From a virus: a stretch of 32,045 nt of DNA. Positions within the stretch are counted from its first letter, which is position 1; each line of letters opens with the position of its first letter. The stretch is taken from IMG/VR virus record IMGVR_UViG_3300035698_001486, positions 1 through 32,045 of that record; one strand, given 5' to 3'. Of the stretch, positions 1-32,045 are shown one piece after another. The notes under the pieces were generated by a model. That model did not search any database. It saw nothing but the letters and a program-made list of their open reading frames with translations, and was not told the origin of the DNA. A program made the position numbers and the translations under genes.

Positions 1-2681
1 AGTCCAGCAAGCTCACCACTCAAGCGAATGAATCCTGCTTCACTATTAATATCTATCTTCTTATTATCTCGTATCTTCTTAACTCCTATCCCATTATAAA
101 CCCCAGCCTTACCTTCACCTATGGTAGCTTCAAGATTAACAACCTCATCCCCTGTCATTACGAATTTTGTTTTACCATCGTTTACTAAAGTAACATCTAC
201 TTCATATAAATCTGATGTACCCTTTCTGAGTGCTATGATCTTATTCCTCGCTACTCTAGCAGAAAGTTCCTTTGCTTTAACAGCCTCTCCTGTTTTCTTA
301 TTTATAATAACGTTAGCTTTCTTTTTATTAGATATGCCATCTTGTGCTTTAGTATCAGCCTTAGCTTTCTTAACATCAGCCATGGTTGTTTTCTTTGGTG
401 TAATAGGCTCGGACTTTCGTGGTGATGTTTTCCTCTGAGTCGGTGAACCTTCTACCTGAGGTTCCGCACTAGTTCTTATAGGCTTACTCTGAAATATCTT
501 CTTAACTTGTTCAACCCCTTCCTTCATCTGAGGTGAGTCCACATCAGTAGGCTCTAACTTAATATGAAAGTCTACCGCTTTATCTTGTTCTATCAATGAT
601 GTTGCTCGTTCCTTTCCTATAGGTACACCATTCTCTGTGAAATTAGCACCAAACTTACTTACCATACTCATCCCACCCGTTGACGCAGCTCTACCTGTTA
701 CAACATTAAGTGCTGGGTTTACTGTCCTAGCTTCATCAAGCATAGCTTGAAACATCAAAGGCCCAGTACCTTCACCCTTCGTTCCTGTAACATTCGTCAT
801 ACCTGAGTCTACCGTATTGCCCCTGATCTCAAATCCCTTAGTACCCACGACCACACCATCTTTCGTAGCTGTAACTGCACCAGGTTGACGTTCGGTTATA
901 CCTTCTCCTATCCTAGGTAACATCTGTGTTTCCGTGGTAACTGGAGTCTCTTTCGTAATTTCAACTTTTGAACTTACGGCCGAGTCTATCTTATTAATTT
1001 CCTTTATTAAATTATCATACCTTTTAACCCATAGTTGATTCCATTTAATCTTTCTTTCTAAACCATCAAGACCACCAATATTTGTAAGTAAGCTTTTGTA
1101 GTTTGGATTCTTAGTATTTGCTGATACATCTGCATAAAATACTAAAGCCTTTGTATGAGTTTCTAACATTTCATTTGCTATAACAATAGCTTCGGCTTTA
1201 CCAGTTTGTTCCGTTAGAGCCTTAATTATAATATCTTTCTCTAGTATAATCTCACGTTGACCTTCAGCAGTATTAAAACTAATATCTTTAGCTGTACCAC
1301 CTGCACCAATAGAGTTATCTCCATGCTCTTCAAAATACTCAGCCCATAACTTATGTATATTTTTAGCTCTTCGTACACCTACTAAAGCCTTAGCACTCGT
1401 TAAATTTTTCTCTTGTTTGGGTAGTCCCGTTTTTGCTATACTTAATTTATCAGAAGGAGTAAACGATACTCGATCTCCTGGTTGTAATGCTTCCTTCTGC
1501 TTAAGTAATCTTTCCAACCGAGCTTGCTCTGGTCTAGATCCTGGAAGTCCAACTTGAAGTTCCTTCGCTAACGCAGCAGACTCATCAGGCAACTTATCCA
1601 AAGCAACCTGAGGATCTTCCAATAACCCACCAGTTCTCCTACCAACACCTAGATCTTTCGTTATCTTTTTAGTATCTCCAACCTGAGGACCCGTTATCTT
1701 CCTCTGAGCTGCCCTAGCAAGAGATGCATCAATCCCACCAGCACGGTCTACATACTCTTGAAATAACTGAAAAGCCCTTCCTAACTTACCAGGATTGGCT
1801 CTTATATTCCTAACAGCATTACTTAATTCTTTCTTAGCTAAAGCTCTAGACCTTCCTACAACAATCTTAGCTATCTCTGTCTTGGCTCTCTCAGTTGCTA
1901 CATCTAAAGATACCCCAACCTTAGTAAGCTCATCCCTGATTAGATTAATATTCTCATCAGCTAACACCCCCACCTTCCTAACATCCACATCTTGTAACTT
2001 CTTCGCACCAATTCCAACAGCACTAAATAAAACCAAATCCAATCCTATATCCATGATAGTAGAAATCCCTCTATCTCTCACACTCCCAGGAAGTACATCC
2101 CTAAAACTAGGTGACTCACCCACGAAAGTTCTCCTCAACACATCCCTAACAGGTTTAAACTCCTGCTTAACAAGTTCATTATCTGCGTTGATAACTCCTG
2201 TATCCTTATCCTGAAACGTTTTAATAATAGCCTGCGGTAATCTAGTAGCCCCGAAAGCTAATCTACCAGGAGCTTCCGACACAGCAGTACTAGCTTGTTC
2301 AAACGTCTCCACACCTTCCTCAGGAAGTTTCCCCAAGCTCGTAAGTTGATCAGTAGAGAAACCACCAGCTATAGGAAGTTTCCTCAAAGCCCCCTTAGCT
2401 GTATCAATAGCTGACTTACTCCCAGTAGCAAAAGCTCCCCTCAAGTCCTCTTTAGCTTTAGCTTTAACATCATCCGCAAACACAAAGCGATTATGTATCT
2501 GCCCAGCGAGTTTTTTCTTCTTAGCTTCCCCTTCAAGGTCAAGACTAAACTTATCCTCCTTAGGAAAATTAGGTCTATTCTTCACAATCTTATTAAAGAA
2601 AGCTTTACGTATACGGACTCTTTTAATAGAGTCAGCACCCTGGTAAGTATCGGTTGCTGTTATATCATTCCAAAGACCCAT
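1..2681 (-). CDS. Large virion-internal / polyvalent-type protein, partial (C-terminus beyond left edge)
   Basis: An uninterrupted reading frame of 893 codons starts at ATG 2681 and runs off the left edge, so the C-terminus is missing. The ATG overlaps the stop of the upstream gene (TAATG) and has an AAGGA ribosome binding site. The protein is hydrophilic, rich in Lys, Ala and Glu, with long predicted helices and no signal peptide. A stretch encoded around 650-820 (GEGTGPLMFQAMLDEA, then MSMVSKFGANF) is loosely reminiscent of a GNAT acetyltransferase core, and the visible end (EAGFIRLSGEL) resembles short motifs common in large phage polyvalent proteins. Its place at the distal end of the structural operon fits a DNA-ejection or internal virion protein. 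Family and function are inferred from size and position only. Confidence 0.72.
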   Translation of the reverse strand, partial: MGLWNDITATDTYQGADSIKRVRIRKAFFNKIVKNRPNFPKEDKFSLDLEGEAKKKKLAGQIHNRFVFADDVKAKAKEDLRGAFATGSKSAIDTAKGALRKLPIAGGFSTDQLTSLGKLPEEGVETFEQASTAVSEAPGRLAFGATRLPQAIIKTFQDKDTGVINADNELVKQEFKPVRDVLRRTFVGESPSFRDVLPGSVRDRGISTIMDIGLDLVLFSAVGIGAKKLQDVDVRKVGVLADENINLIRDELTKVGVSLDVATERAKTEIAKIVVGRSRALAKKELSNAVRNIRANPGKLGRAFQLFQEYVDRAGGIDASLARAAQRKITGPQVGDTKKITKDLGVGRRTGGLLEDPQVALDKLPDESAALAKELQVGLPGSRPEQARLERLLKQKEALQPGDRVSFTPSDKLSIAKTGLPKQEKNLTSAKALVGVRRAKNIHKLWAEYFEEHGDNSIGAGGTAKDISFNTAEGQREIILEKDIIIKALTEQTGKAEAIVIANEMLETHTKALVFYADVSANTKNPNYKSLLTNIGGLDGLERKIKWNQLWVKRYDNLIKEINKIDSAVSSKVEITKETPVTTETQMLPRIGEGITERQPGAVTATKDGVVVGTKGFEIRGNTVDSGMTNVTGTKGEGTGPLMFQAMLDEARTVNPALNVVTGRAASTGGMSMVSKFGANFTENGVPIGKERATSLIEQDKAVDFHIKLEPTDVDSPQMKEGVEQVKKIFQSKPIRTSAEPQVEGSPTQRKTSPRKSEPITPKKTTMADVKKAKADTKAQDGISNKKKANVIINKKTGEAVKAKELSARVARNKIIALRKGTSDLYEVDVTLVNDGKTKFVMTGDEVVNLEATIGEGKAGVYNGIGVKKIRDNKKIDINSEAGFIRLSGELAG
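955..977. repeat. Copy of the 23-bp dispersed palindrome (inside a coding gene)
   Basis: Arms GTAATTTCAA and TTGAACTTAC are separated by CTT, with one mismatch between the arms. The layout (10+3+10) is that of the intergenic copies elsewhere in the window. This is the only copy seen well inside a long gene, so it may be chance or a genuine internal site. Confidence 0.45.
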
Positions 2682-3436
2682 TAGCTTGATCCTTTTAGTG
2701 ATGCAAGTCCTTCATCTTCCAAGAACTGCTGCGCAGTAGGTTCAGTAAAATCATCCCCTTGACCTCCGCTTGAATTAGGAGTACCAGTCCCTCTTCCACT
2801 AGCTTGTGCCATTTCTTGTATTCTATTCTTTAAAGCCTCCGCACGTTTATCAGGCGGTAAGTATGGAAATATCTTACTATCTTTTAACGAGGTAAACGCA
2901 GCTGTAACTAACTTAATCCCAAAACCATCGAGGAAGTTCAACGACTGTTGTTCCTGTGGAGTAAGTGATTCAAACCCTTCTTCAGATACTTTAAGCTTAA
3001 GAGTGTTAAGAGTATTCTCCAATGTATGCTTCAACTTATCATCCGAGCTAACTCGTATGAACTCAACCTCACTATGATATTCAGGCAACTCTTTTTGTAC
3101 CTGAGATACTAACTGTTTCCCCCCAGGAGTCTCCTTAAACAAACCAAATTCTTTATCATCCATGTTAGATAACTGATTATGAATGGACTCAAATTGAGTT
3201 CTTTTCTTTGTAGCCTTCTCAGCTTCTATCTGCGCCAACTTCCCCTTAAGTCCTAGCTCAGCTGTAAATCTAGAAGTCTCTGCAGACCTTTGACTCCTAC
3301 GTTCCAGTCCTGCCTCAACTTTATTTGAAGCATCTACTTTTGCCCTCGTATCTCTACCTGCTTGTAATGCTTCAGTAAGACCACTAAGAGGACTTTTCCT
3401 AGGATCACCTACTGAACCTAAATTAATAACTCCCAT
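2681..3436 (-). CDS. Structural-operon protein of unknown function, helical
   Basis: A 251-aa protein with a strong AGGAGG ribosome binding site six bases before ATG 3436. It is not recognised. Residues 30-110 are rich in Arg, Glu, Lys and Ala and look like a long helix or coiled coil. The C-terminus is Gly/Ser/Gln-rich. There is no membrane segment or signal peptide. It lies between another internal-type protein (3451-4200) and the very large protein at 1-2681, and is joined to the latter by a TAATG overlap, implying coupled translation. In short-tailed phages this position usually holds ejection (internal virion) proteins, so that role is suggested from context only. Confidence 0.8.
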   Translation of the reverse strand: MGVINLGSVGDPRKSPLSGLTEALQAGRDTRAKVDASNKVEAGLERRSQRSAETSRFTAELGLKGKLAQIEAEKATKKRTQFESIHNQLSNMDDKEFGLFKETPGGKQLVSQVQKELPEYHSEVEFIRVSSDDKLKHTLENTLNTLKLKVSEEGFESLTPQEQQSLNFLDGFGIKLVTAAFTSLKDSKIFPYLPPDKRAEALKNRIQEMAQASGRGTGTPNSSGGQGDDFTEPTAQQFLEDEGLASLKGSS

Positions 3437-3450
3437 TTACTACCTCCTCT

Positions 3451-4200
3451 TTATCCAAAGAATGAATCAAACTGACCACTAGATTTATTTTGATCAAAAG
3501 TACCACCACTTACATTAGTAGTACCACCTTCAACTGTAGACGCATTACCTGAGCCACCACTAAAGAATCCTCCAACTGCAGCAATAAGATCTTTCAAAGC
3601 TCCCTGTTGTCCAGGATCAGTTTGAAACACAGTGTCAAACCCAGATGGGACACCTAGAAATTGAAGTGCTTGACCAATGACTGGATTAAATTGTGGTAAC
3701 GATTTAAAAAATGCATCCCGTTCTAATAATAAATCTTTATCCTGTTGTACTTTTCTTTGACTAGCCATTGTAAATTGAGCTCCAGGTAATTTTAAAGCTA
3801 AGTCTGCTTCAACTCCAGCAAGATCTTGACCAAACTTAGAGATTGCATCTTCTTCAGATCTAAATCTCCCACTACCTCGCATATTCCCAGCAAATCCTTC
3901 TTGAAGCACTGGAAAGAAATCTTCTTTAAACCTCTTAGTAGCTGGAGCTGCAACTTTCTCTTGAAAGAACTCTCCTGAGTCTAATGATAAAAACTCATTA
4001 AACCTATTAACCGCATTTGGGTCTAAGTCAGCAGATAAAGCTCCCCCATATGCTGGTATACCTTTACCAATTTGACCTTGCAAATAACTAGACAATGGCT
4101 TAGACAGCCCAGTCTTAATTGGATCTTCTGCTGTCATTGCTTTAGTTTCAGCTGGTTTCCCATAAATCCATTCGCCTACTTCTGTAAAAAAATTAGCCAT
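3451..4200 (-). CDS. Putative internal virion / DNA-ejection protein
   Basis: A 249-aa protein starting at ATG 4200 with AGGAGG seven bases upstream. The middle (residues about 60-150) is helical, with the segment GFAGNMRGSGRFRSEEDAIS. This kind of segment, a helical body around a short Gly/Arg-rich turn, is seen in uncharacterised proteins near the ends of podovirus structural operons. The C-terminal 40 residues are low-complexity Gly/Ser/Thr/Asn and would be flexible. No catalytic motif was found. The assignment rests on gene order, after the tail hub and before two further internal-type genes, not on a recognised domain. Confidence 0.75.
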   Translation of the reverse strand: MANFFTEVGEWIYGKPAETKAMTAEDPIKTGLSKPLSSYLQGQIGKGIPAYGGALSADLDPNAVNRFNEFLSLDSGEFFQEKVAAPATKRFKEDFFPVLQEGFAGNMRGSGRFRSEEDAISKFGQDLAGVEADLALKLPGAQFTMASQRKVQQDKDLLLERDAFFKSLPQFNPVIGQALQFLGVPSGFDTVFQTDPGQQGALKDLIAAVGGFFSGGSGNASTVEGGTTNVSGGTFDQNKSSGQFDSFFG

Positions 4201-4209
4201 TACATCCTC

Positions 4210-4542
4210 CTATCCTTGTGGGGCATAGAACACAACCCCTTCCATGTTAGTACCCGTAATTGCCACCGATATTCCCAGTTTCGCCTTGACGTTAATTCCT
4301 CTGCTTTGTGTCATGCTAGTAGCACCCACGTATAATATGTCTATAATATTCCCACCTGCAGCATTCACTGTATCATAGATAACAGCCTTAGCAACTGAAG
4401 TCCCAGCTAACAAGGTAAAACCATAGTAGTTAGCCTGCCCAGTAATAACCGCTATTGTACCATCTCCTGTCATAGCAGGACTAGCCACCCCGTAATCTAT
4501 ATCATAAAACGATGGTCTATCACTTTTTAAAAATTCTGCCAT
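4210..4542 (-). CDS. Small beta-rich structural protein
   Basis: A 110-aa protein. The start is placed at ATG 4542 because the ribosome binding site GGGAGGAGA lies just before it. A longer reading from GTG 4557 would bury that site. The upstream gene stops at 4544-4546, only one base before this ATG, so translation is probably coupled. The sequence alternates short hydrophobic strands with Gly/Thr/Ala (TIAVITGQANYYG, AVIYDTVNAAGG), suggesting a compact beta sandwich. Small beta proteins beside tail hubs can be capsid decoration or tail accessory proteins. The exact role is unknown. Confidence 0.78.
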   Translation of the reverse strand: MAEFLKSDRPSFYDIDYGVASPAMTGDGTIAVITGQANYYGFTLLAGTSVAKAVIYDTVNAAGGNIIDILYVGATSMTQSRGINVKAKLGISVAITGTNMEGVVFYAPQG

Positions 4543-4543
4543 G

Positions 4544-6604
4544 TTATCTCCTCCCACTTCTTTCTATGTAATATACACCATAGTACCTAAGTTGAAATCC
4601 ACTAGACACCGTGGTATTACTGAATTTAAACCTAACCTTCCTCTCAACTGCATCAAAGTCTTGCTCATAAAAAGCATACAAACTTCCCAGTGTAACTGTA
4701 TTACTCCCATTACCTTGTGTAGGAGCCCATGATGCACCACCATCTGTTGAGTACTCTGTTGTAATGCTATTACCCTTAGCCTCATAAACCAACTGAGGTA
4801 TACGGTAGAATTTATTCTGCGCATCATTTACTGTTGATACTATAGACTGAGTCTCCAACATACTCAAAGTGAAATCAGGAGTCTCAAAGGTATTAGTAAT
4901 AGCAACACCATCATTATCAAAAGTGCCAGAACTTAACTGATAAATCTTACCATCAGAATCCCCGATTAATATAATAGTAGTATTAGCTTTAGAAAGATTT
5001 GAACCTATACGATAGTTTTGAGCTCCTATACTCCCCACCAACTCCCCAATAGTAACACTGCTCTGAGCTGAGTAGAAGCCCCAACCTGTCATAGTTCTAT
5101 CTTTCCTATACCATACTGCACCATCTGTGTCTAAACACCACACAATATCAGGATAAGCTGTACCAGTAGGAATCCACAATTGCACCTCGTTAATAACATT
5201 ATCAAATATGGTAAATAATCTATTCTGATAAGTAACATCCAAGTCTGTGAAAAATCTAGTCTTATTAGCTGCGTCTAACTCGGTCACGGTATCATTTCCT
5301 GTATAACCATAGATCGAATTATCCCCTATGACAATGTGTTTTCCACCTATATCAACAACACCATCTTTAGCTAACGCACCTCTATCCGAGACAAGTATAT
5401 CAAATCTGAAAGGAGTCTGTCCACCTACCCATGACATTTTTATTATCTGACGTTCTTTATATATAGCCCACTCATTCCTATTGAGTTGCTTCACCGATAT
5501 AACCCATGACTCATCCCCAATGTCTTGCCATCCTGCTGTACCGTTAATGTAGTCCTCTAGTTTTCCTATGTTCCCCCAACTAGCACGTTGTGGTGCATCT
5601 CCACCATTCTCGGTATTGTTAAAAAATACAACATGGTCTTTTGCGTTTATTATAATCTCGGAGGTACTAATAGTCCCAGCAGCTAGCGCAGTAGCAAGAT
5701 CTGCCATGACCCCCGTGCCTGTATACTTCTGAGGCTGATCAATCCCATTAGTTAAAACTAACGTATCATTCATAACAGCCCAGGAGAATCTATTATCCGC
5801 ATCACCAGTGAATGCTTTAACTGTCCTTATATCATCCAAATACACCGTGACTGCTCCAGGATCTGAAACTGCCACAAGTGCAACTGAAGCTAAAGCATTA
5901 AGATCATCAGGATAAGTACCCCCATCATCTGCATCAGGTGAAGCTATAGCTACTAACATATGAGTCCATGTGTCTGCTGTTAATGCTGGTATGTTGTAAT
6001 CAGCATAAGTCGCACCAGTAGCACCTGCGGCTTGTTCGCTTAACCTGAGCCGAAAAACCCCTGCTGCATGAGTCCCTGTTGATCTCACCCAAAAGCTAAG
6101 GTCTGTATTACTCGCTGCTGATATATCTACATTTTGTAAATCATCTTCCGAACTCACAATGCCTGTACCAAATCCTGCAGCTATCACATGCTTAGCTGAC
6201 TTAGAATCTCTCACTTTAACATCCGTATCTGCTGTTGATGTTACATTAGCTTGAGCATCCCAAGCTGCTTCACAATCATCTACCTCAACCCCTTGTGATA
6301 TAACATCCCAAGTTTCATTACTCGTGTTATACTTATAAGCACAATTCTCAGTAAGTCCAATTGGACTTGAAGATGCATCATTCTGTACAAAATCAAACAT
6401 AGCCATCACAGCACCATTCAACACATTAGTCTTTGTATCCCCAGCTGTAGGAAAAGCTACATGACCTGTATCAGATTGTATTTCACCCTCATGAAGAAAC
6501 ACCCCATTATTCGTGGGTGACTGAGTTATTGCCAGTTGAGTTGGTGGTACTGAAGTAACCATACCCCCCACAGGACTATGAATATGCTTCCATTTACCAG
6601 CCAT
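4544..6604 (-). CDS. Tail hub / stabilisation protein, beta-propeller-like, with inserted jelly-roll-like module
   Basis: A 686-aa protein whose ATG overlaps the upstream stop (TAATG at 6604). The N-terminus (HIHSPVGGMVTSVPP) and many repeated short blades ending in Trp or Tyr (VWCLDTDGAVWYRKD, IGDSDGKIYQLSSG, VIGDNSIYGYTGND) are typical of the beta-propeller nozzle or stabilisation proteins of podovirus tails (P22 gp10-like and T7 gp12-like families). Residues about 110-265 look like an inserted carbohydrate-binding jelly roll (LSFWVRSTGTHAAGVFRLRLSE, then TWTHMLVAI and VYLDDIRT). The C-terminus (YSTDGGASWAP, VRFKFSNT) closes the propeller. The exact family is inferred from pattern and gene order. 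Confidence 0.75.
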   Translation of the reverse strand: MAGKWKHIHSPVGGMVTSVPPTQLAITQSPTNNGVFLHEGEIQSDTGHVAFPTAGDTKTNVLNGAVMAMFDFVQNDASSSPIGLTENCAYKYNTSNETWDVISQGVEVDDCEAAWDAQANVTSTADTDVKVRDSKSAKHVIAAGFGTGIVSSEDDLQNVDISAASNTDLSFWVRSTGTHAAGVFRLRLSEQAAGATGATYADYNIPALTADTWTHMLVAIASPDADDGGTYPDDLNALASVALVAVSDPGAVTVYLDDIRTVKAFTGDADNRFSWAVMNDTLVLTNGIDQPQKYTGTGVMADLATALAAGTISTSEIIINAKDHVVFFNNTENGGDAPQRASWGNIGKLEDYINGTAGWQDIGDESWVISVKQLNRNEWAIYKERQIIKMSWVGGQTPFRFDILVSDRGALAKDGVVDIGGKHIVIGDNSIYGYTGNDTVTELDAANKTRFFTDLDVTYQNRLFTIFDNVINEVQLWIPTGTAYPDIVWCLDTDGAVWYRKDRTMTGWGFYSAQSSVTIGELVGSIGAQNYRIGSNLSKANTTIILIGDSDGKIYQLSSGTFDNDGVAITNTFETPDFTLSMLETQSIVSTVNDAQNKFYRIPQLVYEAKGNSITTEYSTDGGASWAPTQGNGSNTVTLGSLYAFYEQDFDAVERKVRFKFSNTTVSSGFQLRYYGVYYIERSGRR

Positions 6605-7386
6605 TATACTTGAATCTCCGTTAGTTTTAAACTCGTAATTAAAGATCCACCCATTAGCCTATTTCCATCAGATTGACCATTAATAGCAACAGTACCTTCA
6701 TCGCCACCTATACGTAATTTATATGTATGTGATGTACCATCTCCAGCAGTAGTATCAAAAAATTCATACATTAATACGTCAGGAGAATTACCATCAACAC
6801 ATGCTTTCATTCCTGTAGCAATAGCGTTTGCTGTGGTGTCTATGAACAAAGGCATATATATTCGTTGATTCGCTGCTGAATGTGTAACATGCCCTATTAT
6901 AGTAACTAATACAGAGTTGCCAGACACAGCAGATATAGCTTTAGTTAAAATTTCAGTACCTTCTGTAATCTGAGGTATATCATCATCATAAGTTATATCA
7001 CCTTTTACATCAGTTATAACAGTAGCAATTGTTGTATTTAATATCTGAACTATATCACCAGCTTTCTTATTAGTACCTCCTGCATTCTCAATTACAATAG
7101 CACTCCCACCACTTGACGCAAAAACAAAGGCTCCATCTGTATCAAGATATACAACACCCAACTGCGTACCTGCCATAGTAGGTGTAGCAGCTTGTTGTTG
7201 TAACGTCATGAACTGATGAACTCCACCCGCGCTTGTGCCTGTTTGACTAGCAGGCCACTCATGTTCCAAAGCCATCCTTGATCTAACACCAAGCCTTAAA
7301 TCTCTATTATGATCATCAATCAAAGTTGCATTAGTATCATTAGTCGGAGCTGCTTCATTCCAAACTATCCCATCACCCAACGCCAT
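6604..7386 (-). CDS. Putative tail or head fibre protein
   Basis: A 260-aa protein with GGAGGTGACG just before ATG 7386. The N-terminal 60 residues (DDHNRDLRLGVRSRMALEHEWP) resemble the conserved capsid- or tail-attachment segment found at the start of many phage fibre proteins, which carry a similar RxxLExEH stretch. The remainder is beta-rich with Gly, Thr and Asp. From about residue 170 there is a globular sandwich-like domain (IYMPLFIDTTANAIATG, then MYEFFDTTAGDG). Its stop overlaps the start of the tail hub gene, suggesting the two are made together. A fibre or adaptor role is inferred from context and composition. Confidence 0.7.
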   Translation of the reverse strand: MALGDGIVWNEAAPTNDTNATLIDDHNRDLRLGVRSRMALEHEWPASQTGTSAGGVHQFMTLQQQAATPTMAGTQLGVVYLDTDGAFVFASSGGSAIVIENAGGTNKKAGDIVQILNTTIATVITDVKGDITYDDDIPQITEGTEILTKAISAVSGNSVLVTIIGHVTHSAANQRIYMPLFIDTTANAIATGMKACVDGNSPDVLMYEFFDTTAGDGTSHTYKLRIGGDEGTVAINGQSDGNRLMGGSLITSLKLTEIQV

Positions 7387-7389
7387 ACG

Positions 7390-7650
7390 TCACCTCCCAC
7401 TTCTATCAATTAAAACTGCGATATCCTTTCTAATCTCCATCTGTCCAGTCATAACTAAATCAAACTTTTTTTCGAATTTATCTTCTATCCTTTGATCCTC
7501 TAATCGCATAAGCTTTACATTATCCCTCGAGTGCAGCTCACAATCATCTTCATTTGCTTTTATAACAGTACCGATAAAAGTAAACACTGCAACTAAAACA
7601 ACTACCACACAACTAACACCAAGTTTAAACACAGTTCCATTATTAGACAC
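7390..7650 (-). CDS. Small membrane protein with cytosolic or periplasmic coiled coil (lysis-type candidate)
   Basis: An 86-aa protein starting at GTG 7650, four to five bases after AGGAGG. Residues about 8-30 (GVSCVVVVLVAVFTFIGTVI) form one strong transmembrane helix. The rest is charged and helical (VKLMRLEDQRIEDKFEKKF), like a coiled coil. One N-terminal anchor followed by a coiled coil is the layout of inner-membrane spanins, and small membrane proteins in this position can also be holins. No endolysin gene is in the window to confirm a lysis cassette. The membrane helix is clear. The function is only suggested. Confidence 0.75.
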   Translation of the reverse strand: MSNNGTVFKLGVSCVVVVLVAVFTFIGTVIKANEDDCELHSRDNVKLMRLEDQRIEDKFEKKFDLVMTGQMEIRKDIAVLIDRSGR

Positions 7651-7658
7651 GAAGCCTC

Positions 7659-7976
7659 CTATTTTAATGCTATTTTAGCTTTCTCTTCTGCAGCATCCAT
7701 TATTTTATAGATCTGACCCAATACAATAACAGTAGCTTTCGCTTTGACTATAATAATTTTAAGTTCATCCCAATCTGCATCTTCAACTTCAATCTCATCC
7801 TTAGCTCCATACATAGCCATTCCGAGTGTGTACATCCGTACTGGACTCTTAGGTTCCCTATATAGCATGATTATATCTGCTAACATATTCCCAACAGTAA
7901 GAGTCTTACCAGTGGAATCCTTCATATCTCCACCTTTCATATCCTTCAACAGTACGTTAAAGTTTACTTTTTTCAT
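7659..7976 (-). CDS. Conserved-type small phage protein of the tail region
   Basis: A 105-aa protein with a strong AGGAGGCGAG ribosome binding site before ATG 7976. The pattern is a short beta hairpin (VNFNVLLKDMKGGDMKDSTG), then TLTVGNMLADIIM, a helix, and an acidic EVEDADWDELK segment followed by a C-terminal helix ending VLGQIYKIMDAAEE. I recognise this arrangement from many small, uncharacterised phage proteins near tail genes, but no biochemical role is known to me. An assembly chaperone-like role is possible. There is no membrane segment. Confidence 0.78.
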   Translation of the reverse strand: MKKVNFNVLLKDMKGGDMKDSTGKTLTVGNMLADIIMLYREPKSPVRMYTLGMAMYGAKDEIEVEDADWDELKIIIVKAKATVIVLGQIYKIMDAAEEKAKIALK

Positions 7977-8009
7977 CTCGCCTCCTTTAGCTTATCACTA
8001 TAATATGTT

Positions 8010-8132
8010 TCATATCATGTTTTTTTTTCTACCTAATCCACGACCTCCACCACTACCTCTTGTTGGTTTAGGGTCACCTTTCTTGCCAACTCTCGGTGTT
8101 CCTCCACAACTTCCCTTTTTTGCTCCTGCCAT
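8010..8132 (-). CDS. Very small basic Gly-rich phage protein (40 aa)
   Basis: A 40-codon frame with ATG at 8132, preceded by AGGAGGATATC, which is a strong ribosome binding site. It begins MAGAKKGSCGGTPR and continues with a Gly/Lys/Arg-rich tail. Short proteins of this type (KKGSCGGTPR followed by a Gly/Arg tail) recur in many phage structural operons without known function. The basic charge suggests contact with nucleic acid or with a negatively charged virion surface. It fills what would otherwise be an unusual gap between the tailspike and the next gene. Confidence 0.72.
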   Translation of the reverse strand: MAGAKKGSCGGTPRVGKKGDPKPTRGSGGGRGLGRKKNMI

Positions 8133-8174
8133 GATATCCTCCTATTGCGTTAATGTATCTTCATATTTTACTCT

Positions 8175-11156
8175 TTAGTTTTTATATTCCATAAATCCTT
8201 GATATAAACTTATAATATTATCGGCATCAGCACTTGCCCATTGTGCTGTAACTGTTACGTTCATACTTGCTGTTGTGTCTATGTCTGCAACTGCTGTTAA
8301 TCCGACTTCATCTCCAGTTGTATTAGGGTCTCCTATTCTCATATGAGCGTGGATTGCTCGTGTTCCATCAGTTTCTCCTACTGTCAAAGTTCTCTGCGTA
8401 CCATTAACATCAATATGCCATTCATCATCTGTAAGTGTTTTTGTATCTGTTTCTAATGTAACTTTTGTGACATCATTTATTTTAATTCGTATTGTTACTT
8501 CATCAGCAGCAGCAGCTCCACCATTTGAAACTATCCCATCACAATGAAACTTAAATACGTTCCCTGCACATAGACTGTTGGCTGGCATTATACCTGTCCA
8601 TATCAATGTTTCGGTTGTTCCTTCTTTGGCTGGGTCACCACTAACCGTCACAGTCGCTACTGCGACATCACTTGTTCTATCTATTGACCTTGCAGTTGCT
8701 ACATTTGTTATATAAGTTCTGCAACCATCATATTCTATTGCCCCAGCTTCAGGAGTAGTCAATAAAGTACCTGATGTCAGTTTAATAGGTGATGTACCTG
8801 CCGTAGCTGTACCTGCTCTTGGGAGTAATGTGGCAAGGGTTCTAATCCCAGTAGTAGCTTCTATATCTACATATCCATCAGCAAGACTATCTATATACTC
8901 ATTACCGTCTGTTTGAGTGAACTTTATCTTATCTGTAAATAAGACTGAGTTCATAGTCCCACCAGTAAGGGTAGTTGTTCCATCTGTAAGTGTACCAACA
9001 GTAACAGTACCCGAAAAATATCCATCTAACCATCGTAAACTACCCGACCCTAAATTATAATCATCATCTACATCGGGATAGAGATCAGCATCTATACCTA
9101 TATACTCATCAGCTAAATAAGCTGTGATCTGCAGACTAGAAGAAAAATCTTCTTTAGCAAATAAGACATAAACTTCATCATCAGCAGCATGGTCGAATAT
9201 AATTACACCGTCATAGGTACCAAGTCCATAGGGTACAGATATAACAGATGATTCTACCTTACCTGACAATATAGGTACATATATTGTGCCTAACTCTGCA
9301 CCACTCAAATCTAAGAACACCTCATCAGTTTGTAGATATGTACTCGTACCAGTAATAGTTTTAGTATCCCCAGTGAAGTTGAGTGTACCATTACCCCAAT
9401 CAATTATAGGGTTGTCTGTATCATGCCAAAATCTCAGGTAATCAAGGGGTTGTGTTACATCTTCAGAATAAATTCCAAATGTAGGATGAGTAGTTGTGTC
9501 CAGTGGAGATCTATTGGCATGATACAGATCTGCATATTCCATAATATTGAGATACCCACTACTTGTAGCAGCACCGCACACCAGCCCTATCTGAACATTA
9601 TCGTTACCTTCAGTTGACCAGAGGAAAGCACAATCGTTATCATCTCCCAGTACAAATTGCTTATCATCTTTCATCTTAAACCACATGTCAAAAGTTAATG
9701 CAGCATTGGTAGTTGTACCAAAAACTATTGTATCAGCAAAAGATTCAAAATCAAAGGTCATGTTCTCGTTATTAGTACCACCTACACCACCGAAAGTCAT
9801 TATCCCGCTTGCATCCGCAGTTGCAAAAATAGACCCTTGCGTTAGATACAATGCATCATGCACATTAATCGCACTCTCATCAACATCTGCGAAGAGATTG
9901 CTTATATACGAATCGCCAATGCGAGAATTAATTACTGCATAATTAGCTATAGTGGGTGTTCCTAGATATGTATTAGAAGTAATAGTATTATCCGTTCCTC
10001 CCGATTCCTGTACATGGTACCTCACTTTATTAGTTTCATCAGCTAGGAAGATATTGTTCTTTACTGTGTTATAATCCGCACCACCAGCACTGTTTAATCT
10101 CACATCTTCATATGTGGCATCAGTAGCTTGCCCATTATTTACAAACTGGTTATCATTTATAATATGATATTTTGCACCAGTCCATAAATAAACACCCTGC
10201 TTAGTATTCAGCGTTACCATATTATTACTTATATTAATATGCTCGGCATACGAGGTAAACACACCATATGCGTTACTCACTATTTCATTGCCTGTGACCA
10301 CGACATTGGCTATTACTTTCCCGCTTAGTCCTGCAACACCAACCCCACGTTCAGTATTGTTTCTAATAACATTTCCAGTTATGGTGACATATCCTGGGGG
10401 GTTAGTGGTGGAATGAGGATGCATTTCAACACCTACAAGGTTATCATGTAGGATGTTACCTGTAATAGTTATGTATTGCGAGCCATTATCTATCTCAACC
10501 CCTGCCCTAGTAATGCCCCCGTTGAAAGTATTGTTACGTGAGATATTCCCCACAACAGTTATATATTCAGATGTCTCACCTATAGCTATCCCATCATCAC
10601 CAGAGTTCTCTACGATATTGCCCTGTATAATACCATTAGTGCTAGTGTCGTAGCTGATACAATGTAAGTGTGTGTCCTTAACAAATAAACCCCTTACCGT
10701 GACGTTAGTGCTAGTGTCTATCTTCACCCCACACGAATCATGATGGTTAGTATGTGAGTTTATGCCCCCATCTAATGAAAAATTCTCTAATACAATATAA
10801 GATTTACCCGTAGCGTATATAATATTATCACTCGATCTAAACTGTGCCTCATCTGCTACAAGTTTTGTAGCAGTACCAACACCACTAAGCGTCAGATTCG
10901 ATACAAGTGTTATGGTAGCATTTATAGCGTATGTACCAGCAGGAAGTATAATCTTACCACCTTCCGCAGGAAGAGCGTCAATAGCTGCTTGAATACCAAC
11001 CCCCGATTGAGCATAAGTATTACCATCAACATAAAGAATCTTATTAGCACTCGGTATAGCTAAATCCCCAGTAAGAGGATCATTACTACAATCTAATCTT
11101 AAATATTGAGCATCCAACCATGCGGCTGATCTGACATTATCTATATTAATCGGCAC
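8175..11156 (-). CDS. Tailspike / tail fibre with right-handed beta-helix (polysaccharide-degrading type)
   Basis: A 993-aa protein. The start is GTG 11156 with AAGGAGAGA upstream, and it overlaps the preceding gene by 11 bases. Residues about 50-400 form a right-handed parallel beta-helix: an N-terminal cap (YAQSGVGIQAAIDALPAEGG), then regularly spaced coils such as YITVVGNISRNNTFNGG, YITITGNILHDN and VTITGNVIRNN, as in pectate-lyase and NosD-like folds and phage tailspike depolymerases. The middle (about 430-760) is a repetitive fibre shaft (DVDDDYNLGSGSLRWLDGYF is a common fibre motif). The last 200 residues look like a beta-sandwich trimerisation or receptor domain. It probably binds and may cleave surface glycan; active-site residues cannot be assigned from sequence alone. 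Confidence 0.88.
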   Translation of the reverse strand: MPINIDNVRSAAWLDAQYLRLDCSNDPLTGDLAIPSANKILYVDGNTYAQSGVGIQAAIDALPAEGGKIILPAGTYAINATITLVSNLTLSGVGTATKLVADEAQFRSSDNIIYATGKSYIVLENFSLDGGINSHTNHHDSCGVKIDTSTNVTVRGLFVKDTHLHCISYDTSTNGIIQGNIVENSGDDGIAIGETSEYITVVGNISRNNTFNGGITRAGVEIDNGSQYITITGNILHDNLVGVEMHPHSTTNPPGYVTITGNVIRNNTERGVGVAGLSGKVIANVVVTGNEIVSNAYGVFTSYAEHINISNNMVTLNTKQGVYLWTGAKYHIINDNQFVNNGQATDATYEDVRLNSAGGADYNTVKNNIFLADETNKVRYHVQESGGTDNTITSNTYLGTPTIANYAVINSRIGDSYISNLFADVDESAINVHDALYLTQGSIFATADASGIMTFGGVGGTNNENMTFDFESFADTIVFGTTTNAALTFDMWFKMKDDKQFVLGDDNDCAFLWSTEGNDNVQIGLVCGAATSSGYLNIMEYADLYHANRSPLDTTTHPTFGIYSEDVTQPLDYLRFWHDTDNPIIDWGNGTLNFTGDTKTITGTSTYLQTDEVFLDLSGAELGTIYVPILSGKVESSVISVPYGLGTYDGVIIFDHAADDEVYVLFAKEDFSSSLQITAYLADEYIGIDADLYPDVDDDYNLGSGSLRWLDGYFSGTVTVGTLTDGTTTLTGGTMNSVLFTDKIKFTQTDGNEYIDSLADGYVDIEATTGIRTLATLLPRAGTATAGTSPIKLTSGTLLTTPEAGAIEYDGCRTYITNVATARSIDRTSDVAVATVTVSGDPAKEGTTETLIWTGIMPANSLCAGNVFKFHCDGIVSNGGAAAADEVTIRIKINDVTKVTLETDTKTLTDDEWHIDVNGTQRTLTVGETDGTRAIHAHMRIGDPNTTGDEVGLTAVADIDTTASMNVTVTAQWASADADNIISLYQGFMEYKN

Positions 11157-11739
11157 TAGGTCTCTCCTTTTCTACATCTTTCCAAACAATACGTTCTTCT
11201 GTTCGCGTGACATATTCAACTTTATCTGCCTTAACTATCTGCTCCACTAGCTTATACTCCCTCAAAGTATCCAAGTGAACTTTAAGTTCTTTTAACTCCT
11301 GTGCTATTTGAGGAACCGTTTTCATAAGCTCCCGTACTAAATCCAAATCCTTAATTGTAGCTACCACATATTCCTTATCCCTAATAACAGGTCTTTCATA
11401 TGGTTTATCCATTAAAATAGGCTTCTCACATTCTACTTCTTTAGCTACATATTTAACAGTACCTTCAATTTTAGGCACGTACTTCGTAGTATCTTTTTCA
11501 ATCACGTTATATCTAACTGTATCTTGTTCTTTAGTATTATACTTAGTTTGCTCCAAATCCTTATTAACATATTTAATCTGTTCCTGGTCTTTCGTGACTA
11601 AATTAGGCACCTCAATCTTAACCTCTGTTGTGATAACTTTAACATCTGACACAACTAAAGCCTTAGGTAAACCCTTACTAATTTTAAAATCTAACTTAGG
11701 TAATTCCTGATTACCCCCACCACCTGTGCTAAATCCCAT
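11146..11739 (-). CDS. Structural protein with tandem decapeptide repeats
   Basis: A 197-aa protein with AGGAGGTAGGCG before ATG 11739. Residues 51-100 are five tandem ten-residue units of the form xx(E/D/G)(Q/T)x(K/R)Yxxx, for example EQIKYVNK, EQTKYNTK, DTVRYNVI, DTTKYVPK and GTVKYVAK. They are followed by charged, Pro-containing segments (EKPILMDKPYERPVIRDKEY), a Leu-rich helix (residues about 130-165) and a charged C-terminus. The repeats would give an extended beta or fibrous rod. It overlaps the tailspike gene directly downstream, so it may be a shaft, adaptor or chaperone for the spike. It is not a recognised family. Confidence 0.8.
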   Translation of the reverse strand: MGFSTGGGGNQELPKLDFKISKGLPKALVVSDVKVITTEVKIEVPNLVTKDQEQIKYVNKDLEQTKYNTKEQDTVRYNVIEKDTTKYVPKIEGTVKYVAKEVECEKPILMDKPYERPVIRDKEYVVATIKDLDLVRELMKTVPQIAQELKELKVHLDTLREYKLVEQIVKADKVEYVTRTEERIVWKDVEKERPSAD

Positions 11740-11750
11740 CGCCTACCTCC

Positions 11751-12134
11751 TTACCTAACTGCTTCAACTGTAGTATAAATTGTACCAGCCACACTGGCTG
11801 TATTATGATATATAAACCTAAGAGCCTCCCCAGGTTTAACCAACTCAAGTGATGCAAAGTCTAATCCTATAGAAACCCCACCACCTACAAAATAAACATT
11901 CTTAGCTAATGTTGACACAAAAATTCCACCTGACCCAGCAGTAGTATCCATATGAAACAAAGAAAACGAGTCACCTACACCCCATGTACTCGGGGTAACT
12001 GAAAATCCATTAACTGCAAAATCTTTTTTTGTTGGTACTATAGTCAACGTGTAATCTGCACTAGCACTGTTAATAGCTAATACATCTCCTTGATAGTAAC
12101 TTCCTCCATTCTTTACCCTCTTAGGTAATGCCAT
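11751..12134 (-). CDS. Small beta-rich virion protein
   Basis: A 127-aa protein with AAGGAGGCGAT before ATG 12134. The sequence is almost entirely predicted beta strands and turns (YTLTIVPTKKDFAVNGFSV, ALRFIYHNTASVAGTIYTT), with no membrane segment, cysteine pair or catalytic motif. It lies between the LamG-type adhesin and the repeat protein, in the receptor-binding part of the operon. A head or tail decoration role is plausible. I do not recognise the family. Confidence 0.75.
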   Translation of the reverse strand: MALPKRVKNGGSYYQGDVLAINSASADYTLTIVPTKKDFAVNGFSVTPSTWGVGDSFSLFHMDTTAGSGGIFVSTLAKNVYFVGGGVSIGLDFASLELVKPGEALRFIYHNTASVAGTIYTTVEAVR

Positions 12135-12143
12135 ATCGCCTCC

Positions 12144-13490
12144 TTATAATATATTATTTAATCTTTGGTGTTCTTTTTCTTCAAGTATTCTTGAGAAAAA
12201 AGCTATTGAAAAGATAGTACCATAAAAGTTTTTTGTGCCTTCACTATTAGAACCAATATAAAAACTAGTACCCCAAATTGGTGTAGTAAAATCATCATTT
12301 TCATTTGTGCCATCAGCTACACCATTAAAAAATCCAGCTATATTGGGATTTCCTGAAGCTTGCATAGAATATCCTAGTGTTAAAATATCATTAGCCGACC
12401 AAGCAGTATTAACTAAATCATTTACTGTAGATCCTGCAGTATCGGTTACATTACCAAATATTTCAACATCATCACTTCCATTATTAAATGAGACTCTTCT
12501 ATTTTTAGTATCAGTAGCTGTAATAAATACATCATCAGTAACAATAGTATCCGCAAATGATGGAGCAAGTTTAATAACCATTCCTTCAACAGCTGCTGTT
12601 CTATTACCACTTATAACATATTTTAATGTTTCAGCATTACGTGTAAGTTCTTCATCTGTAGTTGGTATAAATGATGTAGCATAAGAAGATTGTTCTATCT
12701 GTATACCTTCTATATATACTGTAGGAGTACCATTATCGCCCAATCGTATCCGCACCCCTACGTCTGTAACATCCCCAAAATCGTTAGTAAATGTTTCAGA
12801 ATACCTTACCCATGTATTCGCTACAGTAGTTACCCCTGTTAACATCTTATAAGTTGAATAATCATCGTCTAACTCTTGTATAGATACAGCAAATGTTTTA
12901 ATGCTATCAGCCTTTATCCAAAAAGAAACAGTATATTCTAATGCGTTAGTTAAGGAAATAGCAGTAACCGATGTGAACCTTAGATCTTGGGCAACACTTC
13001 CTGCATTAGTTATAACTATTTTTGCCGACCTACCATCCGAGAAAACAGTATCAGTACTAATACTATTGGTAGACGCTCCTGTGTCAGCGTGCACTAGATG
13101 CCACGAATTAGTAGTCTCATACCGTAAATAATCACCATCCCAATTACTGTCAGCATCAAATTTTCCATTCCTGAGTAAGTTTGTACTAGCTCCTTCAAGC
13201 ATTAACCCACCTTTACCATGACTCCATCTATTAAATCCAGTAGAATCATAATAACCAAATGATATTCTAGGATTATCAGAAGTCAAATCCAATTGAATAA
13301 TACCATTCTCATCAATATACATACCAGCACCAACTCTCGCAAATGTTGGAGTCTCTGAACCTCTAGATAATATGGGTTGAAGCATTTTATCTTTAATAGT
13401 AGCAGTATCACCATATCTAGCAAGAAAGGTACAGCTTCTCATGAGCTCTCTGTCTTTAAGTATTCTTACTGTTCTAGTATTCTGAGACAT
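12144..13490 (-). CDS. Adhesin-like virion protein with jelly-roll and LamG-like domains
   Basis: A 448-aa protein. The start is ATG 13490 because AGGAGG lies six bases before it. Reading from 13517 would place that site inside the gene. Residues about 100-280 look like a carbohydrate-binding jelly roll (LEGASTNLLRNGKFDADSNW, YTVSFWIKADSI, VYIEGIQIEQSSYATSFIPT). Residues about 290-448 resemble a concanavalin A/LamG fold, ending NFYGTIFSIAFFSRILEEKE. This pair is common in uncharacterised virion surface proteins of environmental phages and suggests glycan binding. A copy of the dispersed palindrome lies just upstream of its ribosome binding site. Confidence 0.82.
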   Translation of the reverse strand: MSQNTRTVRILKDRELMRSCTFLARYGDTATIKDKMLQPILSRGSETPTFARVGAGMYIDENGIIQLDLTSDNPRISFGYYDSTGFNRWSHGKGGLMLEGASTNLLRNGKFDADSNWDGDYLRYETTNSWHLVHADTGASTNSISTDTVFSDGRSAKIVITNAGSVAQDLRFTSVTAISLTNALEYTVSFWIKADSIKTFAVSIQELDDDYSTYKMLTGVTTVANTWVRYSETFTNDFGDVTDVGVRIRLGDNGTPTVYIEGIQIEQSSYATSFIPTTDEELTRNAETLKYVISGNRTAAVEGMVIKLAPSFADTIVTDDVFITATDTKNRRVSFNNGSDDVEIFGNVTDTAGSTVNDLVNTAWSANDILTLGYSMQASGNPNIAGFFNGVADGTNENDDFTTPIWGTSFYIGSNSEGTKNFYGTIFSIAFFSRILEEKEHQRLNNIL

Positions 13491-13507
13491 CTTAAACCTC
13501 CTCTTCC

Positions 13508-13530
13508 GTAAATTCAATTATTGAACTTAC
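13508..13530. repeat. Copy of the 23-bp dispersed palindrome
   Basis: Arms GTAAATTCAA and TTGAACTTAC with spacer TTA; one mismatch between the arms. It lies between the stop of the tail adaptor gene (13534-13536) and the ribosome binding site of the adhesin gene (about 13497-13502), so it would be a hairpin in the polycistronic mRNA or an operator in the DNA. Confidence 0.85.
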
Positions 13531-13533
13531 AAC

Positions 13534-14274
13534 TCATTCTGAAAACCCGTACAATGGATCACCACTTTCCCCATACGGATCTAACCAGGGTGTACCACTC
13601 TGCACCACGTCTAAGTTTCCAAACGCATCAGCCTGAGGTTCCCAATCAACATCACCTTCAACTCTCACCGAGTTCGTCAACTGCCCCAGAAACTTACTAA
13701 ACCAAAACTTCGCATCCTCATATTCCTGCAATCCCATATAAGTCTCAAACACCCCAGCTGTTGTTATCAACTGATCCTTCATTAAAAAATCAGACTCTTG
13801 AGTTCCTGTTGAAAATGCCGTAGCCCATTTGGGATACCTAACATATAACGTATACGCATCATTAGGTATCTTAAATAATTCAATTGCCCTAGCATATTTA
13901 ATATAAATCCTAGGTCTATCAGTAGCAAAGTTGGCAGGGCGAGGGAATCTTTTATCAAACTTTCGATAGCTCCACCTATCCAACTTCCAAGAATTCTCAC
14001 CATCTATTACCCTAATAGTATCAACATCCTTCCAGGTGGTGACACCAAGCAATGTATCAAGTGAGTAGCTTTTCTGACTGGCCACAGTGACGGCATCTTC
14101 CTTCAGCACATTCAACTCATCAAAGTTATAAAACCTCGCTATCCTCTCCTGTGCAAAGTTCAACCACCGTTGTACACGGGTTTCTAAAGTAGCTGAAGAC
14201 CTTGATAAAGCATCAGTACTCTTCCCAACCGTGTCTGCTATCTCAGTTATAAAATCATCCCTCGTCATTGCCAT
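13534..14274 (-). CDS. Head-tail adaptor / tail tubular protein
   Basis: A 246-aa protein with GGGAGG before ATG 14274. The N-terminal half is helical (FITEIADTVGKSTDAL, then ETRVQRWLNFAQERIARFYNFDEL). A beta-rich middle carries KSYSLDTLLGVTTWKDVDTIRVIDG, and later YTLYVRYPKWATAF. This is the pattern of the phage adaptor family (P22 gp4, T7 gp11 and related gp6-like proteins) that binds below the portal and starts the short tail. The position, downstream of the capsid genes and upstream of the receptor-binding genes, agrees. The length is within the usual 190-260 aa range. Assignment is by pattern, not by alignment. Confidence 0.75.
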   Translation of the reverse strand: MAMTRDDFITEIADTVGKSTDALSRSSATLETRVQRWLNFAQERIARFYNFDELNVLKEDAVTVASQKSYSLDTLLGVTTWKDVDTIRVIDGENSWKLDRWSYRKFDKRFPRPANFATDRPRIYIKYARAIELFKIPNDAYTLYVRYPKWATAFSTGTQESDFLMKDQLITTAGVFETYMGLQEYEDAKFWFSKFLGQLTNSVRVEGDVDWEPQADAFGNLDVVQSGTPWLDPYGESGDPLYGFSE

Positions 14275-14289
14275 CTTTGACCTCCCATG

Positions 14290-14523
14290 CTACGCATTAA
14301 TCTTAACCCAGGTTGTACTCGTGTCTGTGTTAATATAAGCATCCCCATTCGTCTCATCCCATGCTAGAGTACCCACAATCCCAGAAGTAACTGTTGCATT
14401 AGGACTTGCAGTTGTTACCATAATTTGCTTAAACGGATCTTTTGTACCATCAAATGCTTTATTTAATATCGCATGCTTAGCACCTACATTACTAAAACTT
14501 GTAACTTGACTATTATCAGCCAT
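14290..14523 (-). CDS. Small virion-region protein, unknown
   Basis: A 77-aa protein with AAGGGGAAA before ATG 14523. It ends GTLAWDETNGDAYINTDTSTTWVKINA, a short beta segment often found in phage fibre or decoration proteins where a strand pair displays a Trp-Val-Lys end. It sits between the glycosyltransferase gene, from which it is one base apart, and the adaptor gene. Function unknown; a small decoration protein is possible. Confidence 0.72.
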   Translation of the reverse strand: MADNSQVTSFSNVGAKHAILNKAFDGTKDPFKQIMVTTASPNATVTSGIVGTLAWDETNGDAYINTDTSTTWVKINA

Positions 14524-14524
14524 A

Positions 14525-15439
14525 TTATTTCCCCTTTTTTGTACCTTTCTTAATTAACTTCCCGACAGTATTTTCGCCTTCTTTTTCATAGAAGTCTATA
14601 TCATCAACACCCTTTTCCTTCAAAGCTTGTTCCGCTAGTTGTAGCTTATGTGTCATAAGAATTTCATGCTTCTTCATTTCCTCAGGAGTTAAATTAATAA
14701 CTTGATTATTAGCTTTCGCTGTATTATTAGCTATACCAACCTGAACTTGTGCTGGTTGATTATATCTCGTAATACCTCTATGATTTAACCAGACATCAAA
14801 ATGTGCATAAGGTTTGACTCCTTGATCCATTACTTTATCCATGAACCAACTATCAGTAGGTGCTTTCGTGTCACAAGTAAACCAAGGTTTCTCCAACTTT
14901 TTAAATAACTTAGTCTTAATCAAAGTGAAACCAAATGGTACAAGATCAACAGGTTGGATTCCCTTCCTCTGATCTACCGGTATTTCATATAACCTCGTTG
15001 GCCCTTTCAATGAAGGCTGGTCTGCGACTCTAGTGTTTGTATCATATCTCCTAAAAGCACACATAGAATGTGGAAATGTAGACGTAAACATTATACCCGA
15101 AATTACATCCTTATCCGCATCCAACAGCTTCAGTAGATCATTAGCATCAACATCATATATATCATCATCCATCAGCAACAAATGCGAACACCCGCTATTA
15201 ACAGCTAACTCAGCTAACATCTCCTCCGCTATGTGCACGGGCTTTCTGTAAATAAACTTAAACCCCACATGAAACTTTCTCCCACCAGTGTTATATGTCA
15301 TACAGGTTGTCCAAAAGTTTAAAAAACTCTCAGCAAACTCATGAGTCCAAGACAGAATAGGAACCCCTATAAGTACCTTAGGAATCTCTGCCTCTTTAAC
15401 TACTTTCTTCCTAACAACCTTTTTCTTTTTCTTCACCAT
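14525..15439 (-). CDS. Glycosyltransferase (GT-A, family 2-like) inside the capsid block
   Basis: A 304-aa protein. The start is ATG 15439 with AGGAGG eight bases upstream; the upstream ATG 15466 would enclose that site. A Lys/Arg-rich N-terminus (residues 2-15) precedes a Rossmann-like GT-A core: KVLIGVPILSWTHEFAESFL, then RKPVHIAEEML, then HLLLMDDDIYDVDANDLLKLL with the DxD-type metal and nucleotide-sugar motif at D91-D93, followed by DADKDVISGIMF. There is no signal peptide. It lies between capsid and tail genes, so it may glycosylate a virion protein during assembly. The acceptor is unknown. The basic N-terminus could bind nucleic acid or an acidic scaffold. Confidence 0.83.
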   Translation of the reverse strand: MVKKKKKVVRKKVVKEAEIPKVLIGVPILSWTHEFAESFLNFWTTCMTYNTGGRKFHVGFKFIYRKPVHIAEEMLAELAVNSGCSHLLLMDDDIYDVDANDLLKLLDADKDVISGIMFTSTFPHSMCAFRRYDTNTRVADQPSLKGPTRLYEIPVDQRKGIQPVDLVPFGFTLIKTKLFKKLEKPWFTCDTKAPTDSWFMDKVMDQGVKPYAHFDVWLNHRGITRYNQPAQVQVGIANNTAKANNQVINLTPEEMKKHEILMTHKLQLAEQALKEKGVDDIDFYEKEGENTVGKLIKKGTKKGK

Positions 15440-15473
15440 CTCGCTTCCTCCTTTTAATATCTTCAATTCTTAA

Positions 15474-15498
15474 GGAGGGAGACAACATGCCTCCCTCC
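15474..15498 (-). other. GC-rich hairpin between decoration and glycosyltransferase genes
   Basis: An 8-bp perfect stem (GGAGGGAG pairing with CTCCCTCC) encloses a 9-base loop. In the minus-strand transcript it is not followed by a U-run, so it is not a classic intrinsic terminator. It may stabilise the abundant capsid mRNA, mark a processing site, or reduce read-through into the glycosyltransferase gene. Confidence 0.55.
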
Positions 15499-15520
15499 CA
15501 AGTACCTAACACACACAACA

Positions 15521-16276
15521 TTACGGAGCTATCTGGACAAAAACAAAACCATACTGAGATGCCGTAACATCCATTAACGTATGACCAAGTATTGGTATTT
15601 CAACACCCGCTGAACTGTTATCAAAAGCAATACATTGCCCTGTAACATCAGCAACAATCATGTCACCTTTAGCTGCTTCACCACATTTCATATTAGCAGG
15701 TCCCCATGTTTGTAACCATAAATAATCTCCTGTAGTTACATCAATAGGCGCAACACCAATTGCTACCGTTGCAGCACCAGTCGTACACTGTTCAACCGCA
15801 AGGTATGGATTCTGCACTATAGAGTACTCTGCAGTTATATCTTCAAGAGTCTGCAATGGATCATACAGATAAAACGTACCATTACCTGCAGAACTAACAG
15901 CATCATTGTTCTTAATTCTATACATGTTACCTTCAGTTACTACATTTAAATAACCTTCAGCATATGTATCTTTCGCTATTGCAGCAGCACCATAGAAGGA
16001 AAATGTCTTACCTCCTGCAGCATCTGTACCACCACCAGTTGCTTCGAGCAACGTCATCTTTGCTTCACCTAACTCACCAGCACCTAGCCCAGTCAAACAC
16101 TTCGCATATCTGAAAACTCGATCTCCTACAACCTTCCTTGCTCCCAAGTCTGCCAACTGAACAGCTGAATTTTTATATATACTCTGCTCATTTGGTACAG
16201 TCTGCTGGTCACCTCTCCAATTGACTTTGCCCGAATCTTCCACCTCACCTTGATTTCTTACTGTTATATCAGCCAT
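15521..16276 (-). CDS. Putative capsid decoration protein
   Basis: A 251-aa protein with AAGGGGGATG before ATG 16276. It is beta-rich with an Ala/Gly-rich centre (AGGKTFSFYGAAAIAKDTYAEG, split by turns) and a C-terminal part (VEIPILGHTLMDVTASQYGFVFVQIAP) that resembles the beta-sandwich or beta-tulip ends of head decoration proteins. It is the first gene downstream of the major capsid protein, the usual place for decoration or capsid stabilising proteins. There is no enzymatic motif. Identification is by position and composition. Confidence 0.68.
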   Translation of the reverse strand: MADITVRNQGEVEDSGKVNWRGDQQTVPNEQSIYKNSAVQLADLGARKVVGDRVFRYAKCLTGLGAGELGEAKMTLLEATGGGTDAAGGKTFSFYGAAAIAKDTYAEGYLNVVTEGNMYRIKNNDAVSSAGNGTFYLYDPLQTLEDITAEYSIVQNPYLAVEQCTTGAATVAIGVAPIDVTTGDYLWLQTWGPANMKCGEAAKGDMIVADVTGQCIAFDNSSAGVEIPILGHTLMDVTASQYGFVFVQIAP

Positions 16277-16345
16277 ATCATCCCCCTTTTTGGTTTTTAG
16301 GCTACCTCAAGGAGCTCATTGGCTTGAGCCCCAAGAAGGATTAAA

Positions 16346-17332
16346 CTACGCAGCTTGTGCCGTTAGAACACCTAACGCTCTACGTTTATCAGTCCATGCG
16401 TTACCTCTCTGTATAATCTGAGCAACAACGTCATTATACTGATTCGGTATATCTTTCCATTTACTCATGGTAAAGTTGACCGCAGGATCATAGGAGAAAC
16501 CATAGTGACTCCTATCCAGGAAGTACGTATAACCTGTAGTACACTTTGGACTCCATACCCATATTCTACCTTTAAAGGTAATATGATCTAATCCTAAGTT
16601 AACTGCTTCCTTGTTAACAACCTGCACCCTTTCAAGTGCTTCTGCTTCACCAAGTTCATGAGTAGTCTGATCAGAAATTAAACAATCAGTTTTTCCCCAC
16701 CTACTAATTGTATTCATGAAATTCGTCATGTCCGATTCGCCATAGATACTAAAAGCGCCAGAACTTGTTTTTTGCTGATTCCGCCAGTAGAAGTCTCCAC
16801 CAGAGTCAACCGCTGTAGACTGGTTAATCCCGTGAATAGTAGCTGAAGTAGCAGGAACATCATCAATCAAGTGCTGTATCCCGTTATAATCCTCAGCACT
16901 CGCTCCACCTGTATCCGCCCACAGGGCATCCTCAAGTTTCTCTTCTAAAGTCTCTCTAACTGTATCTATCTTCGCATTCATTAATTTCAAATGAGCAGTC
17001 TCACTTCCACCGTTCACCTTGTCATCCACCCAATACCGAACAACCTGATCACCCAAGTTCTTCCAAGTATCATACGCAACCGTTAATGGATCAAGATCCG
17101 TTATGGTAAATGTTGCACCTTTGCTGAAAAACTTCGCAGTGGTACTTTTCTTAACCCTTAATGGTATCTCAAGTCTCCTACCATCAGTAGCTTCACTCTT
17201 AATCATACCTTTCGATTTTAAAAGTATCGTCAGCTTATTTGCTTCAAACACCTGGCTCGAAATGCCAGCCCTTCTCTTTGCCCACGTTGTAGTATATAAC
17301 GTGTTCAGATATTCTGTTAGCGTTGCCGCCAT
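16346..17332 (-). CDS. Major capsid protein (HK97-fold type)
   Basis: A 328-aa protein. The start is ATG 17332 with GGGGGTGG a few bases upstream; the GTG three codons earlier overlaps that site. The N-terminal arm (TEYLNTLYTTTWAKRRAGISSQVF) leads to an E-loop-like segment (TDGRRLEIPLRVKKSTTAKFFS), then a helical P-domain (ETLEEKLEDALWAD, SDMTNFMNTISRWG) and a C-terminal strand (GRIWVWSP, YTYFLDRSHYGFSYDP). Size, the scaffold gene immediately upstream and the decoration-type gene downstream all fit a major capsid protein. No protease gene is seen, which fits a scaffold that is not proteolysed by a dedicated protease, but this is inference. Confidence 0.85.
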   Translation of the reverse strand: MAATLTEYLNTLYTTTWAKRRAGISSQVFEANKLTILLKSKGMIKSEATDGRRLEIPLRVKKSTTAKFFSKGATFTITDLDPLTVAYDTWKNLGDQVVRYWVDDKVNGGSETAHLKLMNAKIDTVRETLEEKLEDALWADTGGASAEDYNGIQHLIDDVPATSATIHGINQSTAVDSGGDFYWRNQQKTSSGAFSIYGESDMTNFMNTISRWGKTDCLISDQTTHELGEAEALERVQVVNKEAVNLGLDHITFKGRIWVWSPKCTTGYTYFLDRSHYGFSYDPAVNFTMSKWKDIPNQYNDVVAQIIQRGNAWTDKRRALGVLTAQAA

Positions 17333-17351
17333 TGTAACCACCCCCTATATA

Positions 17352-18065
17352 TCAAGCAGCGGGAATCGGCCCAAGTTCCTCTTTCACTTCCTTAAGTGTT
17401 TCCGCACTAATCTCATCACCTGTCATTTTCTCTAGTCTTGCTGTTTCTTCCTTACTCACAGAATCACTAGCCCCACCAGGTTTTTCGGACTCCAACTTTT
17501 CCTGCCGTTTCTTTTCCTCATCATCTATACCAGTTTTAATACCGTGTATTCTATCCTTCGCTTCCTTATAAAGTTCAGACAAACTTGATTCTTTAAACTT
17601 CCCCTCAGTGGAGATTCCATACATCATAGGTTTATAAGTTTCAAAGTCCTCATGTTGCTTAGCAAATGAAGTTACCAAAGACTTCGTCTCATTCTTCTTA
17701 TCAGTCTGAATACCTTCCTTAAGCTCATCAAATTGTTTCTGAAACTTCTCAGTAACATTCTTCTCAGCAAGTGCAAGCATATCCTTCTTACTCATTCCCT
17801 CGTAGTCTGTATCATCCTTCTTAGGTTTCTCTTCCACTTTCTTCTTAGGTTCTTTCTTATCACCCAGGAAATCCAAATACTCATCAGTAAGGACTTCATC
17901 CTGCAATTCCTTTAACTGACCAGTCTGGGTCTTATTAGTCTCTTCTAACTCCTTAACCTTAGCTAATGCCTCTTCAAGTGCCTTAGCATCCCCAGCATCA
18001 TCCCAACGTAATCTCCCAAAACCTAACACCTTCGCAGCTTCTCTAAACTCATTCCTTTTCTTCAT
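17352..18065 (-). CDS. Scaffolding protein
   Basis: A 237-aa, highly charged, Lys/Glu-rich protein. The start is ATG 18065 with AAGGAGCGA upstream; the longer frame would begin inside the previous gene. Predicted almost entirely helical, with coiled-coil stretches (EEALAKVKELEETNKTQTG, EKFQKQFDELKEGI) and disordered Lys/Pro/Glu linkers. It lies between portal and major capsid genes, where phage scaffolds are found, and its size and composition match that class. It overlaps the previous gene by 17 bases. Confidence 0.82.
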   Translation of the reverse strand: MKKRNEFREAAKVLGFGRLRWDDAGDAKALEEALAKVKELEETNKTQTGQLKELQDEVLTDEYLDFLGDKKEPKKKVEEKPKKDDTDYEGMSKKDMLALAEKNVTEKFQKQFDELKEGIQTDKKNETKSLVTSFAKQHEDFETYKPMMYGISTEGKFKESSLSELYKEAKDRIHGIKTGIDDEEKKRQEKLESEKPGGASDSVSKEETARLEKMTGDEISAETLKEVKEELGPIPAA

Positions 18066-18285
18066 TAACTCGCTCCTTTTTTTGACTTTCCAGCACCACA
18101 TTATATCGCCTCATTCTATAAGCTTTGCTAATACTAGCAATCGCTGCCCTTAACAATCTACCATCCCAGGCCCCACTAAATGTAACCTCTGGCCTAGTAC
18201 CGTCTGAATATTTTAAAAATATCGTCTTGTCTTCAGTAGGTTGTGCATCTACCCCTGTACTCTTAACCTCGATACTCGCTTTCAT
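18049..18285 (-). CDS. Small conserved-type protein between portal and scaffold
   Basis: A 78-aa protein with AAGGAGTTAAG before ATG 18285. It has a basic, helical C-terminal half (RLLRAAIASISKAYRMRRYN) after a beta-like start (ASIEVKSTGV, TIFLKYSDG). It overlaps the gene on either side by a few bases, which suggests coupled translation. No recognised domain. A head-assembly accessory role is possible from its position. Confidence 0.72.
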   Translation of the reverse strand: MKASIEVKSTGVDAQPTEDKTIFLKYSDGTRPEVTFSGAWDGRLLRAAIASISKAYRMRRYNVVLESQKKERVNEEKE

Positions 18286-18518
18286 CTTAACTCCTTTTTA
18301 ACATCATCTTTTAACATAAGCCCACGTGCATCCAATGCTCGTTTAAACTCATCCTTATCCTTAGTGTATACAGGTTTATCCCCTATCCCAAAGTGCCATC
18401 CCTTAGCGCCCTTGTTAGCATTTCTCCTCTCAGTATGACGTTCCCTTAGCTCTCTCCCTTTCCCCTTACTAGCTAACCAACTATCATATTGAGTGTTATC
18501 AAGGTCATACTTTCCCAT
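18282..18518 (-). CDS. Small basic protein, unknown
   Basis: A 78-aa protein rich in Lys, Arg and Asp (SWLASKGKGRELRERHTERR), with AAGGAGGTAAG before ATG 18518. The ATG overlaps the stop of the 38-codon gene upstream (TAATG), and its own stop overlaps the next start by four bases. It has no membrane segment or metal motif. Function unknown. Confidence 0.72.
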   Translation of the reverse strand: MGKYDLDNTQYDSWLASKGKGRELRERHTERRNANKGAKGWHFGIGDKPVYTKDKDEFKRALDARGLMLKDDVKKELR

Positions 18519-18634
18519 TATCTTACCTCCTTACCACATATCACACACTTGTTAGTATTACCGTCACCATTATCATAAGGTCGTTTACTACAACATCCTA
18601 TTAGGTGTACAAAAAAAGCAAATATAAAATACAT
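18518..18634 (-). CDS. 38-aa lipoprotein-like micro-protein with a CxxC pair
   Basis: A 38-codon frame from ATG 18634 with AAGGAGTTGCT upstream; its stop overlaps the next ATG. The first 13 residues (MYFIFAFFVHLIG) are a hydrophobic leader ending in LIGC, a lipobox-like site followed by a second Cys. The mature part is short and polar and ends in KCVICGKEV, a CxxC pair. This could be a small lipoprotein (for example an outer-membrane spanin or an exclusion protein) or a membrane-anchored micro zinc protein. It lies between portal and head genes, an odd place for either. Confidence 0.6.
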   Translation of the reverse strand: MYFIFAFFVHLIGCCSKRPYDNGDGNTNKCVICGKEVR

Positions 18635-18643
18635 AGCAACTCC

Positions 18644-20401
18644 TTAAAGTAACGCATTGTTTCCCTGAGCACCCGATATCTGTTGAAACTCATTAAACGA
18701 AACAGGTTGTTCTGGATTTCTCCCTTTCTCCTTAGACGGAAATAACTCCGTAGGATCCAACCAATCAAATTGCCTAGCGAATTGTTGTAGTAGGTATTGC
18801 TTATTAGCTTCAGGTGAGTTCTGAAGTATCTGTGCCACTTGAATTGCTTCAGCTCTTCTTGTCTGTTGATCAGTAGGTTGTGCTTCCTCAGCATTAATTT
18901 TATAATTCACCTCAGCCTTAATCTGAGGCCCAGTAAAGCGAATCCAATACTTCTTCCCATCATCCCCCACAATATCAACAACCCTCTCCGTCTTCCAATT
19001 ATCCCAGATGGTTTGATTAATCCTCCGAACAGCCCCCTCTAAAAAATCCGCCATCATATCTCTTCTTTCATCTATCCTAACAAGTGAAGCCCTATTGACA
19101 ATCGATGCCTCAGTGGCAGTCCTACGTCCAGAAGGTGCCTCGAACGCACCAGACTGGTTTCTCGAGAACCCTGTTACCTCCCTAACATCTTCTCGTACTT
19201 GTCTCGCTTCAGAGATCAAGTCTGGAGGAACGTGAGACTGCATCTGATGCACGGCTTTTCTTATGTCTCCTGATGGCCCAGGATCAATATAAGCCACAGC
19301 TTTAACATCACCATCTAATAGCTTACTAAGCTCATCCTTATCCATCAAGCCCCTATCCACAATAAGTTTTAAGATAGCTACTTTCCTATGCTTACTAGAC
19401 ATCGTTCTAATATCATTAAGTTCCAGCTGTTGCATCTCTATCATCCTTGCATCAGGTGGACTCCAAAAGTAATCCGTATCCTCGTTAAACGTAAGAACAT
19501 CAGCATTAAGTCCATCCAGCTGGAGTAAATCATCATCATCCCTCAGGAACTTACTATGATCAAGCGATAACACTTTAACCTTCTTAGTCTTAACATCATG
19601 TATCTCCCACAGCTCAACCCATTGTTCCTCGAATTGTGTAGCATCATCCCGATTACCACCTTGTTCACCAGTCTCGGTACTCCGCCCCAGCTTAGACCTA
19701 AACCCACCGAGTAAGTTCTTAACATTAGAATACTTCCTATCCTTCTTAACATCCTCTAACAACCTCATAACTCTAAAAGCATACCAATCATTTTCTCCCC
19801 ATCTCCTCGTCCCCCAGGGTACAATGAAATCCATAGCAGATGCCTGCTTCATCCAAGGCATACCAGGATTAATATGCATGTTATACTCAATCTTATCTCC
19901 CTTTTTATCAAAGGCTGATGCCGAACCATCTATAACACGGTCATCCGATAACGTAGGGTCAAAACCAAATTCACTATCATAGCCGAATATATACGGTGAA
20001 ACTCCAGATAGGAAGCCCTCAAGCACACCCGACTTCAATTCCTTCTTGAATCCCATTTCCTGTATCAACCAGTTATCTACTTTCTCTAACACCCGAGCAT
20101 GTGGAGTGAATCCAGGTTTCCTAGCGATAACACCAACTCTGGGGTTTCTAAAATAAACCTGGGGAATGAGAGCCCTAGCAGTTGCGTACATAATGTTAAC
20201 GGGTATGACACCCTTACCCCAGAAGCCTCGGTACATATTCTTATAGACTTCCCATCTGCTACTCCTACCAAATAACCTCCGATACCTAATCCCAGAACGT
20301 ACACGTTCCTTCCACATTTCTAAGTCATTAGTTCCTGTTCCGTTGGAAGCTCCGAAGTCTTCTGGTATTCGTTTGTTATCTTTAATCGTAAAATCTGCCA
20401 T
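18644..20401 (-). CDS. Portal protein
   Basis: A 585-aa protein with AAAAGGAAAAC before ATG 20401. Features of the large portal family are visible: a helical N-terminal wing (WKERVRSGIRYRRLFG), the stem-type region (AVAYIDPGPSGDIRKAVHQM, then SEARQVREDVREVTGFSRN), and the segment SGRRTATEASIVN followed by a long helix (SLVRIDERRDMMADFLEGAV). This arrangement, a helix with TATEA-like turns before the C-terminal barrel, is common to podovirus portals. The C-terminus is Gln/Asn-rich and presumably inside the head. Its position after terminase and before scaffold agrees. Confidence 0.88.
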   Translation of the reverse strand: MADFTIKDNKRIPEDFGASNGTGTNDLEMWKERVRSGIRYRRLFGRSSRWEVYKNMYRGFWGKGVIPVNIMYATARALIPQVYFRNPRVGVIARKPGFTPHARVLEKVDNWLIQEMGFKKELKSGVLEGFLSGVSPYIFGYDSEFGFDPTLSDDRVIDGSASAFDKKGDKIEYNMHINPGMPWMKQASAMDFIVPWGTRRWGENDWYAFRVMRLLEDVKKDRKYSNVKNLLGGFRSKLGRSTETGEQGGNRDDATQFEEQWVELWEIHDVKTKKVKVLSLDHSKFLRDDDDLLQLDGLNADVLTFNEDTDYFWSPPDARMIEMQQLELNDIRTMSSKHRKVAILKLIVDRGLMDKDELSKLLDGDVKAVAYIDPGPSGDIRKAVHQMQSHVPPDLISEARQVREDVREVTGFSRNQSGAFEAPSGRRTATEASIVNRASLVRIDERRDMMADFLEGAVRRINQTIWDNWKTERVVDIVGDDGKKYWIRFTGPQIKAEVNYKINAEEAQPTDQQTRRAEAIQVAQILQNSPEANKQYLLQQFARQFDWLDPTELFPSKEKGRNPEQPVSFNEFQQISGAQGNNALL

Positions 20402-20418
20402 AGTTTTCCTTTTAGTTA

Positions 20419-20694
20419 TTAGCTAACTTTATTCCCCTCACCATAGTGAGGAAGCTTCTTGTCTGTAAGTCTATTAAACTTTAGTTTCCTTGCCTTGATC
20501 TTCTTCAACTTTTTCCGTTTCGCCTCAGGGGCATTAACTCCCGACAACGCAGCAGTAAGTGGATTAGTAGCTGCACGTCTTCTTTTACCTTCTTCCACAG
20601 CTTGCTTTATAGACTCCGCTTTCGACATCTTCTTACCACGTACAATAGCATAGTTTTTCTTGAATCTCTTTTTTAGCTTACTCATAACAGACAT
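20419..20694 (-). CDS. Small strongly basic protein between terminase and portal
   Basis: A 91-aa protein starting at ATG 20694 with GGGAGG four bases upstream; ATG 20685 is an alternative. About a quarter of residues are Lys or Arg (KLKKRFKKNYAIVRGKK, KRKKLKKIKARKLKF), with a central helix (KAESIKQAVEEGKRRRAA). It is probably nucleic-acid binding and could assist packaging or be packaged with the DNA. No known family recognised. Confidence 0.75.
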   Translation of the reverse strand: MSVMSKLKKRFKKNYAIVRGKKMSKAESIKQAVEEGKRRRAATNPLTAALSGVNAPEAKRKKLKKIKARKLKFNRLTDKKLPHYGEGNKVS

Positions 20695-20705
20695 AAGTCC
20701 TCCCT

Positions 20706-20849
20706 TTAACCAATGTGAGCTTGTGTTATACGCCTGAGATTTTCCGCAGAATCCCTAGGAGGATATATCCTCCGCTTCTTCAAAGACTTCCACTTGGCCT
20801 CAAGCACTCTTTTCTTGACCTCATATAGTTTACTTTTTTGTTTCTTCAT
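20706..20849 (-). CDS. 47-aa basic micro-protein
   Basis: A 47-codon frame from ATG 20849 with GAGGTG six bases upstream, ending at TAA 20706-20708, just before the ribosome binding site of the next gene. Very basic N-terminal helix (KKQKSKLYEVKKRVLEAKWK) followed by KKRRIYPPRD. A copy of the dispersed palindrome lies directly upstream of its ribosome binding site. Probably nucleic-acid binding; function unknown. Confidence 0.7.
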   Translation of the reverse strand: MKKQKSKLYEVKKRVLEAKWKSLKKRRIYPPRDSAENLRRITQAHIG

Positions 20850-20865
20850 AGTCTACACCTCGTGC

Positions 20866-20888
20866 GTAAGTTCAATTATTGAACTTAT
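20866..20888. repeat. Copy of the 23-bp dispersed palindrome
   Basis: Arms GTAAGTTCAA and TTGAACTTAT with spacer TTA; they pair perfectly as DNA or RNA except the outermost base. It overlaps the stop codon of the large terminase gene (20885-20887) and ends five bases before the GAGGTG ribosome binding site of the next gene. Confidence 0.88.
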
Positions 20889-22651
20889 GATACATCCTCA
20901 AACGGGTCAACATCGTCATCTGCATCTTCATCCCACATGACAAGATCATCACCAGTTGGCTCACTTCCGAATGCTAGTATGGAACTTTTCTTATCCCGTA
21001 CTGACATTAAATCTTCTAATATCTTATCCATCTCCACCTCGAAGGTGAAAGCATTTCTTTTCTTTATATCAAGAGGTAACGGTTTCGCCACCCCAGGTCT
21101 TGCTACCCTGAGCTGGTATGCTGCAACATCCAGCATATCCTTTCGACTTCCCTTGTCGCCAGGTGCATATTCGCAGAACTCTTCAATAAAATCCTTATGT
21201 TCCTTCCTGCAGTGTAACGCATAATTAGACGCGAGTGGTTCGAGTCCACGTATCCGTATATCTTTAGACTCTGACCCTTCGGGTTTAATCCCTCGAATAA
21301 CCATGCGTGGTATTTCAATTTTTTCTCCTTTGTGATTAAAGCACCAACCTTGATCCATGTACTTCCTCGCAAAATGAGCAAGTGCTTTTTGATAGTATAC
21401 TTCCTCCACCGCTATCATCTCAGGTTGGAACAGTTGCCAGTGAGTGGCCATTTTTATAATAACCTCCGTGGGGTCATACCGAGCAACGTCATAATGCATG
21501 ATCCACATGTGATTCCTCTCACACCACCCACAGGTCATAACAACCGCCCGTGAGTTTTTACTCCTCACCCCTCCACCCCAGAGGCTCAAGTCAACGGTAG
21601 TAAACCTACGAGATTCCTTAGGCACCTGATCTAAAGCATCATAATATTGCAACCACTCAGGTTTGAATAACATATCCTCAGGTGACATCGGGAGGTTCAT
21701 ATATTGCGTAGCAAACATGTAAGGGCCTTGTGCTGCTTTTATCTCATCACACTTGGTTTTCCCGTACATGGTTTCCCACACGTAATCTCCATACTCTTTC
21801 CCATCAGGTAAAATATCCGCAGGTCTATAGTTCTTATCACCAGGTTCACCCTCAGCATCTCTATACACCACCGCAAATTCCCGCACCTGATATTGTTTCT
21901 CATTCGTTCTTATAAAGTCCACTAGGTCATGCTTAGCCCACCTTGTACCCACATTATAAAGTGCAACGTGGTCGCCAGGTACTAGCAGTGACATAGCAAG
22001 CTTATGCCAACCAATTGCTTTATCTATGTCGTCTTGGTTAGGCTGGAGCTCCTGACCTGTAAGATCGTCTTTCTTTGCGTAGATAAGATCATCCTCGATA
22101 ATAAGATCATAATGCCTAGATACGGCAGAACCACCAACTCCAGCAGCCTCGAACGTGCTTTCAGTGAAGTCCTTACTACGACTAATGCATGCTGAACTAT
22201 CCGACCATTTAACTTTTGTAAAATTAGCTGGTATGACTTCTGGAAACAATAGCCTAAACATATCCCCTCTTTCATAAACCTTCCTTATATTACCTATGAT
22301 CTTCCTCGCATTCTCGATAACATTCGAGGCGATTAGGATTCTTATATTACTACCTAGTTTATAAAGTCCATCCATCGGTGTGATACCTTCAGGGAACTCG
22401 TCTGCTTGTTCTCTAGGAAGTGCAACCCAGATTGGAAACGCTATTGAGGAGATACAAGTCTTTAAAAAACCCCGAGGAAGTGTTATCTGTTTCCTCGTAG
22501 CATTAGACTCCAAATCCCTACAAACTACCGCATGCATATCTTCTGTAATATCATCATACCCCATACATAAGACACAAAAACTATGCAGACTACGTAGGCA
22601 TCTTTTGCGATATTTTTCTAGATCTCTCTGTGATAATTGTACCTTCCCCAT
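20885..22651 (-). CDS. terL: Terminase large subunit
   Basis: A 588-aa packaging motor and nuclease. The start is ATG 22651 with GGAAGGA five to six bases upstream; the longer frame from 22684 lies inside the upstream gene. ATPase: Walker A-type loop LPRGFLKT (residues 58-65), the deviant form common in phage terminases, and Walker B YDLIIEDD (about 181-188) with the catalytic acid. The RNase H-like nuclease has FTTVDLSLW (first acid near D354), IAVEEVYYQ (about 414-422) and a C-terminal DMLDVAAY with the last acid. Length is typical. It overlaps the upstream small subunit gene by 62 bases. Confidence 0.94.
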   Translation of the reverse strand: MGKVQLSQRDLEKYRKRCLRSLHSFCVLCMGYDDITEDMHAVVCRDLESNATRKQITLPRGFLKTCISSIAFPIWVALPREQADEFPEGITPMDGLYKLGSNIRILIASNVIENARKIIGNIRKVYERGDMFRLLFPEVIPANFTKVKWSDSSACISRSKDFTESTFEAAGVGGSAVSRHYDLIIEDDLIYAKKDDLTGQELQPNQDDIDKAIGWHKLAMSLLVPGDHVALYNVGTRWAKHDLVDFIRTNEKQYQVREFAVVYRDAEGEPGDKNYRPADILPDGKEYGDYVWETMYGKTKCDEIKAAQGPYMFATQYMNLPMSPEDMLFKPEWLQYYDALDQVPKESRRFTTVDLSLWGGGVRSKNSRAVVMTCGWCERNHMWIMHYDVARYDPTEVIIKMATHWQLFQPEMIAVEEVYYQKALAHFARKYMDQGWCFNHKGEKIEIPRMVIRGIKPEGSESKDIRIRGLEPLASNYALHCRKEHKDFIEEFCEYAPGDKGSRKDMLDVAAYQLRVARPGVAKPLPLDIKKRNAFTFEVEMDKILEDLMSVRDKKSSILAFGSEPTGDDLVMWDEDADDDVDPFEDVS

Positions 22652-23306
22652 GAATATCCTTCCCGACTCGTTCGAGTCTTTCAAGTACTTTCTCTTCTAT
22701 TTCTATAACAGGTGTTACCTCACCAGCCTGTGACTTATAACCCGCACGGTCTAATATTTCCTTCGCAGCTGTTACTCTAGTTCCAGGTTTGTTCTCCACA
22801 TTCTCCATTACAGTAGCAATAGTCTCCGCAGCTGTTATTGATTTATCCCTTAGTAATGTGATAACAGGATCACCTGCCATTTTACTAGCACGGATATTTA
22901 TAAATTTTTCCTCTAATTTTTTACTCACCCTAGTATGTTCTTGTTGATATAAAGGAGACTTCTTAACCGCATCTATCTGGTGTCGGGTTAACCTAGTAAT
23001 CTCCATAATCTCATCCATATTAGCACCCGAAATGTCAGCATATATAATCTGACTCACCCTCGAGCTAGACGTTTGAATTCGTTTACTAGCTGGTACCGTG
23101 ATAGCAGAGTAACCATTTTCCTTTATCATGTTAGCTACACTATCCCGAGTACTCACGGGGAACTTAGGACTCAAATCCACAGGTTTCTTTTTCTCAAAGT
23201 CAAAGCCTTCCTTCCGCCTCTTCTTGATATAAGACATCTCCGCAGGAGTGAAGTCCTTATCCGTTTTCATCTTCTTCATTATGAAGCTATCATATTGAGT
23301 CTGCAA
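22590..23306 (-). CDS. terS: Terminase small subunit (putative)
   Basis: A 238-aa protein. TTG 23306 is preferred because GGAGG lies five bases before it; an alternative TTG at 23369 has a weaker AAGGGG site. Residues about 75-150 contain a helix-turn-helix-like region (DEIMEITRLTRHQIDAVKKS). The C-terminal part has AAKEILDRAGY, a motif common in phage small terminase subunits, then an acidic coiled coil. It immediately precedes the large subunit and is the first gene after the leftward promoter, so it should recognise the packaging site and hand DNA to the motor. No other gene in the window fits this role. Confidence 0.75.
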   Translation of the reverse strand: MQTQYDSFIMKKMKTDKDFTPAEMSYIKKRRKEGFDFEKKKPVDLSPKFPVSTRDSVANMIKENGYSAITVPASKRIQTSSSRVSQIIYADISGANMDEIMEITRLTRHQIDAVKKSPLYQQEHTRVSKKLEEKFINIRASKMAGDPVITLLRDKSITAAETIATVMENVENKPGTRVTAAKEILDRAGYKSQAGEVTPVIEIEEKVLERLERVGKDIHGEGTIITERSRKISQKMPT

Positions 23307-23512
23307 TTTCGCCTCCAGTTTAAGATAAATAAAAAAGGGACACAGTCTGACTCCATCATCTGAAATCAAATGTATCCCCTTAGCTAAAGTTCCCTCATAA
23401 TCAGGAGCGACCTGACATGTGTTTCCACTTATACGCTGTATAACCTCGTAAGTTCAAAAACTTCAAAGTTGGAAATTTCAATCCCTTGAAAATCCCATAT
23501 CATCTTATTTAT

Positions 23513-23541
23513 ATTATAACATATATAAAAAAGAATGTCAA
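23513..23541 (-). promoter_or_regulatory. Consensus leftward promoter of the structural operon
   Basis: On the minus strand TTGACA (23541-23536) and TATAAT (23518-23513) are separated by exactly 17 bases, a perfect match to the sigma70/sigmaA consensus. A TG-like TATG precedes the -10. Transcription would start near 23506 and leave a leader of about 200 bases before the small terminase gene. No other leftward promoter of this quality was seen, so it probably serves the whole packaging and structural block. Confidence 0.9.
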
Positions 23542-23664
23542 GGATAATATTAATTCCTAAATACGTGTAAACGTTGAACTTGTGGCCGTTAAGAATAAAA
23601 AGTTGGTTATTTTTATTTTGATTGCGTGTATATTTTTGACAGGTATAGTATTGGGCGAGCCTAT

Positions 23665-23683
23665 GGGGGGGGTGTATAGGGGG
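23665..23683. other. G-rich tract near the small terminase gene
   Basis: Eight consecutive G residues (23665-23672), then TGTATA, then five G residues (23679-23683), in otherwise AT-rich DNA. Such strand-biased G runs are unusual for this genome. It could be part of a packaging cut site or form a G-rich structure. Nothing proves either. Confidence 0.35.
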
Positions 23684-23799
23684 TCAGATATAGCATACAC
23701 GTCAAATGTTAGGGTATATAGGTTATATTACACATGCTAATTATCTCATGTTAGGTTGTAAGTTCAATAGTTTAACACACTTACGACATGAAATAGTAC

Positions 23800-23829
23800 T
23801 TGACATTTGGTATTACATCATGGTACAAT
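23800..23829 (+). promoter_or_regulatory. Rightward promoter of the gene at 23901
   Basis: TTGACA (23800-23805) and TACAAT (23824-23829) are 18 bases apart, giving a start near 23836. A second TTGACA at 23852-23857 precedes a weaker TTATAC or TATACA at about 23875-23881, but that start would fall on the ribosome binding site. Inverted CATGGTA (23819-23825) and TACCATG (23868-23874) overlap both -10 regions and could be an operator. Confidence 0.75.
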
Positions 23830-23900
23830 ATAACTAGTTGGAAAATGTTCATTGACATTCTATATGATACCATGTTATACACAATTAGGAGTGATATATC

Positions 23901-24230
23901 ATGGCAAATTTAATCGAAACAAGTGGTTCATATGTTAGTAAAATATCAGGCGCAAGCGTAGCGTTTGAATACTCATATACGGATTTTGATAGTATTGAAG
24001 ATGCGCTTGAAGTACTAGGCGATAAAGCCTTGACTATGCTACAACGTATGGAAAAAGTTGACGCTGGCAATACTGCTAGAGAACGTGCTAAAACTGCTAA
24101 TGGTGATAGCACAAGGATAGCAATGTCAGAGGAAGAGAAAGCCGAGAAAAAACAAGAAAGACAGGCCGACAAGGCATTGTTAGTAGCATTAAAGAATAAC
24201 CCTGAGTTGTTAGCGCAATTAGGTCTGTAA
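23901..24230 (+). CDS. Conserved-type small phage protein, single-gene transcript
   Basis: A 109-aa acidic/basic helical protein with TTAGGAGTG before ATG 23901. The pattern FEYSYTDFDSIEDALEVLG, then ALTMLQRMEKVDAGNTARERAK, then ANGDSTRIAMSEEEKAEKK resembles a family of small phage proteins that I recall as conserved but functionally uncharacterised. It has its own promoter (23800-23829) and an intrinsic terminator (24291-24317), so it is expressed alone and in the opposite direction to the structural block. A regulatory or very early role would fit; no DNA-binding motif is evident. Confidence 0.82.
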   Translation: MANLIETSGSYVSKISGASVAFEYSYTDFDSIEDALEVLGDKALTMLQRMEKVDAGNTARERAKTANGDSTRIAMSEEEKAEKKQERQADKALLVALKNNPELLAQLGL

Positions 24231-24290
24231 ATCTAACACATAACATAATTTAACCGTATCATTGTATCATATAGGATGTAATAAAGAAAG

Positions 24291-24317
24291 GCTAGTCTAT
24301 GTAGACTAGCTTTTTTT
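24291..24317 (+). terminator. Intrinsic terminator after the gene at 23901
   Basis: GCTAGTC (24291-24297) pairs with GACTAGC (24304-24310) around TATGTA, and seven T residues follow at once. This is a textbook rho-independent terminator for rightward transcription, 60 bases after the stop codon. Confidence 0.93.
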
Positions 24318-24334
24318 ATGTCTATAACATATCC

Positions 24335-24359
24335 GTAAGTTCAATGGTATTGAACATGT
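24335..24359. repeat. Variant copy of the dispersed palindrome (5-base spacer)
   Basis: Left arm GTAAGTTCAA is perfect. The right arm TTGAACATGT keeps TTGAAC but diverges at its end, and the spacer is five bases (TGGTA) instead of three. It lies just downstream of the terminator. Confidence 0.65.
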
Positions 24360-24382
24360 GAAAATTCAATAATTGAATATAC
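24360..24382. repeat. Degenerate copy of the dispersed palindrome
   Basis: Arms GAAAATTCAA and TTGAATATAC flank TAA. The central TTCAA-N3-TTGAA core is perfect, the outer arms are weak. It directly abuts the preceding copy and is followed by a half-site (ATAAGTTCAA, 24384-24393), making a three-site cluster. Confidence 0.55.
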
Positions 24383-24550
24383 CATAAGTTCAATAAATTA
24401 CATGTTATAATCTTAACACTTACCACAAAGAACTACCTTTCGACTATATCGTAAACCCTTACAATATAACATGATAGCTACCTATTGAAAATGTTAGGTG
24501 TAATTCATCATTAAACGTTAAGATGCGAAATAGTACTTACACTTCCACAT

Positions 24551-24757
24551 AGTTACACGGTATCCTTTCTTAAGTAGCTTAAAAATATATACTTAAAATA
24601 GTTTAACATGTTTATACTAATGTTGTTTAATATATATAAATACATATATATAATAGACTTATAGAAAAAACACCATAAGTTCAATACGTGTAACTTGTGT
24701 AACTTTGTGTAACTGAACTTATGGCATATAACATATACCGTGTAACTTGTGTAATGT
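24551..24757. repeat. GTGTAACTT iterons with inverted partner
   Basis: Copies start at 24688, 24697, 24707, 24740 and (degenerate) 24749, spaced 9-10 bp within each group. An inverted copy AGTTACACGGTA (24551-24562) is a perfect 12-bp complement of TACCGTGTAACT (24736-24747). Three copies lie between the arms CCATAAGTTCA (24673-24683) and TGAACTTATGG (24714-24724), themselves an 11-bp perfect inverted repeat. Confidence 0.78.
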
Positions 24758-24783
24758 GGAACCGGTATTCTTAACGATTTTTT

Positions 24784-24804
24784 GTAAGTTCAATTTGAAC
24801 TTAT
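24784..24804. repeat. Variant copy of the dispersed palindrome (1-base spacer)
   Basis: Perfect arms GTAAGTTCAA and TTGAACTTAT, separated by only one base (T). The arms are intact, so the spacing difference of two bases is probably a deletion in the loop. Confidence 0.8.
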
Positions 24805-24819
24805 GAATATGTTATATCT

Positions 24820-24847
24820 CACATGTTAGGTTTCACATGTTAGGTTT
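24820..24847. repeat. 14-bp tandem direct repeat
   Basis: CACATGTTAGGTTT occurs twice head to tail (24820-24833 and 24834-24847). The core ATGTTAGG also occurs at about 23706, 23748 and 24491, so five copies lie in the control region, pointing to a second class of protein-binding site. Confidence 0.75.
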
Positions 24848-24961
24848 ATTGCTTATTTTGGATTTTAATGGGTTCGTTTGGGATTTTGGTATACGGTTGC
24901 ATAAGTTCAATAAAATGCCGTCTTGACCCATTGGAACGGCTTATATAAGGTAAAATAGTTA

Positions 24962-24990
24962 TTGACATGATTATTATAATATGTTATAAT
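24962..24990 (+). promoter_or_regulatory. Consensus promoter of the rightward early operon
   Basis: TTGACA (24962-24967) and TATAAT (24985-24990) are exactly 17 bases apart, a perfect consensus. The sequence around the -10 (ATGTTATAATA) is the same as in the leftward promoter at 23513-23541. A half-site of the dispersed palindrome lies upstream (24901-24910) and another downstream (25049-25058). The start would be near 24997. Confidence 0.9.
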
Positions 24991-25024
24991 AAGATAATCA
25001 AAAAATACCAAATATCGAGGGATA

Positions 25025-25246
25025 TTGAATAATTCCACAATTAACAAATTGAACTTACAATCCTATACAAAACATCCTGCCTACATTTGGGAGTTAATCC
25101 CAAATTCCCATCCTGCAATAATATCCTCGTACCACAATATCCCTAATGCTAACATGTTACATATGTTGTGTAACATAGACTCCACAGCTTGCCTGTGTTG
25201 GGCGACTAGTGGAATTAACCTTGTTAAAACAGGAGGTACAAAATGA
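25025..25246 (+). CDS. First gene of the early operon, unknown (TTG start)
   Basis: A 73-codon frame from TTG 25025, seven bases after CGAGGG, directly behind the early promoter. Its TGA overlaps the ATG of the next gene (ATGA), which supports translation. The sequence is rich in Asn, Ser, His and Cys and ends in a segment CLCWATSGINLVKTGG. I do not recognise it. The leader and start codon are weak, so it could be a translated leader rather than a functional protein. A palindrome half-site lies in its first codons (25049-25058). Confidence 0.5.
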   Translation: MNNSTINKLNLQSYTKHPAYIWELIPNSHPAIISSYHNIPNANMLHMLCNIDSTACLCWATSGINLVKTGGTK

Positions 25247-25461
25247 AAGACAACACGAAAGTTAGAGTCTCAAATATTCCCGCATGTGATTACTGCGGGG
25301 AGCAGGAGATTACGTTTCACCACCGTAACACAAAAGTCGAGGCTAAATATGATGCTATGTCACATTCAGGTCATTGGGCATATATGTGTGAACAGCACTT
25401 CCAACAACATGGTGTTGGATTAGGTTTAGGTAAGGGCCAAGAACTTATACCAGTAGTTTAA
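25243..25461 (+). CDS. Small zinc-binding-type phage protein
   Basis: A 72-aa protein with GGAGGTACAAA before ATG 25243. It has C15-x2-C18 (PACDYCGE), His-26/27, then MCEQHFQQH with C49 and H52, and ends in GVGLGLGKGQELIP. The arrangement (CxxC near the N-terminus, CExHF near the C-terminus, then a Gly-Leu-Gly-rich tail) is that of a small zinc-ribbon protein I recall from many phage genomes, where function is unknown. Metal binding is predicted from the Cys and His spacing. Confidence 0.82.
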   Translation: MKDNTKVRVSNIPACDYCGEQEITFHHRNTKVEAKYDAMSHSGHWAYMCEQHFQQHGVGLGLGKGQELIPVV

Positions 25462-25475
25462 TTGAAGAATGTTTC

Positions 25476-25498
25476 ATAAGTTCAAACATTGAACTTAT
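25476..25498. repeat. Copy of the 23-bp dispersed palindrome
   Basis: Perfect arms ATAAGTTCAA and TTGAACTTAT flank ACA. It lies between the stop at 25461 and the GGAGG ribosome binding site (25509-25513) of the gene starting at 25519. Confidence 0.9.
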
Positions 25499-25518
25499 AC
25501 CCAAATATGGAGGCTAAA

Positions 25519-25698
25519 ATGAATGAGATAGTTAAGATACTTATGGAAAGAGATAACATGTCAGAGGAAGGTGCTCGTGCACTTGTGGAACAGGCTCATG
25601 ATGATATGATGGTTAGACTCGGAGCTGGAGAAATGCCGTATGATATATGTTCAGAATGGTTTGGACTTGAGCCCGATTACATAGATTATCTTATATAA
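25519..25698 (+). CDS. Small acidic protein, conserved-type
   Basis: A 59-aa protein. The start is ATG 25519 because GGAGG lies five bases upstream; earlier candidate starts lie in the palindrome. Helical and acidic (ILMERDNMSEEGARALVEQA), ending in WFGLEPDYIDYLI, a motif I recall from small uncharacterised phage proteins with a GLEPDYL-like end. No metal-binding or catalytic residues. Confidence 0.78.
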   Translation: MNEIVKILMERDNMSEEGARALVEQAHDDMMVRLGAGEMPYDICSEWFGLEPDYIDYLI

Positions 25699-25708
25699 CG
25701 GAGGTAGG

Positions 25709-25807
25709 ATGAAAGTGTACTTATGTTATGCTATTGTTATATTTGTAGGTTTGGTTTTATATGATGCAGGGAAGAAGTTATATAGGAGGTATAAAACATA
25801 TGAATGA
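25709..25807 (+). CDS. 32-aa single-pass membrane micro-protein
   Basis: A 32-codon frame from ATG 25709 with GGAGGTAGG upstream. Residues 3-19 (VYLCYAIVIFVGLVLYD) are one hydrophobic helix, followed by a basic tail (KKLYRRYK). Its TGA overlaps the ATG of the next gene by eight bases. Small basic-tailed membrane proteins occur often in phage early regions, with mostly unknown roles. Confidence 0.65.
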   Translation: MKVYLCYAIVIFVGLVLYDAGKKLYRRYKTYE

Positions 25808-26240
25808 TATTAAGAGACAGATAGCTAGAGAGAAGGATAATGTACGTTATAACCTAGAAGGTGGAAGTAAGATGTATGATTCTGCTATGAAGAAACTTCG
25901 TTCCATTAATGTATTAGTTAACAAAACAAGTGGTAATGTGGTACAGGATCAACTTCAACTAATTACGAAGTCTTTGGGATTAACAACCCCAAATCCGAAT
26001 GCTGAGCAAATAATGGTATTGTTTAAACAAATCCACACCCTGATACTGAAGTATAAAACAACAACACCTCATTATGCGAAGTATAGGACATTCACAGGTC
26101 AGACTTTCGGGATTGAATTAAACGCACCTTCGACTCATGCCACTAGGCAGAAGTTTATGCAGCTCGGAACAGAGTGTGAGATATTGGGTGTATTCAATAT
26201 GAGCTCCGATAAGTACCATAGGAGCTTGACTTCAGTATAA
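25800..26240 (+). CDS. Early-region protein of unknown function
   Basis: A 146-aa protein with AGGAGG about ten bases before ATG 25800; the longer frame from 25761 covers that site. Mostly helical and basic (MNDIKRQIAREKDNVRYN, ATRQKFMQLGTECE), with a Thr/Pro-rich stretch near residue 85. A perfect palindrome (26243-26254) follows its stop codon. No recognised domain. Confidence 0.78.
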   Translation: MNDIKRQIAREKDNVRYNLEGGSKMYDSAMKKLRSINVLVNKTSGNVVQDQLQLITKSLGLTTPNPNAEQIMVLFKQIHTLILKYKTTTPHYAKYRTFTGQTFGIELNAPSTHATRQKFMQLGTECEILGVFNMSSDKYHRSLTSV

Positions 26241-26242
26241 CA

Positions 26243-26254
26243 CCGCTTAAGCGG
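26243..26254. other. 12-bp perfect palindrome CCGCTTAAGCGG
   Basis: A self-complementary site right after the gene ending at 26240 and before the gene at 26270. As RNA it has no room for a loop unless the inner bases open. It may be a restriction or protein-binding site or a small hairpin. No T-run follows, so it is not a terminator. Confidence 0.5.
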
Positions 26255-26269
26255 AAGGGTTAATTTAAC

Positions 26270-26461
26270 ATGGAAATTAAAATATCTGATATAGACATAG
26301 ATTTTGCTTATAATGAGATTTACATGGATAATATGAGTAAGTTAATGTTTGAGTATGAAACTCATTTTGATTTAGATGGCTTAAGTGGAGTTATTAAGAT
26401 ATTAGCTGGAGAGATAATACTGTTAAAAGAACAAGTAGCTGAGTTAAAAGCTAAGCCATAA
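26270..26461 (+). CDS. Small acidic helical protein
   Basis: A 63-aa protein with GGAAGGG upstream (spacing is long) before ATG 26270. Acidic N-terminal half (ISDIDIDFAYNEIYMD), then a leucine-rich helix (LDGLSGVIKILAGEIILLKEQ) that could be a coiled coil. Its TAA stop (26459-26461) lies inside the next palindrome copy. Function unknown. Confidence 0.72.
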   Translation: MEIKISDIDIDFAYNEIYMDNMSKLMFEYETHFDLDGLSGVIKILAGEIILLKEQVAELKAKP

Positions 26462-26480
26462 GTTCAATAGTTGAACTTAT
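26458..26480. repeat. Copy of the 23-bp dispersed palindrome
   Basis: Perfect arms ATAAGTTCAA and TTGAACTTAT flank TAG. It contains the stop codon of the preceding gene and ends ten bases before the GGGGGG ribosome binding site of the next gene. Confidence 0.92.
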
Positions 26481-26500
26481 GAGACAGAAAGGGGGGCAAA

Positions 26501-26662
26501 ATGACACATGTTAATTGTCGAAACTGTAGCGAGAGGAAGTATGAGAATTGTATTAAATGTGAGAAGGTTACAAGTCTTAGAAGTAGAAGAAAGGAGAGAC
26601 AACTTAGATGGCATATGGAAATGAGCTTACGAGGGACGAGGATATTCAAGGTGACAGCTTGA
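26501..26662 (+). CDS. 53-aa zinc-ribbon micro-protein
   Basis: A 53-codon frame from ATG 26501, four bases after AAAGGGGGGC. It has two CxxC pairs (C6-x2-C9 and C17-x2-C20), which could hold one zinc, then a strongly basic stretch (SLRSRRKERQLR). It overlaps the next gene by 55 bases in another frame. Its tail beyond residue 35 is read in the overlap and may be non-conserved. Function unknown, nucleic-acid binding is plausible. Confidence 0.68.
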   Translation: MTHVNCRNCSERKYENCIKCEKVTSLRSRRKERQLRWHMEMSLRGTRIFKVTA

Positions 26663-26889
26663 GTTTAAACGAGAGAGTTAAACTAAATCGGGAGTTAGAT
26701 GTCATAACTCCCGATTGTGATAATTGCACTTACAAGCTAGACCTTGAGTGGTTGAAGAAGCGGATGATGATGAAGAACTCCGATGCCTCCAAACGGTGGA
26801 GGAATCAGGCTTTCTATTGGAAGAGACTATATCATAGGGGGTTAGAGAATGAAAAAGTACATAGTTTTAATGAGAATGAGAAAAGATGA
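26608..26889 (+). CDS. Early-region protein with one CxxC pair
   Basis: A 93-aa protein with AAGGAGAG upstream of ATG 26608 (about eleven bases). Residues 37-40 (CDNC) are a CxxC pair in a small metal-binding-like segment (DVITPDCDNCTYKLDLEW). The rest is basic and helical with several Met (KKRMMMKNSDASKRW). It overlaps the genes on both sides out of frame. Function unknown. Confidence 0.72.
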   Translation: MAYGNELTRDEDIQGDSLSLNERVKLNRELDVITPDCDNCTYKLDLEWLKKRMMMKNSDASKRWRNQAFYWKRLYHRGLENEKVHSFNENEKR

Positions 26890-27202
26890 AGAACCGAGGA
26901 TGCTTAAGGAATACGATTCCGAGGGTGTTGCGTCTTCGTTAGCACAGAGGCTTTATAAGAAACTCAGTCCTCAGATGGTGGGGGTTATCATGCATAACAC
27001 ACGAGCTGTTTTATCTTGTGATAGGTACTCGGTTGTGGTTAAGCTGGAGAGCTTGTGCCCACATGCTAACGTACAAATGTTTTGGTCTTTCGTTAAGCAA
27101 GACCTAGTCGCAAAATGTGAAGACTGTAACAAAACAATGCCTCTTATAACTGATGGTGCGATAACAACTGTTATAGGGGTTGTTGAGGAGGAATACGCAT
27201 GA
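26849..27202 (+). CDS. Early-region protein with Cys/His cluster
   Basis: A 117-aa protein with GGGGG upstream of ATG 26849, overlapping the previous gene by 41 bases. Residues 70-93 carry C70-x-H72 and C90-x2-C93 (KCEDCNKTM), a possible zinc knuckle. The N-terminal part is alpha/beta (YIVLMRMRKDEEPRML, VGVIMHNTRAVLSC). Its TGA overlaps the next ATG (ATGA). Not a recognised family. Confidence 0.75.
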   Translation: MKKYIVLMRMRKDEEPRMLKEYDSEGVASSLAQRLYKKLSPQMVGVIMHNTRAVLSCDRYSVVVKLESLCPHANVQMFWSFVKQDLVAKCEDCNKTMPLITDGAITTVIGVVEEEYA

Positions 27203-27372
27203 GTAAAATAAATGTTTTAGATATGATAATTGCTGACTGTGAGCAGGATGTTATAAACTTTGACGGTAAGCCTTTTAATGGTAAAACCCTCGGTGAATTA
27301 CATGGGATACTTGAAGCCAAAATACTGGCACTTGCAAAGATTATTAAGGAGGATTTAAATGAAAAAAGGTGA
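27199..27372 (+). CDS. Small conserved-type early protein (57 aa)
   Basis: A 57-codon frame from ATG 27199 with GAGGAGG upstream, overlapping the stop of the previous gene. The segment INFDGKPFNGKTLGELHGIL, then AKILALAKIIKE, is a short FDGxPFxG motif followed by a helix that I recall from small uncharacterised phage proteins. It overlaps the next gene by 14 bases. Confidence 0.72.
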   Translation: MSKINVLDMIIADCEQDVINFDGKPFNGKTLGELHGILEAKILALAKIIKEDLNEKR

Positions 27373-27922
27373 TACAGTACAAAAGATGATACAACACCCA
27401 CCAACTGAAGTACTAGCACGTGGATTCGTGTCTAATGATACTGCTAAAGCTTGGGTGATGAAACAAATGCAAAGTACCTACGGCAAATTCATACCCTATG
27501 AGATAGTTCCTGATAAAGTAAACGAGGGTAGACTAATGGTACAAGCTAAAGACGCTTACGTCACCACCCAGACAGCACAAGTCATGTGGGTTGTAGTAAA
27601 CGAGATAGCTATTCAGTTGGATGATGCGAGTTTTCAAGTACTTGATTTAGAGGAAACTAAAAAGTGGACTGTTATTAAAACAGCACCCGTACCAAAATAC
27701 CAAACATCGGTAGATCACATGTCAGATGATGAGCTCAAAAACTCGATTGATATTTTAAGGAGGACTAGAGTACCCTCAGCTGGGATGGTGAGGACATCAC
27801 GTAAAACTAAAACACGAAAGCCAAGTATGCCAAAGATAGACAAAAACGACCCAGTAGCACTCGCACTAGCTAAACTTGACCCAAAAGCCAAAGCTGCACT
27901 CATGGCAAAGTTGGGGATGTAG
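27359..27922 (+). CDS. Early-region protein of unknown function
   Basis: A 187-aa protein with AAGGAGG before ATG 27359. Residues 1-110 are alpha/beta (VLARGFVSNDTAKAWVMKQM, MVQAKDAYVTTQTAQVMWVV). The C-terminal 60 residues are a basic, disordered stretch (RTSRKTKTRKPSMPKIDK) ending in helix LAKLDPKAKAALMAKLGM, similar in style to the end of the protein at 23901-24230. It could bind nucleic acid through the basic tail. Its stop overlaps the GTG start of the next gene. Confidence 0.78.
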   Translation: MKKGDTVQKMIQHPPTEVLARGFVSNDTAKAWVMKQMQSTYGKFIPYEIVPDKVNEGRLMVQAKDAYVTTQTAQVMWVVVNEIAIQLDDASFQVLDLEETKKWTVIKTAPVPKYQTSVDHMSDDELKNSIDILRRTRVPSAGMVRTSRKTKTRKPSMPKIDKNDPVALALAKLDPKAKAALMAKLGM

Positions 27923-28101
27923 TGCCAAAGTTCAACACATGCCGAGTATGTGGCATATGTCTCAGACAATTCTGGGCAGAAGATGACATACATGCAAGTA
28001 GGATGCTTACAATACATAAGCATCATGATCATAAGGAGAAATCTAATGGATATGGAGAAACATGCGAAGATGGAGATGATAGAGTTAAACCCGCCTCTTG
28101 A
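27922..28101 (+). CDS. 59-aa Cys/His micro-protein (GTG start)
   Basis: A 59-codon frame from GTG 27922, which shares its first base with the TAG of the previous gene (TAGTG), with GGGGAT upstream. It has C7-x2-C10-x2-C13 (TCRVCGIC), then H24, H32, H34, H35 and H37, all typical metal ligands, and a polar C-terminal end. It overlaps the next gene by 56 bases out of frame. The density and spacing of Cys and His make chance unlikely. Function unknown. Confidence 0.62.
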   Translation: MPKFNTCRVCGICLRQFWAEDDIHASRMLTIHKHHDHKEKSNGYGETCEDGDDRVKPAS

Positions 28102-28267
28102 GCTTAAGAGGGAGAAGACACAAAGGCTTGCTGATTTGTTATACCCACTTATATCATGTAAATTCTACACCGAGTGTGTTATGTTAAGGTGTGATGATTG
28201 TACTTATTTCAAAGAACATGTGTATGACATAGCAGAGCAGTTAATAGAACATGTGGAGTTGGTATGA
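28046..28267 (+). CDS. 73-aa Cys-rich early protein
   Basis: The start is ATG 28046 with AGGAG seven bases upstream; the longer frame from 27950 runs against the overlapping gene. C38, C44, C49 and C52 (ISCKFYTECVMLRCDDC) form a compact Cys cluster, followed by an acidic helix (VYDIAEQLIEHVELV). The stop overlaps the next ATG (ATGA). It may bind zinc or an iron-sulfur cluster. Family not recognised. Confidence 0.74.
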   Translation: MDMEKHAKMEMIELNPPLELKREKTQRLADLLYPLISCKFYTECVMLRCDDCTYFKEHVYDIAEQLIEHVELV

Positions 28268-28407
28268 AGTCTGCTGTTTTCGCCTTCAAGTTTAACACCA
28301 CACCGAGGAAGTGTGTAGTATGTGGGAAGAAGTATAAGCCAAAAGCACCAGTTCAGAAGTATTGTAATAAATGCAGAGAGTTAGTTAAAAATAGGAGGGT
28401 AAGATAA
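28264..28407 (+). CDS. 47-aa zinc-ribbon micro-protein
   Basis: A 47-codon frame from ATG 28264, overlapping the previous stop, ending with TAA 28405-28407 which overlaps the next ATG (TAATG). C17-x2-C20 and C34-x2-C37 (CVVCGKKYKP, YCNKCREL) form a zinc-ribbon of the ribosomal L37ae or MJ0042-like kind, with a very basic surround. Nucleic-acid binding is plausible. Function unknown. Confidence 0.7.
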   Translation: MKSAVFAFKFNTTPRKCVVCGKKYKPKAPVQKYCNKCRELVKNRRVR

Positions 28408-28685
28408 TGTTTAATTCAGAATTCAGATGTAAATGTGGGAGTCAGAAGTTCCATGACATCCCAGTAGTTGAGCGAGGTGTTGACTCCTGTGAATGGGATA
28501 TAGCATACACAGAATGTACCAAATGTGGGGAGAGGTATGACCCCGACACAGCAGAAAAAATTGGCTGTAAGACAGAAGTCTTCTCCCGAGTGACTGGTTT
28601 TTATAGACCAGTCCAAACTTGGAATAAAGGTAAGACGGAGGAGTTTAAGGATAGGAAATCTTTTAAACACGGGAAGGCGGAGTGA
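28407..28685 (+). CDS. Stand-alone NrdD-type C-terminal glycyl-radical domain protein
   Basis: A 92-aa protein starting at ATG 28407 with AGGAGGG upstream. Residues 55-85 (KTEVFSRVTGFYRPVQ, then TWNKGKTEEFKDRKSF) match the C-terminus of anaerobic (class III) ribonucleotide reductase NrdD, where the Gly of RVTGYY-type motifs carries the glycyl radical; here G64 is the candidate. C37-x2-C40 with C8 and C10 could be the NrdD-type zinc site. The catalytic ~500-600 residues are absent and no frameshift or neighbouring NrdD fragment is visible. It may be a split subunit or a repair domain like GrcA for pyruvate formate-lyase, or a decayed gene. Confidence 0.68.
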   Translation: MFNSEFRCKCGSQKFHDIPVVERGVDSCEWDIAYTECTKCGERYDPDTAEKIGCKTEVFSRVTGFYRPVQTWNKGKTEEFKDRKSFKHGKAE

Positions 28686-29134
28686 TGAGCTTACACAGAG
28701 TAGATGCTAAAGAAGAAAGCAATGGGGATAAGATTCGGGTGCTTAAGAAGATTAAACAGTATGAATACGATTGCATGGAAGTTTATGCAACAGGAACAAG
28801 AGAAAATATCGAAGCACTCACTTGGGCAATAGCTAAGCTGAAGGAACAGGAGAAGGAGATATGTGAATGGATAAAGGGGAATGACCCGATGGGGAACTGG
28901 GGCAACTTATTCAACTCTCACTTCTATCGCAAGGATGTAGCTAATGCAAAGATAAATAAACTCCAAGCCAAACTCGATGCGTTACCTACGAAGGATGAGA
29001 TAGCTGAGGTTATGAACGAGTTTGTGTTTGTCGGCTCACACAAGACAGGAGTCATGTTACTTAGTGAAACCAGAGATAAGATAGCAACCGCACTACACAA
29101 AAGGATGGTAAACAATGAAGAAAAAACACCCTAG
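28685..29134 (+). CDS. Early-region coiled-coil protein
   Basis: A 149-aa protein from ATG 28685; GTG 28682 is an alternative. GGAAGG lies about seven bases upstream. Almost entirely helical and charged (KIKQYEYDCMEVYATGTRE, ALTWAIAKLKEQEKEICEW, AKINKLQAKLDALPTKDEI). No catalytic motif. It overlaps the stop of the gene before it and the start of the basic micro-gene after it. Function unknown. Confidence 0.76.
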   Translation: MSLHRVDAKEESNGDKIRVLKKIKQYEYDCMEVYATGTRENIEALTWAIAKLKEQEKEICEWIKGNDPMGNWGNLFNSHFYRKDVANAKINKLQAKLDALPTKDEIAEVMNEFVFVGSHKTGVMLLSETRDKIATALHKRMVNNEEKTP

Positions 29135-29219
29135 TAAATATGAACCCCATCAAGGTAACAAAGAGAAGGCTAGAAGACGTAGTAAAAAGGAGAATAAGAA
29201 TGAAACAAAAAACGGATAA
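29115..29219 (+). CDS. 34-aa very basic micro-protein
   Basis: A 34-codon frame from ATG 29115 (AAGGATGG upstream), overlapping the genes on both sides. More than a third of residues are Lys or Arg (KKKHPSKYEPHQ, KARRRSKKENK). It may bind nucleic acid or simply be a short overlapping frame. The ribosome binding site of the radical SAM gene lies inside it, so translation here may help load ribosomes for that gene. Confidence 0.45.
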   Translation: MKKKHPSKYEPHQGNKEKARRRSKKENKNETKNG

Positions 29220-30279
29220 ATGGAACATGGATGGGTGTAAGCTCCTATGGCATATGCCTAGGGTAGAAGCTCACTTCAAACATAAAGAAAGAATAGCCCC
29301 TTTACACATCGACATGGCATGCACGAAGTTATGTAATGCCTCATGCGTTTACTGCTATGGGATAAAACAAAACATGTCGGGTGCAACGCTATCCCGTGAA
29401 CCCCTCCTCGACCTATTCCGAACTGCACATCAGCTCGGTGTTAAGTCTATCACAATGACAGGAGACGGTGAGAACACCTTAAACCCCCACATGTATGATG
29501 CATTAGAGCTCGGGAAAAAGAAAGGACTCGATCTAGGACTAGCAACCAACGGGATAGCGTTAGATGTGGAGAAAATAAGAAAGCTAGTAAGCACCTGCAC
29601 ATGGCTTCGCTTCAATTTGTCAGCCATAGGCTCGGAGGGTTATAAATCCATACACGGTGTCCCTCAGTGGGAGCGTGTGCAGGCCAATATCGACACCGCA
29701 GTTAGGATTAACGAGGAGCTAGGAAGTCCTTGCACCATAGGACTTCAGATGGTTCTCATCCCTGAAGCGTTAGAATACGTTATCCCCGAAGCTGCATGGG
29801 CTGTGAGCACGGGAGTCGATTACTTCGTGGTTAAACAATTCTCTGATCCTGGAAACGAGGAAATGAGTCAGTTTGACCTTAAATGGTATGATGATGATGT
29901 TCTCAAAAGTACGTTGGAGACTGCGGAGTCTCTCTCTAACGAGAAAACTCAAATTGTGATTAAATGGGCTAGGATAGATCAAAAAGGAAAGAGACCATAT
30001 AATCAATGCTATGACGCACCTCTTTTATTCCAAATATCTGGGAATGGGAAGTGTTATCCTTGTGGGTACTTATTCGGGGATGATAGGTATTGCTATGGTG
30101 ATTTGAATACACAATCTCTAGCTGAAATATTAGCCTCCGAACATTACTGGAAGCTGATAGAATACATGCAGAAGTATTTCAACGTACATAAAGACTGCAT
30201 GGGATGTTGTAGACACGATGGAACGAATCAATTTATGGAGGAATATCTCAATCCTCCAGATCATTTGAATTTTATTTAA
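29200..30279 (+). CDS. Radical SAM enzyme with SPASM-like C-terminus
   Basis: A 359-aa protein. The start is ATG 29200 with AGGAG seven bases upstream. The [4Fe-4S] motif is C45-x3-C49-x2-C52 (CNASCVYCYG); TMTGDGENTLNP (residues 86-96) is the GGE-type SAM-binding strand of the family. The C-terminal part has extra Cys (QCYDAPLLF, GKCYPCGYLFGD, KDCMGCC), a SPASM or twitch-type auxiliary cluster region. Such enzymes modify peptides, sugars or nucleotides by radical chemistry. Here it precedes a glycosyltransferase and a TPP-dependent E1 subunit, so a sugar or surface-glycan substrate is the likeliest guess. It could also act on a peptide. Confidence 0.9.
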   Translation: MKQKTDKWNMDGCKLLWHMPRVEAHFKHKERIAPLHIDMACTKLCNASCVYCYGIKQNMSGATLSREPLLDLFRTAHQLGVKSITMTGDGENTLNPHMYDALELGKKKGLDLGLATNGIALDVEKIRKLVSTCTWLRFNLSAIGSEGYKSIHGVPQWERVQANIDTAVRINEELGSPCTIGLQMVLIPEALEYVIPEAAWAVSTGVDYFVVKQFSDPGNEEMSQFDLKWYDDDVLKSTLETAESLSNEKTQIVIKWARIDQKGKRPYNQCYDAPLLFQISGNGKCYPCGYLFGDDRYCYGDLNTQSLAEILASEHYWKLIEYMQKYFNVHKDCMGCCRHDGTNQFMEEYLNPPDHLNFI

Positions 30280-30375
30280 AGCGATGAGGTGGCGTGGCTA
30301 TAAAAGCAGGGGAATGTAATAAACCACGATAAGACACAAAACCTGTCCTCATATGCTATAACAGAAGGGAGGAAC
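30280..30375 (+). other. Leader region before the GT9 gene with nested inverted repeats
   Basis: A 96-bp gap. ATGAGG (30284-30289) pairs with CCTCAT (30347-30352), and inside it CGTGG (30293-30297) pairs with CCACG (30324-30328), a nested structure with a long loop. GGGAGG precedes the next ATG. It may be a structured leader that sets expression of the glycan cassette, but each stem is only five or six pairs. Confidence 0.35.
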
Positions 30376-31266
30376 ATGAAAAAAGTACTCATAATAAAAA
30401 TGGGATATTCCGAGACTCTTACTCCCGAGATTACTCGGAAGTCCAGTCTGGGTGATGTCTTAAGAACAACCGTTATCTTGAATTACTTTCTAGGATGCCA
30501 CGTGACATGGTTAGTAGACGAGGTGGCTCGACCTCTACTTGAAGAGAACCCCCGTATTGATGTTTTACTAGACTGGAATCTCGAGACCTATGTAAGACTA
30601 ATGTCGGAACAATTCGACATCGTAGTAAACTTGGAAAAAATTCCTGGTATTTGTGCCTTAGCTAACTCCATCACCGCACATACTAAATACGGTTTCCATT
30701 TCAACCATAACACAGGCACAGCTGAAGCTCATAAGGATACCGAAAAGATATTAGACATAGCCACGAGTCCAAAGGCTAAACGAGAGAATGGACTAGTATG
30801 GCAAGACCATCTAGCCAACGCAATAAGAGAAACCTGGACTCCTGAGGATTATTACATCCTCAACAAACCAAACACGGAGGTGAAATATGACATCGGAATT
30901 AATCACAAAGTTGGTGAGAAATGGGTTGATAAAGCATGGCCACTCGATCTATGGCAATCACTCGCTTGGTATCTTGAGAACTCAGGGTATAAAATATCTT
31001 GGCAAGAGGGGTGTGACAGTCTTCACAAGTACATGGAGTGGATTAATCAGTGCTCTTGTATTATCACTACTGATTCTCTTGGTCTTCACATTGCTCTTGG
31101 GTATAGGAAAAGAGTTCTTGTGTTATTTGGACCTAGTCCTAGTCAGGAGGTATTTCTCTATAACACAGGACATGCTGTCGTAAGCCCAACAGGTAAAATG
31201 GAAGATATAAAGGTAGCTAAGGTGTTAAAGGAGGTAGAGTGTTTAAATATAATAAGAATGAGTTGA
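30376..31266 (+). CDS. Glycosyltransferase family 9 (heptosyltransferase-like)
   Basis: A 296-aa protein with GGGAGGAAC before ATG 30376. The N-terminal Rossmann domain starts KVLIIKMGYSETLTP; then SLGDVLRTT (about residues 24-32) is the conserved GT9 donor or acceptor loop. Later VTWLVDEVARPLL, DIVVNLEKIPGICALA, and in the C-terminal domain WPLDLWQSL and CIITTDSLGLHIAL then VLFGPSPS, all hallmarks of ADP-heptose:LPS heptosyltransferase-like GT9 enzymes. The insertion after residue 10 is shared with a subgroup I recall from bacterial polysaccharide clusters. It transfers a sugar (donor unknown) and is probably cytosolic or membrane-associated. Confidence 0.88.
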   Translation: MKKVLIIKMGYSETLTPEITRKSSLGDVLRTTVILNYFLGCHVTWLVDEVARPLLEENPRIDVLLDWNLETYVRLMSEQFDIVVNLEKIPGICALANSITAHTKYGFHFNHNTGTAEAHKDTEKILDIATSPKAKRENGLVWQDHLANAIRETWTPEDYYILNKPNTEVKYDIGINHKVGEKWVDKAWPLDLWQSLAWYLENSGYKISWQEGCDSLHKYMEWINQCSCIITTDSLGLHIALGYRKRVLVLFGPSPSQEVFLYNTGHAVVSPTGKMEDIKVAKVLKEVECLNIIRMS

Positions 31267-31862
31267 TAGCCTTTGAAAGGTACATCAAACATCTGTTTGA
31301 ATTAGGAGAAATCCATGCGCCAGTTCATTTATCAGGGGGGAATGAGGATCAGTTACTCAAAGTGTTTGAGAATATAAAGGAAGAAGACTATGTATTCTCA
31401 ACTCACCGTTCGCATTATCACTACCTGTTAAAGGGAGGAGATCCCTTCCAACTGGTGGAGGAACTAAGAGGTATGAAATGGGGTTTATGTAAGGGGAAGG
31501 CTCGTTCCATGCATCTCTGTGATACCAAGTTAAACTTTTATTCAAGTGCCATCGTGGGTGGGTGCTGTGCTATAGCTACAGGGGTAGGGATGGCTTTAGC
31601 AAAGAAGAAATCATCCGCTCATGTATGGTGCTTTGTAGGAGATGGTGCAGCTGACGGGGGGCATTTTGTAGAAGCTGCTCGTTATGCCTCAGGTCATGAT
31701 TTACCGGTTACGTTCATAGTAGAAGATAATAACAGGTCAGTAGAGACTACGAATATAGAAAGATGGGGTAAGGCACTTGGGTTTGGTGCTAACAACGTGG
31801 TGCATTATGAATATAAAGCAACCTTTCCTCATGTTGGGGTTGGGAAACATGTTAGTATGTAA
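31239..31862 (+). CDS. Short TPP-dependent dehydrogenase E1 alpha-type enzyme
   Basis: A 207-aa protein from GTG 31239 (GGAGGTAGA upstream), overlapping the GT9 gene by 28 bases. The thiamine pyrophosphate motif is complete: GDG (134-136), 27 residues, then NN (164-165), inside GDGAADGGHFVEAARYASGH. The start YVFSTHRSHYHYLLKGGDP and GKARSMHLCD match E1 alpha subunits of pyruvate, acetoin or branched-chain dehydrogenases. It is much shorter than standard E1 alpha (about 320-400 aa) and ends right after FPHVGVGKHVSM, an end also seen in short E1-type proteins of sugar clusters, so it is probably complete. A partner beta subunit should lie downstream, outside the window. Confidence 0.86.
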   Translation: MFKYNKNELIAFERYIKHLFELGEIHAPVHLSGGNEDQLLKVFENIKEEDYVFSTHRSHYHYLLKGGDPFQLVEELRGMKWGLCKGKARSMHLCDTKLNFYSSAIVGGCCAIATGVGMALAKKKSSAHVWCFVGDGAADGGHFVEAARYASGHDLPVTFIVEDNNRSVETTNIERWGKALGFGANNVVHYEYKATFPHVGVGKHVSM

Positions 31863-31871
31863 AGGAGGAAT

Positions 31872-32045
31872 ATGGACAAAGATATGAAAAGAATTGAAGC
31901 TAAAATTGATAGGATTGCAGATGGCTTCTGGAGAATACCTAATTTTAACCATTGTAATGAAGTAGAATGTCATATGGCTGTTGAGTTTAAACTGCAAACA
32001 ATGCAAGCATGTACAGTGTCACAACAAGTTAAATTGCTACAATTA
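31872..32045 (+). CDS. Next gene of the cassette, partial (cut by right edge)
   Basis: A frame of 58 codons from ATG 31872, with AAAGGAGGAAT upstream, open to the right edge. Helical, with three Cys (FNHCNEVECHM, QACTVSQQ). It is not recognisable from this fragment and does not look like the start of an E1 beta subunit, which usually begins with a strand leading to a GED-type motif. It begins nine bases after the E1-alpha stop and belongs to the same operon. Confidence 0.7.
   Translation, partial: MDKDMKRIEAKIDRIADGFWRIPNFNHCNEVECHMAVEFKLQTMQACTVSQQVKLLQL

Follow-up and report, generated by a model that had tools for sequence, protein, structure and literature searches.

The window, that is, the whole 32,045-bp stretch of viral DNA analysed here, carries five copies of the palindrome RTAAGTTCAA-N3-TTGAACTTAY, which belong to a set of sites found throughout a lytic-type phage family known solely from metagenomes. 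As far as can be read from the sequences, this set is conserved family-wide, has a fixed spacer, is placed between genes, drifts in concert and lacks compensation of the RNA type. We infer that it is bound by a dimeric protein of phage origin and, with less confidence, that the protein acts as a transcription roadblock. The best reading as a whole, namely that the palindromes are genome-wide, stoperator-like operators of a phage protein, has in our judgement an even chance of being correct. Repressor sites dispersed over a genome have been described chiefly in temperate phages that possess immunity systems; here the sites are symmetric, conserved and regularly spaced, and the family is of lytic type.

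Copies in the window and distribution

The window is the entire IMG/VR record, yet only a fragment of a genome, as near-complete relatives measure 40-50 kb. The canonical copies have zero or one arm mismatch each. Their coordinates in a preliminary description of this DNA were correct, and the count comparison set beforehand gave five copies against none in shuffled sequence.

955..977: palindrome copy 1, GTAATTTCAA CTT TTGAACTTAC, within the 893-aa minus-strand ORF 3-2681, where it encodes VSSKVEIT
13508..13530: palindrome copy 2, between the 3' end of a head-tail adaptor-like gene (13534-14274, minus strand) and the neighbouring gene, which starts at 13490
20866..20888: palindrome copy 3, overlapping the TAA stop of the terminase large subunit gene (20885-22651, minus strand)
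25476..25498: palindrome copy 4, between the early ORFs 25243-25461 and 25519-25698
26458..26480: palindrome copy 5, including the TAA stop of ORF 26270-26461

The exact 9-mer half-site TAAGTTCAA occurs 17 times in the window (about 0.4 expected), always as a palindrome arm or inside a control region at 23449-25057. Four of the five canonical copies do lie, as had been proposed, in the gap between a stop codon and the next ribosome binding site (RBS); the exception is the copy at 955, inside ORF 3-2681. The large downstream ORF also contains sites in the relatives G009 (aa 367) and G017 (aa 381), and the junction of copy 2 bears a site in G001, G003 and L026 as well.

A scan of IMG/VR for the exact palindrome yielded 20 loci, all of them in one uncultured family and all with additional copies; near-complete genomes hold 5-9 full palindromes each. 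The palindrome is a strong signature for spotting family members in metagenomes. Neither near-DNA nor capsid-protein searches matched any cultured phage. An integrase was recognised in no palindrome-bearing relative, and the only one seen belongs to the palindrome-free relative G027. Cellular genomes contained one exact match in 257 Gb (84,980 species), on which ground a host or prophage element was rejected. If the binder were a transcription factor of the host, or another of its DNA-binding proteins, with site sequences varying as hosts differ, the lack of a recognisable phage binder would be explained. However, this single cellular match and the loss of the sites in G027, which follows a phage module swap, make such a factor improbable.

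Placement and spacing among relatives

Placement and spacing were tested on curated sites in related genomes, so the p-values are not independent. Across 15 phages, 64 of 73 sites are intergenic (8.2 expected), which bears out the suspected enrichment between stop and start codons. The sites are also spaced more evenly than chance predicts (median gap 6.5 kb, pooled p < 1/20000). Sites follow the upstream stop by a median of 4 nt and precede the next start by a median of 18 nt (range 1-576). The same junctions, to be checked in relatives according to a test set beforehand, proved to be occupied: the stop codon of the terminase gene (terL) carries a site in 14 of 14 genes, including clades that are 29-30% identical in terminase. 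When terL loci were scanned blind to the motif, 28 of 34 (at least 49% identity) reached a score of at least 15/18, compared with 2.4% of control windows, and four further loci hold a diverged palindrome with a score of 14.

Near-identical copies dispersed in gaps could also stem from a mobile or selfish palindromic repeat spreading between genes. Occupation of the same junction across 29-57% terL identity, constant copy number and spacing, and concerted drift without flanking homology render this highly unlikely.

Even spacing is not expected for simple operators and counts against the operator reading. A regular distance of about 6.5 kb would suit sites at which a phage protein condenses, segregates, replicates or packages the genome in the manner of parS or matS, and the intergenic placement would then be explained simply by the lack of other non-coding space. 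Conservation of specific junctions such as the terL stop, however, suggests a local function.

The control region

The half-site cluster occupies an AT-rich region (23.4-25.1 kb, 31% GC) at the GC-skew minimum, with the following features:

23449..23457, plus strand: isolated exact half-site
23513..23541, minus strand: putative leftward (late) arm promoter, perfect sigma-70 match (consensus match only), flanked by the half-sites at 23449 and 23574
23574..23582, minus strand: half-site with one mismatch, CAAGTTCAA
23759..23767, plus strand: exact half-site with degenerate partner, 33 bp upstream of a promoter match at 23800
23901..24230, plus strand: 109-aa ORF in the middle of the region, conserved family, candidate binder
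24336..24355: exact half-site with degenerate partner, 5-nt spacer
24360..24382: weaker palindrome with a spacer of 3, GAAAATTCAA TAA TTGAATATAC
24385..24393, plus strand: isolated exact half-site
24676..24721: two half-sites facing each other, with GTGTAAC repeats between them
24785..24803: perfect palindrome with a 1-nt spacer, TAAGTTCAA T TTGAACTTA
24902..24910, plus strand: isolated exact half-site upstream of the rightward promoter match
24962..24990, plus strand: putative rightward-arm promoter, perfect sigma-70 match TTGACA-17-TATAAT (consensus match only), with half-sites on both sides
25049..25057, minus strand: isolated exact half-site downstream of the rightward promoter match

The variants in spacer or arms that had been noted earlier (24785-24803, 24336 and 24360-24382) are thus real. 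The earlier list of half-sites stands overall, with two corrections: the one placed at 24673 begins at 24676, and that at 23574 has a mismatch. Promoter matches are flanked but never overlapped by half-sites, which we counted against the operator reading. If the palindromes served genome organisation or replication, the cluster would be an origin with iteron-like repeats, in keeping with its base composition and its position at the skew minimum. However, the skew flip coincides with a flip in gene direction, which also contributes to it.

The 109-aa ORF has its own promoter match (23800) and a terminator-like hairpin (24291-24310), and its AF2 model reaches a pLDDT of 75-80. Its position is suggestive and it is absent from G027, but we did not accept it as the binder, as it has neither a family nor a confident fold match. 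It shows a weak link to proteins of G023 and G025, and profile comparison did not detect it in the G001-like clade.

Palindrome-free relatives and the search for a binder

In G027, terL, portal and MCP are 43-67% identical to those of the family, the early module is replaced, and the palindrome family is absent; the sites are gone along with the DNA polymerase/exonuclease/DUF669/primase module. Because this relative with a swapped early module, a single case, has lost every copy, a phage-encoded trans-acting factor is implied, and we consider it probable that the dimeric binder is encoded by the phage. G024, G026 and MW202554 likewise have no palindrome family, though G026 and MW202554 share replication genes, which counts against the operator reading.

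The joint loss in G027 would also fit organising or replication sites. However, no ParA or complete ParB was recognised, and the ParB_N domain that was found is fused to a methyltransferase and missing from the palindrome-bearing G006. Considering all these points, we regard an organising or replicative role as rather unlikely.

The ParB-methyltransferase fusion was dismissed as the binder because G006 lacks it. The terminase small subunit was rejected because palindrome-free G027 keeps a homologue. About 240 early or small proteins were scanned with Pfam and PHROG, and no shared repressor emerged; the nearest matches were a weak HTH in G006 and, in distant members, sigma-like proteins, neither of which is common to the family. 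The statement that no repressor is visible thus holds for the window and extends to the near-complete relatives.

Site architecture and proposed mechanism

The spacer is 3 nt in essentially all full sites, and the inner TT-AA is the same in all of the 120 half-sites compared. Arm positions 3-4 vary independently, with a within-site agreement of 477 compared to 484+-4 when arms are shuffled within genomes, and arms are perfect in only 15 of 60 sites. Distant members use other half-sites and keep the plan (3-nt spacer, about one site per 6.5 kb), the copies within one genome shifting together. De novo searches of single genomes (shuffled maxima 1-2) returned the half-sites TAWGTTTAA in G018, AGTTGTTCAA in G021, TTGTTCGA in G022, TCGTATTCAT in G023, AGAATTTCAT in G025 and TTTCAA in G028. 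There are at least six distinct half-site specificities, which track lineage.

A 10-bp RNA hairpin, offered as an alternative in the preliminary description, could act in stability, processing or translational coupling of polycistronic mRNA. The location between stop codon and RBS would agree with this, and for perfect copies the predicted RNA folding energy is -8 to -12 kcal/mol. However, arms agree no better within sites than shuffled arms do, the predicted energy of several sites amounts to only -0.6 to -2.1 kcal/mol, and one strong and two near-unfolded examples occur among the terminase-junction or family sites. The constant spacer, the sites inside ORFs and the lone half-sites of the control region, which is non-coding, also speak against a hairpin. 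No Rfam match was found for the palindrome, and an intrinsic terminator or Rfam element was rejected together with the hairpin, which we hold to be very improbable. Due to the lack of compensation between arms and a predicted RNA stability ranging from -12 to -0.6 kcal/mol, the palindrome is very probably a DNA site for a trans-acting dimer.

In the mechanism that we propose, the palindrome would be the double-stranded operator of a symmetric dimeric DNA-binding protein from the early/replication module. One subunit would read each arm (about 10-12 bp, including the inner TT-AA), and the A/T-rich 3-bp spacer would set the register. The protein may bind isolated half-sites near the divergent control-region promoters as well as full sites about 4-9 kb apart in both genome arms; most likely, it would obstruct RNA polymerase at operon junctions and modulate promoters. 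That the action is a roadblock or silencing of transcription, and not another DNA role, falls slightly short of an even chance. The mode would resemble that of mycobacteriophage stoperators, though the sites are symmetric and the phage is of lytic type. In a further reading, which we regard as possible though doubtful, a rapidly co-evolving protein of this lytic family, of an unrecognised DNA-binding type and encoded by the phage, would occupy regularly spaced symmetric sites over the whole genome as a phage-scale chromatin or roadblock outside lysogeny control, its specificity shifting by lineage while spacing and junctions are kept. The operator reading predicts a new DNA-binding protein with recognition sequences given in advance, and the family offers natural protein-site pairs for studying the evolution of binding specificity.

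Comparison with known systems

Chromosome-organising palindromes of the parS/matS type are short and dispersed at intervals. The palindrome described here is also short and dispersed; no MatP was recognised besides the missing ParA and complete ParB, and the methyltransferase fusion was the only trace of a ParABS centromere system.

The ESAS of Cluster K mycobacteriophages have 17-bp arms with a variable spacer of 4-13 nt and adjoin the 13-bp SAS (PMC3203893). They share with our sites the inverted repeats, the conserved gene families and a half-site consensus that differs by subcluster. ESAS lie directly upstream of start codons, whereas here the start distance is 1-576 nt, the sites are tighter to the upstream stop, the spacer is fixed and no SAS-like motif was noticed.

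In Bacillus phage SPbeta, the recombinase-like repressor MrpR binds SPBRE, a motif of 15 bp located in promoter regions (PMC10516654). A repeated element in several intergenic regions and one phage DNA-binding protein are features in common. Here, however, the majority of sites fall between neighbouring genes within long arrays, not at promoter matches, and palindrome-bearing members contained no Phage_integrase match and no tyrosine-recombinase-like protein.

Stoperators of L5 are asymmetric 13-bp sites that serve lysogeny; they are bound by a monomer and oriented with transcription, and a genome has more than 20 of them (PMC9283540, PMC6550527). Our sites are symmetric with a 3-nt spacer, evenly spaced, and number only 5-9 in near-complete genomes. 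No integrase and no repressor with HTH and stoperator domain, nor a temperate style, was recognised in palindrome-bearing relatives, the window itself being a fragment. To the extent that tests allow, the set is thus not an L5-type immunity system. As a description, scattered sites for one protein are strongly supported by the fixed spacer, degenerate arms, concerted drift, gap placement and joint loss. Cluster A stoperators (L5 gp71, TipsytheTRex repressor; PMC9283540, PMC6550527) likewise comprise many sites for one protein, in both arms and mostly in short gaps, a genome-wide intergenic placement also found here, with operators near early promoters and a motif that drifts in concert between lineages.

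Palindrome copies and half-sites in the window

The window record is the complete IMG/VR entry (32,045 bp), and all five copies of the 23-bp palindrome RTAAGTTCAA-N3-TTGAACTTAY that had been described in it were recovered with 0-1 mismatches. In the dinucleotide-shuffled window the palindrome was never found. As had also been claimed, four of the five occupy the gap from a stop codon to the following start; the copy at 955, unlike the other four, is within a reading frame. The exact 9-mer half-site TAAGTTCAA occurs 17 times against about 0.4 expected, and every occurrence is either a palindrome arm or lies inside the gene-poor control region.

Features of the window:
23449-25057, gene-poor control region, coinciding with the GC-skew minimum of the window
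23901-24230 (+), 109-aa ORF placed centrally in the control region
24001-25000, segment of 31% GC
24291-24310, terminator-like hairpin and T-run immediately after the 109-aa ORF
24676-24721, three GTGTAAC repeats between two facing half-sites, as if a short tandem repeat had interrupted a palindrome
29140-31862, cellular-type genes in the right arm (radical SAM protein, glycosyltransferase-like protein, E1-dehydrogenase-like protein)

The control region contains three strong sigma-70 matches, two of which are divergent and match the consensus at 12/12. The terminator-like hairpin would set the 109-aa ORF apart as its own transcription unit.

One phage family carries the palindrome

An exact scan of IMG/VR gave 20 loci, all from one phage family with terminase, portal, capsid, scaffold and adaptor genes in common. 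Their records carry additional copies, at most nine (G001), and zero copies of a reversed control pattern. The terminases are at most about 30% identical to those of cultured phages, among which the capsid protein had no match. The near-complete members (G001, G006, G009, G014 and G017; 40-50 kb) carry genes for a family-A DNA polymerase, a primase-like protein, a RecB-type exonuclease, Sak4 and a DUF669/SSB-like protein; no integrase or repressor was recognised in them. A ParB_N domain fused to an N6/N4 DNA methyltransferase (L029:9398-10675 in G001) recurs in the family, and the G017 homologue of the radical SAM protein (L041:15271-17304) contains an intein with a LAGLIDADG domain. Across 257 Gb of genome sequence from bacteria and archaea there was a single match, so the palindrome is not a host element and sequenced prophages do not carry it.

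Position relative to genes

In 14/14 terminase genes first examined, the palindrome overlaps the stop codon or is a few bases away, including two clades whose terminases are only 29-30% identical. To avoid bias from motif-based contig choice, IMG/VR was also searched by terminase alignment, giving 34 loci at least 49% identical to the window terminase, several of them near-duplicates. At this same junction, 28/34 had a degenerate motif of at least 15/18 near the stop, compared with 2.4% of control windows. Four more have a visibly diverged palindrome there (e.g. TTCAG-N3-CTGAA), and in two (L174, L175) it is absent near the stop. Across 15 phages, 64/73 sites are intergenic (8.2 expected), at a median of 4 nt past the upstream stop and 18 nt ahead of the next start. 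In 13 cases the site starts 4 nt before the upstream gene's end, consistent with its own TAA serving as the stop codon. The in-gene sites of the window phage, of G009 and of G017 lie within a large downstream ORF, in variable stretches with similar short peptides (SSKVEIT, SSKFELT, ISKVEVT).

DNA site or RNA hairpin

The preliminary description had allowed for an RNA hairpin. The inner TT-AA is shared by every half-site of the 60 sites compared (120/120); elsewhere in the arm, position 4 can be G, T or A, and position 3 either A or T. The spacer is always 3, mostly A/T, although the search pattern itself fixed it; a de novo search with spacers 0-7 also gave a 1/3/5/7 series on the same central axis. 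Arm-arm agreement within sites was 477, versus 484 (sd 4) for arms shuffled within genomes, and RNA folding energies ranged from -12 to -0.6 kcal/mol. Uncompensated arms and so wide a range of RNA stability are what a protein dimer reading each half-site independently would give, rather than a conserved hairpin.

In more distant members the palindrome family keeps this plan with another sequence, and its copies likewise lie between genes (shuffled maxima, 1-2 copies).

Half-sites found de novo in distant members
G018, TAWGTTTAA
G021, AGTTGTTCAA
G022, TTGTTCGA
G023, TCGTATTCAT
G025, AGAATTTCAT
G028, TTTCAA

The shift is common to all copies of one genome, which, judged from sequence, implies a putative trans-acting reader co-evolving with its sites.

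Where the reader may be encoded

G027 (IMGVR_UViG_3300020202_000100; L242-L244) retains the structural module, with identities to family members of 55% for terL, 62% for the portal and 67% for the capsid. Its early module is wholly different and contains a tyrosine recombinase as well as a DUF932 protein. The palindrome family is missing from this genome, and the terminase lacks its site. Most simply, the reader would be encoded in the early module that G027 lost, making this genome a natural experiment for finding the binder. This reading is weakened by G024, G026 and the further relative MW202554, where the palindrome family is also absent; G026 and MW202554 nevertheless keep parts of the replication module. 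Among the members compared, no single gene family was seen to follow the palindromes without exception. Only its position makes the 109-aa protein a candidate. Small proteins of G023 (L254:5111-5572) and G025 (L256:3063-3566) look sigma-factor-like by eye, and a batch scan of a distant-member protein set including these genomes gave Sigma70_r4 and PHROG sigma-factor matches, the member being unnamed.

Proposed role and comparison with known systems

Sites are more evenly spaced than random (individual p 0.002-0.007 in three genomes; pooled p < 1/20000), these values being optimistic since the site list was hand-curated and the genomes are related; gap quartiles are 4.5, 6.5 and 9.0 kb. This evenness and the palindromes' link to the replication module make a genome-organising role a possible but less likely reading. 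Most likely, the palindromes would be operators of a phage-encoded dimeric protein acting across the whole genome, probably on transcription, as half-sites flank divergent promoters and full sites lie at junctions in same-strand gene runs.

L5 stoperators (PMC9283540, PMC6550527) have the same placement, at gene junctions of long same-strand runs. The stoperator comparison drawn initially holds in that the palindromes appear to work like such a set, but they lack a defining stoperator feature. Likewise, they would work as the SPBRE set does (PMC10516654) but lack one of its defining features, and they resemble the unexplained ESAS of Cluster K phages (PMC3203893), again short of a defining feature. 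We therefore do not count them as a member of any of the three.

Follow-up and report, generated by a model that had tools for sequence, protein, structure and literature searches.

The window analyzed here is the whole of IMG/VR record IMGVR_UViG_3300035698_001486 (32,045 nucleotides), a linear 32-kb virus fragment. It contains, on the plus strand at 28407–28685, a small gene whose 92-residue product is probably (with a probability of roughly 0.7) a detached glycyl-radical domain of the class III (anaerobic) ribonucleotide reductase, NrdD, that works in trans. The best reading of its role is that of a radical subunit or spare part which would serve the NrdD of the host. The evidence comes from the gene itself, from the arrangement of related genes in cellular genomes, and from stand-alone tails in other phages.

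The tail gene and its setting in the viral record

The gene is complete, as a reading of the sequence alone had held. It starts with an ATG at 28407, ends with a TGA at 28685, and is preceded by its own Shine-Dalgarno sequence, AGGAGGG (28393–28399), 7 nt upstream of the start codon. A 47-residue zinc-finger ORF on the same strand (28264–28407) ends in a stop codon that shares bases with the ATG of the tail gene (TAATG), which places the tail gene in an operon. The zinc-finger ORF is likely a co-translated neighbor, with a putative functional tie.

Residues 28–86 of the protein match the end of Pfam family NRDD (positions 514–562 of 562, E = 2.8e-11), with a score of 43.3 bits compared to the curated cut-off of 26.2 bits. 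TIGR02487 (NrdD) is likewise matched at positions 533–580 of 581 only. NrdD is the only family with Pfam and NCBIfam matches above noise, and the Pfam search gave no match to any PFL-type family, and hence no sign of homology to the C-terminus of pyruvate formate-lyase. The gene thus encodes only the C-terminal radical segment of NrdD, in agreement with the sequence-only reading.

The predicted radical glycine is Gly64 (codon 28596–28598), located in the radical loop RVTGFYRPV (28587–28613). Within the segment SRVTGFYRPVQ, it aligns with the loop RIVGYL of T. maritima NrdD, in which the radical glycine is Gly621 (PMC4493059), and it fits the loop pattern [RK]xxG[YF]. A C-terminal motif, WNKGKTEEFKDRKSF (28620–28664), is common to NrdD C-termini and stand-alone tails. 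The protein is homologous to the C-terminal domain of NrdD known from the T. maritima, T4 and P. copri structures, with the SRVxGYxRPV loop, WNxGK and EF.DR, but differs from it in being a free 92-residue protein with another, Cys-rich N-terminus and without the catalytic barrel.

Cysteines are found at positions 8, 10, 28, 37, 40 and 54. Cys8, Cys10, Cys37 and Cys40 make up an N-terminal CxC...CxxC stretch (28428–28526), for which the AlphaFold model is of low confidence. This stretch is probably a zinc ribbon of its own, and similar Cys pairs are seen in ANMV-1 and at loci L028, L110/L180, L216 and L217. Cys54 (28566–28568) directly precedes the radical loop and, by sequence comparison, takes the position of the fourth NrdD zinc ligand, which in type A splits is found on the tail protein (see below).

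The AlphaFold model of the whole protein is poor (pLDDT 65, pTM 0.34). A PDB fold search with this low-confidence model found nothing significant (T. maritima NrdD, PDB code 4u3e, was at rank 9 with an E-value of 3.5), and a phmmer search of the PDB with the 92-residue protein gave no match. Between the window tail and 17 other tails, synonymous differences are near saturation (pS 0.73–1.24) and nonsynonymous differences are low (pN 0.12–0.28). The radical glycine is kept in all 162 tails read, at loci chosen by similarity and with a search pattern that did not include this glycine. In a tree of the tails (34 columns), the window protein is placed among Omnitrophota split tails and the phage tail of L002 (support 0.70); with supports of 0.66–0.78, the tree gives a hint that the window protein may be close to the Omnitrophota tails.

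A six-frame NRDD search of the 32-kb record gave no match beyond the tail, and thus neither a full-length NrdD nor a body or catalytic barrel. A frameshift or sequencing error as the origin of the lone tail, which would have separated it from a catalytic fragment, is ruled out since no NrdD body is present in any frame of the record. A tblastn search of the window with two NrdG proteins as queries, which divergent NrdGs could escape, gave no match. Since the record is a linear fragment, NrdD and NrdG are missing from the fragment, not thereby from the virus. The left part of the record encodes, on the minus strand, a terminase, a portal, a major head protein and another structural protein. In a search for the host, the terminase matched none of the 384 genomes sampled from the Omnitrophota phylum.

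The window phage has three terminase relatives, one of which (L204, terminase 54% identical) shows no tail gene among the ORFs read, although it keeps the neighboring genes; the tail gene is therefore accessory. The sole nearby radical-SAM gene of the window (29140–30279) encodes a SPASM protein with a weak NrdG2 score (29 bits compared to a cut-off of 131). It is unlikely to be a dedicated activase, given its SPASM type, this score and its retention in the tail-less L204. The same gene is paired with a dehydrogenase-E1-like gene (31239–31862), with a GT9-like glycosyltransferase between the two in the window, and the pair is also found in L204 (2410–3483 and 1240–1911, both on the minus strand). 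The pair looks like a conserved phage cassette.

Split NrdD in cellular genomes

Genome contigs were scanned with alignment A4, which gave at least 577 stretches. Of these, 572 were confirmed, and the best 80 of the 572 were taken as loci. Stand-alone tail ORFs, 44 in total, were found in 42 of these 80 loci, and an NrdD body is also present in 38 of the 42. These 38 cellular loci were examined in detail together with a Paracoccus plasmid (L008) and a phage (L025). The body ORF has no tail of its own in 39 of the 40 loci, the exception being L110, where a full-length NrdD is followed by an extra tail. An NrdG-like match lies within the locus in 38 of the 40.

The splits differ in where the zinc site is placed. 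In type A, the body ends after CPxHGYxxGEHxxCP and the tail protein begins with MxKCG, such that the zinc site would be divided between the two chains. In type B, found in Paracoccus and many Omnitrophota, the CxxC stays on the body and the tail begins later. Type C tails bring a Cys-pair ribbon of their own; they are found in the window, ANMV-1, L028 and Patescibacteria.

Samples of genomes were surveyed in several groups, the names of which we take partly from general knowledge. Among 58 Omnitrophota genomes, 22 have an NRDD match (13 split, 7 full-length, 1 partial and 1 weak), and NrdD is thus split in 13 of the 20 classifiable genomes; eight of the 13 splits were read on the sequence and five from the table alone. 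In the Victivallis phylum, 35 of 49 genomes have a match and 13 of the 35 are split (7 type A and 6 type B), with seven of the splits read on the sequence and six from the table alone. In the Desulfuromonas (L139) phylum, 32 of 49 genomes have a match; NrdD is split in 4 of the 32 and full-length in 26, one of the latter with an internal stop, and the remaining two are a masked case and a match at a contig edge. The Patescibacteria class of G059 (73 genomes, 22 with a match) contains 16 full-length NrdDs, two of which carry large inserts, 5 split ones and 1 C-terminal piece only. The ambiguous cases G099, G107, G111, G131, G143 and G154, as well as G068, are split on the sequence, and G184 is fused. 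The break points are located near at least four NRDD profile positions (437, 518, 526 and 530), which implies several independent splits.

Some splits take unusual forms. A Patescibacteria NrdD (G310) is broken near profile position 437, and its C-terminal subunit of ~150 residues is present as two identical copies (L214 1470–1934 and 2059–2523, G310:C9) on another contig than the body. In a second Patescibacteria NrdD lineage (VTGYFSKxSMWNxGK), the zinc-plus-radical end is a separate gene for 59–62 residues (L215 2271–2450 and L219 1381–1569). In the Lentisphaeria loci L113 and L138, two tandem stand-alone tails lie 3' of one tail-less NrdD body.

The zinc-ribbon form of the tail also occurs beside nrdD. 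In two Patescibacteria genomes (G059 and G251), a ribbon-plus-tail gene (92–94-residue frame) has a full-length nrdD on one side and an nrdG-like gene on the other, and in a third (G280) such a gene follows a tail-less NrdD body. Judged by sequence, the window protein appears to share this architecture. The difference between the first two arrangements and the third suggests a possible path from a spare copy to an obligate subunit.

Stand-alone tails in other phages

Scanning viral contigs with the tail alignment led to 268 confirmed places, and the best 80 of the 268 were taken as loci. In 58 of these 80 loci, the tail is encoded by a short ORF of its own. In the other 22, it lies within, or directly after, an NrdD body; this count includes L017, in which the body is in another frame just upstream of the tail. 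Stand-alone tails like that of the window are thus common in other phages. The sequence-only reading had regarded such a gene as notable in a phage, and many phages do carry lone tails, but the gene is no peculiarity of phages, as many bacteria have an ordinary gene just for this domain.

Whole records were searched for 49 of the 58 stand-alone viral loci and for ANMV-1. Tail matches only, with no body, were found in 49 of these 50 records, among which no completeness estimate reaches 90% or more. The records without a body include ANMV-1 at 38 kb and others of 50–72 kb, and two records (G015 and G044) contain two tails each. The sole record with both a tail and a body is G008 (L025). Its genes are ordered as an nrdG-like gene with a radical-SAM match, an intein-bearing NrdD body that ends at the zinc site (4909–7149), a TnpB-like gene on the opposite strand (7253–8635), a thymidylate-kinase-like gene, and a 59-residue tail 2.9 kb from the body. 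The intein, TnpB-like and thymidylate-kinase-like labels are our reading of the sequences. So read, L025 is a split NrdD enzyme in a phage.

The genes next to phage tails are varied and include terminase (L002 and L028), a Sak4-like annealing protein and RusA (L060), primase/helicase (L052), a replication initiation protein (L018), a Mu Gam-like protein (L067) and tape measure (L011). Tails near replication genes are found in L060, L052, L018 and G156 (L199), and some phage tails are in late modules, for example beside terminase or tape measure.

The tail protein of ANMV-1 (L004 11767–12201, KP703175.1) consists of 144 residues with a zinc ribbon and a tail. It covers NRDD positions 519–562 only, and there is no catalytic body in the 38-kb record. 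A scan of the viral contigs with this protein found no relative. The gene carries the annotation of an anaerobic ribonucleotide reductase, and ANMV-1 has been published as encoding an "oxygen-sensitive ribonucleotide reductase" (PMC4372165); the record is corrected here, in that this reductase is a 144-residue tail protein without a body in the record.

Extra stand-alone tails are also seen in genomes with a split NrdD. In the Victivallis-phylum sample, extra tails that are not linked to nrdD occur in 6 of the 7 genomes with a type A split, compared to 0 of the 28 others with an NRDD match (Fisher p = 4e-6, without a correction for kinship). The Omnitrophota (58 genomes) and Desulfuromonas-phylum (49 genomes) samples showed no unlinked tails. 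In G156, one extra tail is flanked by an exonuclease/Dda-like helicase on one side and by a DNA polymerase processivity factor on the other. Three more, at near-identical loci, are next to a protein similar to the Sak4-like one of L060.

Proposed role and relation to known systems

That the window protein would carry a radical, and would repair or complete an NrdD, is our inference. In the proposed mechanism, the host NrdG would install the radical on Gly64 of the free protein, which would then dock on the host NrdD body such that the radical loop enters the barrel in the manner of the covalent tail in known NrdD structures. The complex would reduce ribonucleotides without oxygen, for phage DNA synthesis, with the phage supplying the small radical part and the host supplying the body and the activase. 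The partner could be a naturally tail-less host NrdD, a form known here from the gene arrangement in many genomes, or one with a cut or inactive tail of its own. The latter, spare-part use would be in line with the two Patescibacteria in which the ribbon-form tail separates nrdG from a full-length nrdD. A non-covalent version of the domain is plausible from the structure of P. copri NrdD, in which the radical domain consists of a zinc site, a buried loop and a surface tail (PMC11226230).

We see even odds for a broader proposal, in which phages of anaerobes would routinely carry a portable NrdD radical subunit as a spare part with which to restore, during infection, host NrdD that has been damaged by oxygen or has no tail. 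In this view, NrdD would be a modular enzyme whose radical domain was split off several times, and the zinc-ribbon copy beside full-length NrdD would be an intermediate on the way from spare part to obligate subunit.

The main competing explanation is that the phage itself encodes all of a split NrdD, with the body and perhaps also NrdG lying beyond the 32-kb fragment, and that the gene encodes a subunit of this phage enzyme. The record is indeed a linear fragment and L025 shows that such a phage exists, but the lack of a body in 49 of 50 tail records, including ANMV-1 (38 kb) and those of 50–72 kb, though none is estimated to be at least 90% complete, makes this unlikely. More doubtful still is a decoy or inhibitor, where the free tail would occupy NrdG or the NrdD barrel and thereby stop host dNTP synthesis or block a competing phage. 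Stand-alone pieces of multi-part enzymes can act as dominant negatives, and NrdD and NrdG are missing from most of the records with phage copies. However, a pure decoy would not need the glycine and the entire loop, which are intact in all tails read, most of the sequence relatives are separate genes inside nrdD–nrdG clusters, and less dNTP rarely benefits a phage.

A functionless, decayed remnant of a full-length phage NrdD would agree with a small accessory gene that is not seen in the related L204. It is nevertheless highly improbable in view of the gene's own ribosome site, the strong purifying pattern (pN 0.12–0.28), the extra N-terminal Cys-pair ribbon, and the presence of the detached tail unit in dozens of unlike phages. 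We give equally little weight to a redox or oxygen sensor, i.e. a zinc-ribbon protein that has borrowed the oxygen-labile radical loop for regulation. The CxC/CxxC ribbon before the loop and the zinc-finger ORF coupled upstream would fit a sensor, but a catalytic role is favored by G280, where the tail-less NrdD body has no tail next to it other than the zinc-ribbon form.

The reading as a trans-acting radical part of NrdD has its closest analogs in YfiD/GrcA and T4 Y06I, which are proven trans radical domains for pyruvate formate-lyase (PMC8683613, PMC12338860). Like the window tail, these are small free radical domains, also phage-borne, that serve a large enzyme in trans. The window tail differs in belonging to NrdD instead of pyruvate formate-lyase, and its repair role is putative; moreover, its cellular relatives are mostly beside tail-less bodies and look like obligate subunits, unlike GrcA. 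Andorfer et al. give only YfiD and Y06I as validated spare parts and consider parts for other glycyl radical enzymes possible (PMC8683613). The two readings offered at the outset, a split NrdD and a GrcA-like free part, thus both have real counterparts.

Other reductases and nrdD genes are also known in pieces. In the split class II reductase NrdJa/NrdJb, a small C-terminal chain that bears zinc is separate from the large chain (PMC9669993), but this enzyme is B12-dependent and has no glycyl radical. The published split nrdD genes of phages are interrupted by introns or homing endonucleases (Dwivedi et al. 2013, PMC3653736); there the body is present, whereas here body and activase were not found in the fragment. 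Within the open-access literature, with subscription papers and preprints largely outside this scope, we found no description of a split NrdD with a separate radical subunit, and phage stand-alone NrdD tails were not described as such. By analogy, the window protein may represent the GrcA principle carried over to another enzyme family, and a split reductase in a class for which we found no such report.

The window points to a natural set of spare parts for the anaerobic DNA-precursor reductase, in cells and phages. If this is true, phages would supply the oxygen-labile part and not the whole enzyme, and the class III radical domain would be available as a protein of its own for addition, exchange and labelling, by which radical installation, docking and half-site activity become directly testable.

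Type B splits of NrdD are already visible in the annotation of RefSeq, where small "nrdD" genes of 58–64 residues lie between "ribonucleoside triphosphate reductase" and NrdG, for example in Bradyrhizobium, Sulfuricurvum and Aquabacterium plasmids. As in the window, these are stand-alone NrdD tails; theirs are cellular and adjoin the body and nrdG, whereas the window gene is alone in a phage and its protein comes with a Cys-pair ribbon. In PHROGs, NrdD corresponds to phrog_487, and phrog_4132, a family of unknown function, is matched by 5 of the 26 members of alignment A4, with the match of L057 covering positions 117–153 of 179.
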